This document shows, piece by piece, positions 1 to 64,000 of a DNA stretch of 64,000 nucleotides. Both the position numbers and the translations under genes were made by a program. Origin of the DNA: Paludibacter sp. (GTDB lineage: Bacteria; Bacteroidota; Bacteroidia; Bacteroidales; Paludibacteraceae); contig JAAFGX010000023.1 in NCBI GenBank assembly GCA_010365115.1, positions 1-64,000 on the forward strand, written 5' to 3'. Within the stretch, counting starts at the first letter, position 1, and each line of letters begins with the position of its first letter. The notes beneath the pieces were generated by a model, which was not told the origin of the DNA, made no database searches, and saw only the letters and a list, made by a program, of their open reading frames with translations.

Positions 1-54
1 CAGATGACTCCTCTGGAGTCTAATTTGAACAAAATAAATCAAATCAGTGAATAA
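1..54 (+). CDS. C-terminal end of an upstream gene (partial)
   Basis: The first frame is open from the window edge and ends in a TAA at 52-54, giving a 17-residue tail (QMTPLESNLNKINQISE). The other two forward frames stop sooner. The tail is too short to identify a family. The position 65 bp ahead of rimM on the same strand suggests a co-transcribed upstream gene, which in Bacteroidota is often murA, but nothing in the tail proves that. Confidence 0.35.
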   Translation, partial: QMTPLESNLNKINQISE

Positions 55-118
55 GGAAAAATTGATTACCCACCTTATTCGTTATAGAGCCAATTAACTT
101 CTTGCAACACAAAACTCA

Positions 119-637
119 ATGATTATTAAATCCTCTGTATTTCCTATCGGACAAATTATTAAACCTCATGGTGTTAATGGCGAAATGTCATTTTCATTTA
201 CTTCGGATATTTTTGATCGCGAACAAGTGCCCTATTTTATTTTTGAAATGCAAGGGTTACTTGTACCCTTTTTTATAGATGAATATCGATTCAAAGGCAG
301 CACTACAGGTTTACTAAAGCTGGATGGAGTAAAAAACGAAGATCAAGCTCGGGCTTTTTATGGAATGACTATTTATTTACCCAAAACATTTCTAGAGAAA
401 GTGGAGGATACGGAAATAGAACTGGATTATTTTGCAGGGTTCAGCTTGATTGATTCAGAAAAAGGATTAATCGGAGTTATTTCGGAAGTGGATCAAACTA
501 CTGATAATGTGCTTTTTGTGATTCCTACAAAAGATGATGAATTACTCATTCCGGCAGGCGAAGAATACATACAAGAAATTGATCATGACAAGAAAATTAT
601 TTACGTTCGGTTGCCGGAAGGGCTGTTGGATTTGTAG
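119..637 (+). CDS. rimM: ribosome maturation factor RimM
   Basis: RimM binds ribosomal protein S19 and helps maturation of the 16S rRNA 3' domain in the 30S subunit. The 172-residue product has the usual length. Its N-terminal beta-barrel starts with IGQIIKPHGVNGEM, the family signature G-x-I-x-K-P-H-G-x-x-G-E. The second half (about 100-170) is the PRC-barrel, with DELLIPAGEEYI and a closing RLPEGLLDL. The start at 119 puts the signature at residues 11-24, as expected. The gene ends just before a strong bidirectional terminator, so it is the last gene of its transcript. Confidence 0.95.
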   Translation: MIIKSSVFPIGQIIKPHGVNGEMSFSFTSDIFDREQVPYFIFEMQGLLVPFFIDEYRFKGSTTGLLKLDGVKNEDQARAFYGMTIYLPKTFLEKVEDTEIELDYFAGFSLIDSEKGLIGVISEVDQTTDNVLFVIPTKDDELLIPAGEEYIQEIDHDKKIIYVRLPEGLLDL

Positions 638-639
638 AA

Positions 640-685
640 AAACATAAAACCCATGATTTCAGAAGAAATCATGGGTTTTATGTTT
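640..685. terminator. bidirectional intrinsic terminator between convergent genes
   Basis: A perfect 21-bp inverted repeat (640-660 with 665-685) around a 4-nt AGAA loop. The stem core is ACCCATGATTTC/GAAATCATGGGT, flanked by A/T-rich arms that give U-tracts in both directions. It separates rimM (+) from the acyltransferase gene (-) that ends at 700. Confidence 0.9.
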
Positions 686-699
686 GTTAATTTATAATC

Positions 700-1518
700 T
701 TACGCCATTTTATACACTATATCCTTTACCTCTTGCGCCCATTCGGTATGAGTTTTTGATTTGTCGAATGTTTGCCATGGAATAGGATTTCCTATCCTAA
801 TAGTAAAATGATTTCCCCTTTGTTTAAACATCTCATCCGCCAGATACATCATTTCCACATTAAACTTTACACCCAAAAACTTGCGGATTTTTGCCAGTCT
901 GTAAAAGAAATTGGAGTTACGCCCCTCAAAATAAATCGGAACTACATCTCGTTGATATTGAACTGCCTTACTTATAAAGTTCTTTTTCCATTCCAAATCA
1001 ATAATTTTACCGTTTATTTTCCGCGAACACATGCCGGCAGGATAAGTAACCAAATGATTGTCCGATTCATAAAGCTCCTGCATCATTTCAGCATGACCTT
1101 TACTTTGAATACCTACTTTATTTACCGGCACAAACATTTCTTTCATTGGATGTAAAAACATCATTAAATCATTTGAAAAAAATCGCACTTTTCCATCGTA
1201 TTCTTTTCCAATTAAATATCCGGTTGTGATTCCATCTAACCCGCCCAATGGATGATTACTCGCAAAAATATATCGTCCATCTTTTGGTGGCAAATTCGCT
1301 TTCCCCACAATACTGGTAGTCACATCAAGATATTTAAATGCTGCTTCAATAAATTCAAGATTTTTAAGACCCGGATTATTTTTAAAAAAAACATTGAATT
1401 CATCTTCATGTACAATTTTCCGCAAATAATTGACCAAGAACGTTGGAACTTTGGTTTTTGGTGCTTTATGTTTAAGAACCTTTGCAATATCAATTTTCAT
1501 AACTTGGTCTTTGCTCAT
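700..1518 (-). CDS. PlsC-like lysophospholipid/O-acyltransferase family protein
   Basis: A probable membrane-associated acyltransferase that transfers acyl chains to a lysolipid. Visible motifs are SNHPLGGLD at about 88-95 (block I, catalytic His), FVPVNK at about 129-134 (block II region), YPAGMCSRK at about 159-167 (block III) and PIYFEGRNS (block IV). The spacing from His89 to Asp95 is five residues, not the four of the classical HX4D motif. This HPLGGLD form is, from memory, usual in Bacteroidota proteins annotated as hemolysin or 1-acylglycerol-phosphate acyltransferase, including glycine/ornithine-lipid O-acyltransferases (GlsA/OlsA type). The exact lipid substrate cannot be told. The start at 1518 lies 17 nt downstream of the predicted transcription start; Met7 is an alternative. 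Confidence 0.75.
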   Translation of the reverse strand: MSKDQVMKIDIAKVLKHKAPKTKVPTFLVNYLRKIVHEDEFNVFFKNNPGLKNLEFIEAAFKYLDVTTSIVGKANLPPKDGRYIFASNHPLGGLDGITTGYLIGKEYDGKVRFFSNDLMMFLHPMKEMFVPVNKVGIQSKGHAEMMQELYESDNHLVTYPAGMCSRKINGKIIDLEWKKNFISKAVQYQRDVVPIYFEGRNSNFFYRLAKIRKFLGVKFNVEMMYLADEMFKQRGNHFTIRIGNPIPWQTFDKSKTHTEWAQEVKDIVYKMA

Positions 1519-1541
1519 TTAATACATTTTTAATTGTGGTG

Positions 1542-1549
1542 CAAATGTA
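1542..1549 (-). promoter_or_regulatory. Bacteroidota -7 promoter element for the acyltransferase gene
   Basis: On the minus strand this reads TACATTTG, an exact TAnnTTTG -7 element, about 24 nt ahead of the ATG at 1518. A T-rich segment sits about 20 bp further upstream in place of a clear TTTG -33. The rest of the 1519-1876 interval is AT-rich and carries the mraZ control region. Confidence 0.6.
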
Positions 1550-1808
1550 CTAAAAATGCTCAGAAAAAAAATAATTTTAAAACTGATGGGCTAAATTTCA
1601 TATGTTTCAATTCATCAAAAAACACAATATCAAAATAAATTCCCCCACTCTATTGTATTTTTAATCAAATAAATAAATTCATGAATGTATTTATTTATTA
1701 TTCATACATATATACAAATTTAACACCCAGCTGAAATTGTTCATAAACTGTTCAAAACCTGTTAGTATTAGCAATTTAATCGTTATAAAATTGTTGATAA
1801 ATTTTTTG

Positions 1809-1823
1809 TGGGGAAATGTGGGG
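1809..1823 (+). promoter_or_regulatory. two MraZ-box repeats in front of mraZ
   Basis: TGGGG occurs at 1809-1813 and again at 1819-1823, separated by exactly five bases (AAATG). This is the known architecture of MraZ operators in other phyla: repeats of TGGG(A/G/T) with 5-nt spacers and a 10-bp period. The boxes lie 54 bp upstream of the mraZ start, just after an AT-rich TAAATTTT stretch that could be the -7 region. This suggests autoregulation of the division operon. Only two boxes are seen, against three or four in Escherichia coli and Mycoplasma. Confidence 0.6.
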
Positions 1824-1876
1824 TATATGAAATTAATTATTTACTTTTACCGTTGAAAAAATGTATCTGCAATATT

Positions 1877-2329
1877 ATGTCAAGATTTATAGGTAAATAC
1901 GAAGCAAAAGCCGATGTAAAGGGGAGAATTTTCATTCCCTCCACATATCGTAAATTGTTGCCCGATGGCGAACGCGAACACGTAGTGATGCGTAAGGATG
2001 GCGAAAACAACTGCTTGGTGATATTTCCGGAACATGTTTGGAACGAAATACTGGATGATTTAAAATCGAAACTGGACGAATGGAACCCAACCGACCAACT
2101 GCTCTTGATGCAATATGTGTCTGATGCCGAATGGTTGGATATAGACTCACAAGGCAGGGTGTTGATTACAAAAAAGAACATGCAAGCCATCGGAGTTGAG
2201 AATTCAGAAGTTTTATTTGTTGGAATGAGCGACCGTTTTACTGTTTGGAGCAAATCTCAATACGAACAAGCCAAAATACCGCCAACAGATTTTGCAAAGT
2301 TATTAAAAGAAAGAATGATGAAACTATAA
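1877..2329 (+). CDS. mraZ: MraZ, transcriptional regulator of the dcw cluster
   Basis: MraZ is a DNA-binding protein related to SpoVT/AbrB swapped-hairpin folds and usually heads the division and cell-wall operon. I chose ATG 1877 (MSRFIGKYEAKADVKGR): the family starts with this GxYxxxxDxKGR segment, and the frame upstream to 1808 runs through the MraZ boxes. This gives 150 residues, the normal size. The two halves each carry the repeat signature D-x-KGRxxIP / D-SQGRVLI (about residues 13-22 and 86-95). The TAA stop forms the start of a REP-like repeat. The gene is followed within 50 bp by rsmH. Confidence 0.95.
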   Translation: MSRFIGKYEAKADVKGRIFIPSTYRKLLPDGEREHVVMRKDGENNCLVIFPEHVWNEILDDLKSKLDEWNPTDQLLLMQYVSDAEWLDIDSQGRVLITKKNMQAIGVENSEVLFVGMSDRFTVWSKSQYEQAKIPPTDFAKLLKERMMKL

Positions 2330-2347
2330 CCCCTAAAAGGGGATTTT
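2327..2347 (-). repeat. REP-like repeat, overlaps the mraZ stop codon
   Basis: TAACCCCTAAAAGGGGATT is the reverse form of the dispersed repeat. Its first three bases are the mraZ stop codon. It is paired with the forward copy at 2412. Confidence 0.8.
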
Positions 2348-2378
2348 AGTAGTTTATACTATTTAAAAATAAAAAAAA

Positions 2379-3329
2379 ATGAAAGACCCAAAAAGAGCCG
2401 CAAGTAACTCAGTTCCCCTTCAGGGGTTAGGGGTCTATCATACTCCTGCTCTACTAAACGAAACCCTCGAAGGTATGAATATTAAACCCGATGGTGTTTA
2501 CGTAGATGTAACTTTTGGTGGCGGCGGTCACTCTCGTGAAATTTTAGCACGATTGGGGGAAAATGGAAAACTGATAGCTTTTGATCAGGATGAAGACGCC
2601 ATAAAAAATGCACTGAAAGATCCACGGTTTATTTTTGTGCGCAGCAATTTTATGTATTTAAAAAACTTTCTTCGTTATCACAATATCGAGAAAGTGGATG
2701 GAATTTTGGGAGATTTGGGGGTTTCGTCACACCATTTTGATGAAGCCGAACGGGGCTTTTCGTTTCGTTTTGATGGCGACCTGGACATGCGAATGAACAC
2801 AAAATCGCCTCTAACAGCGGCGGTTATATTAAACACTTACTCCGAAGAGCAGTTGGCTGATGTGTTTTACTTGTATGGGGAATTACACAATTCACGAAAA
2901 ATAGCAAAAACCATTGTTAACGCAAGGGGAACGACACCTTTCAATAAAATATTTCCATTTATTGAAGTGCTTAAACCTTTTTTTGGAAGAGAAAAGGAAA
3001 AGAAAGATATGGCACGGGTATTTCAAGCTTTGCGCATTGAAGTGAATAAGGAAATGGATGTACTGAAATCGCTTTTGGATCAAAGTCTGGAAGTGTTGAA
3101 TCCTGAAGGGAGACTAGTGATTTTAACTTATCATTCATTAGAAGACAGGCTGGTAAAGAACTTTTTTAGAAGTGGGAATTTTGAAGGGAAACTAGAGAAA
3201 GATTTCTATGGGAACATCCTTTCTCCACTAAAAGCTATAAACAATAAAGTAATTATAGCTAATGCCGCCGAAATTGCACGTAATCCGCGTGCCAGAAGCG
3301 CGAAATTGAGAATTGCAGAATTAAAGTAG
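2379..3329 (+). CDS. rsmH: 16S rRNA m4C1402 methyltransferase RsmH (MraW)
   Basis: RsmH methylates N4 of C1402 in 16S rRNA with S-adenosylmethionine. The SAM-binding region DVTFGGGGHSREIL lies at about 44-57, followed by FDQDEDA and GILGDLGVSSHHFD; the C-terminal YHSLEDRLVKNFF and RNPRARSAKLR are family hallmarks. The family normally begins at the YHxPxLL segment, here residues 20-26 (YHTPALL). The preceding 19 residues contain VPLQGLGV (12-19), encoded by a REP-like repeat at 2412-2435. The ATG at 2379 is the only sensible start ahead of it, so the protein appears to carry an acquired N-terminal tail. The product is 316 residues against about 300 usually. Confidence 0.95.
   Translation: MKDPKRAASNSVPLQGLGVYHTPALLNETLEGMNIKPDGVYVDVTFGGGGHSREILARLGENGKLIAFDQDEDAIKNALKDPRFIFVRSNFMYLKNFLRYHNIEKVDGILGDLGVSSHHFDEAERGFSFRFDGDLDMRMNTKSPLTAAVILNTYSEEQLADVFYLYGELHNSRKIAKTIVNARGTTPFNKIFPFIEVLKPFFGREKEKKDMARVFQALRIEVNKEMDVLKSLLDQSLEVLNPEGRLVILTYHSLEDRLVKNFFRSGNFEGKLEKDFYGNILSPLKAINNKVIIANAAEIARNPRARSAKLRIAELK
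2412..2435 (+). repeat. REP-like repeat inside rsmH (codons 12-19)
   Basis: Forward copy: TCCCCTTCAGGGG followed by TTAGGGGTC. It lies in frame and encodes VPLQGLGV. It forms an inverted pair with 2327-2347. Confidence 0.85.
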
Positions 3330-3376
3330 AGACGATACATGCATCGTCTAAAAAAAAATGATTGCATGCATCGTCC
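3330..3376. repeat. palindromic repeat between rsmH and ftsL
   Basis: AGACGAT (3330-3336) pairs with ATCGTCT (3343-3349). After an A9 run, a second half-copy (GCATGCATCGTCC, 3364-3376) repeats the same arm. The A-run follows the hairpin on the + strand, so it does not look like a terminator for the operon. It is an unassigned intergenic palindrome. Confidence 0.5.
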
Positions 3377-3401
3377 GTACAAATAAATTATAAATCATAA
3401 A

Positions 3402-3788
3402 ATGTCCTGGTTTAAAAAAATAGCAGATGCCATAAGGGGAAGTGAAGACTTTTCCGATATAAAATCGAGCACCGTTCGGGACATTCTGAATGGCAATATA
3501 CTTACCAACAGATTTCTCCAAAAACAATACCTCTTGTTAATAATGACTGCGATATTGGCTTTTTTTTATGTCGATAATCGCTACTATTGCGAGACTCAAT
3601 TAGCTAAAGAAATTGAGATGAAAAAGAAAATTCAGGATGTAAAATACGAATCTCTTACCATCTCGGCAGAATTGATGCAAATTAGCAGACAATCGAATGT
3701 ACTGAATTTAATTAAATCGAGAGGAGTAAATTTGGAACAAACATCCTGTTCTCCTATTGTAATCCAAGCACCGGAAGAAACAAAATAA
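3402..3788 (+). CDS. ftsL: FtsL-like cell division protein
   Basis: A 128-residue bitopic membrane protein placed between rsmH and the division PBP, the fixed position of ftsL in dcw clusters. A cytoplasmic head (1-40) is followed by one membrane segment at about 42-57 (YLLLIMTAILAFFYVD). After it comes a periplasmic stretch with heptad-like AKEIEMKKKIQDVKYESLTISAELMQ spacing, expected to form a coiled coil with an FtsB-type partner in the FtsQLB complex. Sequence conservation in this family is low, so position and topology carry the call. The stop overlaps the next gene's ATG (TAATG). Confidence 0.85.
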   Translation: MSWFKKIADAIRGSEDFSDIKSSTVRDILNGNILTNRFLQKQYLLLIMTAILAFFYVDNRYYCETQLAKEIEMKKKIQDVKYESLTISAELMQISRQSNVLNLIKSRGVNLEQTSCSPIVIQAPEETK

Positions 3789-5923
3789 TGGCAGACAAAC
3801 GCAAAAATATTGTCCTTCGCTTTGGCATTGTATATGGCATTATTTGTCTGTCTTTTGTTGCGGTCATTTATAAAATTGCGGTTATTCAATTTGTTGAGCG
3901 CGACCAGTGGATGGCATTGGCAGCTCAAAGCAAAAAAACTGACATTGTTGTAAAACCCAACCGCGGGAATATTTATGCTTGCGATGGAAGATTAATGGCC
4001 AGTTCAATTCCTACTTATTATGTATATATGGATTTACGAGTTCCGGCATTGCACGAAAAAGGTGGAATTTTATTCAAAGAAAATATCGATTCGGTTGCAA
4101 TTTATTTATCTTCATTTTTTAAAGATAAAACTGCTTTTGAATACAAAACCACTATAACAAAAGCATATAACACTGGGAAAGGTGAATTTCAATTATTCCC
4201 CAAACGCATCTCTTACGCCCAGTTAAAACAACTGAAAACCTTTCCATTATTCTGCATGGGCAGAAACAAAAGCGGATTAATTACAAAAGAACTTCTCAAG
4301 CGTGTTAAACCTTTTGGATCATTGGCTTCACGGACAATCGGCGATATTTATGCAGATGAAACAAAAGGCGGAAAAAATGGCATAGAGCTTTTTTTCAATC
4401 AGCAATTATTAGGTACTTCAGGAGTTTCAATTCGTCAAAAAGTAGCCAACACCTACATGGAAACCGTGCAAGTGGAACCAATTGATGGAATGGACATTAC
4501 ATCAACCATTGATATTGATTTACAAGACATTGCAGAAAAAGCTTTATTAGACAGTTTGAGGTCATTTGATGCAGGTTCGGGGTATGTAATATTAATGGAA
4601 ACTCATTCGGGCGAAGTAAAAGCTATAGTAAACATGCAGCAAAATGCCGACAAAACATACTCTGAGAATAAGAACGGTGCCGTTTCCGATTTGGTAGAGC
4701 CGGGCTCGACATTTAAAGTAGCTTCGTTGATGGTGGCACTAGATGACAACAAAGTAAAAATAACCGATTCAATAGATACCGGAAATGGAGTTTATGAATA
4801 TGGCACTGCCAAAATGAAAGACCACAACGCTCATAAAGGCGGTTATCATACTATTTCGGTAGCTAATGTAATTCATGCTTCTTCCAACGTTGGGATTTCA
4901 AAAATCATCACCAGAGCATACGGTCATAAACCGTCGGAATTTGTTGATAAATTGTACGAAATGAAACTGAACGAGCGCATGGATCTTGAGATTCCTGGAA
5001 CTGCAGCTCCTCAAATCGATCATCCAAACGACAAATCGAAATACTGGTCACAAACAAAACTTCCTTGGATGTCAATAGGATACGAAACACAGATTCCTCC
5101 AATTTATACGTTGGCCTTTTATAATGCCATTGCAAACAATGGTAAATTAATCAAACCGTTTTTTGTAAAATCAATCAGCAAAAACGGACAACTGATACAA
5201 TCGTTTGAAACAGAAACCATCAAAGAATCTATTTGTAAACCAACTACTTTACGAGATATTCGCGAAGTTTTATTGGGTGTGATTGAAGGAAAACTAGGAA
5301 CTGCACACAATATGAAATCAAAATACGTGCGCATTGCCGGAAAGACGGGAACAGCACAGATTTCAAAAGGTGCATTAGGATATAAATCGGGAGGAAAAAC
5401 ACATCAGGTTTCGTTTTGTGGCTATTTTCCAGCGGATGATCCTCAATACACCTGCATAGTTGTCATTCGAGAGCCCCGCATTGGTTATCCATCGGGTGGA
5501 AAAATGGCCGGATCTGTTTTTAAGAATGTGGCTGAACGGGTTATGGCATTAAAGTCGAATAGGAAACCCAATACATTTGAAGTAGACACTATTTTAAAAT
5601 TCCCTTTAAATCCATATACCAAATCGGGTTATTACAAGGCTTTGCAAACAGTTATGACTGAGTTAAAATTGCCTATTGCAGCAAATCCAACAGAGTGGAT
5701 AAAATCAACAATAAATGAAAAAGAAATTCGCTCAGAAGCTGTTTCGTTTACCGGAAACAAAATTCCCGATTTAACAGGAATGGGTGCAAAAGATGCGGTT
5801 TATCTGGCTGAAAGAATGGGATTATACGTTCGGGTACAAGGTCATGGCAAAGTGATTTCGCAAAACCTTACGCCGGGCACTGTTGCAAAAAAAGGAAGTA
5901 TGATTTCAATTAATTTACAATAA
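3788..5923 (+). CDS. ftsI: division-specific penicillin-binding protein (FtsI/PBP3 type) with PASTA domain
   Basis: A class B PBP that cross-links septal peptidoglycan together with FtsW. The product has 711 residues. An N-terminal membrane anchor lies at about 8-33, followed by the PBP dimer domain ([16 protein letters not shown] at about 56-71). In the transpeptidase domain the active-site STFK spans 307-310, SSN 365-367 and KTG 519-521, so all three catalytic motifs are intact. A single PASTA domain closes the protein (from about [12 protein letters not shown] to the end), typical of the Bacteroidota version. Translational coupling with ftsL is likely because start and stop share one base. 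Confidence 0.95.
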
Positions 5924-5955
5924 ATCAATTTACTACATTAATAAAATTGACGAAT

Positions 5956-7401
5956 ATGCTATTAACCGACATATTACAAAATGTGCTTTTGCTAAAAACA
6001 ATAGGCGAAACAGAAATTGAAATTTCAAGCATTCAATTCGATTCACGTAAAGTAGAAGCGGGTTGTGTTTTTGTTGCTGCCAAGGGTACTGCTTCCGATG
6101 GACATCAATATATCACGATGGCTATTGAAAAGGGTGCTGTTGCAATTGTTTGTGAAGAAATTCCGGCAGAAACAAATCCAAAAGTTACGCATGTAAAAGT
6201 TCAAAACAGTTCGGATGCGCTTGGCAAAATGGCTTCGGCCTGGTACGATTTTCCATCGTCAAAAATGATTTTGGTTGGAGTAACCGGAACAAACGGCAAA
6301 ACAACCATTGCTACTTTGTTGTACCAACTCTTCCGTGAACTGGGACATAAATCCGGCTTGCTTTCTACAGTTTGCAACTATATAGATGATGTGGCTGTGG
6401 AAGCTACGCACACCACTCCCGATGCGTTGGCATTGAATGAATTATTGGCACAAATGGCAGATGCAGGTTGCGAATATGCATTTATGGAAGTGAGTTCGCA
6501 TGCTGTGGATCAACGCCGCATTGCCGGTTTGGAATTCGATGGTGGCATTTTTACCAATATCACCCGCGACCACATTGACTATCACGTTACTTTTGAAAAT
6601 TATTTGAAAGCTAAAAAGCAATTCTTCGATGAATTATCAGCTGATGCTTTTGCTCTTACCAATATAGATGACAAAAACGGCATGGTAATGTTGCAAAATT
6701 CGAAAGCAAAAAAATACAGCTATTCGCTTCGTGCCATGGCCGATTTCAAAACACGGATTTTAGAACACGGATTTGAAGGTATGCTGCTGGACATGAATGA
6801 TAAAGAAGTAAATGTGCCATTCATCGGACGATTTAATGCCAGCAATTTATCAGCAGTATTCGGAGCTGCCGTTCTTCTTGGACAAAATGAATTGGAGGTT
6901 TTACGAATTATCAGTTCATTGAAATCAGTATCGGGAAGATTCGAAACGATACATTCTCCATCAGGTTACACTGCAATTGTTGATTACGCACATACACCGG
7001 ATGCTTTGAATAACGTAATAAGTACTATCAATCAGATTTTACAAGGGAACGGACGATTGATTACCGTAGTAGGTTGTGGTGGAAACCGCGACAAAGGCAA
7101 ACGTCCGATGATGGCTCGAGAAGCAGTAAACGGCAGCTGGAAAGCAATTTTGACTTCAGATAATCCTCGTTTCGAAGAACCACAAGACATTTTAAACGAT
7201 ATGTTGGCCGGATTGGATATGGCAGATAAAGCCAAAAGTTTGACCATTGTCGATCGTCGCGAAGCCATACGTACTGCTTGTGCACTGGCGCAACCCGGCG
7301 ATGTGGTTTTAGTGGCTGGAAAAGGACACGAAGATTATCAGATTGTTCAAGGCGTAAAACATCATTTTGATGACAAAGAAGTTGTAAGAGAATGCTTTTA
7401 G
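5956..7401 (+). CDS. murE: UDP-MurNAc-L-Ala-D-Glu--meso-DAP ligase MurE
   Basis: A cytoplasmic Mur ligase that adds meso-diaminopimelate to UDP-MurNAc dipeptide using ATP. The ATP loop [10 protein letters not shown] lies near residue 110, THTTPDAL and [11 protein letters not shown] follow, and the DNPR motif (SDNPRFEEP) specifies meso-DAP rather than lysine. I start at ATG 5956 (MLLTDILQ); the frame is also open to a TTG at 5947 but the family normally begins with such a short hydrophobic helix. The product has 481 residues. It follows ftsI by 32 bp, and its stop is followed by a heptamer array that leads into mraY. Confidence 0.95.
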
Positions 7402-7405
7402 CCAA

Positions 7406-7440
7406 TTTATAATTCATAATTTATAATTAATAATTCATAA
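7406..7440 (+). repeat. period-7 tandem array between murE and mraY
   Basis: Five heptamers in a row: TTTATAA, TTCATAA, TTTATAA, TTAATAA, TTCATAA. They end two bases before the mraY ATG, so they occupy the whole ribosome-binding region of that gene. Confidence 0.75.
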
Positions 7441-7442
7441 TT

Positions 7443-8708
7443 ATGTTGTACCATCTATTCCATTATTTAGACAAGATTTTTGATATACCCGGTGGTGGAT
7501 TATTTAATTTCATTTCATTCCGCACGGGTTTGGCTTTCATCATGGCTTTGTTGCTATCAACATTGTTTGGTCGTCGCATTATCGATTATTTGCAAAAAAA
7601 ACAAATTGGGGAAACCATTCGAGATTTAGGCCTGGAAGGACAAATGAGCAAAAAAGGGACACCCACAATGGGAGGCATCATCATTATTATTGCCATTCTG
7701 ATTCCTACTTTATTGTTGGCCAGCTTAACAAACATCTACGTTTTGTTGATGATTATTACTACAGTTTGGTTGGGTACAATTGGTTTTCTGGATGATTATA
7801 TTAAAGTATTTAGAAAAAACAAAGAAGGATTAAAAGGTAAATTTAAAATAGTAGGTCAAATTGGCTTGGGTCTTATCGTTGGAATGACCATGTATTTAAG
7901 TCCGGATGTGGTATTACGTGAGAATAAAGAAGTAAAGGGTGAAACACAACGAGTTGAGAATGTGCTTTATTCAAAACACGATGTAAAATCAACTAAAACG
8001 ACTATTCCTTTTGTAAAGAACAATAATTTTAATTACGCTGATGTTTTTAAATCGGCGGGTGAGAAAGCCCAGGATTACGGTTGGATTTTATTTGTATTTG
8101 TTGCAATTTTTATTGTCACAGCCGTTTCAAATGGTGCAAACCTGACAGATGGTCTCGATGGACTTGCAACTGGTTCATCGGCCATTATGGGTGTGATTTT
8201 AGGGATTCTGGCTTATGTGTCGGGTAACGTGAATTATGCAGGATACCTGAATATTATGTATTTGCCGGGCACCGGCGAATTGCTGGTTTTTGCAGGAGCT
8301 TTTATTGGTGCTACCATCGGCTTTCTTTGGTACAATTCATTTCCTGCCCAAGTATTTATGGGCGATACCGGCAGTTTGACTATTGGTGGAATTATTGCTG
8401 TTTTTGCCATTGTTACTCGTAAAGAACTGTTGATTCCTATTTTATGCGGAGTGTTTTTGGTGGAAAGTTTATCGGTAATGATGCAGGTCTCTTATTTCAA
8501 ATTTACTAAAAAGCGATTTGGCGAAGGAAAACGCATCTTTAAAATGACTCCTTTGCATCATCATTATCAGAAACCCGGGAATGCTGGAATTCAGGCCATT
8601 TTTCAAAGACCAATACAAGCCATGCCCGAATCAAAAATTGTAATCCGGTTCTGGATTGTGGGAATTATTTTGGCCGCAATAACGATTATAACATTGAAAA
8701 TAAGGTAA
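7443..8708 (+). CDS. mraY: phospho-MurNAc-pentapeptide transferase MraY
   Basis: An integral membrane enzyme that transfers phospho-MurNAc-pentapeptide to undecaprenyl phosphate, forming lipid I. Motifs present are GTPTMGG, the Asp pair in [35 protein letters not shown] and the HHHYQKPG loop near the C-terminus. About ten membrane helices are visible. At 421 residues it is longer than the ~360 of proteobacterial MraY because of a hydrophilic insert after YLSPDVVL (about 160-200), which I recall as usual in Bacteroidota. Its start abuts a heptamer array. Confidence 0.96.
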
Positions 8709-8718
8709 AAAAGAGAAC

Positions 8719-8743
8719 CACTAACCCCTAAAGGGGAATTGGG
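8719..8743 (-). repeat. REP-like repeat downstream of mraY
   Basis: Reverse copy with CTAACCCC and TAAAGGGGAATT. Paired with the forward copy at 8823; together they bracket the AT-rich mraY-murD gap. Confidence 0.85.
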
Positions 8744-8822
8744 CAAGTATATTTAATTTAACTTTTTGTTTGATTACAAATAATTAAAATTGAATAAATA
8801 TTGAAATAATCAGAAGTAACTT

Positions 8823-8850
8823 AATTCCCCTTTTGGGGCTAGGGGTAGTC
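8823..8850 (+). repeat. REP-like repeat just before murD
   Basis: Forward copy with AATTCCCCTTTTGGGG and CTAGGGGTAGTC. It ends two bases before the murD ATG, so any translation-initiation signal of murD lies in the repeat. Confidence 0.85.
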
Positions 8851-8852
8851 AA

Positions 8853-10187
8853 ATGAAAAGAATAGTAATTTTAGGTGGTGGCGAAAGCGGTTCAGGAGCA
8901 GCAGTTTTGGCAAAGAAACAAGGATTTGAAGTTTTTGTTTCCGATTTATCAGAAATAAAAACGGAATACAAATCATTGTTGGATAAACATGAAATTAGTT
9001 GGGAAGAAAAGCAACATACCGAGGAACTGATTCTGAACGCAGATGAAGTTGTAAAAAGTCCTGGTATTCCTGATAAAGCGCCAATGATCAAGAAATTACT
9101 TGCTCAGGGAACGTCCATCATTTCCGAAATAGAATTTGCTGGACGCTATACCGAGGCAAAAATGATTTGCATTACCGGAAGCAACGGAAAAACCACCACC
9201 ACCATGTTGGTGTATCATATTCTGAAAAATGCGGGTTTGAATGTGGGTTTGGCGGGAAATGTAGGACAAAGTCTGGCATTGCAGGTGGCTAGGGAATCGT
9301 TTGATTATTACGTAGTGGAACTCAGCAGTTTTCAACTCGATGGAATGAAAGAATTTAAAGCCGACATCGCCATTTTATTGAATATTACTCCCGATCATTT
9401 GGATCGGTACGAATATAAATTTCAGAATTATGTGGATTCAAAATTCCGCATTTTACAAAATCAAACAGAGAAAGATGCATTTATTTTCTGGGAAAACGAC
9501 CCAATAATAAAAGCCGAATTAGCAAAACGCAAGATTCAATCAACACTTTACCCGTTTGCAATTGAACGCACAGAAAAGACAAAAGCATTTATCGAAAAAG
9601 ATGAATTGATACTAACAACTCTTAAAACATTATTTACTATGCCAACATCAGAATTAGCTTTGCAAGGAATGCACAATGCCTACAATTCAATGGCAGCGGG
9701 ATTGGCAGCGACCATCGTAAATGTAAAAAAAGAAAGCATACGCCAGTCATTACAAGATTTTCAAGGTGTTGAACATCGCCTGGAATATGTGGCAACAGTC
9801 AAAAACATACGTTTTATCAATGATTCGAAGGCCACAAATGTAAATTCTTGTTGGTACGCATTGCAAAGCATAAAAACACCGGTAGTATTGATTTTGGGTG
9901 GAACTGACAAAGGAAATGATTATTCTGAAATTGAGGAACTTGTAAAAGAAAAAGTTTCAGGGATAATATTTTTAGGACTTGATAATTCGGCACTACATAA
10001 CTTTTTTGATGAAAAAGTAAAAAATATTATTGATGTAAAATCGATGGAAGATGCTGTAGATAAAGCTTATGAAATGGCAAAAGAGGGTGATTCTGTTTTG
10101 CTTTCACCTTGTTGCGCCAGCTTCGATTTATTTAAAAGCTACGAAGACAGAGGAAAACAGTTTAAGAATTGTGTACGCAATCTTTAA
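8853..10187 (+). CDS. murD: UDP-MurNAc-L-Ala--D-Glu ligase MurD
   Basis: A Mur ligase that adds D-glutamate to UDP-MurNAc-L-alanine in the cytoplasm. The N-terminal Rossmann-like segment IVILGGGESGSGAAVLAKK binds the UDP moiety. The ATP loop ITGSNGKTTTT sits near residue 110, then ELSSFQLD, ITPDHLDRY, HRLEYV and NDSKATN, and the C-terminal domain carries GGTDKGNDYSE and LLSPCCASFDLF. The 444 residues match the family. There is no better start than the ATG at 8853, since the residues after it are family-typical from the second codon. Confidence 0.96.
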   Translation: MKRIVILGGGESGSGAAVLAKKQGFEVFVSDLSEIKTEYKSLLDKHEISWEEKQHTEELILNADEVVKSPGIPDKAPMIKKLLAQGTSIISEIEFAGRYTEAKMICITGSNGKTTTTMLVYHILKNAGLNVGLAGNVGQSLALQVARESFDYYVVELSSFQLDGMKEFKADIAILLNITPDHLDRYEYKFQNYVDSKFRILQNQTEKDAFIFWENDPIIKAELAKRKIQSTLYPFAIERTEKTKAFIEKDELILTTLKTLFTMPTSELALQGMHNAYNSMAAGLAATIVNVKKESIRQSLQDFQGVEHRLEYVATVKNIRFINDSKATNVNSCWYALQSIKTPVVLILGGTDKGNDYSEIEELVKEKVSGIIFLGLDNSALHNFFDEKVKNIIDVKSMEDAVDKAYEMAKEGDSVLLSPCCASFDLFKSYEDRGKQFKNCVRNL

Positions 10188-10188
10188 G

Positions 10189-10223
10189 AAGTCGGTAGTT
10201 TATAGTTGGTAGTTTATAGTCAA
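10189..10223 (+). repeat. period-7 array between murD and ftsW
   Basis: Five heptamers: AAGTCGG, TAGTTTA, TAGTTGG, TAGTTTA, TAGTCAA. It starts one base after the murD stop and belongs to the same TAGTNNN family as the arrays after ftsA, at 56282 and at 60845. Confidence 0.75.
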
Positions 10224-10257
10224 TGCAAATGTCTTTGATCTTTTGTCTCTAAATAAA

Positions 10258-11487
10258 ATGGAAAACCTACTCAAAAAATATTTAAAAGGTGATGCAACTC
10301 TGTGGATTGTGTTTATCATGCTTTGTGTTGTTTCGGCAATCGAAATGTACAGCGCATCGAGCACATTGGCTTACAAAGCAGCCAGTCACACAGCACCAAT
10401 GCTCCGTCACGTGGGCTTTTTGGCCGGTGGAGCGTTTATTGCTTTTTGTGTTCACCTAATTCCATATCGTTACATCCGCCTTATGGCATACGTAGGATTA
10501 ACATTATCCTTTATTATGTTGATTTGGGTGCTTTTCAAAGGTCAGAGTGAGAACGATGCAACACGTTGGCTTGTAATTATGGGGGTTCAATTCCAACCTT
10601 CAGAATTGGCAAAATTATCCGTTATTATTGTGGCAGCCGACTTAATTTCGCGAATAAAAGACACAAAAAATGATGAATGGATTTATTTTCGCAACATTCT
10701 AATAATGTTGGCATTAATTTGTCCGCTCATTTTATTCGAAAACTTTTCAACTGCATTTATACTTTTTGTAGTGGTTTTCATCATGATGTTTATTGGAAGA
10801 ATTTCATTGAAACGACTGGGAGTTTTAGCAGGGAGTTTGATTTTGGTATTAGTATTGGGCTTTGGTTTAGTAAAAACAATTCCTAAAGAATCGATGCCCA
10901 AAGCTTTTGATCGCGCTTATACTTGGGTAGGACGAATTGACCGATTTTCTACCGACAAAGATGATGAAACTGTAAAATATCAAATTACAGATGATAATCG
11001 TCAGGTACAACATGGACGAATTGCCATTGCGCGAGGTGGTATTTTCGGAGTTATGCCGGGTAATAGTGTGGAGCGTGACTTTCTTCCCCAAGCTTATTCC
11101 GATTTTATTTACGCCATAATTGTTGAAGAAATGGGAATGATAGGAGGAATATTAGTTATCATTCTTTACCTGATATTACTTTTTAGAGCCGGACGAATTG
11201 CAACCAAATGTTCATCGGTTTTTCCTGCCATTTTAGTAATAGGGCTTTCGCTTATGATTGTTATTCAGACATTTATAAACATGTCGGTGGCAACCAGTCT
11301 AATTCCGGTAACAGGACAACCTTTACCATTGATTAGCAGGGGTGGAACTGCCATTTTGATCACTTGTATTTATTTCGGAATTATCTTTGGAATTACCAGA
11401 CAAATGAAAGAAGAGCAGGAATATATACCCGAATCGTCTGATACTATTAATGAGGAATTACCGGTGGTGGAGTTGGAGAATCTTTAG
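10258..11487 (+). CDS. ftsW: SEDS peptidoglycan glycosyltransferase FtsW
   Basis: A polytopic SEDS-family membrane protein that polymerises lipid II at the septum with its cognate PBP (ftsI in this operon). About ten hydrophobic segments are visible. The SEDS signatures are ATRWLVIMGVQFQPSELAK in the middle and GQPLPLISRGGTAILIT near the C-terminus. I choose ATG 10258 (MENLLKKYLKGD): the frame extends to a TTG at 10243 but no other evidence supports that start. The product has 409 residues, with a Glu-rich cytoplasmic tail. Confidence 0.94.
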   Translation: MENLLKKYLKGDATLWIVFIMLCVVSAIEMYSASSTLAYKAASHTAPMLRHVGFLAGGAFIAFCVHLIPYRYIRLMAYVGLTLSFIMLIWVLFKGQSENDATRWLVIMGVQFQPSELAKLSVIIVAADLISRIKDTKNDEWIYFRNILIMLALICPLILFENFSTAFILFVVVFIMMFIGRISLKRLGVLAGSLILVLVLGFGLVKTIPKESMPKAFDRAYTWVGRIDRFSTDKDDETVKYQITDDNRQVQHGRIAIARGGIFGVMPGNSVERDFLPQAYSDFIYAIIVEEMGMIGGILVIILYLILLFRAGRIATKCSSVFPAILVIGLSLMIVIQTFINMSVATSLIPVTGQPLPLISRGGTAILITCIYFGIIFGITRQMKEEQEYIPESSDTINEELPVVELENL

Positions 11488-11489
11488 AA

Positions 11490-11540
11490 GAACCCCTATC
11501 CCCTCCCGCTAAATCGGGATAAATTGCGGGGAATAAGGAT
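11490..11540 (-). repeat. degenerate REP-like repeat after ftsW
   Basis: AACCCCTATCCCCTCCCGC followed by an imperfect CGGGATAAATTGCGGGG hairpin. It resembles the reverse form of the dispersed repeat and pairs with the forward copy at 11609. Confidence 0.5.
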
Positions 11541-11608
11541 AGTATTGTAAATGTTAATTGTATCAACAAAGTTACAGAAGTAATATTATAGAAAATAGAA
11601 CTAATTTC

Positions 11609-11633
11609 AGCTCCCCTTTAGGGGCTGGGGGTC
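11609..11633 (+). repeat. REP-like repeat just before murG
   Basis: Forward copy with CTCCCCTTTAGGGGC and TGGGGGTC, ending three bases before the murG ATG. Confidence 0.85.
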
Positions 11634-11636
11634 ATT

Positions 11637-12734
11637 ATGAAACACAAATTTATTATCAGTGGAGGTGGAACCGGAGGTCATATTTTTCCGGCAATCAGTA
11701 TTGCAAATGCTATAAAAAAGCTATTGCCAGATGCCGAAATTCTGTTTGTTGGGGCAATTGGCCGTATGGAAATGGAACGTGTTCCGGCTGCAGGTTATCC
11801 TATAGAAGGGTTACCAGTAAGCGGTTTTGACAGAAAAAACAAAATGGCAAACATAAAAGTAGTCGTTAATTTATTGCGTAGCTTGTTTTTAGCCCGTAAA
11901 ATAATCCAACGTTTTAAACCGGATGTGGCCATCGGAGTGGGTGGTTATGCCAGTGCTCCTACCCTACGTGCTGCAGCTGCTTTTGGTGTGCCAACATTAA
12001 TTCAGGAACAAAATTCGTATGCCGGAGTAACAAATAAATTACTTGCAAAGAAAGCAAAAAAAATATGTGTTGCTTACGAAGGAATGGAACGGTTCTTTCC
12101 AAAAAATAAAATAATTTTAACAGGAAATCCGGTTCGACAGGATTTATTCTCCGTTGCACCAAAATCGGAAGAAGCGTATCGTTTTTTTGGTTTTGATTCA
12201 GCTAAAAAAACGATATTAGTGGTGGGTGGCAGCTTAGGAGCTAGAACCATAAATCAAAGTATAATTGCGGAACTCGACAAACTTACAAAATCGGATGTTC
12301 AGATAATTTGGCAAACCGGGAAATTTTATATCGAAGATGCCCGCAAAGCTGCTTTGAACTTCGCATCGTCCAACTTATTGGTAACCGATTTTGTTTCACG
12401 AATGGATTATGCTTATGCCATAGCCGATTTAGTGGTTTCGCGAGCTGGAGCAAGTTCCATTTCGGAGTTATGCCTACTGGCAAAACCAGTAATATTGGTC
12501 CCTTCGCCCAATGTGTCGGAAGATCATCAAACTCAAAACGCGTTGGCGTTGGTTCGCAAAGATGCAGCTGTAATGATTAAAGATGTTGACTCGAAAGAAC
12601 AATTGGTAACAAAAGCGTTGGAATTGATTAATGATGACAAAGCATTAGCGAAACTAAGCGAAAATATACTTAAACTTGCAGAAAAAGATTCGGCAGATCG
12701 GATTGCCAAAGAAGTGATTAAATTGATTAGCTAA
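11637..12734 (+). CDS. murG: lipid II synthase MurG
   Basis: A peripheral membrane GT28 glycosyltransferase that adds GlcNAc to lipid I on the cytoplasmic face. The N-terminal FIISGGGTGGHIFPA glycine loop binds the lipid substrate. GVGGYASAPTLRAA, IQEQNSYAGVTNK, GNPVRQDL and VVGGSLGARTINQS follow, and the UDP-GlcNAc site is VVSRAGASSISELC with a later EDHQTQNA. The 365 residues and all motifs are normal. It is read on from ftsW across a REP-flanked gap and followed by murC after 54 bp. Confidence 0.96.
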   Translation: MKHKFIISGGGTGGHIFPAISIANAIKKLLPDAEILFVGAIGRMEMERVPAAGYPIEGLPVSGFDRKNKMANIKVVVNLLRSLFLARKIIQRFKPDVAIGVGGYASAPTLRAAAAFGVPTLIQEQNSYAGVTNKLLAKKAKKICVAYEGMERFFPKNKIILTGNPVRQDLFSVAPKSEEAYRFFGFDSAKKTILVVGGSLGARTINQSIIAELDKLTKSDVQIIWQTGKFYIEDARKAALNFASSNLLVTDFVSRMDYAYAIADLVVSRAGASSISELCLLAKPVILVPSPNVSEDHQTQNALALVRKDAAVMIKDVDSKEQLVTKALELINDDKALAKLSENILKLAEKDSADRIAKEVIKLIS

Positions 12735-12788
12735 GACTTTCCCCAAGTTTAAAACGTTGGAAAAGTTCAAAAGTAGATAGAGAAAATT

Positions 12789-14189
12789 ATGAAAAATTTT
12801 ATAAAATATTATTTTTTAGGAATTGGAGGAATCGGGATGAGTGCATTAGCCCGATACTTTCATGCTAAAGGTTTTCAGGTAACAGGCTACGATCGTACTG
12901 AAACCAAACTTACATCCGACTTGCAAGCAGAAGGAATTCAGGTTAGTTTCAACGAGGATGTAGAACAAATTCCATTCGTATATACAAAACCCGATAATAC
13001 GTTGGTTATTTTGACTCCAGCCATTCCAAAAAATCATCCGCAGTTAAAGTATTTTCAGGAAAACAATTTTACGATACTGAAACGTGCTCAGGTACTTGGA
13101 AATATCACCCGCCAAAGCAAAGGAATTTGCATTGCCGGAACGCATGGTAAAACTACAACATCAACAATAGCAGCACATTTATTGTACCAATCACGAGTTT
13201 CTTGTAGTGCTTTTTTAGGTGGCATCGCTAATAATTACAATACCAATTTATTACTTTCGAAAGAAAGCAATCTGGTGGTTATAGAAGCTGATGAATACGA
13301 CCGTTCGTTTCATCAACTTTCGCCGTACATGGCAGTCATTACTTCTGCTGATCCGGATCATTTGGATATTTATGAAAATGCAGATGCGTTTAGGGAAAGT
13401 TTTGAGCATTTCACGTCGCTGATTCGCACAGGTGGAGCATTGATAATGCGAAAAGGAATAGACATTGTACCAAAACTGGAAAAAGGCGTAAAACTTTACA
13501 CCTATTCGATGGACGAAGGCGGTGATTTTAGTGCCGAGAATATTCGAACAGTAAAAGGTGAGATTTATTTCGATTTTGTTACACCAACGGATAGAATCAA
13601 TGATGTGCGATTAGGAGTTCCTGCTCGTATAAATGTTGAAAATAGTGTAGCAGCAATGGCTCTGGCGTGGCTCAACGGAGTATCTTCAGAAGAACTACGT
13701 ACAGGAATTTCATCTTTTTCAGGCATTTATCGTCGTTTCAATGTGGTATATAAATCGGATGAAATAGTATTCATGGATGATTATGCGCATCATCCCAGCG
13801 AGTTGAACGCCAGCATTTCTTCCATTCGCAATTTATATCCCGATAGGAAAATTACTGGAATTTTTCAACCACATTTATACTCAAGAACCCGTGATTTTGC
13901 TCCTGAATTTGCAAAAGCCCTTTCGCAGCTGGACGAATTGATATTATTGGATATTTATCCTGCACGCGAATTACCCATTGAAGGTGTAACTTCTGAATTG
14001 ATTTTGAACGATGTTAAACTAAAGAATAAAACACTTTGTTCGACAGAAAATCTATTACCTTTGCTCAAGGAAAAAAAACTGGATGTTTTGGTCACTTTTG
14101 GAGCAGGTGATATTGACAAAATGGTTCCAAAAATAAAGAATCAAATAAAACAGCTGGCAAATTCTAACTCGAACGAGAATAAGAAATAA
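12789..14189 (+). CDS. murC: UDP-MurNAc--L-alanine ligase MurC
   Basis: The first Mur ligase, joining L-alanine to UDP-MurNAc with ATP. The N-terminal YFLGIGGIGMSALARYF loop is the UDP-sugar-binding region. The ATP site CIAGTHGKTTTSTI is at about 116-129, followed by EADEYDRSFHQL, SADPDHLDIY, DDYAHHPSEL and FQPHLYSRTRDF. All are diagnostic for MurC (GTHGKTTT against GTNGKTT in MurE). The product has 466 residues. Spacing to ftsQ is 18 bp. Confidence 0.96.
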   Translation: MKNFIKYYFLGIGGIGMSALARYFHAKGFQVTGYDRTETKLTSDLQAEGIQVSFNEDVEQIPFVYTKPDNTLVILTPAIPKNHPQLKYFQENNFTILKRAQVLGNITRQSKGICIAGTHGKTTTSTIAAHLLYQSRVSCSAFLGGIANNYNTNLLLSKESNLVVIEADEYDRSFHQLSPYMAVITSADPDHLDIYENADAFRESFEHFTSLIRTGGALIMRKGIDIVPKLEKGVKLYTYSMDEGGDFSAENIRTVKGEIYFDFVTPTDRINDVRLGVPARINVENSVAAMALAWLNGVSSEELRTGISSFSGIYRRFNVVYKSDEIVFMDDYAHHPSELNASISSIRNLYPDRKITGIFQPHLYSRTRDFAPEFAKALSQLDELILLDIYPARELPIEGVTSELILNDVKLKNKTLCSTENLLPLLKEKKLDVLVTFGAGDIDKMVPKIKNQIKQLANSNSNENKK

Positions 14190-14207
14190 AAAAATTGATA
14201 GCATTCC

Positions 14208-15014
14208 ATGAAATCCATATTAAAATACATATTTTTAACCTTGGGCATTTTAATAGTGCTTGGGTATATTGTATTTACACTGTGGCATTTTTCGGGGAAT
14301 AATAAGGAAATTGTTTGCCGCGAATTGGAAATAATCTTATCGGATAATGATAAAATAAAATTAATTAGTCAGCGAGATGTGGCTTTAATATTGGAAGAAA
14401 GCAATTTGAATCCAATGGGAAAAACGTTAAAGCACATTCGAACCGAGTCCATAGAAGATATTTTACAGAATAATCCAATGGTTAAAACGGCTGAATGTTT
14501 TAAAACGCCATCGGGAATAGTTCAAATTCGCATTCAACAACGATGTCCTAAATTTCGGGTGGTGGGCATGTCGAGTTATTATATTGATACCGATAGAAAA
14601 ACATTACCAATTTCTTCCAATTATGCAGCATATGTACCCATTGTTTCGGGAAGGGTTACTGTATCGATGTCAACAGGAGAATTGTTTGATTTTGTGACTT
14701 TTTTAGAAGAAAATCCATTTTGGAATGCTCAAATAGAACAGATTTATATACGTGACGACTTGAAAATTGAACTCGTTCCACGAGTTGGCGATGCGATAGT
14801 TATATTGGGGACTTTGGATAATTACCGAGCAAAACTCGAAAAATTGCATAAATTATATCTCTATGGTTTCAACGAATTTGGGTGGAACAGGTATAAAACG
14901 ATCGATTTACAATATAAAAATCAAGTGGTTTGCACAAAAGTAGGCACACAGGATATTCCGCCCAAAATGGTGGTTAATGAATTAAAGGACAGTATTATTT
15001 CCAGCAAATTATGA
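14208..15014 (+). CDS. ftsQ: cell division protein FtsQ
   Basis: A bitopic divisome protein linking FtsL/FtsB to the septal synthase. A short cytoplasmic N-terminus leads into one membrane helix at about 8-27 (FLTLGILIVLGYIVFTLWHF). A POTRA-like region follows (KLISQRDVALILEESNLNPMGKTLKHI through VKTAECFKTPSGIVQIRIQQRCPKFRV) and then the FtsQ/DivIB beta domain. The 268 residues fit the Bacteroidota form. The call rests on position between murC and ftsA plus this domain order. The end overlaps the ftsA start by four bases (ATGA), suggesting translational coupling. Confidence 0.9.
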   Translation: MKSILKYIFLTLGILIVLGYIVFTLWHFSGNNKEIVCRELEIILSDNDKIKLISQRDVALILEESNLNPMGKTLKHIRTESIEDILQNNPMVKTAECFKTPSGIVQIRIQQRCPKFRVVGMSSYYIDTDRKTLPISSNYAAYVPIVSGRVTVSMSTGELFDFVTFLEENPFWNAQIEQIYIRDDLKIELVPRVGDAIVILGTLDNYRAKLEKLHKLYLYGFNEFGWNRYKTIDLQYKNQVVCTKVGTQDIPPKMVVNELKDSIISSKL

Positions 15015-16279
15015 TTTCAACTAAACTTATAGCAATAGATTTTGGAAGTTCACGTATTTCGGCAATGGCAGCCGAAGTGCTTGAAAATGGAGCCATAAGA
15101 GTTTTATCTGAAGAATCTAAACCTTCTGACGATGTAAAATGTGGAATTGTAGAAAAACCAACAGGTGCCTCCTTCAAAGTGAGTGAATTACTCAAACTAC
15201 TGAAAAACAGCGCAAAAATGGCAGACATCTCACAAGTTTCGGTGAGTGTAGGTGCCAAAAGCATGAAACAACAGATATTATCCATCAGTCGTTTTGTTGG
15301 GAAACCAAATATAGTTACCGATTCGCTTCTGGCAGAAATGCTGGAGGAGTGTGAGAAAAAAACACATAAACCCGACATAGATATTTATGATGTTTTCCCC
15401 ATTTCCTATTCACTGGATGGCGAAAGAATGGACGAGCCGGTTGGACAAAATGCCAATCAGATTACAGCAAAATACAATATTGTATATGGACATTCAATTA
15501 TAAAGTCAGAACTGGAAAGGTGTTTCGACCGTACTGGAATTATTTTAAAATACAATCCACTGAGTGTAGACTCCTTATCCACAGTTGTACTTGATGAACA
15601 AGAAAAAGAAGTTGGATGTGCCCTAATAAATTTTGGCGCAACCACTACTTCACTCGCAACATACCACGAAGGAATATTACAAAACTTCTTGGTTGTGCCA
15701 TTGGGAGCAAAAAATATTACCAAAGATATTCAGGAATTAGGAATTAGCGAAGTACATGCCGAACGGTTGAAATGCTTAAAAGGCGTTGCTTTAGAACATT
15801 TGGTGGAAAACCCGATGTATGTTCAAATTCCTTCGGAAGATGAAAGTGGATCGCCGGTGCGTATTTCTACGAAATTCTTATCAACTATTATTGAAGCACG
15901 TTTGGACGAAATTTTGCAACCAATTTTTGAAATAATTTTCAAATTATCCTTCAATTTAGATGCTGGAATTGTAATTACAGGCGGTGGTTCTAAACTAAAT
16001 AATATTCTTGAGTTTATAACCGAAAAAACTGGAATATATACCCGACACGGCGATCACTCGGAATGGCTTTCTGATGATACAGATGAGCGTTTTCACGACC
16101 CATGTTATGCACAATTGGTAGGAACTATTCTGCTTACAAACGAATATAGAAAAGAGCATCCGGTGGAAATTACCATTAGTGAGCCCGATAAAAAACCAAA
16201 ACTTCCGAAAAAGAAATTCAGTGAAAAAATTACGGAAAGAATCTTTGATTTCTTTAATGACGATAATAAATTGAATTAG
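15011..16279 (+). CDS. ftsA: cell division protein FtsA
   Basis: An actin-like ATPase that tethers FtsZ to the membrane. The N-terminal phosphate-1 loop AIDFGSSRISAMAAE, the SHS2-like 1C domain (VSVSVGAKSMKQQ), GCALINFGATTTSLATY (phosphate 2) and VITGGGSKLNNI (adenosine motif) are in order. The C-terminus KKFSEKITERIFDFFNDD is the expected amphipathic membrane-targeting helix. The product has 422 residues. Its TAG stop forms the first three bases of a heptamer array that continues towards ftsZ. Confidence 0.95.
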   Translation: MISTKLIAIDFGSSRISAMAAEVLENGAIRVLSEESKPSDDVKCGIVEKPTGASFKVSELLKLLKNSAKMADISQVSVSVGAKSMKQQILSISRFVGKPNIVTDSLLAEMLEECEKKTHKPDIDIYDVFPISYSLDGERMDEPVGQNANQITAKYNIVYGHSIIKSELERCFDRTGIILKYNPLSVDSLSTVVLDEQEKEVGCALINFGATTTSLATYHEGILQNFLVVPLGAKNITKDIQELGISEVHAERLKCLKGVALEHLVENPMYVQIPSEDESGSPVRISTKFLSTIIEARLDEILQPIFEIIFKLSFNLDAGIVITGGGSKLNNILEFITEKTGIYTRHGDHSEWLSDDTDERFHDPCYAQLVGTILLTNEYRKEHPVEITISEPDKKPKLPKKKFSEKITERIFDFFNDDNKLN

Positions 16280-16311
16280 TGGGAAGTTTATAGTAAATAG
16301 TTTATAGTAAA
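16277..16311 (+). repeat. period-7 array starting on the ftsA stop codon
   Basis: Five heptamers: TAGTGGG, AAGTTTA, TAGTAAA, TAGTTTA, TAGTAAA. The first TAG is the ftsA stop. Confidence 0.75.
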
Positions 16312-16332
16312 ATCTGAAAAACAAAAAAATAT

Positions 16333-17625
16333 ATGGGATATTTAGAAGAAAGTGTGCCCTTCGAATTGCCACTTGTTGACAGTTCAATTATTAAAGTCAT
16401 AGGCGTAGGTGGCGGTGGTGGAAATGCTGTTAATCACATGTACCGTCAAGGTATCACCGATGTTTCGTTTGTCGTTTGCAACACTGACAATCAGGCACTT
16501 GTAAAGTCTCCAGTTCCAACAAAAATTCAGTTAGGTGCTGATACTACTGAAGGTTTAGGAGCTGGTGGAAAACCCGAAGTAGCACGAAGAGCTGCCGAAG
16601 AATCTATCTTGCAAATACAAGACATTTTGAAAGATAACACCAAAATGGTTTTTATCACTGCCGGAATGGGTGGTGGAACCGGAACAGGTGCGTCGCCAGT
16701 TGTGGCTAAGGCTGCTCATGATTTAGGCATTCTGACCGTTGCCATTGTAACTATCCCTTTTGCATTTGAAGGAAACATGAAAATTCGTCAGGCGTTGGAA
16801 GGTGTTGCTGCGCTGAGCGAACATGTAGATGCTATTTTGGTGATAAACAACGAAAAGTTGAAACAAATCTACCCCGATTTGGAACTTTCAAATGCATTTG
16901 CCAAAGCGGATGATGTATTGACAAACGCAGCAAAAGCAATTGCAGAAATTATTACAGTTCCCGGTTATATAAACACCGACTTTGCGGATGTGTACAGCAT
17001 CATGAAAGACGGAAATGTGGCCATTATGAATACCGGATTTGCATCTGGCGAAGACCGTATTACAAAAGCAATTGCCGACGCATTGAATTCACCATTACTA
17101 AATACCAGCGATGTAAGTGGCGCAAGCAAAATATTGTTGAGTCTTTATTGTTCTACTACCGACCAAATAAGAATGGAAGAAGTAGAACAAATTCATGAAT
17201 TCATGTCTACTGTTGGCGAAAATGTTCAGGTAATCTGGGGTGCAAGTTTTGATGACGAACTGAAAGACAAAGTGAAAATAACGTTAATTGCCACTGGTTT
17301 CGATGTAAGTGATATTCCGGGTATGCCACCATCGGTTGCTAAAACTCATGCTCACAAACATATTCACAGTGCGGAATCATCAATTTATTTCGATTCTCCA
17401 AAATCGGAAGAGGAAGATGAACTTGAACTTATCGACGAAGAAAACGATGAACCCAAGAAACCGAATACTGATAAAATAATGGAACAATATTACGGAAAAG
17501 GATTGCAAACCGAACCGGAACCGGAACCAGAACTTCCTATTTTTACATTGGATGATTTGGAAGACGAAACCACATTGAAAAAAGTGGAAAATATTCCGGC
17601 ATGGAAAAGAAAGTTAATGAAGTAA
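16333..17625 (+). CDS. ftsZ: cell division GTPase FtsZ
   Basis: A tubulin-like GTPase that forms the Z-ring. IGVGGGGGNAVNHM lies at about 23-36, and the tubulin signature GGGTGTG spans 113-119. The catalytic T7 segment is NTDFADVYSIM. A long acidic linker (about 355-410, rich in Glu/Asp/Pro) precedes a conserved C-terminal peptide, NIPAWKRKL (420-428), which binds FtsA and other tethers. The product has 430 residues. It is the last core dcw gene; yqeY follows after 102 bp containing a REP-like repeat. Confidence 0.97.
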   Translation: MGYLEESVPFELPLVDSSIIKVIGVGGGGGNAVNHMYRQGITDVSFVVCNTDNQALVKSPVPTKIQLGADTTEGLGAGGKPEVARRAAEESILQIQDILKDNTKMVFITAGMGGGTGTGASPVVAKAAHDLGILTVAIVTIPFAFEGNMKIRQALEGVAALSEHVDAILVINNEKLKQIYPDLELSNAFAKADDVLTNAAKAIAEIITVPGYINTDFADVYSIMKDGNVAIMNTGFASGEDRITKAIADALNSPLLNTSDVSGASKILLSLYCSTTDQIRMEEVEQIHEFMSTVGENVQVIWGASFDDELKDKVKITLIATGFDVSDIPGMPPSVAKTHAHKHIHSAESSIYFDSPKSEEEDELELIDEENDEPKKPNTDKIMEQYYGKGLQTEPEPEPELPIFTLDDLEDETTLKKVENIPAWKRKLMK

Positions 17626-17691
17626 GACCAACTGAACACACTAAAAAGGTGACATAAAGATTTCTTATTTAAAACAATTAAAATCGCTCAC

Positions 17692-17720
17692 AATTCCCCC
17701 TTTTGGGGGTTAGGGGGCTA
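17692..17720 (+). repeat. REP-like repeat before yqeY (single)
   Basis: Forward copy, AATTCCCCCTTTTGGGGG then TTAGGGGGCTA, ending 7 bp before the yqeY start. No reverse partner is seen nearby. Confidence 0.85.
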
Positions 17721-17727
17721 ATATATT

Positions 17728-18183
17728 ATGGACGAACTATTTGATAAAGTAAGCGGCGATATAAAAACCGCCATGTTGGCTCGAGACAAAGTGGCATTGG
17801 AAGCCTTGCGAGGCATGAAAAAAGAATTTCTGGAAGCTAAAACAGCCAAAGGTAGTGATGGTCATCTGGCGGATGAAGTTGCTGTAAAAATCATTCAAAA
17901 AATGATAAAACAGCGCAAAGAATCGGCCCAGATTTATACCGAACAAAACAGACCCGAACTGGCCGAAAACGAATTGGCCGAAGCAACTGTTATTGAAAAA
18001 TATCTGCCGGTACAAATGACCGATGCTGAATTGGAAACTGCTATTGCGGCAATTATTGCTCAGGTTGGTGCCGCCGGACCACAAGATATGGGGAAAGTAA
18101 TGGGCGTTGCCAGCAAACAATTGGCTGGAAAAATCGAAGGACGATTGATTTCGGAAAAAGTGAAAGCATTGTTGGCAAAATAA
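17728..18183 (+). CDS. GatB/YqeY domain protein
   Basis: A 151-residue stand-alone YqeY domain, related to the tRNA-binding C-terminal domain of the amidotransferase subunit GatB. It starts LFDKVSGDIKTAMLARDKVALEALRGMKKEF and carries the helical repeat around KIIQKMIKQRKESAQIYTEQ. The closing GKVMGVASKQLAGKIEGRLISEKVKALLAK is typical. The precise role of the free-standing protein is unsettled. It commonly follows ftsZ in Bacteroidota and is probably part of the same transcript, which then ends at the terminator at 18208. Confidence 0.93.
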   Translation: MDELFDKVSGDIKTAMLARDKVALEALRGMKKEFLEAKTAKGSDGHLADEVAVKIIQKMIKQRKESAQIYTEQNRPELAENELAEATVIEKYLPVQMTDAELETAIAAIIAQVGAAGPQDMGKVMGVASKQLAGKIEGRLISEKVKALLAK

Positions 18184-18207
18184 CTTCCAACGAGCGAGCG
18201 AATTAGA

Positions 18208-18240
18208 AAAGAGGCTGTCTCAAATGTAGACAGCCTCTTT
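18208..18240. terminator. bidirectional terminator between yqeY and norZ
   Basis: AAAGAGGCTGTCT (18208-18220) and AGACAGCCTCTTT (18228-18240) form a 13-bp stem with a 7-nt loop and A/T tails on both sides. It closes the dcw transcript and the oppositely directed norZ. Confidence 0.9.
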
Positions 18241-18268
18241 TGAATCATATTGAAAATCACGCTATTTC

Positions 18269-20563
18269 TCACGCTTTAGTTTTCGATTTTAGCATATTGT
18301 AGTAAGTATAAAGTACAGCAACTAATAGTGGTAAAACTCCGGCAACGATAAAAATAATATCGGCGGGTAAGCGTAGCCATGCTAGGCTGACGATATGTTT
18401 TTGTCCCGAAAATTCAACGCTTCTGGCATGCCAGTAGCCGTTATTTATTACATCTATCAATTGTAAAACGCCACTGGGGAAAAGTTGTAGAACAACCATA
18501 CCGGCCAAACCGATATTGAGTCCCCAGAAGGATAGTTTCACGAATTTTTCTATTTTACGCCAATGTTCTGCAGAAGAAATTTGGCGAATGGCGAAAATAA
18601 CAAATGAGATGGCCAACATACCAAATACTCCCATCAATGCTGCATGTCCGTGGTTTGGAGTCAGGTTAGTTCCTGTTTCGTAATAACTGATTACCGGAAG
18701 ATTGATTAAGAACCCTAAAATTCCTGCTCCAACAAAATTCCATACGCCTACGGCAATAAGAAAGTAAAAGGTCCATTTGTGTGGAAAATCTATTTTGTTT
18801 CCTTTCTCATCGGTTTTGGTGCGCATTAGCCTACCGAAATCAGAAGCTTCCAGTGTCAATAGAACAAGGGGAACAACTTCTAACGCAGAAAAAGAGGCCG
18901 AAAGCGCCATAGAAACAGTTGTTTGTCCGTTCCAATACCAGTGGTGTCCGGTTCCCAAAATTCCTGCTCCCAGAAACAAAACAGCATCCAGATAAATAAT
19001 GCGTGTAGCGGTTTGTTTGGCAACTAAATCCAGTTTATAAAACATGATAGCTACCATCACAGTTGCAAATACTTCAAAAAAACCTTCCACCCAAAGATGT
19101 ATTATCCAAAAACGCCATGTATCTACAGTAGAATAGTTTGTTGTTGAACCAAAGAAAAAAGCAGGCAAATAAAAGAACGGAATCGAGAAAGCAGCTAAAA
19201 TAAATAAGGTTTTCAATTCCCTGTCTTCGGGTTCTTTTTTGGTAGGTTTTACCGATCTTAAAAGCAAAAATGCCCATAAGACTAAACCAACTGCCATTAA
19301 ATATTGCCATGCACGGCCAATTTCGAGGTATTCCCAACCTTGATTTCCGAACCAAAACCACATATTATTCAAAAGATCTTTAATGCCAAGATATTGTCCG
19401 ATCAAACTCCCAAATATTACGATACCAAAAGCTACAAAAAGAAAATTAATCAATCCAACCTGACCTTTTGGTTCACGTTTCGATAAAATGGAAGAAATAA
19501 AAATTCCACCGCCCACATAGGCTGTTGCTATCCACAAAATGGCAGATTGCAAATGCCAGGTGCGAAGAATATTTGATGGAAAAAAAGCTGTAAGATCAAA
19601 TCCAAAAAAACCTTCTGGTTCCACAAAATAATGTGCTAACGCTCCGCCTGCAAACGTTTGGAATAACAGCAAGATAATGGCAACAATAAAAAACTTAATG
19701 GATGAACGTTCAATTGCCGTTGGCTCGCCGAGGATAAGTTGAGGTGGCAATAGATCTTTTCTCCTTCGCCAACCCAGATAATTAAACCGACCGAAGAAAA
19801 ACAATATTAATCCAATTCCCGCTAAGAGAGTAATCAGGCTTAAGGCACTCCACAATATGGTGGCAGTTGAAGGACCATTCCCAATCAAGGGTTCATAAGG
19901 AAAATTATTGGTGTACGAATAGTTTTTACCTGGGATATTAGCATAAGAAGCCCATGCCGCCCACGCAAAAAATGCAGTAAGCTGCCTTAATTCTTCTTGA
20001 TTTACAAAAAGATCTTTGGCCAATCCACGGTTAATAAGCGGATTATGAAGATAATTTTTCCAATAATCGATTTGGTCATTAAATGATTTCTTTTCAATCT
20101 CTGTAAATATAAGTGTTTGATTATCCGTATTATAACGGTTTTTAATCATATAATCGCGAGTCAGACTTACCAGTAATTCTTTTTGATCCGATTTTAAGTT
20201 TGGAAATTCCGTGTTAAACTTTTCAATGGCAAGATGGTTCCGAACTTCTACCGCCAAATTATGCTGATATTGCGCAGAAAAATCAGGACCCAGATAAGCG
20301 CCATGTCCCCAAATACTCCCATTATTCATGAGTGCTTTTTTCAGGAAAAGTTGTTGACCTGTTTCAATATCAGCTTTTGTAAATACCACCAAACCTTTAC
20401 TGTCAGTGACTTTTTCGGGGATGGGAGGCTGTGAATCACGGTAGTAGCTGCCCAATGTCACCCATATTAGTACTGTAAATTCCAACAATAAAATAAATAC
20501 CAAACCCCTTCTCCACCAAGGAGATAACTTCTTGTTTTCTGAGTAATCATTTGAATTTTCCAT
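18269..20563 (-). CDS. norZ: quinol-dependent nitric oxide reductase (qNor)
   Basis: A single-subunit membrane enzyme that reduces NO to N2O with electrons from menaquinol. The N-terminal segment has a membrane helix (about 18-40), then a periplasmic domain (about 45-220) with KKALMNNGSIWGHGAYLGPDFSAQY. A NorB-like bundle of about twelve helices follows, with metal-ligand histidines visible in RTWHLQSAILWIAT, HLWVEGFFEVFA, GTGHHWYWNGQ and NHGHAALMGVFGM. The start is ATG 20563 (MENSNDYSENKK); the reading extended to 20572 would need a TTG. The product has 764 residues. No other denitrification gene is near, so it probably detoxifies NO. The upstream 20564-20896 interval (333 bp) is AT-rich and shows no clear FNR or NnrR-type palindrome. 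Confidence 0.93.
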   Translation of the reverse strand: MENSNDYSENKKLSPWWRRGLVFILLLEFTVLIWVTLGSYYRDSQPPIPEKVTDSKGLVVFTKADIETGQQLFLKKALMNNGSIWGHGAYLGPDFSAQYQHNLAVEVRNHLAIEKFNTEFPNLKSDQKELLVSLTRDYMIKNRYNTDNQTLIFTEIEKKSFNDQIDYWKNYLHNPLINRGLAKDLFVNQEELRQLTAFFAWAAWASYANIPGKNYSYTNNFPYEPLIGNGPSTATILWSALSLITLLAGIGLILFFFGRFNYLGWRRRKDLLPPQLILGEPTAIERSSIKFFIVAIILLLFQTFAGGALAHYFVEPEGFFGFDLTAFFPSNILRTWHLQSAILWIATAYVGGGIFISSILSKREPKGQVGLINFLFVAFGIVIFGSLIGQYLGIKDLLNNMWFWFGNQGWEYLEIGRAWQYLMAVGLVLWAFLLLRSVKPTKKEPEDRELKTLFILAAFSIPFFYLPAFFFGSTTNYSTVDTWRFWIIHLWVEGFFEVFATVMVAIMFYKLDLVAKQTATRIIYLDAVLFLGAGILGTGHHWYWNGQTTVSMALSASFSALEVVPLVLLTLEASDFGRLMRTKTDEKGNKIDFPHKWTFYFLIAVGVWNFVGAGILGFLINLPVISYYETGTNLTPNHGHAALMGVFGMLAISFVIFAIRQISSAEHWRKIEKFVKLSFWGLNIGLAGMVVLQLFPSGVLQLIDVINNGYWHARSVEFSGQKHIVSLAWLRLPADIIFIVAGVLPLLVAVLYTYYNMLKSKTKA

Positions 20564-20854
20564 AAGAAACAATATTTTATTAGTTAAACATAATAGAGTA
20601 CTTTGTCTGTATTGCTAAAAAAATCTATCAATCATTTAATTAATTCACAGATATATAGCAACGAAAGTTAAATTAAATTGATTTTAAGCTTTTTTTTAAA
20701 TATTTACATCAATAAATAAAGCAAAAATACATAAATTGTTTTATTTATGTATAAATATCTAAACTTTATTTTTAAAAAACTTATTGACAAATACGTTCAG
20801 AAATAAAAGCAGTTGCCTATTGCAATTGCTTTTTCGTTTAATTTGAATTATTGT

Positions 20855-20862
20855 TGTATTTT
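20855..20862 (+). promoter_or_regulatory. candidate -7 element for rlmD
   Basis: A TATTTTTG element lies here or within a few bases, about 35 bp ahead of the ATG at 20897, with a TTTTCG-like -33 about 20 bp upstream. It supports the later start, because a start at 20813 would lie upstream of transcription. Confidence 0.5.
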
Positions 20863-20896
20863 TGTAGCTCCTAATAAAAAATTGATTCCCTCAAAA

Positions 20897-22315
20897 ATGG
20901 CCAAAAATAAAAAACCGCATCCTATTCTTCCCAATGTTACCATTACCGATATTGCTGCCGAAGGCAAAGCTATTGCCAAAGTAAATGACATTGTAGTATT
21001 CGTTCCTTTTGTTGTTCCAGGCGATGTGGTGGATTTACAGGTTACGCGAAAAAAAAGTAGTTTCATGGAAGCCCGTCCCATTCATTTTCATAGCTATTCT
21101 GAGAAAAGGATCGAAGCAGTCTGTGAACATTATGGAATTTGTGGCGGTTGTAAATGGCAGATTCTACCTTACTCCGAGCAAATACATTACAAACAGAAAC
21201 AAGTTTTCGATAATTTGACCCGCATTGGAAAAATTGAATTACCAGAAATTTTTCCAATATTAGGCTCTTCAAAAACAGAGTTCTACCGCAACAAACTGGA
21301 ATTCACCTTTTCAAACAAACGCTGGCGAACCAATGAAGAAATTGCCGAGGGAAAAGTTTTTGAGACCATGAATGCTGTGGGTTTTCATATTCCAGGAGCA
21401 TTTGACAAAGTGCTCGATATTGAAAAATGCTGGCTGCAAACCGAAGATTCGAACGAAATCCGAAACGAGGTACGCAAATACGCATTGGAAAACAATCTGA
21501 CCTTTTTCGACTTACGCAATCAGGAAGGTTTCCTGCGCACTCTTATGATTCGTACCACATCCACTGGTGAATTGATGGTGATTATGATTTTTTTCCACGA
21601 AGACAAGGAAGCTCAGAATGCTTTATTAAAACATATTGCTGATAAATTTCCACAAATTACATCGCTTTTATACATTATCAATTCCAAAGCCAACGATACC
21701 ATTACCGATCAGGAAGTATTGGTTTTCAAAGGAAACGAATGTATTTACGAAGAAATGGAGGGCTTGAAATTCAAAATCGGTCCAAAATCATTCTACCAAA
21801 CCAACTCAGAACAAGCTTACGAACTGTATAAAATCACCAGAAATTTTGCTCAACTCACCGGCAAAGAACTGGTCTATGACCTTTACACCGGAACCGGAAC
21901 AATTGCTAACTTCGTGGCGCATCAGGCAAAACAAGTCATTGGCATTGAATACGTTCCCGAAGCTATTGAGGATGCTTTCGTGAATTCAAAACTAAATAAC
22001 ATCGACAACACCTTGTTTTATGCGGGCGATATGAAAGATATTTTGAATGCAGCTTTCATCGAAAAACACGGCAAACCTGATGTAATTATTACCGACCCGC
22101 CACGTGCAGGAATGCACGACGATGTGATTAATGCCATACTTTTTGCAGCTCCAAAGCGCATTGTGTATGTAAGTTGCAATCCAGCCACGCAAGCCCGCGA
22201 TTTAAACTTGTTAGATGCAAACTACAAAGTTACAGCTATACAACCCGTGGATATGTTTCCGCATACGCATCATGTGGAGAATGTGGTGCTGTTGGAAAAG
22301 AGAGTGAGTTTGTAA
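20897..22315 (+). CDS. rlmD: 23S rRNA (uracil-5-)-methyltransferase, RlmD/RumA family
   Basis: An SAM-dependent m5U methyltransferase with an Fe-S cluster. I start at ATG 20897 (MAKNKKPHPILPNVTITDIAAEGK), which gives a normal TRAM domain (about 10-65) and 472 residues. Iron-sulphur cysteines are C76, C82 and C85 (CEHYGICGGC). The SAM site is YDLYTGTGTIANF, TDPPRAGMHDDV follows, and the catalytic cysteine is C427 in VYVSCNPATQARDL. The target uridine (1939 or 747) cannot be decided by eye because RlmD, RlmC and TrmA-like paralogues share these motifs. The TAA stop lies inside the first unit of a tandem array. Confidence 0.88.
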   Translation: MAKNKKPHPILPNVTITDIAAEGKAIAKVNDIVVFVPFVVPGDVVDLQVTRKKSSFMEARPIHFHSYSEKRIEAVCEHYGICGGCKWQILPYSEQIHYKQKQVFDNLTRIGKIELPEIFPILGSSKTEFYRNKLEFTFSNKRWRTNEEIAEGKVFETMNAVGFHIPGAFDKVLDIEKCWLQTEDSNEIRNEVRKYALENNLTFFDLRNQEGFLRTLMIRTTSTGELMVIMIFFHEDKEAQNALLKHIADKFPQITSLLYIINSKANDTITDQEVLVFKGNECIYEEMEGLKFKIGPKSFYQTNSEQAYELYKITRNFAQLTGKELVYDLYTGTGTIANFVAHQAKQVIGIEYVPEAIEDAFVNSKLNNIDNTLFYAGDMKDILNAAFIEKHGKPDVIITDPPRAGMHDDVINAILFAAPKRIVYVSCNPATQARDLNLLDANYKVTAIQPVDMFPHTHHVENVVLLEKRVSL

Positions 22316-22405
22316 AGTTATAAAGTTTGTAAGGTTTGTAAAGTTTGTAAAGTTTGTAAAGTTTGTAAAGTTTGTAAAGTTTATAAGGTTCTTAAAGTTT
22401 ATAAA
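22308..22405 (+). repeat. period-9 tandem array starting on the rlmD stop codon
   Basis: About eleven units of GTTTGTAAA with variants GTTATAAA, GTTTATAAG, GTTCTTAAA and GTTTATAAA. The TAA in the first unit is the rlmD stop. The array fills most of the gap to cstA. Confidence 0.9.
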
Positions 22406-22448
22406 GTCAACTAAACGAAAATCTTTAAATCTTAAAAATGTAAATATC

Positions 22449-23885
22449 ATGATCAGTTTTTTTATTTCCATCGCGGTTCTTATTCTCGGCTATTGGCTTT
22501 ACGGGAAATTATCCGAACGAATTTTTGGTGTTGATGAAAGCAGAAAAACACCTGCAATAGCCAATCCCGATGGCGTAGATTATGTACCACTTGCAACTTG
22601 GCGGGTTTTTCTCATCCAATTTTTGAATATCGCTGGACTCGGACCAATTTTCGGTGCCATCATGGGCATTATGTTTGGATCGGCTGCATTTATATGGATT
22701 GTTCTGGGAACTATTTTCGCCGGCGGTGTACACGATTATTTTTCGGGCATGATGTCCATTAGAAGCAACGGTGCAAGCCTGCCAGAGCTTGTTGGCGAAC
22801 AATTAGGAAAACCTATCAAACAATTTATGCGTGGATTTTCCCTCCTGCTAATGATTTTGGTGGGTGCTGTGTTTGTCTCTGGACCAGCAAGTCTATTAGC
22901 TAATCTCACACCCAACTTAATTAACGTAACTTGGTGGATTGTTATCGTTTTTGCATACTACATTTTGGCTACTCTTTTACCTATTGACAAACTTATTGGT
23001 AAAATTTATCCGGTTTTTGGATTTGCGCTTTTGTTTATGGCAGTTGGAATTCTTGTTGCTATGGTAATTAATAAAGCTCCGATTCCTGAATTTACAGATG
23101 GTTTTACAAATTTGCATCACAAACAACTCCCTATCTTCCCTATGATGTTTGTTTCCATCGCTTGTGGAGCAATTTCGGGATTTCATGCCACACAATCACC
23201 TTTAATGGCTCGTTGCATTAAGAATGAAAAACTCGGAAGACGTATTTTCTACGGTAGCATGGTTGCTGAAGGAATTGTAGCATTGATATGGGCTGCTGCG
23301 GCTGCCAGCTTTTTCGGTTCTATTGACGGATTACAACTGTTTGTTGCCGAATTAGCACCTACTGCAAATAAACCTGCAGTTGTTGTCGATCTGATATCAA
23401 AGCAATGGCTTGGCCATTTTGGCGGTATTTTAGCATTGCTTGGCGTCATTGCTGCTCCATTAACTTCGGGCGACACGGCATTACGTTCTGCACGATTAAT
23501 TGCTGCCGATTTCTTGCACTTTGATCAAAAACCAATAAAAAAGCGGTTAATCATTTCAATTCCAATTTTTATATTGACATTTTTGATTCTTCAAATGAAT
23601 TTCGATATTCTATGGAGGTATTTTGCTTGGTGCAATCAAACATTAGCCGTATTCACCTTGTGGGCAATCACAGTTTATCTGGCAAAACAACAAAAAATGT
23701 ATTGGATTTCACTTGTGCCTGCTTTGTTTATGACATCGGTAAGTATAAGTTATATTCTTATTGCTCCCGAAGGATTTCATTTATCTTCAACAATTTCATA
23801 CACTGCTGGACTTGTGATTTGTGTAGCAATTTGCATTCTATTTTGGTTGAAAAAGAATACAAATTTCAATCAAAAACAAATCTGA
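22449..23885 (+). CDS. cstA: CstA-family carbon starvation / pyruvate or peptide transporter
   Basis: A polytopic inner-membrane protein of 478 residues with about thirteen hydrophobic segments. CstA landmarks are the early YVPLATWRVFLIQFLNIAGLGPIFGAIMG stretch, GGVHDYFSGMMSIR, SIACGAISGFHATQSPLMARCIKNE and APLTSGDTALRSARLIAADFLHF. Family members import pyruvate or peptides, often under carbon limitation. The start is ATG 22449, with the membrane helix immediately after it. It stands alone between rlmD and a GNAT gene; no regulator is adjacent. Confidence 0.92.
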   Translation: MISFFISIAVLILGYWLYGKLSERIFGVDESRKTPAIANPDGVDYVPLATWRVFLIQFLNIAGLGPIFGAIMGIMFGSAAFIWIVLGTIFAGGVHDYFSGMMSIRSNGASLPELVGEQLGKPIKQFMRGFSLLLMILVGAVFVSGPASLLANLTPNLINVTWWIVIVFAYYILATLLPIDKLIGKIYPVFGFALLFMAVGILVAMVINKAPIPEFTDGFTNLHHKQLPIFPMMFVSIACGAISGFHATQSPLMARCIKNEKLGRRIFYGSMVAEGIVALIWAAAAASFFGSIDGLQLFVAELAPTANKPAVVVDLISKQWLGHFGGILALLGVIAAPLTSGDTALRSARLIAADFLHFDQKPIKKRLIISIPIFILTFLILQMNFDILWRYFAWCNQTLAVFTLWAITVYLAKQQKMYWISLVPALFMTSVSISYILIAPEGFHLSSTISYTAGLVICVAICILFWLKKNTNFNQKQI

Positions 23886-24001
23886 TAATCAACCAACTAA
23901 AACAAGCCTATCCAAAATACAAAGTAAATAGTTGTGAAGTGTAATTATTTTGCGTTATTTTACACTATTTTTCATCGATAAATTCTGAAACAAATAATAA
24001 T

Positions 24002-25126
24002 ATGTCCATAATAATTCACGAGGTTGCTTCAAAAAAAGATTTAAAAAAATTCATTTGGTTTGGCATTGATCTTTATAAAAATTGTGAATTTGCTGCTACA
24101 CCATTGTTAATGGACGATTTATTAAATCTTAGCAAAGGCAAAAACCCTGCATTGGATTTTTGCGAAACAGCTTATTTTTTAGCATATAATGGAAATAAAA
24201 TTGTTGGAAGAATTGCTGCTATTATTAATCCTGTAGCAAACGAAACCTGGAATGAAAAATATGCTCGGTTTGGATGGATTGATTTTATTGATGATTTAGA
24301 AGTATCTAAAGCATTGTTCGATGCAGCCATTGCATGGTCTAAAGCAAAAGGAATGACTGCCATTCACGGTCCGCTTGGATTTACCGATTTCGATCACGAA
24401 GGCACCCTTATCGAAGGTTACGACAAAATGGGAACATTGGCAACAATTTACAATTACCCTTATTATCCAAAACACATTGAACATTACGGCTTTGTAAAGG
24501 ATGTAGACTATAAAGAATACCTAATTACAGTGCCAGAAGTTTTTCCTGAAAAATATTTCAGAATTGCTGACATTGTTAAACAAAAATATAATTTGACTTC
24601 CAAACGGTTTAAAACAAGAAAAGAAGTTGTAGATAATTACGCCATCAAAATTTTTGATTTACTCAATTTGTGTTATCAGGATTTGTATGGTTTCACTAAG
24701 TTAAATGAAAAACAAATTTCTTTTTATATCAAACTGTACTTTAGTTTTTTTCGGTTGGATACAGTTTCCATAGTTGTTGATAAAAAAAACAATGTGGTTG
24801 CGCTTGGTATAGCCATGCCAAGTTTCACAAAAGCTTTGCAGAAAGCCAAAGGACGAATCTTCCCATTTGGTTGGTATTATATGTTAAGTGCATTGAATAA
24901 AAACGACGTAGTGGATCTTTATTTAATGGCAGTTCATCCCGATTATCAAAACAAAGGTGTAAACTCGGTAATGTTTGCGGATATTATGCCTGCAAGCGCA
25001 AAAAATGGATACAAATTTGCTGAAAGTAATCCGGAATTGGAAACCAACACCAAAATGTCATCGCAATGGGGAAGTTTTGAGTACGTAAATCACAAAAAAA
25101 GAAGGGTTTACCTAAAACAAATATAA
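24002..25126 (+). CDS. GNAT-like N-acetyltransferase (YghO-type), function unknown
   Basis: A 374-residue cytoplasmic protein. The N-terminal half (about 40-170) contains FLAYNGNKIVGRIAAIINP and a run resembling AIHGPLGFTDFDHEGTLIEGYD, seen in the YghO-like group of GNAT proteins. The C-terminal half has LYLMAVHPDYQNKGVNSVMFADIM, which matches the GNAT acetyl-CoA loop (V-x-P-x-x-Q-x-x-G). No substrate can be inferred. It is a single gene followed by a 717-bp repeat-rich interval, and has no partner gene. Confidence 0.75.
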   Translation: MSIIIHEVASKKDLKKFIWFGIDLYKNCEFAATPLLMDDLLNLSKGKNPALDFCETAYFLAYNGNKIVGRIAAIINPVANETWNEKYARFGWIDFIDDLEVSKALFDAAIAWSKAKGMTAIHGPLGFTDFDHEGTLIEGYDKMGTLATIYNYPYYPKHIEHYGFVKDVDYKEYLITVPEVFPEKYFRIADIVKQKYNLTSKRFKTRKEVVDNYAIKIFDLLNLCYQDLYGFTKLNEKQISFYIKLYFSFFRLDTVSIVVDKKNNVVALGIAMPSFTKALQKAKGRIFPFGWYYMLSALNKNDVVDLYLMAVHPDYQNKGVNSVMFADIMPASAKNGYKFAESNPELETNTKMSSQWGSFEYVNHKKRRVYLKQI

Positions 25127-25176
25127 CAGAAGACATTTGAATTTGGAAATAAGACTTTAGACCCAAGATTCAAGAA

Positions 25177-25217
25177 CCAATGGAGTACTCGACATCCCGC
25201 CCAAGCGGGAGAGCCAA
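25177..25217 (+). repeat. copy 1 of the 30-bp hairpin core with flanking heptamers
   Basis: The core reads TGGAGTACTCGACATCCCGC plus CCAAGCGGGA; TCCCGC and GCGGGA pair around CCAA. On the minus strand it is flanked by TTGGCTC and TTGGTTC-TTGAATC-type heptamers. Identical in the core to copy 2 at 25707. Confidence 0.85.
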
Positions 25218-25298
25218 CTTTTTATTATATTGAGAAGAAATCGAAGGAAAAACTAATTCTGATACTTAATAGACTTTATACAGATTAAAACAATATAA

Positions 25299-25577
25299 GA
25301 CTCAAAATAAAACATTTACCACTAAGTACACTTAAGATTCACTAAGTTTAAATTTAAAAGAATTTTAAGAACACTAAGCATAAAACACAAGTGTTTTATT
25401 TAAATAATTCTCTGATTTAGAACCGAATATATGTAAAAAAAAAACACTTATGTTTTTCTTAGTGTTCTGTATTCAATATTTTCTTAGTGAATCTCTGTGT
25501 GCTTAGTGACTTAGTGGTAAATCTTTATTTATGAGAACAATAGCATATTAATTCATATGAACTCTAATAAATAAACA
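25299..25577. repeat. palindromic mobile-like element, copy A
   Basis: About 280 bp bounded by inverted ends: ATTTACCACTAAG near 25315-25326 and CTTAGTGGTAAAT near 25511-25523. Internal palindromes are AAAACACAAGTGTTTT (25383-25398) and AAACACTTATGTTT. The same sequence, inverted, is copy B at 47904-48317. No reading frame is present. It lies in the 25127-25843 gap, which holds no gene. Confidence 0.8.
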
Positions 25578-25599
25578 CAACAAATAGAGCAGTAATTTA

Positions 25600-25635
25600 C
25601 CCTACTGCTCTATTTGTTCAACATAATCTGTTTCA
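25600..25635 (+). other. inverted repeat near nadB, possible terminator
   Basis: Around 25580-25618 the sequence AAATAGAGCAGTA...TACTGCTCTATTT forms a hairpin with a loop of about ten bases (AACAAATAGAGCAG pairs with CTGCTCTATTTGTT), followed by a short T-containing stretch. It could end read-through from the GNAT gene, although that gene lies 450 bp upstream. Confidence 0.45.
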
Positions 25636-25685
25636 CTTTGTTTTAATAGTGAACCAACGTTTTCTTAAATCTTAGTTATAAATTC

Positions 25686-25827
25686 TTGAATCTAGGTTCT
25701 TGACTCTTGGCTCTCCCGCTTGGGCGGGATGTCGAGTACTCCATTGGCTCTTGACTCTTGACTCTTGACTCTTGGTTCTTGGTTCTTGACTCTTGGTTCT
25801 TGGTTCTTGGTTCTTTATCCTTCGTTC
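25686..25827 (+). repeat. period-7 array (TTGRYTC)n interrupted by the hairpin core, copy 2
   Basis: Heptamers TTGAATC, TAGGTTC, TTGACTC and TTGGCTC (25686-25713) are followed by the 30-bp core (25714-25743). Twelve more units follow, starting TTGGCTC, TTGACTC x3, TTGGTTC x2 and ending TTCGTTC. The core sits exactly in heptamer phase, between two TTGGCTC units. The array ends 16 bp before nadB. Confidence 0.85.
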
Positions 25828-25843
25828 TAAAAAAATAAAAAAA

Positions 25844-27421
25844 ATGACACGCAAATTCGACTTTTTGGTCATTGGAAGTGGCATTGCCGGCATCAGTTTT
25901 GCACTCAAAGCAGCGCAACATGGCAAAGTAGCACTGTTGTGTAAAACTACGCTTAACGAATCAAACACATCGTATGCTCAGGGTGGAATAGCATCCGTGA
26001 TGTACGAGCCAGATTCATTTGAGAAACATATAGAAGACACGGTGATTGCCGGCGACGGACATTGCAATTTGGAAGTTGTAGAGAAAGTTATTAAGGAAGC
26101 ACCGTCTCAAATAGAAGAACTGTTGCGTTGGGGAATTGATTTTGATAAAAATGAACAAGGTCTTTTCGATCTTCATCGCGAAGGTGGACATTCTGAACAC
26201 AGGATTCTTCACCATAAAGACAATACCGGTTACGAAATTCAACAGAGTTTAATTCATCAGGTAAAAGCTCATCCCGAAATAGAAGTTTTTGAACACCATT
26301 TTGCCATTGAAATTCTCACCCAACACCATTTAGGCGAATGGATTACTCATCACACGTCCGGTATTGAATGTTATGGTGCGTATGTTTTGAATCAACGAAC
26401 CAATAATATTCATACATTTTTATCTAAAGTTACTCTAATGGCAACCGGTGGAATTGGAAGCGTTTATTCCACCTCCACCAACCCCGACATTGCAACCGGC
26501 GACGGAATTGCCATGGTGCATCGTGCGCGCGGAACCATAAAAGATATGGAATTTGTTCAATTTCATCCCACAGCATTGTATCATCCGGGCGAACGTCCTA
26601 CATTTCTTATAACCGAAGCTATTAGAGGCTATGGCGCTGTTTTGCGCACGCAAAATGGCAAAGAATTTATGCAAAAATACGATGAACGGGCCTCGCTTGC
26701 TCCCCGCGATATTGTGGCAAGAGCCATCGACAACGAAATGAAAACACGTGGACATGATTTTGTGTATCTCGACGTTACTAAAAAAGACGCTGAGGAAACA
26801 AAAATACATTTTCCAAATATTTACAAAAAATGCCTGGAATATGGAATTGATATCACCAAAGACTATATTCCGGTTTCACCAACGCAGCATTATCTGTGTG
26901 GCGGAATATTGGTAGATACGAATGCTCGGTCTTCTATCAATAGATTATACGCTGCCGGAGAATGCTCGTGCTCAGGACTTCATGGCGCTAATCGGCTTGC
27001 ATCCAACTCTTTGATTGAAGGAATTGTTTATGCCGATGCTGCCGTAAAAGATGCAATAAAACACATTGCTAAAATTTCAATTAACGAATCAATTCCCGAT
27101 TGGAATGACGAAGGAACCTCACTTCCTGAAGAAATGGTACTTATTACCCAAAGTTTCAGGGAAGTGGAACAAATTATGAGCACTTATGTTGGAATTGTCC
27201 GATCAAATTTACGATTGAAAAGAGCGATTAACCGACTTGAAATTCTGTATCGTGAAACAGAACATTTATTTGAAAAATCAGTAGTATCCCGTGAAATTTG
27301 TGAACTTCGCAATGTGATTAGCATCGCCTATCTAATTATAAAACAGGCTCTTGCTCGAAAAGAAAGTCGTGGGTTACATTATACGGTTGATTATCCAGAG
27401 CGAATGAAAAATGAAATTTAG
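25844..27421 (+). CDS. nadB: L-aspartate oxidase NadB
   Basis: A flavoenzyme that oxidises L-aspartate to iminoaspartate, the first step of de novo NAD synthesis. I start at ATG 25844 (MTRKFDFLVIGSG); earlier codons in the frame come from the heptamer array. The FAD dinucleotide loop is G11-S-G-I-A-G16. Substrate and FAD regions are NTSYAQGGIASVM, HREGGHSEHRILH, EFVQFHPTALYHPG, SPTQHYLCGGILVDTNARSSI and ANRLASNSLIEG. The product has 525 residues. nadA and nadC are not in the window, so the enzyme is encoded apart from its pathway partners here. Confidence 0.95.
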   Translation: MTRKFDFLVIGSGIAGISFALKAAQHGKVALLCKTTLNESNTSYAQGGIASVMYEPDSFEKHIEDTVIAGDGHCNLEVVEKVIKEAPSQIEELLRWGIDFDKNEQGLFDLHREGGHSEHRILHHKDNTGYEIQQSLIHQVKAHPEIEVFEHHFAIEILTQHHLGEWITHHTSGIECYGAYVLNQRTNNIHTFLSKVTLMATGGIGSVYSTSTNPDIATGDGIAMVHRARGTIKDMEFVQFHPTALYHPGERPTFLITEAIRGYGAVLRTQNGKEFMQKYDERASLAPRDIVARAIDNEMKTRGHDFVYLDVTKKDAEETKIHFPNIYKKCLEYGIDITKDYIPVSPTQHYLCGGILVDTNARSSINRLYAAGECSCSGLHGANRLASNSLIEGIVYADAAVKDAIKHIAKISINESIPDWNDEGTSLPEEMVLITQSFREVEQIMSTYVGIVRSNLRLKRAINRLEILYRETEHLFEKSVVSREICELRNVISIAYLIIKQALARKESRGLHYTVDYPERMKNEI

Positions 27422-27458
27422 TTTCTCAAGAAAGCAAAAGTCTTTAAAACTATTAAAT

Positions 27459-27492
27459 TTTGTTCAAAATCCATAGAAATGCTGTAACTTTG
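27459..27492 (+). promoter_or_regulatory. Bacteroidota promoter for the T9SS-tail gene
   Basis: TTTG at 27459-27462 and TAACTTTG at 27485-27492 (exact TAnnTTTG), spaced by 22 bp. Transcription would start near 27498, about 48 nt ahead of the chosen ATG. Confidence 0.6.
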
Positions 27493-27545
27493 AACATTAT
27501 CAATAAAAAGCACAAAGAAAATACATGTCATTAATATTCAAGCAA

Positions 27546-27935
27546 ATGAAAAACCCACTTACACTTCTGTTTTTGATTGTGTACGTTGCAACAATATTTG
27601 CTCAAAGCACTTCAAAAGGAGATTCACGTACCGGAAATCAGAATACCGTTATAAGAATTGAAGGAACTCAAAACGGTTGGACCAAAAGTGATGTTGAAGG
27701 CTCATCTACTTCAAACACACAATCATCAGATAATGAAAATGTTACTTTCAACTCCACTGCAGATGGAATTTACATTTCTATAATAAAGGGAACAAATAAA
27801 ATAAAATTATTTGCTCTTACAGGACAACTATTGTTAAACGGGGATTTAACTCAAGGCAGATTTTTTATCCCAACACGTAAAGGCATTTATTTTTTAAGAA
27901 TCAACAACAAAAGTTACAAAGTTGTTTGTAAATAA
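27546..27935 (+). CDS. small secreted protein consisting mostly of a T9SS C-terminal signal
   Basis: A 129-residue precursor starting at ATG 27546 (an upstream ATG at 27525 adds seven residues). A signal peptide ends at ATIFA, leaving Gln at +1. About 50 polar residues rich in Ser, Thr and Asn follow. The last ~60 residues (from ADGIYISI through KIKLFALTGQLLL to GIYFLRINNKSYKVVCK) look like a type IX sorting domain, with the G-K/R-x-x-x-L turn and the G-x-Y-x-x-x-x pattern before a basic end. No catalytic domain is left over. The linked porX/porW genes show that a T9SS is encoded. The assignment is by pattern only. Confidence 0.6.
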   Translation: MKNPLTLLFLIVYVATIFAQSTSKGDSRTGNQNTVIRIEGTQNGWTKSDVEGSSTSNTQSSDNENVTFNSTADGIYISIIKGTNKIKLFALTGQLLLNGDLTQGRFFIPTRKGIYFLRINNKSYKVVCK

Positions 27936-27991
27936 ACTGTTTTTCAATCCCATTATAAACATTAAATTAAACTTATAACAAATCAAAAGTA

Positions 27992-28297
27992 ATGATTAAA
28001 CACATCGTTTTTTTTCGCTTGGTAGAAAGTGCCGAAGGAAAAACAAAATCAGAAATCGCTGAAATTATCAAATCTGGATTGGAAAATCTGAAAAAATTTA
28101 TTCCTGAAATTATTAAAATTGAAGTCGGAGTAAATGTACCAAATGCCCCAAAAACAGACTATGACATTGCATTGTATTCGGAATTTGAAAATTTTGAAAC
28201 TCTTGATGTTTATCAAGAACATCCTGAACACAAACGTATTGCCGCATATATCGGTACAGTAAAAACTTCTCGTGCAGCTGTTGACTACGTGTCGTAA
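27992..28297 (+). CDS. Dabb (stress-responsive A/B barrel) domain protein
   Basis: A 101-residue protein starting MIKHIVFFRL, the usual opening of the dimeric alpha/beta-barrel Dabb family. LKKFIPEIIKIEVGVN and YDIALYSEFENFETLDVYQEHPEHKRIAAYI complete the fold pattern. Family members act in varied settings, from stress response to cyclases, and no specific reaction can be assigned. It follows the small secreted gene by 56 bp and may be co-transcribed with it. Confidence 0.85.
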   Translation: MIKHIVFFRLVESAEGKTKSEIAEIIKSGLENLKKFIPEIIKIEVGVNVPNAPKTDYDIALYSEFENFETLDVYQEHPEHKRIAAYIGTVKTSRAAVDYVS

Positions 28298-28413
28298 TAT
28301 TTTTTCATTCACATTAATATCTAATTATCAATACTTTAATCATTATCTTCAACCGACATCTGTATTTTTACTAAATATATTTATAAATTAATTAAAATAT
28401 TCGAAGAAAAACG

Positions 28414-28443
28414 TTGTTTAATTAAAAAATATCTTTATTTTTA
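28414..28443 (+). promoter_or_regulatory. Bacteroidota promoter for ssb
   Basis: TTG at 28414-28416 and TATTTTTA at 28436-28443, with 19 bp between. The expected start near 28449 leaves a 38-nt leader before the ssb ATG at 28487. Confidence 0.6.
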
Positions 28444-28486
28444 CACCGTATTAACTAATTTAAAAACCCTTTAAATCGCATTAATT

Positions 28487-28912
28487 ATGTCTGTAAACAA
28501 AGTTATTTTAGTGGGTCATGTTGGAAAAGACCCTGAAGTTCGTTATTTAGACAAAGATGTAGCAGTAGCAAATTTTACATTGGCAACTACCGAAAAAGGC
28601 TACACCGCACAAAATGGCACACAAGTTCCCGAGCGCACCGAATGGCACAGCATTGTAGCCTGGAGAGGATTGGCCAAATTGGCTGAAAACTACATTCGTA
28701 AAGGAAGAGAAATTTATGTAGAAGGAAAACTCCAAACCCGTACATGGGAAAAAGATGGTATTAAACGGTACTCTACTGAAATTTATGCCGAACAAATTAA
28801 TCTTCTTGGGAAAAAACCTGAAAATACAGAAGCACTTACAACTGTTGTTGCTGCACCTGGACTTGATGGAGTACAAGCCCCTCCTCACGCAGAAGACGAT
28901 CTTCCGTTTTGA
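28487..28912 (+). CDS. ssb: single-stranded DNA-binding protein
   Basis: A 141-residue SSB that coats single-stranded DNA in replication and repair. The OB-fold (1 to about 105) begins MSVNKVILVGHVGKDPEVRYL and contains RTEWHSIVAWRGLAKLAENYIRKGREIYVEGKLQTRTWEKDG. A short linker leads to the acidic tip DDLPF that recruits partner proteins. It is a single transcription unit with its own promoter and terminator. Confidence 0.96.
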   Translation: MSVNKVILVGHVGKDPEVRYLDKDVAVANFTLATTEKGYTAQNGTQVPERTEWHSIVAWRGLAKLAENYIRKGREIYVEGKLQTRTWEKDGIKRYSTEIYAEQINLLGKKPENTEALTTVVAAPGLDGVQAPPHAEDDLPF

Positions 28913-28933
28913 GATATAATCATACAAAATTAG

Positions 28934-28974
28934 TGAGACTGATACAGAAAATTTGTATCAGTCTCATTTTTTTT
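28934..28974 (+). terminator. intrinsic terminator after ssb
   Basis: TGAGACTGATACA (28934-28946) pairs with TGTATCAGTCTCA (28954-28966) around a 7-nt loop, followed by eight T residues. Confidence 0.92.
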
Positions 28975-29077
28975 ATTACCCTAGTTTTGAACATCCACAT
29001 CCTTGAATTGAGGAATTCAAATCTATAGTTTAACAACAAAAAAAAGAGGAACAGATATTATAATATAAAATTAATAG

Positions 29078-29085
29078 TAACTTTG
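29078..29085 (+). promoter_or_regulatory. -7 element for the 34-codon gene
   Basis: TAACTTTG is an exact TAnnTTTG match, about 53 bp ahead of the ATG at 29138. The -33 is not clear. Confidence 0.5.
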
Positions 29086-29137
29086 CTCCTGAATATATTG
29101 AATTTAAAATTGAATTTAACCATAAAAATAAAGAACC

Positions 29138-29242
29138 ATGGCAAAAAGTGAAGATGCTAAGAAAAACCTCAAAAAGGAACCTCTTAAAACTGCAAAGGAA
29201 AAGAAAGAATTAAAAAGGGAAAAGAAAGCGAAAAGAGATTAG
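29138..29242 (+). CDS. 34-residue lysine-rich small protein
   Basis: ATG 29138 to TAG 29242 encodes a small, very basic protein that begins MAKSEDAKKNLKKEPLKTAK and ends in alternating Lys, Glu and Arg; about 40 percent of residues are Lys. It looks helical and soluble, with no membrane segment or cysteine. Very similar short Lys-rich proteins (MAK-x-ED-x-KKN-x-KKEP) are, as I recall, widespread hypothetical genes in Bacteroidota, which argues that this is real. The promoter-like TAACTTTG upstream and a large inverted repeat after its stop support an independent transcript. Function unknown; nucleic-acid binding is a guess from charge alone. Confidence 0.65.
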   Translation: MAKSEDAKKNLKKEPLKTAKEKKELKREKKAKRD

Positions 29243-29261
29243 TTCTTTTCACGATATTCCA

Positions 29262-29311
29262 TACTGGGGTGATTTGCTATAACTTATAAAGTTATAAGAG
29301 TCACCCCAGTA
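29262..29311. repeat. 50-bp nested palindrome after the Lys-rich gene
   Basis: Outer arms TACTGGGGTGA (29262-29272) and TCACCCCAGTA (29301-29311) are perfect. Nested inside, TATAACTT (29278-29285) pairs with AAGTTATA (29289-29296). There is no T-tract, so it may be a structured 3' end rather than a classical terminator. Confidence 0.7.
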
Positions 29312-29355
29312 GGCTTTCATAAGAACTTGATGTACTTTGTCAATAAAATTTCCAC

Positions 29356-29363
29356 TATCTTTG
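29356..29363 (+). promoter_or_regulatory. -7 element overlapping the helicase start
   Basis: TATCTTTG (exact TAnnTTTG) ends only 4 bp before the ATG at 29368, with TTTG 16 bp upstream (29336-29339 region). Transcription from it would begin at or just after that ATG. Confidence 0.55.
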
Positions 29364-29367
29364 CATC

Positions 29368-30693
29368 ATGCAAAATAATTCAACCATAATCGATAACACG
29401 CTGAGAAGCATGGATATTGAATTGCTTAACGCCATGCAATTGGCTACACTCGAAGCAAACGAAAAAGAGCAAGATATTATTCTTTTATCTCCAACCGGTT
29501 CAGGCAAAACACTGGCTTATCTTCTACCGGTTTTAATGAGTCTAAATCCTGATATTCAAAAAGTACAAGCGTTGGTGTTGGCTCCTTCGCGCGAATTGGC
29601 CCAACAAATTGAACAAGTTTGGCGAAGTATGGGAACCGGTTTTAAAGTAAATGCTTGCTTCGGGGGTCGTCCTTCCAATAAAGAAAAACGTGATTTGGCA
29701 ATTCCTCCCGCTTTACTTATCGGCACTCCTGGTAGGATGCAGGATCATATCGAACGAAATAATTTTGAAGTGGATGCCATCAGGGTTTTGGTCCTTGATG
29801 AATTTGACAAATCGCTCGAAATGGGATTTACGGTACAAATGGAAACCATCATTTCCCAAATTCCATCAGTTCAAAAAAGATTTTTAACTTCAGCCACCGA
29901 CGCTGTTTCAATTCCGACATTTACCGGAATAACAAATCCAATAAAACTAGATTTTTCGGAGAAAAATAACGAGCTCAAAGGGTTGAAAACCTTTACGCTA
30001 AAAGGAGCAAGCAACGATAAAATGGATTTGCTTTACCAGCTGTTGTGTTATTTGGGAAACGATTCAACTCTGATATTTTGTAATCAACGTGATGCAGTTG
30101 AGAAAGTGAGTGCGTATTTGACTAATCGCAAGTTGGCAAACGAATTCTTTCACGGTAAACTGGAACAACCCGATCGTGAACGGGCGCTTTCTAAGTTCCG
30201 TAATGGCAGTTGTACTGCATTTATCTCAACTGATTTGGCTTCTCGCGGCTTGGATATTCCCGAAATAAGAAACATTATTCATTTCGATGTGCCGGTTCGA
30301 ATTGATGAATATATTCACCGCAACGGTCGTACGGCGCGCATGGAAGCCGAAGGTTCTGCTTTTACATTGTTGGCAGCCAACGAGAATTTACCTGAATTTA
30401 TTTTACCGCTTCCTCAGCCTTTTTCATTACCGGCATTAGCTTCTGCACCTCCAAAACCCGAGTGGGCTACACTTTATATTGGCAAAGGGAAAAAAGACAA
30501 ATTAAGCAAAATGGATGTTGTGGGTTTTATGTTCAAAAAAGGACAACTAGCCAAAGACGAACTAGGAATGGTGGAAGTAAAGGAATATTATTCGTTTGTT
30601 GCTGTAAAAATCAATAAAGTAAAGGATGTGCTTCGGTTAGTGGAAAATGAGAAAATCAAAAACATGAAAACTAAAATTGAATTGGCGGAATAG
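29368..30693 (+). CDS. DEAD-box family ATP-dependent RNA helicase
   Basis: A superfamily 2 RNA helicase of 441 residues. Motif I is SPTGSGKT (about 41-48), Ia PSRELAQQ, Ib GTPGR, motif II is DEFD instead of DEAD, III SAT, IV LIFCNQ, V STDLASRGLDIP and VI HRNGRTAR. A C-terminal extension (about 360-441, basic) probably binds RNA. The DEFD variant keeps the acidic pair needed for Mg-ATP. The start may be ATG 29368 or, given the promoter overlap, ATG 29410 (MDIELLNAMQ), which still precedes motif I. It stands as a single gene followed by a heptamer array and a terminator. Confidence 0.9.
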   Translation: MQNNSTIIDNTLRSMDIELLNAMQLATLEANEKEQDIILLSPTGSGKTLAYLLPVLMSLNPDIQKVQALVLAPSRELAQQIEQVWRSMGTGFKVNACFGGRPSNKEKRDLAIPPALLIGTPGRMQDHIERNNFEVDAIRVLVLDEFDKSLEMGFTVQMETIISQIPSVQKRFLTSATDAVSIPTFTGITNPIKLDFSEKNNELKGLKTFTLKGASNDKMDLLYQLLCYLGNDSTLIFCNQRDAVEKVSAYLTNRKLANEFFHGKLEQPDRERALSKFRNGSCTAFISTDLASRGLDIPEIRNIIHFDVPVRIDEYIHRNGRTARMEAEGSAFTLLAANENLPEFILPLPQPFSLPALASAPPKPEWATLYIGKGKKDKLSKMDVVGFMFKKGQLAKDELGMVEVKEYYSFVAVKINKVKDVLRLVENEKIKNMKTKIELAE

Positions 30694-30699
30694 AATCTT

Positions 30700-30783
30700 G
30701 TTTTGCGTTTAGTGTTTTGTGTTTAGCGTTTTGCGTTTAGTGTTTTGCGTTTTGCGTTTAGTGTTTTGCGTTTTGCGTTTCGT
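30700..30783 (+). repeat. period-7 array (GTTTNGY)12 after the helicase gene
   Basis: Twelve exact heptamer steps: GTTTTGC, GTTTAGT, GTTTTGT, GTTTAGC and so on, ending GTTTCGT. It starts 7 bp after the helicase stop. Confidence 0.9.
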
Positions 30784-30792
30784 GATGATATT

Positions 30793-30826
30793 AAAACTCC
30801 TGAGTCAAATGACTTGGGAGTTTTTT
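30793..30826 (+). terminator. intrinsic terminator after the helicase gene
   Basis: AAAACTCC..GAGTC and GACT..GGGAGTTTT form an imperfect stem (one internal mismatch pair) with an AAAT loop and a six-T tail. Confidence 0.85.
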
Positions 30827-30899
30827 ATTAATTTTCTGATATTTCTATTCAATTCTTAAAATATTCTCATAAAGCCTATGTTATAAAATATTAAATTTG

Positions 30900-30907
30900 T
30901 ATTTTTG
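30900..30907 (+). promoter_or_regulatory. -7 element for the outer-membrane-like protein gene
   Basis: TATTTTTG is an exact -7 match. Transcription near 30913 leaves a 25-nt leader before ATG 30938, which favours that start over any codon near 30905. Confidence 0.6.
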
Positions 30908-30937
30908 TGCCATCTTCATCAAAATCATTCCCTTTTT

Positions 30938-32011
30938 ATGAGAAAACAGCTTGTTTTGGTTTGTTGTTTAGCATTCGTACAATGCTTTCTTTTAGCGCAA
31001 ACATTTCAATGGAAAGCCGGATTGAATTATTTTTTCGATAATACGGAATATGCCAAATCCACTTTGACGAATGATCAAACCATGACCGGCGTGCATTTTT
31101 CTCCCGAAATTGGAGTAAAATGGGATTCGGCTCACTCTATTTTTGTTGGCACAGATTTGTTGAAAATATCGGGCTCACAGAATATTATTGACATTGCCCA
31201 GCCCATTGCCTATTATCGTTTTCAGAATTCGAAAGCTTCATTTTATGCAGGAGCGTTTCCACGTTCAGAATTACTTTCCAATTATTCCGATTTATTTTTT
31301 CAGGATTCCATCAATTACTATCGACCAACGTTGAATGGTTTCTTTTGGAATGTGGGGAAGAAAAATTCGTATTTCAATCTTTGGCTCGATTGGACCGGTC
31401 ATGAAAATGCAATTAACCGCGAAACATTCTTCATAGGAGCTTCGGCTTATAAAAAAACAGGACTTTTTTTTGCAGATTTTCAGTCGTATCTGTTTCATTT
31501 TGCCAATACACAACCACGAACTCCTACGTTTAGCGTGAACGATAACTTGTTGGCACAGTTGTCTGTTGGCGCAAATTATTCCAACCAAAATGGATTAGAT
31601 ACTTTACTGTTTTCGGTTGGTCTACTTGCTGGTTATGAACGCGACAGAGGTTTAGCGAGCGGAACTCATACGCCAATTGGAACTGTGATACGGTTAAATG
31701 CTGAATATTACGGGTTTGGAATTCAAAACACATTGTATGCAGGCAATCCTCGCAACATATTTTACTCCAATTATAATACTGGCATGTATTGGAATAATCC
31801 ATTTCTTCGCTCGGGTTTTTACTTGCAAAGCAAATGGTATTTGAATGTTATTCGGAGTCAGTTTGTGAATGGCAAACTCTCCATGAACTTACATTTTTCG
31901 GAAGGAAAAGTTATGTTCGAACAGACTTTTACAGTTAAGGTGCTATTAGACAGTTCTGTAAAAGCCAAAACTAAATCACGACCAACTTTTATGACCAGTT
32001 GGGTCAACTAA
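30938..32011 (+). CDS. predicted outer-membrane beta-barrel protein, unknown function
   Basis: A 357-residue precursor from ATG 30938 with a signal peptide ending LLA, followed by Gln-Thr. I do not recognise the family. The mature part has alternating aromatic and polar residues and repeated turns such as GADLL-type and YAGAFPRSELLSNYSDLFFQD, with a Trp/Tyr-rich end, as in transport or porin-like barrels (FGIQNTLYAGNPRNIFYSNYNTGMYW). No lipobox or cysteines are seen after the signal. It is not clustered with transport genes; comM follows 166 bp downstream on the same strand. Confidence 0.55.
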   Translation: MRKQLVLVCCLAFVQCFLLAQTFQWKAGLNYFFDNTEYAKSTLTNDQTMTGVHFSPEIGVKWDSAHSIFVGTDLLKISGSQNIIDIAQPIAYYRFQNSKASFYAGAFPRSELLSNYSDLFFQDSINYYRPTLNGFFWNVGKKNSYFNLWLDWTGHENAINRETFFIGASAYKKTGLFFADFQSYLFHFANTQPRTPTFSVNDNLLAQLSVGANYSNQNGLDTLLFSVGLLAGYERDRGLASGTHTPIGTVIRLNAEYYGFGIQNTLYAGNPRNIFYSNYNTGMYWNNPFLRSGFYLQSKWYLNVIRSQFVNGKLSMNLHFSEGKVMFEQTFTVKVLLDSSVKAKTKSRPTFMTSWVN

Positions 32012-32129
32012 AATAAATCCCAATTAAGTATTTGATAATTTGATCATTACTTTATTGCGACAAAAAATTGAGGGATTATAAGTTCATTTCGGTAATAAAT
32101 AATATTGAAAATTCACACATAAAATCTTT

Positions 32130-32155
32130 AAGCCCCCATTTGGAGGTTGGGGGTC
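32130..32155 (+). repeat. REP-like repeat before comM (single, diverged)
   Basis: AGCCCCCATTTGGAGG followed by TTGGGGGTC, 22 bp ahead of the comM start. Confidence 0.7.
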
Positions 32156-32177
32156 GAAACCAATTAACCTATAAACT

Positions 32178-33716
32178 ATGTTAGTAAAAACTTTTGGCGC
32201 TGCAGTACAAGGAATAAATGCCACCATTGTTACAATTGAAGTAAATGTAAGTCAGGGAATCCGTTTCTTGCATGTTGGTTTGCCAGACAACGCAGTGAAA
32301 GAAAGTCATGAACGCATTGCTTCTGCATTGAATTATACTGGAAATAGCTTTCCCCGTAAACAGATTATCATCAATATGGCTCCGGCCGATATTCGCAAAG
32401 AAGGTTCGGCTTATGATTTGCCAATGGCTATTGGAATAATGGCAGCCGATGAAAAACTTGTTTCTGAGAAACTGGAACATTTTGTAATTATGGGCGAACT
32501 GTCCTTGGATGGTGGGTTACAACCTATAAAAGGCGTATTGCCCATTGCCATAAAAGCACGAGAAGATGGTTTTAAAGGTTTTATTCTTCCAAAGCAAAAC
32601 GCACGTGAAGCGGCAGTGGTAAATAATCTGGACGTTTATGGTGTTGAAAATATCACTGAAGTTATTCAGTTTTTTAGAGGTGAATCAACTCTGGAACCAA
32701 CGGTTGTAAATACACGAGATGAGTTTTTCAGCAATTTGAATCATATTGAAATTAATTTTGCTGATGTAAAAGGTCAGGAAAATGTAAAGCGAGCGTTGGA
32801 AGTAGCGGCTGCGGGTGGTCATAATATTATCATGGTCGGTCCTCCCGGAGCAGGAAAGTCGATGTTAGCTAAAAGAATTCCAACCATTCTGCCTCCGTTA
32901 TCGCTTCAAGAAGCATTGGAAACCACCAAAATACATTCAGTTGCCGGAAATATCGACAGCAATACTTCGCTCATTTCACAACGACCTTTTCGAAGTCCCC
33001 ATCACACAATTTCTGATGTGGCACTGGTTGGTGGCGGTACTTTTCCGCAACCTGGCGAAATTTCGTTGGCACACAATGGTGTTTTATTTCTCGACGAACT
33101 TCCTGAATTCAAAAGGACTGTATTGGAAGTTATGCGCCAACCGCTCGAAGACCGGAAAATTTGTATTTCACGTGCAAAATTTTCTATTGAATATCCGGCA
33201 AGTTTTATGTTGGTGGCTTCCATGAATCCATGTCCGTGTGGGTATTACAATCATCCCGATCGCAATTGTGTTTGTGGTCCGGGCGTGGTGCAAAAATACC
33301 TGAGTCGTATTTCCGGTCCGTTGCTCGACCGCATTGATATTCATATTGAGATAGTGCCTGTTCCGTTCGAAAAACTTTCAGAAATGAAAGATTCTGAAAG
33401 TAGCGAAGATGTGCGCGACAGGGTAATGAAAGCCCGACAAATTCAGGAACAACGCTTTAAAGATATTGATGGCGTATATTGTAACGCACAAATGTCGTCG
33501 AAACAAATGCGCACTTTTGCACAAATTGACAAAGCAGGTTCAGAATTGCTCAAAAATGCCATGAATCGCCTCAATTTATCGGCTCGCGCTTATGACAGAA
33601 TTATAAAAGTTGCCCGAACAATTTCTGATTTGGAGGACTCAGAGAACATACTTTCCAATCATATAGCAGAAGCAATCAATTATCGAAATCTGGATAGAGA
33701 AGGTTGGGCAGGATGA
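32178..33716 (+). CDS. comM: YifB/ComM-family Mg-chelatase-like AAA+ ATPase
   Basis: A hexameric AAA+ helicase-like protein; ComM promotes branch migration during natural transformation in other bacteria. The N-terminal ChlI-like domain begins MLVKTFGAAVQGI. The Walker A is GPPGAGKSML, Walker B LFLDELPEF, and a cysteine cluster CPCGYYNHPDRNCVCGPG with RISGPLLDRIDIHIEI follows. The C-terminal AAA lid contains NLSARAYDRIIKVARTI. The 512 residues match the family. No other competence gene is nearby, so the role in DNA uptake here is not shown. Confidence 0.93.
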   Translation: MLVKTFGAAVQGINATIVTIEVNVSQGIRFLHVGLPDNAVKESHERIASALNYTGNSFPRKQIIINMAPADIRKEGSAYDLPMAIGIMAADEKLVSEKLEHFVIMGELSLDGGLQPIKGVLPIAIKAREDGFKGFILPKQNAREAAVVNNLDVYGVENITEVIQFFRGESTLEPTVVNTRDEFFSNLNHIEINFADVKGQENVKRALEVAAAGGHNIIMVGPPGAGKSMLAKRIPTILPPLSLQEALETTKIHSVAGNIDSNTSLISQRPFRSPHHTISDVALVGGGTFPQPGEISLAHNGVLFLDELPEFKRTVLEVMRQPLEDRKICISRAKFSIEYPASFMLVASMNPCPCGYYNHPDRNCVCGPGVVQKYLSRISGPLLDRIDIHIEIVPVPFEKLSEMKDSESSEDVRDRVMKARQIQEQRFKDIDGVYCNAQMSSKQMRTFAQIDKAGSELLKNAMNRLNLSARAYDRIIKVARTISDLEDSENILSNHIAEAINYRNLDREGWAG

Positions 33717-33811
33717 TTTAACAAAATGATTTAATGAGTTGAACTGATATTATAAAGTACTAATGTATTAATATAATAATTTAATTTCCTTCATCAATAC
33801 TTTTATAAATC

Positions 33812-33875
33812 AGCACATTAACACATCAGCTCATCAGCTCATCAGCTTATCATCACATCATCACATTGGCTCATT
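33812..33875 (+). repeat. period-8 tandem array in front of the thiamine leader
   Basis: Eight octamers: AGCACATT, AACACATC, AGCTCATC twice, AGCTTATC, ATCACATC, ATCACATT, GGCTCATT. The last two contain the -33 region of the next promoter. Confidence 0.8.
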
Positions 33876-33896
33876 AAAAAATTTATAGTATCTTTG
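33866..33896 (+). promoter_or_regulatory. Bacteroidota promoter for the TPP-regulated receptor
   Basis: TTG at 33866-33868 and TATCTTTG at 33889-33896, spaced by 20 bp, a near-perfect promoter. The start should be near 33902, giving a 240-nt leader that contains the riboswitch. Confidence 0.75.
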
Positions 33897-33898
33897 TC

Positions 33899-33950
33899 CC
33901 CCGAAAGGAATTCGGTCCGCTTCCAGGACTGTTTTTCTTTCTTTTTTAAT
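33899..33950 (+). other. structured 5' segment ahead of the riboswitch
   Basis: CCGAA/TTCGG closes around AGGAA (about 33901-33915), then GTCC and AGGAC bracket GCTTCC, followed by a T-rich run. It sits at the very 5' end of the predicted transcript and may be an additional control hairpin. Confidence 0.4.
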
Positions 33951-34002
33951 AGAACGTATTGAACTTTTCAAATTATCAAACGTTCAACTTTCAAACTTTT
34001 TT

Positions 34003-34078
34003 AATGGGGTGCCTTAATATTTCGGGCTGAGATCATACCCTTTGAACCTGCACGGGTAATTCCGCGAAGGGAATAAGA
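34003..34078 (+). ncRNA. TPP riboswitch (Thi box)
   Basis: The conserved blocks are GGGGTGCC (34006-34013), GGGCTGAGATCATACCC (34024-34040), TTTGAACCTG (34041-34050) and GGGTAATTCCGCGAAGGGAA (34054-34073). CTGAGA with ACCC and the GAACCTG block are the TPP pyrimidine- and pyrophosphate-sensing cores. It binds thiamine pyrophosphate and lowers expression of the downstream TonB-dependent receptor, here 67 nt away. The expression platform is not obvious; no strong terminator follows, so translational control is likely. Confidence 0.95.
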
Positions 34079-34144
34079 CCAATTCATCCGTATTTTTTAT
34101 TAGGCTCTCAAAACAAAATTTATTAACTAACTAATCAATTTGTT

Positions 34145-36577
34145 ATGAGACAGATTTTTATTGCATCATGTATGCTGTTTTCAGTCATTTCTACATTCGC
34201 TCAACACACCATTAAAGGAAAAGTATTGGACGAAAATGGTTCCGCTTTGGTTGGAGCCACAGTTATTATTCAGAATAGTTCGTTAGGAAAAACCACAGAT
34301 AAAAATGGTATTTTCCTTTTCGATGAACTTAGTAAAAAAAACTATACGCTTTATGTTTCGTTTTTAGGTTACAAATCGGAAACACTACAAGTTGGAGTCG
34401 ATAACGATGTTTTGGTAAAATTACAACCAACATCGGTTTATATTAATGAAATTACTGTTACCTCGCTACGTGCGAACGACAAATCTGCAGTTGCCTATAG
34501 TGATGTAAAAAAAACCGACATTGAACAACGCAATTTGGGTCAGGATATTCCGTATTTGCTAGCCCTTACACCTTCGTTTATAACCAATTCTGATACCGGA
34601 ACAGGAATAGGCTATACCGGCTTCCGCATTCGCGGCACAGATGCAAATCGGATTAACATAACCGTAAATGGAGTCCCATTGAACGATGCTGAATCACACG
34701 GAGTATATTTTGTAAATATGCCTGATTTTGCTTCATCACTTTCTTCAGTTCAAATCCAACGTGGTGTAGGCACTTCTACCAATGGTGCTGCTGCCTTCGG
34801 AGCAAGCATAAATATGCAAACTGATTTATTAAACTCCAAACCTTATACAGAAATAAGTAGCACTTTTGGTTCGTTTAATACAAACAAAAATTCCATTAAA
34901 GTTGGAACCGGACTAATTAACAATCATTTTGCATTTGACGCACGACTTTCTAACGTTAAATCTGATGGCTATTTAGACCGGGCAAAAGTAGATTTAAAGT
35001 CCTATTATTTTTCAGGAGGATATTATTCGGAAAAAACAGTAGTAAAACTTGTAACTTTTGGTGGCGCAGAAAAAACGTATCAGGCATGGTATGGAGTAAT
35101 TGCCGATTCGCTAAAAACAAATAGAACTTACAACGAATTGGGTAAATATACAAATGGAAATGGAAAAAATCAGTTCTATGATAATCAAACAGATAATTAC
35201 AATCAAACGCATTATCAGCTACAATGGTTGCAAGAGATTAATCCAAAACTACATTTGAATACCACAGCACATTATACAAGAGGGATAGGATATTACGAAG
35301 AGTACAAAACGGATCAAGAGTACAACAAATATGAATTAACACCAGCAATGGTTGATACTGTTCTATTGGGAACAACTGATTTAATAAGACGGAAATGGCT
35401 GGATAATTATTTTGGCGGCCTAACTTTAGCATTAAACTACGAATCAGAGAAAGTAAATGCCTCTATTGGAGGTGCTGCAAGTCGGTATACTGGTCATCAT
35501 TTTGGAAATGTAATATGGGTTAGAAACGCTCAAAATTTAGATGTAGCAAATGAATACTACCGAAGTTTATCGATAAAAGATGAAGCAAATGTGTATGCTA
35601 AAATCACAGCAGAGATTTTTAAAGATCTTTATTTAATGACAGATTTACAGTACAGATTGATACGCTATTCCATGAATGGAGCCAGCGATAAGTTCAATTC
35701 GAATACGAATGCCATGACAGACATTACACAGTCGCACTCATTTGATTTTTTCAATCCCAAACTTGGTTTAACGTATCAGTTAAACAAAAATAATGATATT
35801 TATGCGTCCTATTCTATTGCCAACCGTGAACCCAATAGAAGCAATTATACTGATGCCGGCTCAATAGACCTACCAAAGAGTGAACGTCTGTTCGACATCG
35901 AAATTGGTTACCGTTTACAATCTTCAGCTTTTAGTCTTGGAGCAAATTTATATTACATGAGATATAAAAACCAATTAATTCTTACTGGCAAATTAAGTGA
36001 AATTGGAGAATTATTGACATCAAATGTCGCAGACAGCTATCGGTCTGGCATTGAAATTACTGCTGGTTCAAAAATTACTGACTGGTTGAAATGGGATGGC
36101 AATCTAACTTTGAGTCGGAATAAAATCTTAAATTTCACTGAAGAAGGAGTGGACGTTTATGATAATGATATAGATTGGAACTGGTTGGAAAGCAGAAACA
36201 ACTTTTTGGGAACAACTGATATAGCTTATTCACCAAGCGTAATTAGTAACAGCATTTTCACTTTCACTTTCAAAAAACTTGAATTCGGACTTCTCTCAAA
36301 CTACGTAGGCAAGCAATTTATTGATAACACTTCTGATAACGAACGCTCTATTGATGCCTATTTTGTAAACAATCTGAATTTTAAATATGCGTTAAGGTTA
36401 AACAAAGTCAAATCTATTGATTTTAATTTGCTTGTAAATAACTTATTTAATGCACAATATGCAACTAATGGTTGGACATGGTATTCGTATTACATGAATA
36501 ATAAACGTGTCAATGAATTAAGGTTCTTCCCACAAGCAGGAATTAATTTTTTAGCAGGAGTTACTGTGAAATTCTAA
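34145..36577 (+). CDS. TonB-dependent outer-membrane receptor, TPP-riboswitch-controlled (probable thiamine uptake)
   Basis: An outer-membrane active transporter of 810 residues. A signal peptide ends STFA with Gln at +1. A carboxypeptidase-regulatory-like domain follows (about 22-100, IKGKVLDENGSALVGATVII). The plug has GFRIRGTDANRINITVNGVPLNDAESHGVYF and the SSVQIQRGVGTSTNGAAAFGASI segment. A 22-strand barrel fills the rest, ending FLAGVTVKF with terminal Phe. The riboswitch points to import of thiamine or a thiamine precursor across the outer membrane, as for the omr1/OMthi receptors of Bacteroidota. No inner-membrane PnuT or thiamine kinase gene follows. Confidence 0.9.
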   Translation: MRQIFIASCMLFSVISTFAQHTIKGKVLDENGSALVGATVIIQNSSLGKTTDKNGIFLFDELSKKNYTLYVSFLGYKSETLQVGVDNDVLVKLQPTSVYINEITVTSLRANDKSAVAYSDVKKTDIEQRNLGQDIPYLLALTPSFITNSDTGTGIGYTGFRIRGTDANRINITVNGVPLNDAESHGVYFVNMPDFASSLSSVQIQRGVGTSTNGAAAFGASINMQTDLLNSKPYTEISSTFGSFNTNKNSIKVGTGLINNHFAFDARLSNVKSDGYLDRAKVDLKSYYFSGGYYSEKTVVKLVTFGGAEKTYQAWYGVIADSLKTNRTYNELGKYTNGNGKNQFYDNQTDNYNQTHYQLQWLQEINPKLHLNTTAHYTRGIGYYEEYKTDQEYNKYELTPAMVDTVLLGTTDLIRRKWLDNYFGGLTLALNYESEKVNASIGGAASRYTGHHFGNVIWVRNAQNLDVANEYYRSLSIKDEANVYAKITAEIFKDLYLMTDLQYRLIRYSMNGASDKFNSNTNAMTDITQSHSFDFFNPKLGLTYQLNKNNDIYASYSIANREPNRSNYTDAGSIDLPKSERLFDIEIGYRLQSSAFSLGANLYYMRYKNQLILTGKLSEIGELLTSNVADSYRSGIEITAGSKITDWLKWDGNLTLSRNKILNFTEEGVDVYDNDIDWNWLESRNNFLGTTDIAYSPSVISNSIFTFTFKKLEFGLLSNYVGKQFIDNTSDNERSIDAYFVNNLNFKYALRLNKVKSIDFNLLVNNLFNAQYATNGWTWYSYYMNNKRVNELRFFPQAGINFLAGVTVKF

Positions 36578-36601
36578 AACTAAAATTGTTTATCCCAAAT
36601 T

Positions 36602-36628
36602 AAAGGCACAAGAGATTGTGCCTTTTTT
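36602..36628 (+). terminator. intrinsic terminator after the TonB receptor
   Basis: AAAGGCACAA and TTGTGCCTTT form a 10-bp stem with a four-base GAGA loop and a T tail, so the MFS gene downstream is outside riboswitch control. Confidence 0.9.
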
Positions 36629-36749
36629 ATTAACAATTATTTTATAATTCAACCAAAATAATTATATTTGCAATCTAAATGCAATAATTCATTACTAAAA
36701 TCGCATAAAAATAACCAAATAATAATTTAATACAGAAAAAAGAATCCTT

Positions 36750-38030
36750 ATGACTAATCAGAATAAGCAAAAAACAATGAATCGTTGGCTTCCAATTATT
36801 GCAGCAGTAGTTATCCAATTTTGTCTTGGCACGGCGTACATCTGGTCGGTATTTCAAACAGGCATTGCAAACAAACTCTTTAATGGCGACAATGCCTCTG
36901 CGGCACTTACATTTTCAATTTTATTGGGAACATTAACGCTTGGTAGTACCATTGGAGGACGGATGCAAGACAAACACACGCCTCGTCCGGTAGTTTTTTG
37001 GGGCGGTTTAATACTTGGATTTGGATTTATATTGGCTTCATTTGCTTCGCCTGCTTTTCCATGGCTATTGTGGGTGGCTTATGGTGTTACGGGGGGTTTC
37101 GGTATGGGAATGATTTATTCCACTCTTATTGCTACATGCCAGAAATGGTTTCCCGACAAGAGAGGATTGATTACCGGAATTATTGTTTCCGCACTGGGAT
37201 TCGGTGGGGTTATCTTCACTCCTATTGCACGCGCTTTGATTGGTTCGGTGGGCGAATTGCAAACTTTTATGTGGCTCGGTATCATTTTTATCGTAGTAAC
37301 TGTTATTGGTTCATTCTTCATTATCAATCCACCAGTTGGGTTTAAACCAGAGGGTTTTGTTCCGAAAAAATCCAAAAGCAATCTCATTCAGCAGGATTTC
37401 ACTTCGTTAGAAATGATAAAAACTCCACAGTTTTATATTGTTACGGTCACTTTTTTACTCGCCTGCATGGCCGGATTAATGATGATTGGATTTACCGCTC
37501 CCATTGCCATTGCTAAAGGCTTAACGGCAGAAGTCGCTGCCACAGGCGTTATGACTATCGCACTTTTCAATGCATTTGGAAGGGTTTTCTGGGGCTGGTT
37601 GTCCGATAAAATTGGTCGAAAAAACACGTTACTCTTGCTTTTGCTTATCACGGCGGGTGTTATTCTTTTAGTAAATATGGCTGACGGATTAATGTTGCTC
37701 GTTCTTATTGCCGTAATAGGATTTTCGTACGGAGGATTTTTGGGTGTATTCCCTGTTCTCACAGCCGAATATTGGGGAATAAAAAATATGGGTTCCAATT
37801 ACGGAATCATTCTGTTGGGCTTTGGAATTGGCGCCATTGTGTCATCATATATTGCCGGATACTACAAAAACATATCGAATGTAGTAGAAATGGTGGATGG
37901 AGTAAAGAAGGTGATTGGCACCGATTTATCGAAAATGCAACCGGCATTTATTATTGCTTCGGCAGCTGCCATTTTGGGATTTCTATTGTTGGTAACCTTA
38001 AAGCATCCGAAAGAAAAAAGCTTGAAATAA
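36750..38030 (+). CDS. MFS transporter of the oxalate/formate antiporter (OFA) type
   Basis: A 426-residue inner-membrane carrier with twelve predicted helices. OFA-like features are RWLPIIAAVVIQFCLGTAYIWSVFQ in helix 1, GGFGMGMIYSTLIATCQKWFPDKRGLITGI between helices 4 and 5, and FGRVFWGWLSDKIGRKN between 8 and 9. The MFS basic motif GRMQDKHTPRP lies in the loop after helix 2. Substrates in the family range from oxalate to other organic acids; none can be chosen here. The start is ATG 36750. A terminator on each side makes it a single-gene unit. Confidence 0.85.
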   Translation: MTNQNKQKTMNRWLPIIAAVVIQFCLGTAYIWSVFQTGIANKLFNGDNASAALTFSILLGTLTLGSTIGGRMQDKHTPRPVVFWGGLILGFGFILASFASPAFPWLLWVAYGVTGGFGMGMIYSTLIATCQKWFPDKRGLITGIIVSALGFGGVIFTPIARALIGSVGELQTFMWLGIIFIVVTVIGSFFIINPPVGFKPEGFVPKKSKSNLIQQDFTSLEMIKTPQFYIVTVTFLLACMAGLMMIGFTAPIAIAKGLTAEVAATGVMTIALFNAFGRVFWGWLSDKIGRKNTLLLLLLITAGVILLVNMADGLMLLVLIAVIGFSYGGFLGVFPVLTAEYWGIKNMGSNYGIILLGFGIGAIVSSYIAGYYKNISNVVEMVDGVKKVIGTDLSKMQPAFIIASAAAILGFLLLVTLKHPKEKSLK

Positions 38031-38047
38031 CTGATTTTCTTATTTAA

Positions 38048-38086
38048 AATTACAGCCGCCAACATCACTTTTTGGAGGCTGTAATT
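38048..38086. terminator. bidirectional terminator between MFS and cupin genes
   Basis: AATTACAGCC (38049-38057) and GGCTGTAATT (38077-38086) pair, with GCC/GGA extending the stem and a T-rich tail on the + side. It closes both the MFS gene and the minus-strand murI-cupin transcript. Confidence 0.8.
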
Positions 38087-38090
38087 ATTT

Positions 38091-38501
38091 TTAATGCTCC
38101 GATAACGGTTTCCCTTTTTCGCCCATAAAAAAAGCGATAAGCACTACATCTTCTTTCCCATTATTAACGCCATTGTGCATTGTATTTATCACTTCAGAAA
38201 ATGACGAGTTGGTATTAAAATAAAGCGGTTTGCGGTTATCAACTTCCACGGTAAGCGTTCCTTGAATTACGTAAGCAAAAACAGGAAACAAATGTTTATG
38301 CCATCCCGTCGATTTTCCGTGAGGAATAGTCACTTTGTAGATCGAAACTTCATCATTCTTAAAATCAGGGTATACTATTTTTTGACCAATTGATGTTGTG
38401 TCAGTTTTAAGAAGAGGTTCAAGAACCACGCCTGAATTATATTGTGCTTTAGCATTGGCAAAAATACATGTAAGAATGAAAAGTAAAATTATTTTTCTCA
38501 T
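38091..38501 (-). CDS. secreted cupin-domain protein
   Basis: A 136-residue protein with a signal peptide ending ANAKA and Gln-Tyr at +1/+2. A small cupin barrel follows: HGKSTGWHKHLFPVFAYVIQGTLTVEV is cupin motif 1 with metal-binding-type histidines, and NTMHNGVNNGKEDVVLIAFFMGE is motif 2. The reaction is unknown; secreted small cupins of this kind are often annotated simply as cupin proteins. It starts 14 bp after the murI stop on the same strand, so it is probably in the murI transcript. Confidence 0.8.
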   Translation of the reverse strand: MRKIILLFILTCIFANAKAQYNSGVVLEPLLKTDTTSIGQKIVYPDFKNDEVSIYKVTIPHGKSTGWHKHLFPVFAYVIQGTLTVEVDNRKPLYFNTNSSFSEVINTMHNGVNNGKEDVVLIAFFMGEKGKPLSEH

Positions 38502-38515
38502 ATTGAAATTTATTT

Positions 38516-39400
38516 TTAACCCAAATCGATATGTTCGGCTTGAATTTCATCGTTCAAAAAGACAGAAGCCGAGGAAGCGAATTTTTCAACTGATTCGGTG
38601 GTAAAATATCGAATCGAGCCATTTTTGGTACAACGTTCGTCCATTTCGGGATGGCGTTGCAAATAATCCACTAAACTACGCGCTACAATTTCGCCCTGCG
38701 AAACGACTTGAATTCTTTCTGACAAAAGTGATTTAATCTTATCTTCGAGCAACGGATAATGGGTGCAACCTAACATTATTGTATCAATTTGCGCATCAGA
38801 TTCTATTAAATGTAGTACATTTTTCCTGATAAAATAATCAGCTCCTTTGGATAAATATTCGTTATTTTCTATCAGCGGAACCCACATGGGACAGGCTTCG
38901 GATGTAACGATCACATCGTTGTATAATTTTTGGATTTCAAGTGGATAAGAATTGGACTGAACAGTTCCTGTTGTAGCTAATAATCCGATATGTTTTGATT
39001 TTGTCATTGCTCCTACCGCTTCCACAGTTGGTCGAATAACCCCTAAAACCCGGCGATTGGCATCAAGAAGTGGTAAATCATGCTGCTGAATGGTTCTTAA
39101 AGCTTTTGCCGATGCCGTATTGCAGGCCAACACCACCAACTGGCAACCCATTTCAAATAATTTGGTGACGCATTCCAACGTATATTTATAAACCACATCA
39201 AACGAACGTGTTCCGTAAGGAGTACGGGCATTATCGCCCAAATAGACAAAATCGTATTCTGGCAATTCCGTACGAATTTTTTCAAGAATAGTCAAACCGC
39301 CATATCCTGAATCAAAAATACCGATTGGCCCCGGAACTACCCCTAACCCCTGAAGGGGAATTAAGCAAGTATTGGTTTTGACATTTTTCTTCATATTCAT
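38516..39400 (-). CDS. murI: glutamate racemase MurI
   Basis: This cytoplasmic enzyme makes D-glutamate for peptidoglycan, the substrate of MurD. Both catalytic cysteines are present: ACNTASAKALR and MLGCTHYPLLE. GIFDSGYGGLTIL and YLGDNARTPYGTRS are diagnostic. The normal protein begins shortly before PGPIGIFDSGYGG, but here residues 13-22 (LIPLQGLGVV) are encoded by a REP-like repeat, giving a 23-residue N-terminal tail. The ATG at 39400 and the one at 39394 (Met3) both lie ahead of the repeat, so the tail must be translated unless a non-AUG start is used. The product has 294 residues. Confidence 0.94.
   Translation of the reverse strand: MNMKKNVKTNTCLIPLQGLGVVPGPIGIFDSGYGGLTILEKIRTELPEYDFVYLGDNARTPYGTRSFDVVYKYTLECVTKLFEMGCQLVVLACNTASAKALRTIQQHDLPLLDANRRVLGVIRPTVEAVGAMTKSKHIGLLATTGTVQSNSYPLEIQKLYNDVIVTSEACPMWVPLIENNEYLSKGADYFIRKNVLHLIESDAQIDTIMLGCTHYPLLEDKIKSLLSERIQVVSQGEIVARSLVDYLQRHPEMDERCTKNGSIRYFTTESVEKFASSASVFLNDEIQAEHIDLG
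39339..39365 (-). repeat. REP-like repeat inside murI
   Basis: On the gene strand: AATTCCCCTTCAGGGG then TTAGGGGT, translated as IPLQGLGV. Paired with 39444-39469. Confidence 0.85.
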
Positions 39401-39443
39401 TTACAAAAATTTAAGTTGCCATTAATATTAACAAAGGTGAATT

Positions 39444-39469
39444 AGTTCCCCTTCAGGGGTTAGGGGTTC
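39444..39469 (+). repeat. REP-like repeat between the M23 gene and murI
   Basis: AGTTCCCCTTCAGGGG then TTAGGGGTTC. It is the inverted partner of the copy inside murI, 79 bp away. Confidence 0.85.
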
Positions 39470-39486
39470 TTTTTATGGTCATCCTT

Positions 39487-40455
39487 TTAGTCCATCATCT
39501 GTCCGGAGTTATTACTCATTTGAACCATTTTGTCGTATTCAGCAGGTGACAAATCCATGAAATAATAATTTTGTGGATTCATAACAGTTCCTTTGTAATG
39601 GACTTCGTAATGTAAGTGTGGTCCGGTAGATTTTCCGGTACTTCCAACTAACCCGATCACATCACCGCGCTTTACCGATTGCCCAACTCTCACTTTTATG
39701 GCACTCATGTGTCCGTAAAGTGTAAGATAGCCGTACCCATGATTGACTTGAACACAATTCCCATAGCCTTGTTGCCAGCCGGCACTTTGAATGGTGCCAT
39801 TTCCCGTAGCAAAAATATCAGCACCAATGGGAGCTGTAAAATCCATTCCTTCGTGAAACCTTCTGGTGTGATAAACCGGATCGATACGCCAGCCATAACC
39901 GGAAGCCATACGCGTCAAATCTTTATTTAAAACTGGTTGTATAGCAGGTAAATGTTGTAGCATCTTTTCTTTATTTTTGGCTAAAAGCACCAAATCATCG
40001 TACGATTTTGATTGTATGTACAATTGCTTCTTAAGCTCATTGAGTTTCTTAGTTGTTGAAACTACTATTTCCGAATTGGTCATATCCAATAACTGTTCGA
40101 AGAATTCAGTATTGGCTGAAGTTCCTTTTCTAACGGATAATGGAATGAGATCGGCCTGAAAAACAACACGATATAAATTATCATCACGTTGTTGCAAATC
40201 TGATATTATTGATTGTACTTCGTCAAACTGACGTTCCAATACTTTATATTGCGCCTGCATATTTCGCTTTTCTTCGCTCAATTGCTTTTCTTCGGGTGAT
40301 TGTATAGTGGAAACAAAAATAAAGAAAAAAAATGCACCTAAAGACAATCCTGAGATCGCATGAATCAACGTTTGTTTTAGCCAATGTGTAAAGGTATGTT
40401 CAATTTGCTCGTAACTTAACGTTTCGGGATTGAAATGGAATTTTTTCTTTGCCAT
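39487..40455 (-). CDS. M23 (LytM) family metallopeptidase, membrane-anchored
   Basis: A peptidoglycan endopeptidase or a catalytically competent relative. I start at ATG 40455 (MAKKKFHFNPETLSYEQIE), the usual opening of this Bacteroidota family, instead of 40497, giving 322 residues. One membrane helix spans about 30-53 (TLIHAISGLSLGAFFFFIFVS). A coiled-coil region follows (about 60-110, QYKVLERQFDEVQSIISDLQQRDDN). The M23 domain has zinc ligands in RRFHEGMDFTAPIGADI and GPHLHYEVHYKG, so the HxxxD and HxH motifs are intact. It faces the periplasm and lies upstream of murI. Confidence 0.9.
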   Translation of the reverse strand: MAKKKFHFNPETLSYEQIEHTFTHWLKQTLIHAISGLSLGAFFFFIFVSTIQSPEEKQLSEEKRNMQAQYKVLERQFDEVQSIISDLQQRDDNLYRVVFQADLIPLSVRKGTSANTEFFEQLLDMTNSEIVVSTTKKLNELKKQLYIQSKSYDDLVLLAKNKEKMLQHLPAIQPVLNKDLTRMASGYGWRIDPVYHTRRFHEGMDFTAPIGADIFATGNGTIQSAGWQQGYGNCVQVNHGYGYLTLYGHMSAIKVRVGQSVKRGDVIGLVGSTGKSTGPHLHYEVHYKGTVMNPQNYYFMDLSPAEYDKMVQMSNNSGQMMD

Positions 40456-40610
40456 AAAGGAATTTTGGTTATATTCAGTGCGTTTTATACTAAGCACACG
40501 AGTCTAAAAATTGGAGGAAAATGCAAGTTAATCAATCGTTTCTAAAAGAAAATCAACATGTAATTACAATTTTTATACCAACACTTGCTGCAAAAATAAT
40601 AAATTTGAGC

Positions 40611-40618
40611 TACTTTTG
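40611..40618 (+). promoter_or_regulatory. -7 element for alaS
   Basis: TACTTTTG is an exact TAnnTTTG match. Transcription near 40624 gives a ~95-nt leader that contains a tight pair of REP-like repeats. Confidence 0.6.
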
Positions 40619-40646
40619 CAGTCTTTATTTGGTATTATTAACCTAG

Positions 40647-40675
40647 AACCCCTAAATCCCCTAAAGGGGACTCTT
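40647..40675 (-). repeat. REP-like repeat in the alaS leader
   Basis: AACCCCTAAATCCCCTAAAG followed by GGGACTC. The forward partner starts four bases later. Confidence 0.8.
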
Positions 40676-40678
40676 TGT

Positions 40679-40702
40679 ACTCTCTTTAGGAGGCAGGGGG
40701 TC
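40679..40702 (+). repeat. diverged REP-like repeat in the alaS leader
   Basis: CTCTCTTTAGGAGG followed by CAGGGGGTC, 16 bp before the alaS ATG. With 40647-40675 it could fold into one long hairpin that takes up the leader. Confidence 0.65.
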
Positions 40703-40718
40703 ATAGCAAATTATAAAA

Positions 40719-43346
40719 ATGACATCACAAGAAATTCGTCAGTCTTTTCTCGATTTTTTTGCTTCCAAAGGACACAAAATCGTTCCGTCAGCGCCCATGG
40801 TTATTAAAGATGATCCAACTTTGATGTTTACCAATGCGGGTATGAACCAATTCAAAAATATCATTTTGGGCAATGACCCGATAAAATATTCAAGAATAGT
40901 CGACTCGCAAAAGTGTCTTCGCGTAAGCGGAAAACACAACGACCTGGAAGAAGTTGGACACGACACCTACCACCACACCATGTTCGAAATGTTGGGAAAC
41001 TGGTCGTTTGGCGATTATTTCAAAAAAGAAGCCATCGAGTGGGCGTGGGAATATTTGGTTGATGTATTGAAACTAGATACCGAAAGACTTTACGTAACTG
41101 TTTTCGAAGGATATGCTCCGGAAGGTTTGGAACGCGATGATGAAGCCGCAGCTATTTGGGAACAATTCCTACCAAAAAGCCGTATTATCAACGGTAATAA
41201 AAAAGATAATTTTTGGGAAATGGGCGATACCGGTCCTTGTGGTCCTTGCTCCGAAATTCATATCGATATCCGTGACAACGAAGACCGTGCAAAAATTGAC
41301 GGATTGACACTAGTAAACGGAAGTCATCCTCAAGTGATTGAAATATGGAATAATGTATTTATGCAGTACAATCGCAAAGCTGACGGATCGCTCGAAGGAT
41401 TGCCAGCCAAGGTAATTGATACAGGAATGGGCTTCGAACGTTTATGTATGGCCATGCAAGGCGTTAAGTCGAACTACGACACAGATATTTTCACACCTAT
41501 TATTGCAGAAATTGGAAATGTGTGCGGGGCAGTGTATGGCAAAGACGAAAAAGTGGATATTGCTATGCGTGTAATTGCAGATCATATTCGCACCATTGCA
41601 TTTTCTATCACCGACGGTCAATTGCCTTCGAATGCCAAAGCAGGTTACGTAATTCGTCGTATTTTGCGCCGTGCCGTTCGTTATGGTTACACTTTCCTTG
41701 GTCAACGTCATGCCTTTATGTATAAATTAATAAGCATATTGGGCGATGTAATGGGTAAAGCTTACCCCGAACTAGTTTCGCAAAAATCGTTGATTGAAAA
41801 AGTTATTAAAGAAGAGGAAGAATCATTCTTACGCACACTGGAGAAAGGCATCAGTATGCTTGACAAATACCTCCCAACCTCACCCCTAGCCCCTCTACCC
41901 GGGGAGAGGGGAACTGTATTGAGCGGTACAGTTGCATTTACTCTTTATGATACTTTTGGATTTCCACTTGATTTAACAGAGCTTATTCTTCGTGAGAATG
42001 GAATGTCCGTAAATATTGAAGAATTCAATGTTGAAATGAAAAAACAAAAAGAACGCGCACGCAATGCAGCAGCCACCGAAACCGGCGATTGGGTTACGGT
42101 TCGTGAAGGAGACATCAAGTTTGTGGGTTACGATTTTACTTCGTTTGACACAGAGATTTTACGCTATCGCAAAGTGAAACAAAAAAATCAGGAGTATTAC
42201 CAATTGGTACTTTCCAATACACCTTTCTATGCCGAAATGGGTGGACAAGTAGGCGATTGTGGTGTTCTGGTTTCTGAGGATGAAAGAATTGAAATTCTTG
42301 ATACAAAAAAAGAAAATAATCTGGCGGTTCATATTGTAAATCAACTTACAGCGGACGTAACTGCAACATTTACAGCAACAATTGATACTGAAAAACGCAA
42401 GGCTACCGAATGCAACCACTCGGCTACGCACTTATTGCACGAAGCATTGCGTGAGGTACTTGGTACGCACGTAGAGCAAAAAGGTTCGTACGTAAGCCCT
42501 GATGCATTGCGTTTCGACTTTTCGCATTACCAAAAAATGACAAAAGAAGAAATTCGTGCTGTGGAAGCTATCGCCAACCGTAAAATACGCGAAAACTATG
42601 CATTGAACGAAATACGCGACACACCGATAGCTGAAGCACAAGCACTTGGAGCTATGGCGTTATTTGGCGAAAAATACGGCGAGACAGTGCGTGTAATTCA
42701 ATTCGGAACTTCAACCGAACTTTGTGGAGGAACACACGTGCAAGCTACCGGCGAAATCGGAATGGTGCGTATTGTTGCCGAAACTTCTATTGCTGCAGGC
42801 ATCCGTCGTTTGGAAGCCATCACAGCTTCCGGCATCGAAAAATTACTTGACAGTCAACAAGACACGCTGGCAGAAGCCAAAGAAATATTGAATAATACCC
42901 CTGACCTACTGAATGCTATCAAGAAATCACAGGAGGAAAACAGCGAGTTGAAAAAGCAAGTTGAAGCATTTATGCATGAAAAAATCATGTCATTGCGTGA
43001 CAGTTTACTAGCCAACGCCAATGAGATTAATAATATAAAAGTAATTCGTTTCGACGGGAACCTCAATGCTGATCAGGTAAAAACACTGGCATTTCAAATC
43101 CGGAATGTACAAACTGAGCATCTTTTCTTTGTAGCCGGTTGCGTTGCCGATGGTAAACCTTCGCTTACCATTTTGATTTCTGATGATCTGGTAGCAGCTG
43201 GAATGAACGCCGTAAACATTGCCCGCGATGCTGCAAAAGAAATTCAAGGTGGCGGTGGCGGACAATCGTTCTTCGCTTCGGCAGGTGGAAAAAATGCTGC
43301 AGGAATTAATCGTGCTATTGAGAAAGCTTTGAATGCTGTAAAATAG
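40719..43346 (+). CDS. alaS: alanyl-tRNA synthetase
   Basis: Class II synthetase that charges tRNA-Ala. The catalytic domain begins with the [20 protein letters not shown] segment, with [21 protein letters not shown]-like residues ([14 protein letters not shown]). The editing domain has zinc ligands [11 protein letters not shown] and CGGTH, and the C-Ala domain ends with [14 protein letters not shown]. The product has 875 residues. Residues 385-401 ([17 protein letters not shown]) are encoded by a repeat at 41881-41916 and sit in the variable stretch just before [15 protein letters not shown]. This should be a surface loop, so activity is probably kept. The start is ATG 40719. Confidence 0.97.
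41881..41916 (-). repeat. REP-like repeat inside alaS (single, variant form)
   Basis: CACCCCTAGCCCCTCTACCC followed by GGGGAGAGGGGAACTG. It keeps the frame and encodes [12 protein letters not shown]. It is a longer-stem variant of the repeat. Confidence 0.8.
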
Positions 43347-43394
43347 AATTTGAAAACATAAAACCAAAAAGTAAGGGTAAAAACTATTGTTAAT

Positions 43395-44666
43395 ATGCCA
43401 TACATAGATCATCTTCCTGAAAATATTAAGTCTGTCATTTTAAGACTCAAATTCGTTGATACTCTTTACGCTAAGAGAGTTAATTATCAAGGCGAACATA
43501 ATTATAATACAGAATTTGATTTTCATCCATATTCTCATTTCTTTGCATTGATAAACTATTTGCTTCTAACCTGTTTAGATGTTCTATCAGAACAAGAGAA
43601 ATTTACTGATTATGGATCATGGATAAGAGCAAACAAAAACGATGTTAGAGACAGTGTCTTGGCAAAATGCCAAGAGGATGGATTAACACATCTAGAGTCT
43701 TCAAGATTGCTTTATGAGAAATACAAAGAAAAATTTGGGCTTAATAAATCTATTAAACATCTTGTTTTTGAAAACTTTTCCAGTAATAATAGAGAAAAAC
43801 TGTTTGACAGTATAAAAGTATATAAAAAATGTATCAATAATAATGGTGATATTGTTTCTCAAGAAGAAATATTAGCCCATGAAGAAAAATTCAAATATTT
43901 ACTCAACATTAGAAACAAATATACCCACGAAGCATTCTTATATACTGGCATTGATGATATGGGATTGTTTTTTAATGACAATTTCTCTTTAAAAGCGGGT
44001 AAAGTTCTTGGAGCTTGTGCAAATCAGACAAGAGTTGAAGAAAGTAATAGCAGTTTCAAAATAGTTTCATTATTGGGATGGCCAATTGTTATAAGAGAAA
44101 TTCTTGCTGATTATATTTTTGAAAGATTTCAGTTAGATGCCAGATTAGTTTGTGAAAAAATTCAAGAGTACAGAGGAGAATATAATTTCGAATTACTTTG
44201 GTGCCAATCCGAAAAAATACTGCTCACAAATCGAGAAGATAACAAGTTAATTTATTTAGGTGGCAGTGTCTTTAAAAATGCAGAAGAAGCTAGGAATTAC
44301 ATGAATGATATCGTAAGCGATGCGATACAAGAAGATAATCCCAGCAAATATGGCAGATTGATTGCTGAAGAATCAGTACCAAATAATAAAAGTTATGCAT
44401 TCTCTGTTAAAAGACCTTGGTTGTTTGGTTCAATTGTAAATGTTGTTGGGCAAGTTGTCTCAAAAAAAGGGAATAATTATCCAATAAGGTTTAAGAAACA
44501 ATTTAACCAGTATTTATTTTGGGATAAAAATATTAGTAATTGGAGAGTTCAATTTACTAAAAAAACAGAAGTCCCTGAAGTGATAGAAGAAGCTCGAAAA
44601 TACATAAATGACGTCTTCGAAAAAGGGTTTCGAACTTCAAGCATACTTGACAAAGAAACACATTAA
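43395..44666 (+). CDS. orphan protein with a HEPN-like RNxxxH motif
   Basis: I do not recognise this 423-residue protein as a named family. It is cytoplasmic, without signal peptide or membrane segment. KFKYLLNIRNKYTHEAFLYTG at about 165-185 contains R173-N-K-Y-T-H178, the R-x4-H active-site pattern of HEPN nucleases, preceded by a helical region (about 40-130) as expected for that fold. The C-terminal half (from about 285) has VFKNAEEARNYMNDIV and PVI-type repeats of unknown role. Codon use is more AT- and AGA-rich than in alaS. It lies alone between the intact alaS 3' end and a decayed second alaS 3' end, a sign of acquisition. HEPN function is an inference from one motif. Confidence 0.6.
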   Translation: MPYIDHLPENIKSVILRLKFVDTLYAKRVNYQGEHNYNTEFDFHPYSHFFALINYLLLTCLDVLSEQEKFTDYGSWIRANKNDVRDSVLAKCQEDGLTHLESSRLLYEKYKEKFGLNKSIKHLVFENFSSNNREKLFDSIKVYKKCINNNGDIVSQEEILAHEEKFKYLLNIRNKYTHEAFLYTGIDDMGLFFNDNFSLKAGKVLGACANQTRVEESNSSFKIVSLLGWPIVIREILADYIFERFQLDARLVCEKIQEYRGEYNFELLWCQSEKILLTNREDNKLIYLGGSVFKNAEEARNYMNDIVSDAIQEDNPSKYGRLIAEESVPNNKSYAFSVKRPWLFGSIVNVVGQVVSKKGNNYPIRFKKQFNQYLFWDKNISNWRVQFTKKTEVPEVIEEARKYINDVFEKGFRTSSILDKETH

Positions 44667-44740
44667 GCAAGCTATTACTAAAATTAATTTGATCCTTCAA
44701 AAAACAGACTAAATTGGGTTCAAACTTAAGCAAACTATTT

Positions 44741-44854
44741 GAATATTGCCCACGAAGTTCTCAAAAAGATTCAGTCTGACAAACAATCCGTTGGAGGTAA
44801 AATCTGAAAGGAATTAAACGGTTCATTGAAAAAGCAATTGAAAGTATAAAATAA
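44741..44854 (+). pseudogene. decayed second copy of an alaS 3' end
   Basis: Blocks ATTGCCC, ACAATC, AGGAATTAA.CG, ATTGA.AAAGC and the closing AAAATA run in the same order as in the last 129 bp of alaS (43218-43346). The final reading GIKRFIEKAIESIK* parallels the true alaS end [14 protein letters not shown]. Stops and deletions break the frame upstream. The divergence is greater than expected for a recent duplication, so it may stem from another lineage's alaS. Confidence 0.7.
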
Positions 44855-44907
44855 GTACAAAAAGTCAGATTATGAAATTTGTATTTCGACTTTATTATTT
44901 AGGAAAA

Positions 44908-45966
44908 TTAAAGGACCAAACCATCCAACAAATTGACATAAATTTCTATTCCCTCTTCAATTTCTTCAACCATAATAAATTCTTCTGCCGTATGCGAACG
45001 AGCAGAATTTCCAGGACCCATTTTTAAGCTCGGGAAGTTCATTAACGCTTGATCGGAAAGTGTAGGCGACCCAAATAAAGTAAGGTTTAATTTTTGTCCA
45101 TTTCTCACAATTGAATTTTCGAGCGGTGTTGCAGTGGAACTCAAACGAGTAGATCGAGCTTGCACATCGCAGCTAATATGAGAACGAATTTCTGCTAAAA
45201 TTTCTTCGTTTGAATACATTTCGTTGCTCCTTACATCCACCACAAACGTACATTTGTCTGGAACAACATTGTGCTGCGTACCTGCATTAATCTGGGTCAC
45301 GGTCATTTTTACCGCTCCCAGCAAGTCCGATTTTTTTCCAAACTCGTAGTTTTTGAACCATTCAATATCTTTTAAGGCTTTATAAATTGCATTTTCACCT
45401 TCATTGCGTGCCGCATGTCCGGCTATTCCTATGGAAACGCAATCAAGCACCATTAACCCTTTTTCGGCAACCGCCATATTCATTCCGGTAGGTTCGCCCA
45501 CAATGGCGAAATCAATTTTTGGGAGTTCCTGCAACAAGCTTTCAATTCCATCTTTCCCCGATATTTCTTCTTCAGCGCTTGCAGCAAATATCAGATTATA
45601 AGCTTGTTGTTTCTGTGTAAGTTGAAAAAAAGCATGTAATAAACAAACGACACTTGCACCGGCATCATTACTACCCAAACCAGGTAATTTGCCATTTTCT
45701 AGTCTTGGTGAAAATGGGCTTTGAATCCAACCCGAAACAGGTTTTACTGTATCAATATGCGAATTCAATAATATTGTTGGTCGAGAAGTATCAAAACCAG
45801 GGCTTAATGTCCATAAATTATTTCCCTTTCTGGAAACAGCATATCCCTTAATTTCTATATACCGTTCTAAAAAATCTGCTACATCAGATTCTTCTCTGCT
45901 GAACGAAGGTATCGCTATAAGTTGTTGTAATAATTCAACTGCCTCACTTGTAAGTTCGGAATACAT
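44908..45966 (-). CDS. argE: M20 family deacylase, N-acetyl/N-succinyl-ornithine deacylase (ArgE-like)
   Basis: A zinc-dependent amidohydrolase of 352 residues. Metal ligands lie in LLNSHIDTVKP, LGSNDAGASV, AASAEEEISG, VGEPTG and the closing ARSHTAEEF. In Bacteroidota arginine synthesis runs through N-succinylated intermediates, and argB and the argF' succinylornithine carbamoyltransferase are close by. The likely reaction is therefore removal of the acyl group from N-succinyl-citrulline or -ornithine. DapE-like desuccinylase function is the main alternative. Start ATG 45966. Confidence 0.85.
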   Translation of the reverse strand: MYSELTSEAVELLQQLIAIPSFSREESDVADFLERYIEIKGYAVSRKGNNLWTLSPGFDTSRPTILLNSHIDTVKPVSGWIQSPFSPRLENGKLPGLGSNDAGASVVCLLHAFFQLTQKQQAYNLIFAASAEEEISGKDGIESLLQELPKIDFAIVGEPTGMNMAVAEKGLMVLDCVSIGIAGHAARNEGENAIYKALKDIEWFKNYEFGKKSDLLGAVKMTVTQINAGTQHNVVPDKCTFVVDVRSNEMYSNEEILAEIRSHISCDVQARSTRLSSTATPLENSIVRNGQKLNLTLFGSPTLSDQALMNFPSLKMGPGNSARSHTAEEFIMVEEIEEGIEIYVNLLDGLVL

Positions 45967-46082
45967 AAATGTTTAATTTTTTGATCGTTGATTGAATAAA
46001 ATTTTCTAAAAAATAACTAAGTAATTGAAAATAATTATTGATATGTTATTTCAAAATAACTTTCAGTGCCGATAGCTTACGG

Positions 46083-46118
46083 CATAGCCTTGTAACCTGT
46101 CTACCGCAGGCAGGCTCG
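46083..46118. repeat. short GC-rich palindromic repeat
   Basis: CCTGTCTACC and GCAGGCAGG (46096-46114) form a near-perfect palindrome in the 200-bp gap between the esterase and argE. GCCGATAGCTTACGGC lies just ahead of it. Such CTGCC/GGCAG palindromes are scattered in many Bacteroidota genomes. Confidence 0.5.
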
Positions 46119-46166
46119 CAACTAAATTCTTGTAACTACTTACATGACAAGATTAAAAATAATCTC

Positions 46167-47036
46167 TTATCTGATTAATTTTTGATTTTTCAACCAGGTT
46201 TTCAATAATTCATCCCAATTATCAGCTGGAATTCCTTTTTTCCGCATTCCAAAACCGTGACCACCTACTTCAAAAATATTAAATTCTGTTGGAACTTTAT
46301 ATTCGTCGAGCGCCTTTTTCAAATTCTCGCTATTTGCAATTGGTACCGTTTTATCATCTTTAGCATGCACAATAAAAGTTGGAGGTGTTTTTTTTGTCAC
46401 TTGTAACTCATTTGAATAGAGTTTTATTAAATCATCCGTCGGATTTTTTCCCAATAAATTATTTCGAGAACCCGCATGAGTTAAAGTTTTATTCATTGTC
46501 ACTACAGGATAACCTAAAATCATAAATGCGGGACGTTGCAATTTTGTTTTAAAATGAGTTCCAACCGTTGAAGCCAAATGTCCACCTGCCGAAAACCCCA
46601 TAATACCTATTTTCTTTTTATTAACGCCCCATTCTTTTGCTCTATTATGAATTATTGCCAGTGCCGTTTGAGCATCTTTCAATGGAATTTCATAGTGTCC
46701 ATTTGGCATCCTGTAATATAACACAAATGCCGAAATACCTAATTCGTTAAACCATTTGGCAATATCGGAACCTTCTTTAATTATTGAGACTCCACTATAT
46801 CCTCCGCCCGGACAAATCAAAACAGCCGCTCCATTAGCTTTTTCTTTTGCTGCAGGGAATGCATACATGCGTGGTTCTGAAATATTGACAATAAATTCGG
46901 GATCTCTAAAACTTTCTGCAATAGCAATTTCGTTACTTTCTTCAGTTCCGTTTGGATAAAGTTTAATTTCTTGCTGAGCTGTCAACACATTTATTGTTAG
47001 CATAAGAAATGCAAATAGAAAAAGATAATGTTTCAT
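46167..47036 (-). CDS. secreted alpha/beta hydrolase (acetyl-esterase type)
   Basis: A 289-residue precursor with a signal peptide ending NVLTA and Gln-Gln at +1/+2. The fold is a small esterase: an oxyanion segment CPGGGYSGVS, nucleophile elbow GFSAGGH, acid FIVHAKDDKTVP and base GGHGFGMRKKG. This matches the BD-FAE/acetylxylan-esterase-like group used in glycan degradation. Its place between argB (14 bp upstream) and argE suggests co-transcription but no pathway link is apparent. The substrate is unknown. Confidence 0.85.
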   Translation of the reverse strand: MKHYLFLFAFLMLTINVLTAQQEIKLYPNGTEESNEIAIAESFRDPEFIVNISEPRMYAFPAAKEKANGAAVLICPGGGYSGVSIIKEGSDIAKWFNELGISAFVLYYRMPNGHYEIPLKDAQTALAIIHNRAKEWGVNKKKIGIMGFSAGGHLASTVGTHFKTKLQRPAFMILGYPVVTMNKTLTHAGSRNNLLGKNPTDDLIKLYSNELQVTKKTPPTFIVHAKDDKTVPIANSENLKKALDEYKVPTEFNIFEVGGHGFGMRKKGIPADNWDELLKTWLKNQKLIR

Positions 47037-47050
47037 TAATTACGATTTTT

Positions 47051-47821
47051 TTAAAGTTTTATTTTTGTTCCTACTTCCGTATGAATCAGATTCGCCCGAG
47101 TAATCACAACTTGTTTTACACCGGCATTCAATGCTTCAAATGAATTTTCAAGTTTTGGAATCATACCGCCATTTATCACACCATCAGCAACATATTTCTC
47201 AAAAAGTTCGGGTGAAAGATTTGCAATCACACTTTCGTCATCATTCTCATCAAGAAGCACGCCTTTTTTCTCAAAACAATACATCAATGTCACATCAAAA
47301 TATCTTGACAAAGCTTTTGCGGCTTCACCTGCTATTGTATCCGCATTCGTATTCAATAAATTGCCAGCATTATCATGCGTTAGTGGAGCAAGAACAGGAA
47401 CAACTCCTTTACCAATTAAATCGGCTAATATTTCGGCATTAACCTCCTTTACATCGCCAACAAATCCGTAATCCACATCTTTAACCGGACGTTTTTCGGA
47501 GCGCATATAATTTAAATCGGCACCTGTCAATCCTAATGCATTTACGCCAATAGCTTGCAGTCCGGCAACGATTTGTTTGTTTACCAATCCACCGTAAACC
47601 ATTGTTACTACTTTCAACATATTTTCATCGGTAATCCGTCGTCCGTTTACCATTTTACTTTCAATGCCAAGTTGGGTGGCAATAGCAGATGCCGAGCGAC
47701 CACCACCGTGAACCAACACTTTATTTCCTTCTAATTTTGAAAAATCGGAAAGCAATTGCTTTAGGCTTTGTGGTTCTTCCACAATTTTTCCACCTACTTT
47801 TATAATTATTAATTTTTCCAT
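47051..47821 (-). CDS. argB: N-acetylglutamate (or N-succinylglutamate) kinase
   Basis: An amino-acid kinase family enzyme of 256 residues that phosphorylates N-acylated glutamate in arginine synthesis. It begins LIIIKVGGKIVEEP, with VLVHGGGRSASAIA, GINALGLTGADLNY-like VNALGLTGADLNYMRSEKRP, NTNADTIAGEAA and the regulatory-loop-free end VINGGMIPKLENSFEAL. The short C-terminus lacks an arginine-binding N-terminal helix. Given argF' nearby, N-succinylglutamate is the likely natural substrate. Confidence 0.92.
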   Translation of the reverse strand: MEKLIIIKVGGKIVEEPQSLKQLLSDFSKLEGNKVLVHGGGRSASAIATQLGIESKMVNGRRITDENMLKVVTMVYGGLVNKQIVAGLQAIGVNALGLTGADLNYMRSEKRPVKDVDYGFVGDVKEVNAEILADLIGKGVVPVLAPLTHDNAGNLLNTNADTIAGEAAKALSRYFDVTLMYCFEKKGVLLDENDDESVIANLSPELFEKYVADGVINGGMIPKLENSFEALNAGVKQVVITRANLIHTEVGTKIKL

Positions 47822-47829
47822 CGTTTTAC

Positions 47830-47886
47830 TTCAGAGTTCGCAAAAACTAGCAAAGTAAATAGAGAAAACTTTGCGATTCTCTGCAT
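47830..47886. repeat. miniature element with GxxExxY-type ends
   Basis: TCAGAGTTCGCAAA (from 47831) and TTTGCGATTCTCTG (to 47883) are imperfect inverted arms around about 25 bp. The arms match the ends of the GxxExxY element at 50047-50570 (GCAGAGA..CGCAAAG). It looks like an internally deleted, gene-less copy. Confidence 0.6.
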
Positions 47887-47903
47887 CAAACTTTGCGTTC
47901 TTT

Positions 47904-48317
47904 GCGTTTATTTATTAGAGTTTATATGAATTAATATGCTATTGTGTAAAGAAACAAAGATTTAATATTCACCACTAAGTCACTAAGCACACAGAGATTC
48001 ACAAAGAAAATATTGAATACAGACCACTAATAAAAACACAAGTGTTTTTTTACATATATTCGGTTTTAAATCAGATAATGACCAAAATAAAACACGTGTG
48101 TTTTATGCTTATATAGACCGCAAGAATCAAGAGCCAATGGAGTACTCGACATCCCGCCCAGCGGGAGAGCCAAGATGTAAAGTGCACATTGTCAATTACA
48201 TTACAAATTATTATGTCAGATATACAAACTCGTTGTATATAGTGTTCTAACTTATTTTTAAAATTTAATTTTTGTGAAGTCTTTGTGTGCTTAGTGGTAT
48301 ATGTTTTATTTTGAGTC
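47904..48317. repeat. palindromic mobile-like element, copy B (inverted)
   Basis: The reverse complement of copy A at 25299-25577, with shared stretches such as the GTGAATCTCTGTGTGCTTAG block, ACCGAATATATGTAAAAAAA and CATTAATTCATAT-like ends. It is longer (about 414 bp) because it contains the 30-bp hairpin core with heptamers (48134-48173) and about 90 bp of other sequence. It occupies most of the 525-bp gap between apt and argB, which holds no gene. Confidence 0.8.
48134..48173 (+). repeat. hairpin core with heptamers, copy 3
   Basis: As copies 1 and 2 but with CCCAGCGGGA in place of CCCAAGCGGGA. Heptamers TTGGCTC, TTGATTC and TTGCGGT flank it on the minus strand. Confidence 0.85.
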
Positions 48318-48346
48318 TCATAATGTATTAATTTGAATAAAGCATA

Positions 48347-48961
48347 TTAAAATTTGATTAACGAATGTATTTCTTTCGCCGATTCTAATCTGGCTTTCCC
48401 ATTTAAAAATGTAAGTTCAATTAAAAAACTCACATAAACCGAATTATGTGAAAACTTAGTGAGCAATTCCAGCGCAGCACTTGCGCTTCCTCCCGTGGCA
48501 AGCAAATCATCGTGCAACAGAACTACATCGTCCTCATCAATAGAATCTACATGGATTTCAAGCGAATCGGTTCCATATTCCAGTGCATAATCAACCTTAT
48601 ACGTTTCGGCCGGGAGTTTTCCGGGTTTGCGCAACAATACAAATCCGGCGCCTAGTTTGTAAGCAAGAATACTTCCCAACACAAATCCGCGACTTTCAAC
48701 TCCAACGACTTTGGTTATTCCTTTGTCTTTGTAATAATCATAAAGCTCATCAGCAATGAATTTCAACACTTCGGCATCTTTCATAGCCGTAGTAATATCT
48801 TTAAACATAATTCCGGGTTTTGGAAAATCCGGTACGTTGCGAATGGAAGCGATAACTTGTTCTAAATTTGCCCCCCGACCCACTGAAGGGGGAGTTAAGT
48901 GCCCCCCGACCCCCTGAAGGGGGAATTTGGAGTTTGTATCGTTATTTTCTGTAGTACTCAT
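48347..48961 (-). CDS. apt: adenine phosphoribosyltransferase
   Basis: A purine-salvage enzyme that converts adenine and PRPP to AMP. The core begins at about residue 33 (LEQVIASIRNVPDFPKPGIMFKDIT), the normal family start. The PRPP loop is VVLLHDDLLATGGSASAA (about 146-163), and GVESRGFVLG and RKPGKLP are typical. Residues 13-30 (FPLQGVGGHLTPPSVGRG) come from two tandem REP-like repeats, so the protein carries a 30-residue N-terminal tail; the length is 204 against about 172. No internal ATG exists between the repeat and the core, so the tail is expected in the product. Confidence 0.94.
   Translation of the reverse strand: MSTTENNDTNSKFPLQGVGGHLTPPSVGRGANLEQVIASIRNVPDFPKPGIMFKDITTAMKDAEVLKFIADELYDYYKDKGITKVVGVESRGFVLGSILAYKLGAGFVLLRKPGKLPAETYKVDYALEYGTDSLEIHVDSIDEDDVVLLHDDLLATGGSASAALELLTKFSHNSVYVSFLIELTFLNGKARLESAKEIHSLIKF
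48868..48928 (-). repeat. tandem pair of REP-like repeats inside apt
   Basis: Two copies, CCCCCCGACCCACTGAAGGG (48870 on) and CCCCCCGACCCCCTGAAGGG (48902 on), in the same orientation and 31 bp apart. The gene-strand reading encodes FPLQGVGG and then TPPSVGRG in a different frame register. Forward partner at 49012. Confidence 0.85.
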
Positions 48962-49011
48962 TGTAAAAAAATAAATTAAGAATTAACAACTTGGAGATAA
49001 TCGGTTGTGTT

Positions 49012-49044
49012 TTAAATTCCCCTTTTGGTGGTTAGGGGGTAGTT
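49012..49044 (+). repeat. REP-like repeat at the argF' 3' end
   Basis: AAATTCCCCTTTTGGTGG then TTAGGGGGTAGTT. On the minus strand it provides the last codons of argF' (Thr-Thr-Pro) and its TAA stop (49034-49032). Confidence 0.8.
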
Positions 49045-50030
49045 AATAATCTTTTAATGACTACCTGAGCTGAGATTTCTCGGTTTGCAGCTTCTGGAAT
49101 CACAATGGACTGAGGACTTTCAATTACTTCGTCGGTCACAATCATATTACGGCGAACAGGCAAACAATGCATAAAATGAGCATTATTAGTCACTGCCATC
49201 TGACGGCGACTTACTGTCCAGTCACGATCGGTACTCAATATTTTCCCATAATTTGGATCCTGATAAGCCGACCAGTTTTTGGCATAAATAAAATCGGCAC
49301 CTTCAAAGGCTTTCATCTGGTCGTATTCTACTGTTGCTCCACGAACAAATTCGTCGGCCAACTCATAACCTTTTGGATGTGTGATTACGAAATCAACATC
49401 TGCTTCGTTCATAAAATCGGCAAATGAATTAGGAACAGCTTGTGGCAATGCTTTCGGATGTGGCGCCCAGGTAAGAACTACTTTCGGACGAGCTGTTTTT
49501 TTATATTCTTCTATCGTTATTAAATCGGCAAAAGCTTGTAAAGGATGACCAGTGGCGGCTTCCATGCTGAAAACTGGTTTGCCGGAATGTTGTATAAATT
49601 GATTAATAATGGTTTCCTGATAATCGAATTCTTTATCTTCCAACCCTGCAAAAGCACGTACGCCAATTACATCACAGTAACTTGCCATAACAGGAATTGC
49701 TTCCAGAATATGTTCTGGTTTATCACCGTCCATTATCACACCACGTTCGGTTTCGAGCTTCCATGCACCAGAGTTGATATCAAGAACCATGGTATTCATT
49801 CCCAAATTCATTCCTGCCTTTTGAGTACTTAAACGGGTTCTCAAACTGGAATTAAAAAACACCATCAACAATGTTTTATTTTCGCCGATATGTTTGTAGG
49901 CATATCTATTTTTTTTTATTTCAAGTGCCTCATTAATTGCATCCTGCAAATTACCGAGGTCTTTTACATTTGTAAAAGATGTACCCCTAACCCCTAAAGG
50001 GAAATTCGGGTTGATATTGTTGGTTTTCAT
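49032..50030 (-). CDS. argF': N-succinylornithine carbamoyltransferase ArgF'
   Basis: A transcarbamylase that acts on N-succinyl-L-ornithine, the Bacteroidota variant of arginine synthesis. NSSLRTRLSTQKAGMNLGMN carries the carbamoyl-phosphate loop (S-x-R-T-R) and MASYCDVIGVRAFA, HSGKPVFSMEAATGHPLQAFADL and HCLPVRRNMIVTDEVIE are near-identical, as recalled, to the B. fragilis enzyme. Residues 9-18 (NFPLGVRGTS) are encoded by a REP-like repeat at 49981-50010, and the C-terminal TTP and stop come from a second repeat. The family core begins at FTNVKDLGNLQ. The product has 332 residues against about 318. Confidence 0.93.
   Translation of the reverse strand: MKTNNINPNFPLGVRGTSFTNVKDLGNLQDAINEALEIKKNRYAYKHIGENKTLLMVFFNSSLRTRLSTQKAGMNLGMNTMVLDINSGAWKLETERGVIMDGDKPEHILEAIPVMASYCDVIGVRAFAGLEDKEFDYQETIINQFIQHSGKPVFSMEAATGHPLQAFADLITIEEYKKTARPKVVLTWAPHPKALPQAVPNSFADFMNEADVDFVITHPKGYELADEFVRGATVEYDQMKAFEGADFIYAKNWSAYQDPNYGKILSTDRDWTVSRRQMAVTNNAHFMHCLPVRRNMIVTDEVIESPQSIVIPEAANREISAQVVIKRLLTTP
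49981..50010 (-). repeat. REP-like repeat inside argF' (N-terminal codons)
   Basis: GTACCCCTAACCCCTAAAGG then GAAATTCGGG. On the gene strand it encodes NFPLGVRGT. One G is missing compared with the consensus, which changes the peptide from PLQGLG-like to PLGVRG. Confidence 0.8.
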
Positions 50031-50046
50031 TTTCGTGTTAAATTAT

Positions 50047-50570
50047 TAATCGCAGAGAGCGCAAAGACATCGCAAAGAAAATTTTGTTTAATGGAATTCT
50101 GTGTGAAAACTCTGAGCTCCTGAGGTTTATTCTTATAAGTTATTTACTAATCTTTTTAATCCATCCACTAATCTCAAAACATTAAAATTCACTAACAAGC
50201 CTAGTTTACAACCAGACAGTTTGAGATATGTAATTACTTGAGCGACATGAATATCATTTAGCGCTTCAACTGATTTTAGTTCTATTATTACTTTATTTTC
50301 TACAAGTAAATCAAGTCGATAGCCAACGTCTAGTTTTACATCTTTATAAATCAAAGGTAATGGTTTCTGTTTTTCAACTTTTAAACCAATTTCTTTTAAT
50401 TCGAACCAAAGGCACTCTAAATATGCACTTTCGAGCAAACCCGGACCAAGCGATTTATGTACTTGAATTGCACAACCAATTATTCTTTCAGACAATTCAT
50501 TTTCAGTCATAATTTCATTTAATTCTTCGGTTTTTTCTTTGCGTATTCTTGGCGTTCTCTGCGGTTTAAA
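50047..50570. mobile_element. putative small element carrying the GxxExxY gene
   Basis: The left end, CGCAGAGAGCGCAAAGACAT plus CGCAAAGAAAA (50050-50081), is matched on the other strand by the right end, ACCGCAGAGAACGCCAAGA plus ATACGCAAAGAAAA (50532-50564). These are imperfect inverted ends of about 36 bp, both next to TTAA. The only gene inside is GxxExxY. No transposase is encoded, so mobility would need help in trans. Confidence 0.55.
50133..50510 (-). CDS. GxxExxY family protein
   Basis: A 125-residue protein with the name-giving motif G-P-G-L-L-E-S-A-Y at about 22-30 (LGPGLLESAYLECL). The downstream core YRLDLLVENKVIIELKSVE resembles a PD-(D/E)xK nuclease-like active site (D..E-x-K). 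Its biological role is unknown. It lies between porX and argF' inside an inverted-repeat-bounded segment, which suggests a mobile origin. Start ATG 50510. Confidence 0.88.
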   Translation of the reverse strand: MTENELSERIIGCAIQVHKSLGPGLLESAYLECLWFELKEIGLKVEKQKPLPLIYKDVKLDVGYRLDLLVENKVIIELKSVEALNDIHVAQVITYLKLSGCKLGLLVNFNVLRLVDGLKRLVNNL

Positions 50571-50575
50571 GAGCT

Positions 50576-52123
50576 TTATTTCGGTTGCATAACTACAAGC
50601 GGAAGCAGCATTTCTTCCAATGAAATTCCACCGTGCTGAAAAGTGCTTTTATAATAGCTCACATAATGATTGTAATTATTAGGATAGGCAAAAAAACTAT
50701 CATTATTTGCAAAAATGTAGGCTGAACTTACATTTGGACTTGGCAATCCAACCTTTGCAGGTTGTAATATTTCAAATACTTCTTTTTTGTTGTAACTCAG
50801 ATTTTTGCCCACTTTATAACGCAAATTTACATTCGTGTTTCTATCGCCAATTACTTTAATGGCATTATTCACCTGAATGGTGCCGTGATCGGTTGTGAAA
50901 ACCACTTTGTAACCACGTTGCGCAATCGCCTTGAAAAGTTCGTAAGTTGGTGAGTGCTTAAACCACGAAAGCGTTAATGAACGATATGCATTCGCATCGT
51001 TTGCCAATTCTCGCATCATTTTAGATTCGGTACGGGCATGCGACAACATGTCGATAAAATTTAACACGCACACATTCAGTTGATTATTATCAATGCGTGG
51101 CAATTGGTCAATCAACCGTTCGCACGAATTGGAATCATTTATTTTGTGATATGAAAAAGTATAATTTTTCCGATAGCGGGTAAACATTGTTTGCAACAAA
51201 TCTTTTTCATTCATATTCTTACCTTCTTCGTCCTCTTCTTCCACCCACAAATCGGGGAACATTTGTTGTATTTGTAAAGGAAGCAATCCCGAGAAAATAG
51301 AATTTCGTGCATATTGAGTGGCAGTAGGTAAGATGCTGCAATACAATTCTTCTTCGTTGAACTGATAAAACTCACTAAGTAATTCGCGAATTACTTTCCA
51401 TTGATCGTAACGGAAATTGTCAACTACAATAAAAAAAACTTTTTCTCCATTATCGAGCAACGGAAAAACCTTTGTTTTGAATAAATCGGGACTAATCAAC
51501 GGACGTTTATCAGGATGCGCAAACCAATCTTCATAGTTTTTACGAATAAATTTTGTAAACGTATTGTTGGCATCCGTTTTTTGCATCTGAAGCATTTCAT
51601 CCATCCCATTGTCGGTTTCAGCCAATTCCAATTCCCAGTAAACCAGCTTTTTATACACTTCCACCCAATCTTCATAAGTTAAGGAATCGTTTATTTGCAT
51701 CCCTATTCTGCCAAATTGCGATTGATATGTTGAAGTAGTATGCTCAGTTACAATTTCCTTTTGATGAATATTCTTTTTCAATGTCAATAAAATCTGGCTC
51801 GGATTTACAGGTTTTGTCAAATAATCGGCTATTTTTCTGCCAATAGCCATATTCATGATATTCTCCTCCTCGCTTTTGGTAATCATCACCAGTGGAACGT
51901 TCGCATCAATATCTTTTATTAGTCCCAATGTTTCAAGTCCACTCAAACCGGGCATGTTTTCATCCAGAAAAATAATATCAAAACTTTCTTTCTGACATAA
52001 TTCTACTGCATCCTTTCCATTTGTAGCGGTTACTACTTCGTACCCTTTTTCTTCTAAAAATAATATGTACGGGCGCAACAAATCAATTTCATCATCGGCC
52101 CAAAGTATTCGGTCTTTTTTCAT
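50576..52123 (-). CDS. porX: T9SS response regulator with PglZ domain, PorX
   Basis: A two-component response regulator controlling type IX secretion genes in Bacteroidota, usually with the kinase PorY and sigma factor SigP. The receiver domain (1 to about 120) has acidic D10/D11, phospho-acceptor D54 (IFLDENMPG), T82 and K104. A helical linker leads to a PglZ-type alkaline-phosphatase-like domain (about 205-510), with metal-binding residues in FFIVVDNFRYDQW, LNFIDMLSHA and VVFTTDHGTIQVN. The product has 515 residues, as in known PorX proteins. The gene order porW-porX on one strand fits a T9SS role. Confidence 0.92.
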   Translation of the reverse strand: MKKDRILWADDEIDLLRPYILFLEEKGYEVVTATNGKDAVELCQKESFDIIFLDENMPGLSGLETLGLIKDIDANVPLVMITKSEEENIMNMAIGRKIADYLTKPVNPSQILLTLKKNIHQKEIVTEHTTSTYQSQFGRIGMQINDSLTYEDWVEVYKKLVYWELELAETDNGMDEMLQMQKTDANNTFTKFIRKNYEDWFAHPDKRPLISPDLFKTKVFPLLDNGEKVFFIVVDNFRYDQWKVIRELLSEFYQFNEEELYCSILPTATQYARNSIFSGLLPLQIQQMFPDLWVEEEDEEGKNMNEKDLLQTMFTRYRKNYTFSYHKINDSNSCERLIDQLPRIDNNQLNVCVLNFIDMLSHARTESKMMRELANDANAYRSLTLSWFKHSPTYELFKAIAQRGYKVVFTTDHGTIQVNNAIKVIGDRNTNVNLRYKVGKNLSYNKKEVFEILQPAKVGLPSPNVSSAYIFANNDSFFAYPNNYNHYVSYYKSTFQHGGISLEEMLLPLVVMQPK

Positions 52124-52128
52124 AATCA

Positions 52129-52160
52129 GTAGCCCCCTAAATCCCCCATGGGGGACTTTT
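52129..52160 (-). repeat. REP-like repeat before porX
   Basis: AGTAGCCCCCTAAATCCCCC followed by ATGGGGGAC, lying directly upstream of the porX start on its strand. Partner at 52209. Confidence 0.75.
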
Positions 52161-52208
52161 CTTTAGTATTTATTTTTATTATTATTAACATCTTTAGTTA
52201 TGTATTTT

Positions 52209-52240
52209 AGCCCTTGAAGTCTCCTTTTGGGGAGGTTGTT
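52209..52240 (+). repeat. diverged REP-like repeat between porW and porX
   Basis: AGCCCTTGAAGTCTCC followed by TTTTGGGGAGG. It is the inverted partner of 52129-52160. Confidence 0.55.
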
Positions 52241-52247
52241 GTGGCTT

Positions 52248-55200
52248 TTATTTCAAGTAATATTCTTGCATGAATTCAAAATATGTACTCAATGCATTTT
52301 TTTGCATCACTGTATTCAGATTTTTCTGCGAGCCAAGTAAGTTTCTGTAAACAGATCCTTTCAGCCCTTCGAATAACGCTTTTTCTTTTACCATTCTCAA
52401 CAAATACGACTTTCCAATCTGTGCATCAGTTAAACTTCCAATAATGATAATTTGCTGTTTTTCAAAAGTTTCTAAGGTAACTTTCAGATTCATAACAGCG
52501 TAATTCAGTGCATTATAGGCATCAATTGCCGCTTTGGTTTTTTCATAATCGAAAGTTCCGGAAACTATATAAATAGCCACAAAATGAGGTTCGTTTGCAC
52601 GATAAGCAAATAAATTCTTAAACAATGGCACATCATCAACTTTCGGCTGAACAGGAACAACCGCAGGAACTGGTTGTGTTTTTTGTACTTCTTGATTTGT
52701 GTTCTCACTTGTTTTTTTAGCTGATTCGGCTGCAACTTTCTGAACAGGTTTTTCAGCCAATACTTCCGCTGGCTTCTCAACCTGTTTAGTACTTGTTTTA
52801 TCTATCGCCTTTTCAGGTTTAACTTCTACTGCTGTTGTTGGAACATTCTTGGGTTTATTTTCTTTTACAATTGGAACAACTTCTTGTTTTTTAATCGGTT
52901 TATTTGTTGCAACTTGCTGACTAGGTTTTACACTGTTTTGTTTTTCCTGAAATGCTAAATACTCATCCATGCTAAAAACCGTTCGCAGCAATGCGTAATT
53001 ATCTTCCGATATAATTACTTCTCTATTTACCAAATCAGTTGTCAGTTTTTTCAACATTTCATCCGAACCAATAGAATTCAGATACCATTGAGCTTCATCG
53101 TACGATTCGAAGTTGGTAACAGACACAGCACTCCGAATACTATCCAATTTATTGATAACCAAATCAAAATCTTTAATCATAAACCGGGTAAAATTGAACG
53201 AAGCTAGATTATACAACAATTTGTTCAGCTTGTCAGCAGGAGCTGAACTAATCAACATTAATCTGTGTTTCGATAGTTTTTCAGTTGAGAATTGCTGCGG
53301 ACTGATTTCGTTTATTTCCGTTTTAACAGTTTCTTCTCTACGAGTTAATAACGTTCCGCTGGAAGTGCCTGTTTTTGCTTCCTGACCTTGTTTTATTAAC
53401 GCTAAAATGTCTTTTGACATTGCACTCACATCGCTTTCAGGATAAAGAGTTACCAAACTATCCAATGCAGCTCTGAATTTTTCAGGTGATTCTTTCTTGC
53501 CTATGCTCAGTGCATTTAAGAACAAAAACTTAGGCATAAGAGTTGACAAAGGATAATTCTTTTGTATATATTCCACATGGTTAAAAACCGTTAGAAAATC
53601 ACTTTTGTTATAAGCTATATACGTTAAATTGTAAATAGAGTCCTGCTCGCTGAGCATTTTTTCAAATCTTTCGATATAATCGGGTTGCGACAGAATTTTA
53701 TAATACTTTGAATTAGGGAATTCATTTATCAGTTTGGTTCGATATAAATTTGCATCTGATTCGTTATTAAGCTTTGTTTGAATCATATATAAATTGAAGT
53801 AGGCATCCGGCACAAGCTCATTGTCGCCAAACCTACGAATGAATTCATTAAATGTACTAATTGCCATCGGAAAATCTTCAATTTTATCTTTGTAAATCTG
53901 ACCCATTGAAAACAGTGCAGTAGCAATCTCAGCGTTCGATTTTTTTATCTGAGACGGAGTAACCGGTATTTGTCTTAAATAAAATTCCGGTTTTTTATTA
54001 TCCGGAACAACCTCTATTTGTTGGGTTGCAGCTGTAGAATCATTTACCGCCGGAGTGTTCATTGGTGTGGAGATTTCATCTGTAAAAAGCGAGGCCGTCT
54101 TATTTGTTCGTCTCCAGTTATCTTCAAGCTTACGTCTTCCCCATTTTTTCACAAATTCAGCTTGCCCGGAGCGCATCAAATCCGGATTGTAGAAATACCA
54201 GCCGCCCATACCACCGGGGTTCATACCTACAGGTGGCATGTTTGCAAAATCCTCATCCCCAGGATTGTTCTTAATTTCTTTTTCTTTTAATGCTTTTTCT
54301 TCGGCCAATTTTTCATCCGCAAAAATTTTATCGATTATTTTGTTCACCACTTCAATTCTTTTACTTTCGGGCAACGCAGCAAGAAGTTGCAAACTATCCT
54401 GTAATAACACAATATCATTTTGAGCAACTAATTCACCTAACATTTCTGCAAGTCGGGTCACGCGAGCATAATCATCATGTTCGTTCGATAGAATTTTTGA
54501 AGCTTCATCGTAGCAAGGTTGTGCCTTTACATAATTCTTTTTGATATAATACAAATCGCCGAGCGTAATAAGAGTCATGGCTTTATCTATGCCATTGCGC
54601 GTGCTTTTTTCTGTTGAAAGTTTGTAGTTATCAATTGCCTTTAAAGTGTCTGAATTTTGTAAATAGCTGTTTCCAAGAGCAAAATAGATCTGATCCAGGT
54701 ATTCTTTGTTGTTTTGATTTTTCAGCATCTGTTTCAACTCTTTCCGAACATTGGTCACATTTCTATTATCCAGTTGCGTTCTGTTTATTCGGGCATTAAA
54801 ATCCATTTCGAAAGTCGGATTCATTTTAATTACTTTCGAATACGCATTATAAGCAGCCTTGTCATCATTCATTTTATGATAAAGCTGTGCCGATAAATAG
54901 GTAAAGCGTTGTTTCATAGCTTTATCATTTTCTTTAGATAAAGCCAGTTCCAAAAATGGAATTGCATCTTTGTACTGACGTTTTTTAAGAAGCAAATCGG
55001 CATTTACCGACGCAAAAAGTCCGATATTCGAACGCTTTAAATCATCTTGCACAATCTTTGATAATACTTGTTCAGCTTCATAAATCCAACCCATTTCGGC
55101 ATAAGCACGTACCATCCACAACTGGCATTTTGCAATCATATCCTTATCTTCGGAATAATGACGGGCAATATATGAAAATGTGCCAACCGAGCCTAAAAAG

Positions 55201-55670
55201 TCACCTTTATGAAATTCAGCTTTTCCTAACTGCAACCAAACATCCTTGAGCGCCGGATTAAATTCTTCTTGATTATAAAAAAGTTTGTATTCGGGTAAGT
55301 TTGATTTTTTTAGGTTTCGTTCAGGTTTGATTTTTATCGAGTGAAGTTTTATTGCTTTTCTGCATTTCTCAATCGTTCTATCCATTTCAGTGGTAGCCGC
55401 ATTTGCATTTTTATGTCGGCTAATCGGAAACATGGGAATAATGGAAGAATAATCTTCTTCATTGGCTTTCAAGATGTTTCTTAACCCTTCATTATAACTT
55501 GTTGTTCCATTAAAAAATACATTGAAACGAGTATTTACGTCTTGATACGCTCTTGTTGCCCACGTATTTTTTTTCGTAGAACAGCCACCAACAATGAATA
55601 TCAGCGATAGAATCGTAATTGAATAAAACAATCGGTTTTTCAAGCGAGTTTGGTTTGAAAAAGTGAGCAT
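52248..55670 (-). CDS. porW: T9SS lipoprotein PorW/SprE
   Basis: A large periplasmic or outer-membrane lipoprotein needed for type IX secretion and gliding. A signal peptide with lipobox VGGC (about 27-30) is followed by many TPR-like helices, e.g. KAEFHKGDFLGSVGTFSYIARHY and YFALGNSYLQNSDTLKAIDNYKLSTEKS. A linker rich in Lys, Pro and Val (about 940-1030) leads to a conserved C-terminal domain from EPHFVAIYIVSGTFDYEKTK. The size, 1140 residues, is in the range of SprE/PorW. It links the PorLM-containing motor with the translocon in current models. Start ATG 55670. Confidence 0.88.
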   Translation of the reverse strand: MLTFSNQTRLKNRLFYSITILSLIFIVGGCSTKKNTWATRAYQDVNTRFNVFFNGTTSYNEGLRNILKANEEDYSSIIPMFPISRHKNANAATTEMDRTIEKCRKAIKLHSIKIKPERNLKKSNLPEYKLFYNQEEFNPALKDVWLQLGKAEFHKGDFLGSVGTFSYIARHYSEDKDMIAKCQLWMVRAYAEMGWIYEAEQVLSKIVQDDLKRSNIGLFASVNADLLLKKRQYKDAIPFLELALSKENDKAMKQRFTYLSAQLYHKMNDDKAAYNAYSKVIKMNPTFEMDFNARINRTQLDNRNVTNVRKELKQMLKNQNNKEYLDQIYFALGNSYLQNSDTLKAIDNYKLSTEKSTRNGIDKAMTLITLGDLYYIKKNYVKAQPCYDEASKILSNEHDDYARVTRLAEMLGELVAQNDIVLLQDSLQLLAALPESKRIEVVNKIIDKIFADEKLAEEKALKEKEIKNNPGDEDFANMPPVGMNPGGMGGWYFYNPDLMRSGQAEFVKKWGRRKLEDNWRRTNKTASLFTDEISTPMNTPAVNDSTAATQQIEVVPDNKKPEFYLRQIPVTPSQIKKSNAEIATALFSMGQIYKDKIEDFPMAISTFNEFIRRFGDNELVPDAYFNLYMIQTKLNNESDANLYRTKLINEFPNSKYYKILSQPDYIERFEKMLSEQDSIYNLTYIAYNKSDFLTVFNHVEYIQKNYPLSTLMPKFLFLNALSIGKKESPEKFRAALDSLVTLYPESDVSAMSKDILALIKQGQEAKTGTSSGTLLTRREETVKTEINEISPQQFSTEKLSKHRLMLISSAPADKLNKLLYNLASFNFTRFMIKDFDLVINKLDSIRSAVSVTNFESYDEAQWYLNSIGSDEMLKKLTTDLVNREVIISEDNYALLRTVFSMDEYLAFQEKQNSVKPSQQVATNKPIKKQEVVPIVKENKPKNVPTTAVEVKPEKAIDKTSTKQVEKPAEVLAEKPVQKVAAESAKKTSENTNQEVQKTQPVPAVVPVQPKVDDVPLFKNLFAYRANEPHFVAIYIVSGTFDYEKTKAAIDAYNALNYAVMNLKVTLETFEKQQIIIIGSLTDAQIGKSYLLRMVKEKALFEGLKGSVYRNLLGSQKNLNTVMQKNALSTYFEFMQEYYLK

Positions 55671-55833
55671 ATAATGCAGATGTGTGTTATATTTTTTTTT
55701 AATAGAAAATCATTTTAAATGGATTTTTAGAACAATCCATAAAAAAGTACAAGTACTGATGAATTAAAACTTTAAAAAGCGCATTCTATTGTATTTTAAC
55801 TCACAAAAATACGCAATTTTGAGCATTAATGGC

Positions 55834-55841
55834 TAACTTTG
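55834..55841 (+). promoter_or_regulatory. -7 element for the small membrane protein gene
   Basis: TAACTTTG is an exact -7 match, 48 bp ahead of ATG 55889. The gene diverges from porW; the gap 55671-55888 is AT-rich with no other signal. Confidence 0.6.
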
Positions 55842-55888
55842 TATCGAAAATTACGTTGTATTAAGAAATTATTTATAAGTATATTTAT

Positions 55889-56284
55889 ATGTTTGCACTA
55901 TTGTTATCGTTGGTAGTACTGGGTTTGATTTTACTGATTATCACACACTTTCAACGCAAAAATAAAACCGAAGAAATTGAAATAAATATCCAAACCAATG
56001 ATGAATGTTGTGGAGCACATGAGGTTTGCGAGCAGGACAGCTTGTTGAATTCCGATAATAAAATTGCCTATTTCGACGACGAAGAGCTGGATGCATTAGC
56101 CAATATTCCACCATCGGAGTTTACACCCGAGCAAATCATACAACTATCCGAAGTATTTTTCACTTTAAAGGAAAGTGATGTTGCCGGTTGGTTGAGAAGT
56201 TTACAACTTCGTCGGATCCAATTGCCTGTTGAACTTCGCGAGCAAGCGTTATTGATTGTAAGTGAGAGAAGAACTGCGGTATAG
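55889..56284 (+). CDS. small membrane-anchored protein with CCGxHxVCE motif, unknown function
   Basis: A 131-residue protein with one N-terminal helix (about 2-21, FALLLSLVVLGLILLIITHF) and a soluble tail. The tail has CCGAHEVCEQDSLL (about 40-53), a Cys-Cys and His/Cys cluster that could bind metal. YFDDEELDALANIPPSEFT and VAGWLRSLQLRRIQLPVELREQALLIVSERR follow. I recall this set as a conserved hypothetical family of Bacteroidota (sometimes misannotated as phospholipase). The TAG stop is the first three bases of a long heptamer array. Confidence 0.75.
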   Translation: MFALLLSLVVLGLILLIITHFQRKNKTEEIEINIQTNDECCGAHEVCEQDSLLNSDNKIAYFDDEELDALANIPPSEFTPEQIIQLSEVFFTLKESDVAGWLRSLQLRRIQLPVELREQALLIVSERRTAV

Positions 56285-56407
56285 TTGGTAGTAGGTAGTA
56301 GGTAGTTAGTAGTTGGTAGTAGGTAGTTAGTAGTTGGTAGTAGGTAGTTAGTAGTTGGTAGTTAGTAGTTAGTAGTTGGTAGTAGGTAGTTAGTAGTTGG
56401 TAGTAAC
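56282..56407 (+). repeat. period-7 array (TAGTNRG)18 starting on a stop codon
   Basis: Eighteen heptamers in perfect register: TAGTTGG, TAGTAGG twice, TAGTTAG, TAGTTGG and so on to TAGTAAC. The first TAG is the stop of the preceding gene. The + strand lacks C until the last base. It separates that gene from the convergent CPBP gene. Confidence 0.92.
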
Positions 56408-56422
56408 GTTTGATTTTAATTT

Positions 56423-57301
56423 TTATTCGACATACGTTTTTTCAAATTGCTTTTTCAAAAAGAAAATTCCAAAAACTCCTATTGCTGCGCTTGCAATTCC
56501 AAGCCAAACTGTATTTCCAGTTCCAATTAAATCTATATCAGGCAATTGATATCCGTTATTTTTGAAATAATAAAAAATTACCGCCAACACATTATTTGTA
56601 AAATGTGCCAAAACAGGCAGCCACAAATTTCCACTCCAAAGCAACAAATATCCCAAAAAAGCACCCATAAGCAAGCGTGGGAGGAAACCATAGAATTGCA
56701 AATGAATGGCACTAAACACAAAAGCAGCAACCCAAATTGCAAATACCGCACCTTTCCAATCCTGAAGAATTCGTTGAAATGCACCTCTGAATATTAATTC
56801 TTCGCCAAAAGCAGGCAAGATGGCAATAAGCAATATGTTTAACAACAAACCTTGTATTGTATGAACATTGAGCAATTGCTGTGTAATTATCATTGCTTGC
56901 TCTTCGGAAGTTTTCATCCAATTCTCAATTTCTTCGAGGCCTTTAGGCAAAATTAATTGTTGGTTCAAGTCACCCAGTAAATTTATAGCAGGAATGATTA
57001 ACACCATAAATATTAAAACATAAACAACTTCAAGACCAGCTGTTTTTTTATCGAGTTGCAAATACTTTAATGGCTTATTGCTCCATAAATAAGCAAGAAA
57101 AAGCGGAGGTAAAATAAATGCCCCAATTGCCTGGACAAATTGCAGGGTTTTGATAGTATTAACATCTGTTAAGTCGCGGTTTGTAAATACTGTCCAAAGC
57201 AGCATCCCGAACGTGGCAAAAAAAATACTTGTACCAACAAGTAAAAGCACACGAGAAATGGTACCACTTTCGGATAATATCCCTTTAAATTTATTCATCA
57301 T
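56423..57301 (-). CDS. CPBP family intramembrane metalloprotease
   Basis: A polytopic membrane protein of 292 residues with about eight helices. The CPBP (Abi/CAAX-like) motif 1 is FGEELIFRGAFQ (Glu-Glu-x-x-x-Arg), motif 2 is FVFSAIHLQFYG (His) and motif 3 ends VLAHFTNN (His). These are the catalytic metal-binding residues. Substrates of bacterial CPBP proteases are mostly unknown; some process peptides or prenylated targets. It is preceded by the rrm gene and its terminator, so it probably has its own promoter. Met1 or Met2 could be the start. Confidence 0.9.
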   Translation of the reverse strand: MMNKFKGILSESGTISRVLLLVGTSIFFATFGMLLWTVFTNRDLTDVNTIKTLQFVQAIGAFILPPLFLAYLWSNKPLKYLQLDKKTAGLEVVYVLIFMVLIIPAINLLGDLNQQLILPKGLEEIENWMKTSEEQAMIITQQLLNVHTIQGLLLNILLIAILPAFGEELIFRGAFQRILQDWKGAVFAIWVAAFVFSAIHLQFYGFLPRLLMGAFLGYLLLWSGNLWLPVLAHFTNNVLAVIFYYFKNNGYQLPDIDLIGTGNTVWLGIASAAIGVFGIFFLKKQFEKTYVE

Positions 57302-57344
57302 AAACGATATTTCTCTAATAAAACGTTAAAATAATTATATCAAA

Positions 57345-57376
57345 AAACTTCTGTCACCTTTCGATAACAGAAGTTT
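57345..57376 (-). terminator. intrinsic terminator after the RRM gene
   Basis: On the minus strand AAACTTCTGT and ACAGAAGTTT form a 10-bp stem around 12 nt, followed by TTTTTTG. Confidence 0.88.
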
Positions 57377-57403
57377 CTTTTGTGAGTGCTTAAAATGTGA
57401 ATT

Positions 57404-57649
57404 TTAAGCTTTTGGTCGAGCTTCTTTAACGACCATTGAACGACCATCAAATTCTGCACCGTTTAATTCTTCAATAACTTTTGTAGCAGCAGAGTCATCT
57501 GCCATTTCAACAAAAGCAAATCCTTTGGATTTTCCGGTCTCACGATCTTTAATAATTTTGCAAGATTCTACTTGACCATACTCTTCAATAACCCCTTGAA
57601 GGTCATTTTCGCGAACTTTGTAACTTAAGTTACCTACGTAAATGTTCAT
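57404..57649 (-). CDS. RRM-domain RNA-binding protein
   Basis: An 81-residue single-RRM protein. I start at ATG 57649 (MNIYVGNLSYKV), where RNP2 (IYVGNL) immediately follows, as in the family; the frame runs on to 57694 without family-like sequence. RNP1 is SKGFAFVEM (about 41-49). The end is MVVKEARPKA. These small RRM proteins are abundant in Bacteroidota, which lack many classical RNA chaperones, and act in post-transcriptional control. The upstream 57650-57851 region is AT-rich and non-coding, possibly a long leader. Single-gene transcript with its own terminator. Confidence 0.93.
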   Translation of the reverse strand: MNIYVGNLSYKVRENDLQGVIEEYGQVESCKIIKDRETGKSKGFAFVEMADDSAATKVIEELNGAEFDGRSMVVKEARPKA

Positions 57650-57851
57650 AAAATAAAAAATTAAATAATTGATTTTCAAGAACAGCATAAACAAACGAGG
57701 TTAAAACAATTCTGCTCTTGATTAGACAAATTGAAAATAACCATACGAAAAATACACTTTCTTTTCGACACAAAGAAAAACATTTATTTTGTAATATACA
57801 ACAAATTTGGTAAATATATTTGAAATATAGTGAACAATTACCTGTTTATGT

Positions 57852-59099
57852 TTATTTTCTCGTAAGCCCGTTTCCTTTTATAATCCATTTATACGAACAC
57901 AATTCTTCCAAAGCCATTGGGCCCCGTGCATGTAATTTTTGAGTGCTAATCCCAATTTCGGCTCCCAATCCAAATTGAGCTCCATCTGTAAAAGCCGTAG
58001 AAACGTTGGTATAAACGCATGCAGCATCAATTACCTTGTCGAAATAACGAATATTCTGTTCGTTTTCACTCACTATACATTCACTGTGTTTCGAACTGTA
58101 TTTAGAAATATGATCTACAGCATCTTTAATTGAAGCAACCGTTTTAACCGACATTTTATAATCCAAAAATTCAATTCCGTAGCTTTCATCGGTTGCTTTG
58201 TGCAACAATTTTTTAGGATATTTTCCGTTAAGAAAAGTATATGCTTTAACATCAACATAAATAATTACATTCTTGTCTGCCAGTTTTTCGCAAAGCACAG
58301 GTAAATCGGCGAGTCGTTTTTCATTTATCACCAAACAATCCAACGCATTGCAAACGCTTACCCTGCGGGTTTTGGCGTTGTAAACGATGTCTTTTCCAAT
58401 TTCAACATCGCCAAATTCATCAAAATAAGTATGGCAAATGCCGGCACCTGTTTCAATTACCGGAATGCGTGAATTGTCGCGTACAAAGTCAATTAACCCT
58501 TTTCCGCCTCGAGGAATAATCACATCTACCGTTCCAACAGCATTCATCAATTCCGCAGTTGCTTCACGACCGGCAGGTAGCAACGTCACTATATTTTTAT
58601 CCAATCCAAATTTTTCTAATACCGACTGAATTACCTTTACAATAGCCGAATTGGAATGATGTGCATCAGTACCACCTTTGAGTACACAGGCATTGCCCGA
58701 TTTCAAACAAAGTGAAAATACATCGAAACTAACGTTTGGGCGGGCTTCGTAAATAATTCCCACCACGCCAAAAGGAACAGTAATCTTTGATATTTTCATA
58801 CCGTTTGGTCGCTCAGTTTCACTCAACGTTTTCCCTAATGGCGAAGGCAAAGTTGCAACATTACGAATATCGGCCGCAATTCCTTCAATGCGTTCTTTGC
58901 TCAACAAAAGCCTGTCGTACATTGGATTTGATTTATCCATTGCCGCCAAATCTTTTGCATTTTCGGATATAATTGTATCAGCATGTGCTACGGTTTCATC
59001 GGCAAGTGCTAGTAAAACATGATTAATCGTTTCGTCATTCACCAGATTGAGCGAACGTGAAGCAAGTATTGTGAACTGTTTCCAATCAGATTGTATCAT
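57852..59099 (-). CDS. proA: gamma-glutamyl phosphate reductase ProA
   Basis: An NADPH-dependent dehydrogenase that reduces gamma-glutamyl phosphate to the semialdehyde in proline synthesis. It has [19 protein letters not shown], the nucleotide-binding [19 protein letters not shown] and the catalytic cysteine in [15 protein letters not shown], with the usual end [11 protein letters not shown]. The product has 415 residues. proB lies two genes upstream on the same strand, so they probably form one transcript with the hypothetical gene between them. Confidence 0.95.
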
Positions 59100-59156
59100 A
59101 TTGTGATTTATTTTCCTTTAATGGTATTACTTACATACCTTTGAGTATGTTTTATT

Positions 59157-59699
59157 TTATTCAGTTTGCTTTTTATTTCTTTTTATACGGAGAAGGTTCA
59201 TATTATATTTGATATATTCATCTTCATTCATTTGTAATCCCGGATTTGGAATCAGTTGTACATCTTTATATCTACTACCTCCATTGCCTTCATAAACAAA
59301 ACGCATAAATCGGTATTGTTGTTTTTCGCTTTTAAAGATACTTTTTCGTTGAACTATTATTTTTTGAAAAATATAATCTGTTGAATTATACGTAAATCCA
59401 AATCCCAAAAGCATTTCTGGAAAATATGTTTTAAATCTTTTTTCATGCCTTGCAACAAATACTACTCGGGAATGAAAGGACTCTTCTTCAATACCATTAA
59501 GCACCAGTCCACCTGTCACCTGATCAAAACGACTCAATTGAACCCAACCGTAAATAGTATCAGATTGAATATTAATTATATAGCCAGGTGCATCAATAGC
59601 AAAACAATCAATCGTTTTTAATGATATAAGAACAAATATAACGAGTATAATTAGCCGTTTGCAACATTTCAATTGCTTCCATGAACTATTTTTAATCAT
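59157..59699 (-). CDS. hypothetical secreted protein between proB and proA
   Basis: A 180-residue precursor with a basic N-terminus and a hydrophobic signal (about 16-33) ending in CFA. I do not recognise the family for certain. The mature start GYIINIQSDTIYGWVQLSRFDQ resembles a group of Bacteroidota secreted proteins that begin with a G-x-I-x-x-x-x-G/S-D-T-I-x-G pattern. The rest is rich in aromatic and basic residues. It lies in the proB-proA unit (55 bp and 57 bp gaps), but nothing ties it to proline synthesis. Confidence 0.6.
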   Translation of the reverse strand: MIKNSSWKQLKCCKRLIILVIFVLISLKTIDCFAIDAPGYIINIQSDTIYGWVQLSRFDQVTGGLVLNGIEEESFHSRVVFVARHEKRFKTYFPEMLLGFGFTYNSTDYIFQKIIVQRKSIFKSEKQQYRFMRFVYEGNGGSRYKDVQLIPNPGLQMNEDEYIKYNMNLLRIKRNKKQTE

Positions 59700-59754
59700 A
59701 ATTTATTGAATTGATTATAAATGCATTTTAACGTAAGAAAGCTTTAAACCAACA

Positions 59755-60837
59755 TTATTCCAAATACAAATAATCGCAATGTACCAACGGTTTTTGATTT
59801 TTTTTGCCCAACATTTCGCGGGCTTTTTCGCTGTCGTATTGAACTTTGCCAATACCCAGCGAATGTTTGTTATGGTCAAAAATACGAACTATATCATCTT
59901 TCTCGAAATCTCCTACAATTCTGATGGCACCAATTGGAAGTAGACTTACAGCCTTTTCTCCGGTTAGTGCTTTCGCGGCATTTTCGTTCACGTGAATTTC
60001 GCCTTTGGCAAAACCTTCGCTGTGCGCAATCCATTTTTTTACACTCGACACATCGCCTGTTGCAGCCACAAATTGAGTGCAAACCACCTCCGATTTTTTA
60101 TCAATCAATTGCAACAAAATGCTATCCCTTTTGCCATTGGCAATGAATACTTCAATTCCCTGATCGGCAATTTTTCGGGCAATGGTCGTTTTGGTCATCA
60201 TGCCACCACGTCCGAAAGTAGATTTGGTGCTTTGAATAAATTCGGTCACATCCTGTCCCTTTTCAATTTGTGGAATCACCTTCGAATCGGGATCAGAAGG
60301 ATTCCCGTTATAAATTCCATCGATATTGCTCAGAATAATTAATGCCTGCATATCCATCATCGAGGCAATCATACCGGAAAGTTCATCATTGTCGGTAAAC
60401 ATAAGTTCTGTAACCGACACAGCATCGTTTTCATTCACAATCGGAATCACCTTATTGTCGAGCATCACACGCATGCAATTTCGCTGATTCAGATAATGAC
60501 GGCGGCTGCTGAAGTTTTCCTTTGTTGTGAGCACCTGACCAACAATAATATTATGTTCCCTGAACAGTTCATAATAATGATTGATTAGTTTCGCCTGACC
60601 CACCGTCGAAAAAAGTTGACGTTGATCTACTACATCCATTTTTTTATGAAGACCCAATAAACTTCTACCGGAAGCTACCGCACCGGATGAGATCATCACT
60701 ATCTCCACTCCTTTTTTGTAAAGTTGTGCAATCTGATCTACCAATGCCGACATTCGCGTTATGTCCAATGTTCCATCAGCACGTGTCAACACATTACTAC
60801 CAATTTTTACGGCTATTTTTTTAAATCGTAATGACAT
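59755..60837 (-). CDS. proB: glutamate 5-kinase ProB
   Basis: The first enzyme of proline synthesis, phosphorylating the gamma-carboxyl of glutamate. The amino-acid-kinase domain opens with KIAVKIGSNVLTRADG and contains VMISSGAVASGRSLLG, NENDAVSV and GRGGMMTKTTIARKIADQGIEVFIANG. A C-terminal PUA domain (about 275-360) includes GAIRIVGDFEKDDIVRIFD. The product has 360 residues. It follows the M28 gene by 46 bp; most of that gap is a heptamer array. Confidence 0.95.
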   Translation of the reverse strand: MSLRFKKIAVKIGSNVLTRADGTLDITRMSALVDQIAQLYKKGVEIVMISSGAVASGRSLLGLHKKMDVVDQRQLFSTVGQAKLINHYYELFREHNIIVGQVLTTKENFSSRRHYLNQRNCMRVMLDNKVIPIVNENDAVSVTELMFTDNDELSGMIASMMDMQALIILSNIDGIYNGNPSDPDSKVIPQIEKGQDVTEFIQSTKSTFGRGGMMTKTTIARKIADQGIEVFIANGKRDSILLQLIDKKSEVVCTQFVAATGDVSSVKKWIAHSEGFAKGEIHVNENAAKALTGEKAVSLLPIGAIRIVGDFEKDDIVRIFDHNKHSLGIGKVQYDSEKAREMLGKKNQKPLVHCDYLYLE

Positions 60838-60844
60838 ATTTTTC

Positions 60845-60886
60845 TTTACTATAAACTATGAACTACAAACTACCGACTACAAACTA
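60845..60886 (-). repeat. period-7 array starting on the M28 stop codon
   Basis: On the minus strand six heptamers: TAGTTTG, TAGTCGG, TAGTTTG, TAGTTCA, TAGTTTA, TAGTAAA. The first TAG (60886-60884) is the stop of the M28 gene. Confidence 0.8.
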
Positions 60887-61861
60887 TTTTTCATTATAAA
60901 CCACATGCATCAGCGTTGTTCCTACAGCATTGAGCGTGTTTTTATCTATATTATCCATTGTGTCGTTTATAGTATGCCAATACGCCCCAAAACCACTCAC
61001 AGAATTTGGATCGTATTGTATGATATCAATACTAGGAATTCCCAATATCTTATTCACATAAATATGATCATCGGTTATTGCACCGCCTTTCTGATTGATG
61101 AAATAATTACCAAATCCCAAACTTTGAGCTTGCGTCCAAACTTTTGAAACTACATTTTGCGCATAATAATCAGACGCTTGTTCCCTGTAAAAAGTGGCTT
61201 GAGGCGCACCCACCATGTCGAGCAAAATTCCGTAACGAGCGGTGTATCCAGGAATATGAGGATTTTTAGCCCAATACTGAGTTCCCAAACACCAGGAATC
61301 TTCTGTGTTTTCACCTTTAAAACTTTCGGGAGCTCCATAGTCTTCCGCATCGAAAAAAATAATGTCAACACCAACAGTTGGTTTGTTTTGTCCAAACTGC
61401 CTTGCCATTTCCAGCAACACTCCTACTCCACTTGCACCATCGTTGGCGGCCATTACCGGTTTTTTTCTGTTCTCAGGAATTGGGTCATGATCGGCCCATG
61501 GACGTGAATCCCAATGAGCAAAAAGAAGAATGCGGGTTTCGGCCTCCGGATTGTAAGATCCAATAATATTTACAGATTTCAGTACAGTTCCATCAAACGC
61601 TATCAAGTCTGCCTTTTGTTCAATGACTTGCGCACCGAAGCGTTTTAGTTCCGTTGACAGATAGTTTGAACAAGCAACATGAGCTGATGTATTTGGAACG
61701 CGTGGTCCGAAATCGACTTGTTTTTTCACAAAAGCATAAGCAGAATCGGGAGAAAAGCTGGGCACATTTATCGTTTTTTCTTCACTCGGTGTTTTTTTTG
61801 CTGCCTGATTGCAAGCCGTAAAAGGAAGAATTGTAAGCAGAAAGAGCAATATTTTTCTCAT
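60884..61861 (-). CDS. M28 family lipoprotein, probable glutaminyl-peptide cyclotransferase
   Basis: A 325-residue lipoprotein (lipobox FTAC at about 14-17) exposed outside the inner membrane. The M28 zinc site has FAHWDSRPWADHDP, ANDGASGVGVLLEMAR, FFDAEDYGAP, LLDMVGAP, TDDHIYVNK and a final YWHTINDT. This set, including DSRPxAD and the E-D-Y-G segment, agrees with the glutaminyl cyclase of Porphyromonas as I recall it, an enzyme that turns N-terminal Gln of exported proteins into pyroglutamate. A plain aminopeptidase is the alternative. Its own promoter lies 19 bp upstream; the stop merges with a heptamer array. Confidence 0.82.
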   Translation of the reverse strand: MRKILLFLLTILPFTACNQAAKKTPSEEKTINVPSFSPDSAYAFVKKQVDFGPRVPNTSAHVACSNYLSTELKRFGAQVIEQKADLIAFDGTVLKSVNIIGSYNPEAETRILLFAHWDSRPWADHDPIPENRKKPVMAANDGASGVGVLLEMARQFGQNKPTVGVDIIFFDAEDYGAPESFKGENTEDSWCLGTQYWAKNPHIPGYTARYGILLDMVGAPQATFYREQASDYYAQNVVSKVWTQAQSLGFGNYFINQKGGAITDDHIYVNKILGIPSIDIIQYDPNSVSGFGAYWHTINDTMDNIDKNTLNAVGTTLMHVVYNEK

Positions 61862-61879
61862 ATATTACGAAATAAGCCA

Positions 61880-61887
61880 CAAAGATA
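61880..61887 (-). promoter_or_regulatory. -7 element for the M28 gene
   Basis: On the minus strand TATCTTTG, an exact -7 match with a T-rich -33, giving a very short leader before ATG 61861. Confidence 0.65.
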
Positions 61888-61995
61888 CAGATTTATAGTG
61901 AAAAACCGCATCAGAATGCAAACGTAAGTGACAAAAACGAACCATTGTAAATCCTACTTGTATACAGCTTAACCTTAATGCTAAGGAGCAAGCTT

Positions 61996-62320
61996 GTGAT
62001 TCATCACGGATAGGTTCAATAAATGAGTAAAATAATAGGACTGTTGGGTGTGCAATTATTCCTGTTAGTTGTGACCGTTGGTTCACGTCATACAGTGCGG
62101 AGTTTTGTACATTTATTAATAAGTTCGAAGGGACTGGGGCGTTGAACTTTTAGCTACTCCGAACTTTGCGGAAACGTAAATCGGCGGACAAATAGCTACT
62201 CATAACCCTGTCCTTCTGGACGAGTTCATTAAATGAGTAAAGAATGCTAACTGTTGGGTGTGATTTGTAATCACACCCTTCTGTTTTATAAGGATTTGAA
62301 ATCCGCTACTATTGTTATTT
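61996..62320. repeat. palindrome-rich block with a duplicated 39-bp unit
   Basis: A 39-bp unit occurs at 62014-62052 and 62224-62262 (about 31 of 39 identical; both contain AAATGAGTAAA and CTGTTGGGTGTG). The second runs into the perfect hairpin GGGTGTGATT-TGT-AATCACACCC (62256-62278), then GGATTTGAAATCC (62292-62304). GTGATTCATCAC lies before the first. No reading frame is convincing. The whole 61862-62892 gap has no gene. Confidence 0.65.
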
Positions 62321-62486
62321 CAATTAATTTTTTATCTTCGTGGAAAATTGTAGTGGATATGTAATTGGATTACACCCGAATAATTATCGGGAAAGAATAC
62401 AAGAACTGGGATTACAGTGGGCAGATTTGTACATTTAAAGAAGAGAGTATATCTCAGTTGGGCGTAGTGTGTTTGAGTTCTTGGTG

Positions 62487-62640
62487 TTCGACATGGCGTC
62501 TTTTCGCTATGTCGAAGTTAAAAGGAAGTCTTCGACTTCCATATAGAAGTATAGTATTAAGAGCTAGAGCTTTCCTTTTAACTGCGACGAATTCGGTGGA
62601 CTTGAAAAATAGAGACACCACCTCGACCGAATTTGAACTA
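62487..62640. other. densely folded block of nested inverted repeats
   Basis: TTCGACATGGCG (62487-62498) pairs with CGCTATGTCGAA (62505-62516). AGTTAAAAGGAA (62516-62527) pairs with TTCCTTTTAACT (62572-62583), competing with GGAAGTCTTCGACTTCC (62524-62540). AATTCGGT (62590-62597) pairs with ACCGAATT (62626-62633), and GGTGG with CCACC. It could be a structured RNA or a degraded mobile end; no promoter was found. Confidence 0.5.
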
Positions 62641-62844
62641 AAAGTGTTTATAATCATATAGTTCAAATATTGAACATCTTGATTTGGAATTTAAAAGTAT
62701 GTATTTTTGAAAACTCTTTAAAGGTTACCAGAATTTACACAAAACTTTCCTTGACATAATTATAAATTTCATGAAATCACTTCTAGATAAATAATAGGAA
62801 AGACAATCGTTTTAAAGTAAGTGTATCTAATTCCGTTATATTGC

Positions 62845-62880
62845 AAAAAAAGGCTGAGAAATACATCTCAGCCTTTTTTT
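62845..62880 (-). terminator. terminator after the SusD-like gene
   Basis: AAAAAAAGGCTGAGA (62845-62859) and TCTCAGCCTTTTTTT (62866-62880) form a 15-bp stem with a six-base loop; it is T-tailed in both directions and lies 12 bp from the SusD stop. Confidence 0.92.
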
Positions 62881-62892
62881 AAAGATTATACA

Positions 62893-64000
62893 TTACAACG
62901 GATTTTGTGTAATCACGCCACCGCTATTGTCAATTTCGGCCTGAGGAATAGGCAATAAGTCACTTATTCCAGCTCTAAAATTACCTTTTGATGCTAATAC
63001 TGTGGCAGCTTTACCTGTACGTACCAAATCGAAAAAACGATGTCCTTCCATCGCTAGTTCTAACCTGCGTTCATTAAAAACATCTTCGAAAAGAGCATTG
63101 CCTGTACTAATTTTGGGGAGTAAATTAACTCGTGCTCTTACCAGATTAAGGTATGTGCGCGCTTCATTTTCTCCATCAGTAGCAGTTGGAGTTTTAGCAC
63201 ATGCTTCAGCATAATTCAGATATACTTCTGACAAGCGGATTAAACGATTATTCACTGGATTATTTCTGATTTCAACAGAGCGCTGTGCTGGTTTTAAATA
63301 AAACTTTTGATTCCAGTAACCCGAACGTACATTGGTTACTTTTGCAGCATTGGTAGCTCCTTCCCATAAAATCAAATCGGCCATTGTCAATAAGGTTGCA
63401 TCTTTTCTTACAACATCACCTTCCGCATCAAATGCAGCAGCGAGATTTGCAGAAGGTTGGTTAATGCCATAACCATAGGTTACACCACCTGGCAACATCA
63501 TTAGCACATGGAAATTTCCATTGTTAGTTGTTGCACCACTCTGCGATGAAGAATTGTAATGGTCAATTTCCAAAATTGATTCCGAACCGTGTTCACCAGC
63601 TAATGTGAATATATCAGCATAATTGGGTACTAAAGCATAGCTTTCCTTAAAAACTTCTTTCGAAGCTGCTTTACACAATTCATACTTTTTTTCAAACAAA
63701 TAAACTCTCGACAACATGGCATTGGCAGCACCCTTAGTAATTCTTCCTGCTTCTTTTACTAAATTTTGATTTTCTTTTTTTGGTAAATACGATGCAGCAT
63801 CAATCAAATCTTTCTCAATTTGAGCATATACATCGGCTACTGGAGTACGAGTTAATGTTTTATCGGCAATAGTAGGTGTTGAAGTCATTAATGGAACAGC
63901 TCCATAAGCAATCACCAATTCATGATAATAATAAGCCCGTAAAAACAACGCTTCGCCCAATAATTTATTTTTACTAATCGTTTTAAAAATCGCTTCGTCC
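62893..64000 (-). CDS. SusD/RagB family nutrient-binding outer-membrane lipoprotein (5' end outside the window)
   Basis: The gene is open at the window edge; in-frame codons continue to 64000 (DEAIFKTISKNKLLGEALFLRAYYY). The visible 369 residues are the C-terminal two thirds or more of a SusD-like surface lipoprotein that captures glycans or peptides for its SusC-type TonB transporter. Typical parts are GEALFLRAYYYHELVIAYGAVPLMTSTP, the TPR-like VYAQIEKDLIDAASYLP and KGAANAMLSRVYLFEKKYELCKAA, and the end IRLSEVYLNYAEAC...VFNERRLELAMEGHRFFDLVRTGKA...LLPIPQAEID. The susC partner should lie just beyond the window on the same strand. Confidence 0.93.
   Translation of the reverse strand, partial: DEAIFKTISKNKLLGEALFLRAYYYHELVIAYGAVPLMTSTPTIADKTLTRTPVADVYAQIEKDLIDAASYLPKKENQNLVKEAGRITKGAANAMLSRVYLFEKKYELCKAASKEVFKESYALVPNYADIFTLAGEHGSESILEIDHYNSSSQSGATTNNGNFHVLMMLPGGVTYGYGINQPSANLAAAFDAEGDVVRKDATLLTMADLILWEGATNAAKVTNVRSGYWNQKFYLKPAQRSVEIRNNPVNNRLIRLSEVYLNYAEACAKTPTATDGENEARTYLNLVRARVNLLPKISTGNALFEDVFNERRLELAMEGHRFFDLVRTGKAATVLASKGNFRAGISDLLPIPQAEIDNSGGVITQNPL

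What the first reader, a model, noticed from the sequence alone, without database searches (positions are those of the whole stretch)
2327..52240. REP-like repeat family at 18 sites, seven of them pairs with one fixed inverted geometry
The core TCCCCTTNAGGGG + TTAGGGG occurs at 18 sites. Seven pairs (2327/2412, 8719/8823, 11490/11609, 39339/39444, 40647/40679, 48868/49012, 52129/52209) all read reverse-then-forward, with 4-86 bp of AT-rich spacer. This resembles REPINs (REP doublets mobilised by RAYT transposases), but with long spacers and placed between co-directional operon genes. Sites at 17692, 32130, 41881 and 49981 are single. The 11490 and 52209 copies are diverged.
Basis: partly seen in the sequence, partly recalled or inferred. 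Interest (0 to 1): 0.82.

Follow-up and report, generated by a model that had tools for sequence, protein, structure and literature searches.

The report
Palindromic repeats tied to DUF559 nuclease
The paired repeats between these genes look like stripped-down copies of a small mobile element that carries its own DNA-cutting enzyme (DUF559), not the RAYT transposase usually linked to such repeats; copies often end up inside genes, where they are read as part of the protein.

Summary
The repeats are real and far above chance. Arm pairs in one reverse-forward geometry recur through this Paludibacter-like Bacteroidales genome (193 core matches, some palindromes counted on both strands; 9 in a reversed control) and its genus (2 to 396). 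Orthologous gaps are filled or empty, so they behave as mobile elements. The RAYT link fails: 0 of 28 RAYT loci carry these arms on both sides. The gene that does is DUF559, a Vsr-like endonuclease: 31 of 48 loci lie between a reverse and a forward arm, against 8 of 330 ordinary genes. Arm type follows DUF559 clade; core copy number follows DUF559 count, not RAYT count, once genome size is allowed for. R-DUF559-F units sit in frame inside PurL (7 of 30 genomes filled, 23 empty), MetH, UvrA and tRNA synthetases. Window copies are best read as enzyme-less derivatives; some supply a start codon and leader to the next gene. Flank palindromes also surround DUF559 in 7 of 8 chosen plasmid loci from other phyla. 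Mobilisation by DUF559 is inferred, and the host assembly lacks a DUF559 of the window's exact arm type.

The parts
2330..2343 (-). R arm of pair 1, outer C-run missing, directly after the stop codon (2327-2329) of the upstream ORF
   Evidence: sequence
2414..2433 (+). F arm of pair 1, 35 nt inside the rsmH-like ORF (ATG at 2379), read in frame as ...NSVPLQGLGVYHTP
8718..8737 (-). R arm of pair 2 (mraY-murD gap)
   Evidence: in six of ten relatives this gap is 3-19 nt, stop codon included
8826..8845 (+). F arm of pair 2, 7 bp before the murD ATG
11493..11533 (-). diverged R arm of pair 3 (ftsW-murG gap)
   Evidence: sequence, by eye
11611..11631 (+). F arm of pair 3, 5 bp before the murG ATG
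17695..17717 (+). single F arm, 10 bp before the ATG at 17728
32133..32153 (+). single F arm, 24 bp before the ATG at 32178
39340..39359 (-). R arm of pair 4; in gene orientation an F arm read in frame in the N-terminus of ORF 38516-39400(-)
39447..39466 (+). F arm of pair 4, 20 bp after the stop of ORF 39487-40497(-)
40649..40670 (-). R arm of pair 5 (ATTTAGGGG linker type), between divergent genes
40680..40700 (+). diverged F arm of pair 5, upstream of alaS
   Evidence: sequence, by eye
41883..41911 (.). in-frame palindromic insert of the CCCCTCTCC/GGAGAGGGG subfamily inside alaS, read as ...[15 protein letters not shown]...
48871..48924 (-). two tandem R arms of pair 6; in gene orientation F arms inside the N-terminus of ORF 48347-48961(-)
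49019..49039 (+). F arm of pair 6, at the stop of ORF 49032-50030(-)
49984..50003 (-). single arm, F in gene orientation, 28 nt inside ORF 49032-50030(-)
52134..52155 (-). R arm of pair 7 (ATTTAGGGG linker type)
52209..52240 (+). strongly diverged F arm of pair 7 (approximate ends)
   Evidence: sequence, by eye; not found by the arm model

Best explanation
The repeats are the ends of a family of small mobile elements whose full-length form carries a DUF559 (Vsr-like, EDxHD/PD-(D/E)XK-type) endonuclease gene between a reverse arm and a forward arm (R-DUF559-F). The R-spacer-F pairs in the window are derivatives without the gene, spread in trans. Each arm is a short C-run/G-run hairpin with a third run outside it. 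Shown: arms and pairs are dispersed; sites are filled or empty between sister genomes; DUF559 genes are often bracketed by arms, and arm subtype goes with DUF559 clade; the whole R-DUF559-F unit sits in frame inside PurL in some genomes while PurL is uninterrupted in others. Inferred: the nuclease nicks or cuts at the arms or at an empty target, and repair copies the arm-bounded segment into the site (homing-like or hairpin-mediated). Insertions persist where they do no damage: in short gaps between operon genes, across start codons where the element's own ATG and leader are read in frame into the next gene, or in loops of proteins.
For: (1) 31 of 48 DUF559 loci have R upstream and F downstream within 250 bp, 43 of 48 at least one. 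Same arm test: 8 of 330 host-genome genes, 2 of 3000 random segments, 0 of 28 RAYT loci. (2) Motif-free test: flank inverted repeats exceed the 99th percentile of 2000 random host segments in 24 of 30 DUF559 loci of the genus and, with that same threshold, in 20 of 30 from across the phylum. (3) Arm subtype follows DUF559 clade: 14 changes on a tree of 48 domains against 32.5 in shuffles (0 of 200 as low); Mantel r 0.61 (all 42 with an arm), 0.64 (one row per named host site, n=30), 0.71 (rows labelled stand-alone, n=24), p 0.0002 each. (4) Core copy number over 36 genomes: partial Spearman 0.65 with DUF559 count given RAYT count and genome size (p 0.00025); -0.21 with RAYT count given DUF559 count and size. 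(5) PurL: 7 of 30 loci carry the R-DUF559-F insert in place of a 7-residue loop, 23 of 30 are empty. The host genome itself carries DUF559 in PurL and MetH. (6) The PurL insert has median dN/dS 0.20, and its dS is below that of the flanks in 21 of 21 pairs of 7 sequences. (7) Of eight type-A (T1) DUF559 upstream modules, four show R-ATG-leader-F by the arm model and a fifth (L260) by eye; the leader resembles those of the window rsmH-like and trp-like genes. (8) DUF559 matches the solved endonuclease-like protein 3hrl (E 4.7e-31) and a mobile-intron protein, 3r3p (E 3.9e-7).
Against: No movement was observed and I saw no report of DUF559 acting on the arms. The host assembly has no type-A DUF559, the exact arm type of the window; its copies are PurL (5C type), MetH (another type), a stand-alone one with a stop codon, and a weak fragment. 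10 of the 20 genomes without a T1, T2 or PurL-type DUF559 still hold 68-325 cores, and G011 and G026 hold 161 and 124 cores with no DUF559 found. Relics, cross-mobilisation or assembly gaps could explain this; none is shown. 17 of 48 DUF559 loci do not have both arms, and in the clade called T8 0 of 5 do. In three of the eight T1 modules I saw no F arm. Core copy number correlates as strongly with genome size (0.67) as with DUF559 count (0.67) before correction. Genomes and loci are related, so correlations and label counts are not fully independent; arm labels were assigned by patterns I wrote after seeing the arms. In PurL the insert replaces seven codons and I recognised no target duplication. 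The dS contrast may partly reflect the lower GC3 of the insert (0.23 against 0.33-0.38).
Confidence: 0.68

Rival explanations
1. RAYT-mobilised REPINs: an HUH Y1 enzyme recognises the inverted arm doublets and moves them.
For: REPIN-like inverted doublets; RAYT-profile matches in 35 of 40 genomes of the genus; raw Spearman of core copies with RAYT count 0.43, p 0.0097. Single arms lie near a few RAYTs: one about 200 bp upstream in L174 and one about 270 bp away on one side of the host RAYT in L034.
Against: 0 of 28 RAYT loci carry these arms on both sides; RAYTs have other inverted repeats at their flanks; partial correlation -0.21; no GTAG-type foot in the arm consensus; in G017 a pair is inserted inside a RAYT gene that has other REPs.
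Confidence: 0.08
2. DUF559 is only cargo or a favoured neighbour: the arms are moved by another, unknown enzyme, and DUF559 genes are carried inside or trapped by the repeats.
For: Genomes with many cores and no matching DUF559 exist; I saw no report of activity on arms.
Against: Clade-by-clade matching of arm type and DUF559, partial correlation with copy number, low dN/dS of the PurL-inserted nuclease, and flank palindromes around DUF559 in other phyla.
Confidence: 0.18
3. Host regulatory or terminator elements kept at gene boundaries for function.
For: Placement is regular, R near stops and F near starts; six genes of a trp-like cluster carry an F arm at the start, with five R..F pairs.
Against: Orthologous gaps in relatives mostly lack them or carry them in different sets; copy number ranges from 2 to 396 within the genus; copies lie inside coding sequence and inside conserved enzymes. 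No Rfam family reached its gathering score in the window.
Confidence: 0.06

Closest known systems
REPINs and RAYTs (Bertels and Rainey 2011, PMC3116915, passages read; Nunvar 2010, listing only)
   Same: Short palindromes in inverted doublets, hundreds of copies, one nuclease/transposase gene flanked by the cognate repeat, repeat type matched to enzyme clade.
   Different: The flanking gene is a Vsr-like DUF559 nuclease, not an HUH Y1 enzyme; no GT[AG]G foot; the enzyme-bearing unit itself sits in several places, some in frame inside genes.
EDxHD homing endonucleases such as I-Bth0305I (passages in PMC3943268; one DUF559/EDxHD gene noted among inteins in PMC9403480, one passage)
   Same: Profile match to a mobile-intron protein, 3r3p (that this entry is I-Bth0305I is recalled); inserted in a conserved gene at a site that is empty in relatives.
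   Different: Bounded by palindromic arms that also exist as many solo pairs; I recognised no splicing partner, and the insert stays in the reading frame.
Rickettsia palindromic elements (recalled, not looked up)
   Same: Palindromic elements inserted in frame in genes and tolerated as extra loops.
   Different: No enzyme is known to me for those; here an enzyme-bearing form is found.
Subclass 2.4 tnpA_REP with REP insertions in the gene (PMC6006769, sections 12 and 23 read)
   Same: Repeat insertions that keep a reading frame open; Bacteroidetes and Cyanobacteria.
   Different: Enzyme family and repeat sequence differ.
RepRanger survey of REPs (PMC12306157, two passages)
   Same: A table lists thousands of palindromic elements in two Flavobacterium genomes.
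   Different: No mention of RAYT in that text (0 occurrences); I did not check whether its elements are this family.

Membership tests
REPIN/RAYT | REPs occur as inverted doublets | tested here: met
   R..F pairs, besides singles and tandem R-R
REPIN/RAYT | 5' GT[AG]G tetranucleotide at the foot of the hairpin | tested here: not met
   no GTAG/GGAG foot in the consensus of 52 F and 55 R arms; subclass 2.6 REPs in print are atypical too
REPIN/RAYT | cognate RAYT gene flanked by the same repeat | tested here: not met
   0 of 28 RAYT loci with arms on both sides, 1 of 28 on one side; flanks of two host RAYTs differ
DUF559 (PF04480) protein family | match above the Pfam gathering score | tested here: met
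   L271 3e-33, PurL insert 1.4e-29, MetH insert 1.1e-30
EDxHD/Vsr-like homing endonuclease | conserved acidic/His catalytic residues | tested here: met
   invariant E32, D60, E71, D73, H77 in 8 chosen members; that these are catalytic is inferred
EDxHD/Vsr-like homing endonuclease | embedded in a self-splicing intron or intein | tested here: inconclusive
   inserts keep the frame open in PurL, MetH, UvrA and tRNA synthetases; I ran no intein or intron search, and splicing cannot be seen from sequence
EDxHD/Vsr-like homing endonuclease | cuts the empty target allele | not testable with these tools
   needs an enzyme assay
IS200/IS605 element | element carries its own Y1 transposase between its ends | tested here: not met
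   of the four Y1 loci of the host, three show no arms and one (L034) has arms on one side only, the nearest about 270 bp away

The most novel reading that the evidence does not exclude
A separate class of mobile DNA in bacteria: palindrome-bounded, translatable elements propagated by DUF559 (Vsr-like) nucleases, with enzyme-bearing copies living in frame inside conserved enzymes and hundreds of enzyme-less copies rewriting gene starts. It would explain many abundant C/G-run palindromic repeats in Bacteroidota, Cyanobacteria, Alphaproteobacteria and Deinococcota that, as far as I know, have no assigned enzyme.
Probability: 0.5. Interest if true: 0.9.

Novelty: new variant of a known kind. Interest (0 to 1): 0.8.

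Why it matters
REP-like repeats are among the commonest short repeats in bacterial genomes, and RAYT is the enzyme family generally tied to them. Here a second, unrelated nuclease family shows the same signs: it is often flanked by its repeat, matched to it clade by clade, and its number tracks repeat copy number. A domain annotated as 'unknown function' gets a testable role. It also shows a route by which mobile DNA adds N-terminal leaders and internal domains to conserved proteins (PurL, MetH, UvrA, tRNA synthetases).

Tried and rejected
RAYT as the mobiliser: core scan of 30 loci (2 of 30 hold cores, well away from the gene), ORF and arm listing of 22 loci (six hold cores: L156, L159, L173, L174, L176, L184; L159 and L173 are the same place), flank inverted repeats (28 usable of 30) and the arm test (28 usable of 30). 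Rejected. Rfam leader or riboswitch: no family reached its gathering score. Literature: the core letters, in-frame palindromic elements, DUF559 (12 papers) and related words. I saw no link between DUF559 and repeats in the listings, nor in the passages read of two DUF559 papers; the other ten were seen as listings only. The library is open-access only, so this is not proof of absence.

An apparent all-plus-strand run of core matches in G016 between 1.17 and 2.89 Mb is a listing artefact: reverse arms are present there. A test of the exact enzyme type was weaker than the total count: genomes with a T1 DUF559 have more cores at p 0.085, T2 p 0.016, T1 or T2 p 0.022, PurL type p 0.005, any of the three p 0.001 (T1 and T2 were called by eye at 60% identity or more to one seed each). 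A reading-frame test I had hoped to use is circular: all 7 read-through arms in the frame where TTTAG is a stop carry TTCAG, but an arm with the stop could not have been counted as read through.
Full report
THE REPEATS. The core TCCCCTTNAGGGG gives 10 matches in the window with at most one mismatch, against 0.06 expected. The whole genome (4.79 Mb, 207 contigs) gives 193, against 9 for the reversed pattern; since the core is nearly palindromic, some sites are counted on both strands. With a fuller arm model, 77 rows were found in 453 kb, against 5 in block-shuffled plus reversed controls together. Close neighbours of opposite orientation are R then F; tandem R-R neighbours also occur. In gene orientation R mostly lies within about 30 bp of a stop codon, and F mostly within about 30 bp before a start codon or 21-72 nt inside the ORF, with a few exceptions deeper inside genes or farther away (gene starts from my own simple ORF caller). 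The geometry recurs in stretches of a complete genome of the genus (G016). The host is a Bacteroidales MAG; the nearest named records to its rsmH-like gene are Paludibacter sp. and other Bacteroidales MAGs. Gene names of the dcw and trp-like clusters are by sight.

MOBILE OR FIXED. I compared gaps in 14 related loci. Both mraY and murD were found in 10: one has a pair (L040), one a single arm (L045), eight have none, six of these with gaps of 3-19 nt, stop codon included. The ftsW-murG pair recurs in 2 of 10 (L041, L045), with a possible remnant in L035. The mraZ-rsmH pair recurs, by eye and in part degenerate, in about five of 14, so it is older. Copy number ranges from 2 to 396 among 35 same-genus genomes and is 158 in G048, of another family.

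RAYT FAILS. The genome has Y1/RAYT genes. Two whose flanks I read have unrelated REPs (L034, L033; RAYT profile hits, L034 just under the cut-off). L034 also has arms of the present family on one side only, the nearest about 270 bp from the gene. Over 28 usable RAYT loci of the genus, 17 have significant flank inverted repeats, as expected of RAYTs; by eye none is of this arm family, though L152 and L153 have another CCCC...GGGG hairpin. None of 28 has R upstream and F downstream, 1 of 28 has one arm.

DUF559. Reading G016 I found a DUF559 gene tightly between arms. PF04480 occurs in 31 of 40 genus genomes. I scanned 57 loci: the 30 returned by that search, 20 places I chose from its list before seeing their flanks, and 7 PurL loci. 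They gave 50 distinct DUF559 places, 48 with enough flank. 31 of 48 have R upstream and F downstream, 43 of 48 at least one. The same arm test gives 8 of 330 host genes, 2 of 3000 random segments and 0 of 28 RAYT loci (Fisher p 6e-26 for DUF559 against host genes, not corrected for relatedness; seven of the 48 are one shared PurL site). Without assuming a motif, 24 of 30 loci exceed the random 99th percentile. In the clade called T8 0 of 5 have both arms, so not every DUF559 belongs to such a system.

MATCHED TYPES. On a tree of 48 DUF559 domains (2 of 50 were dropped as short), eight arm labels, 'none' and 'other' included, need 14 changes against 32.5 when shuffled (0 of 200 as low). Mantel r is 0.61 for all 42 rows with an arm, 0.64 with one row per named host site (n=30) and 0.71 for the 24 rows labelled stand-alone, p 0.0002 each. 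Some rows labelled stand-alone lie in long frames whose host I did not name. Core copy number over 36 genomes correlates with DUF559 count after removing RAYT count and genome size (0.65, p 0.00025), and not with RAYT count after removing DUF559 count and size (-0.21); raw values are 0.67 for DUF559, 0.67 for genome size and 0.43 for RAYT. The exact-type test is weaker, and the host genome lacks the exact type. I count this as the main weakness.

IN FRAME INSIDE ENZYMES. The host's PurL (1373 aa open frame) and MetH carry a complete DUF559 domain flanked by arm-encoded peptides. Across 30 PurL loci from 30 genomes, 7 are filled and 23 empty; the element replaces the loop EQADGxK (or near it) between ETTGDM and PI(D/N)L. 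UvrA and class I tRNA synthetases carry others (IleS and ValS by sight). In PurL the insert has median dN/dS 0.20 against 0.06 in the flanks and lower dS than the flanks in 21 of 21 pairs, which suggests lateral spread after the species split, with the caution that its GC3 is lower. In the window, alaS carries a short in-frame copy of another arm subtype. Of 29 relatives aligned, L336 has nearly the same peptide, six more (L346, L348, L352, L353, L356, L357) look repeat-derived by eye, and the others have different loops.

START-CODON CARRIERS. Of 78 exact arms from host and G016 stretches, 19 are read through in frame from an ATG 31-76 nt upstream. The leaders are often alike (such as MNINKNIQNDTNSNSPLGVGG), and several type-A DUF559 genes start with the same R-ATG-leader-F module: four of eight by the arm model, a fifth by eye, three without an F arm that I could see. 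The simplest reading is that the window pairs derive from the 5' module of the nuclease-bearing element; this is inference.

BREADTH. DUF559 occurs in 109 of 198 genomes drawn from the phylum; 20 of the 30 loci returned have flank inverted repeats above a threshold set on the host genome. In eight named plasmid loci that I chose from 44 records (Cyanobacteria, Alphaproteobacteria, Deinococcus), 7 exceed the 99th percentile of their own base shuffles, four clearly and three by 1 to 10 points (loci). Pseudanabaena sp. ABRG5-3 shows the same arm design.

WHAT IT IS. DUF559 is a nuclease by profile (3hrl, and the mobile-intron protein 3r3p). A recent paper treats a Caulobacter DUF559 protein as Vsr-like (PMC12907096, passages). 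A role in mobilising repeats was not seen in the searches made. Mechanism: cutting at arms or at an empty site, followed by repair copying, is inferred.

Noticed in passing
window 3330-3401 (rsmH-ftsL gap): A different small palindromic repeat (GATGCATCGTC type) fills this gap.
   Followed up: no
window 16280-16332 and 10188-10242; also L035 rsmH-ftsL gap: Tandem TTTATAGTAAATAGT-like units in several short gaps, apparently another intergenic repeat family.
   Followed up: no
L034 (G000:C13) and L033 (G000:C115): Two RAYT-like genes with their own REP families (CAGCGGTT..AACCGCTG and GCGCAGAAT..ATTCTGTGC).
   Followed up: partly
L184 (G017:C109), about 2200-2340: A CCCC-arm pair is inserted inside a RAYT gene and interrupts it; the gene has a different REP family around it.
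   Followed up: partly
L132 (G000:C95:12-19 kb): A trp-like cluster (names by sight) with five R..F pairs and six genes that have an F arm at the start or as a translated N-terminal leader.
   Followed up: partly
L244, L270, L272, L262, L238: A DUF559 clade (T8) of which 0 of 5 loci have both arms; it may have another role.
   Followed up: no
L174 (G028:C43), L152, L153: RAYTs whose own REP also begins CCCC and ends GGGG (CCCCTCGTTTGCAACGAGGGGTTAATGG), superficially like the window repeat.
   Followed up: no
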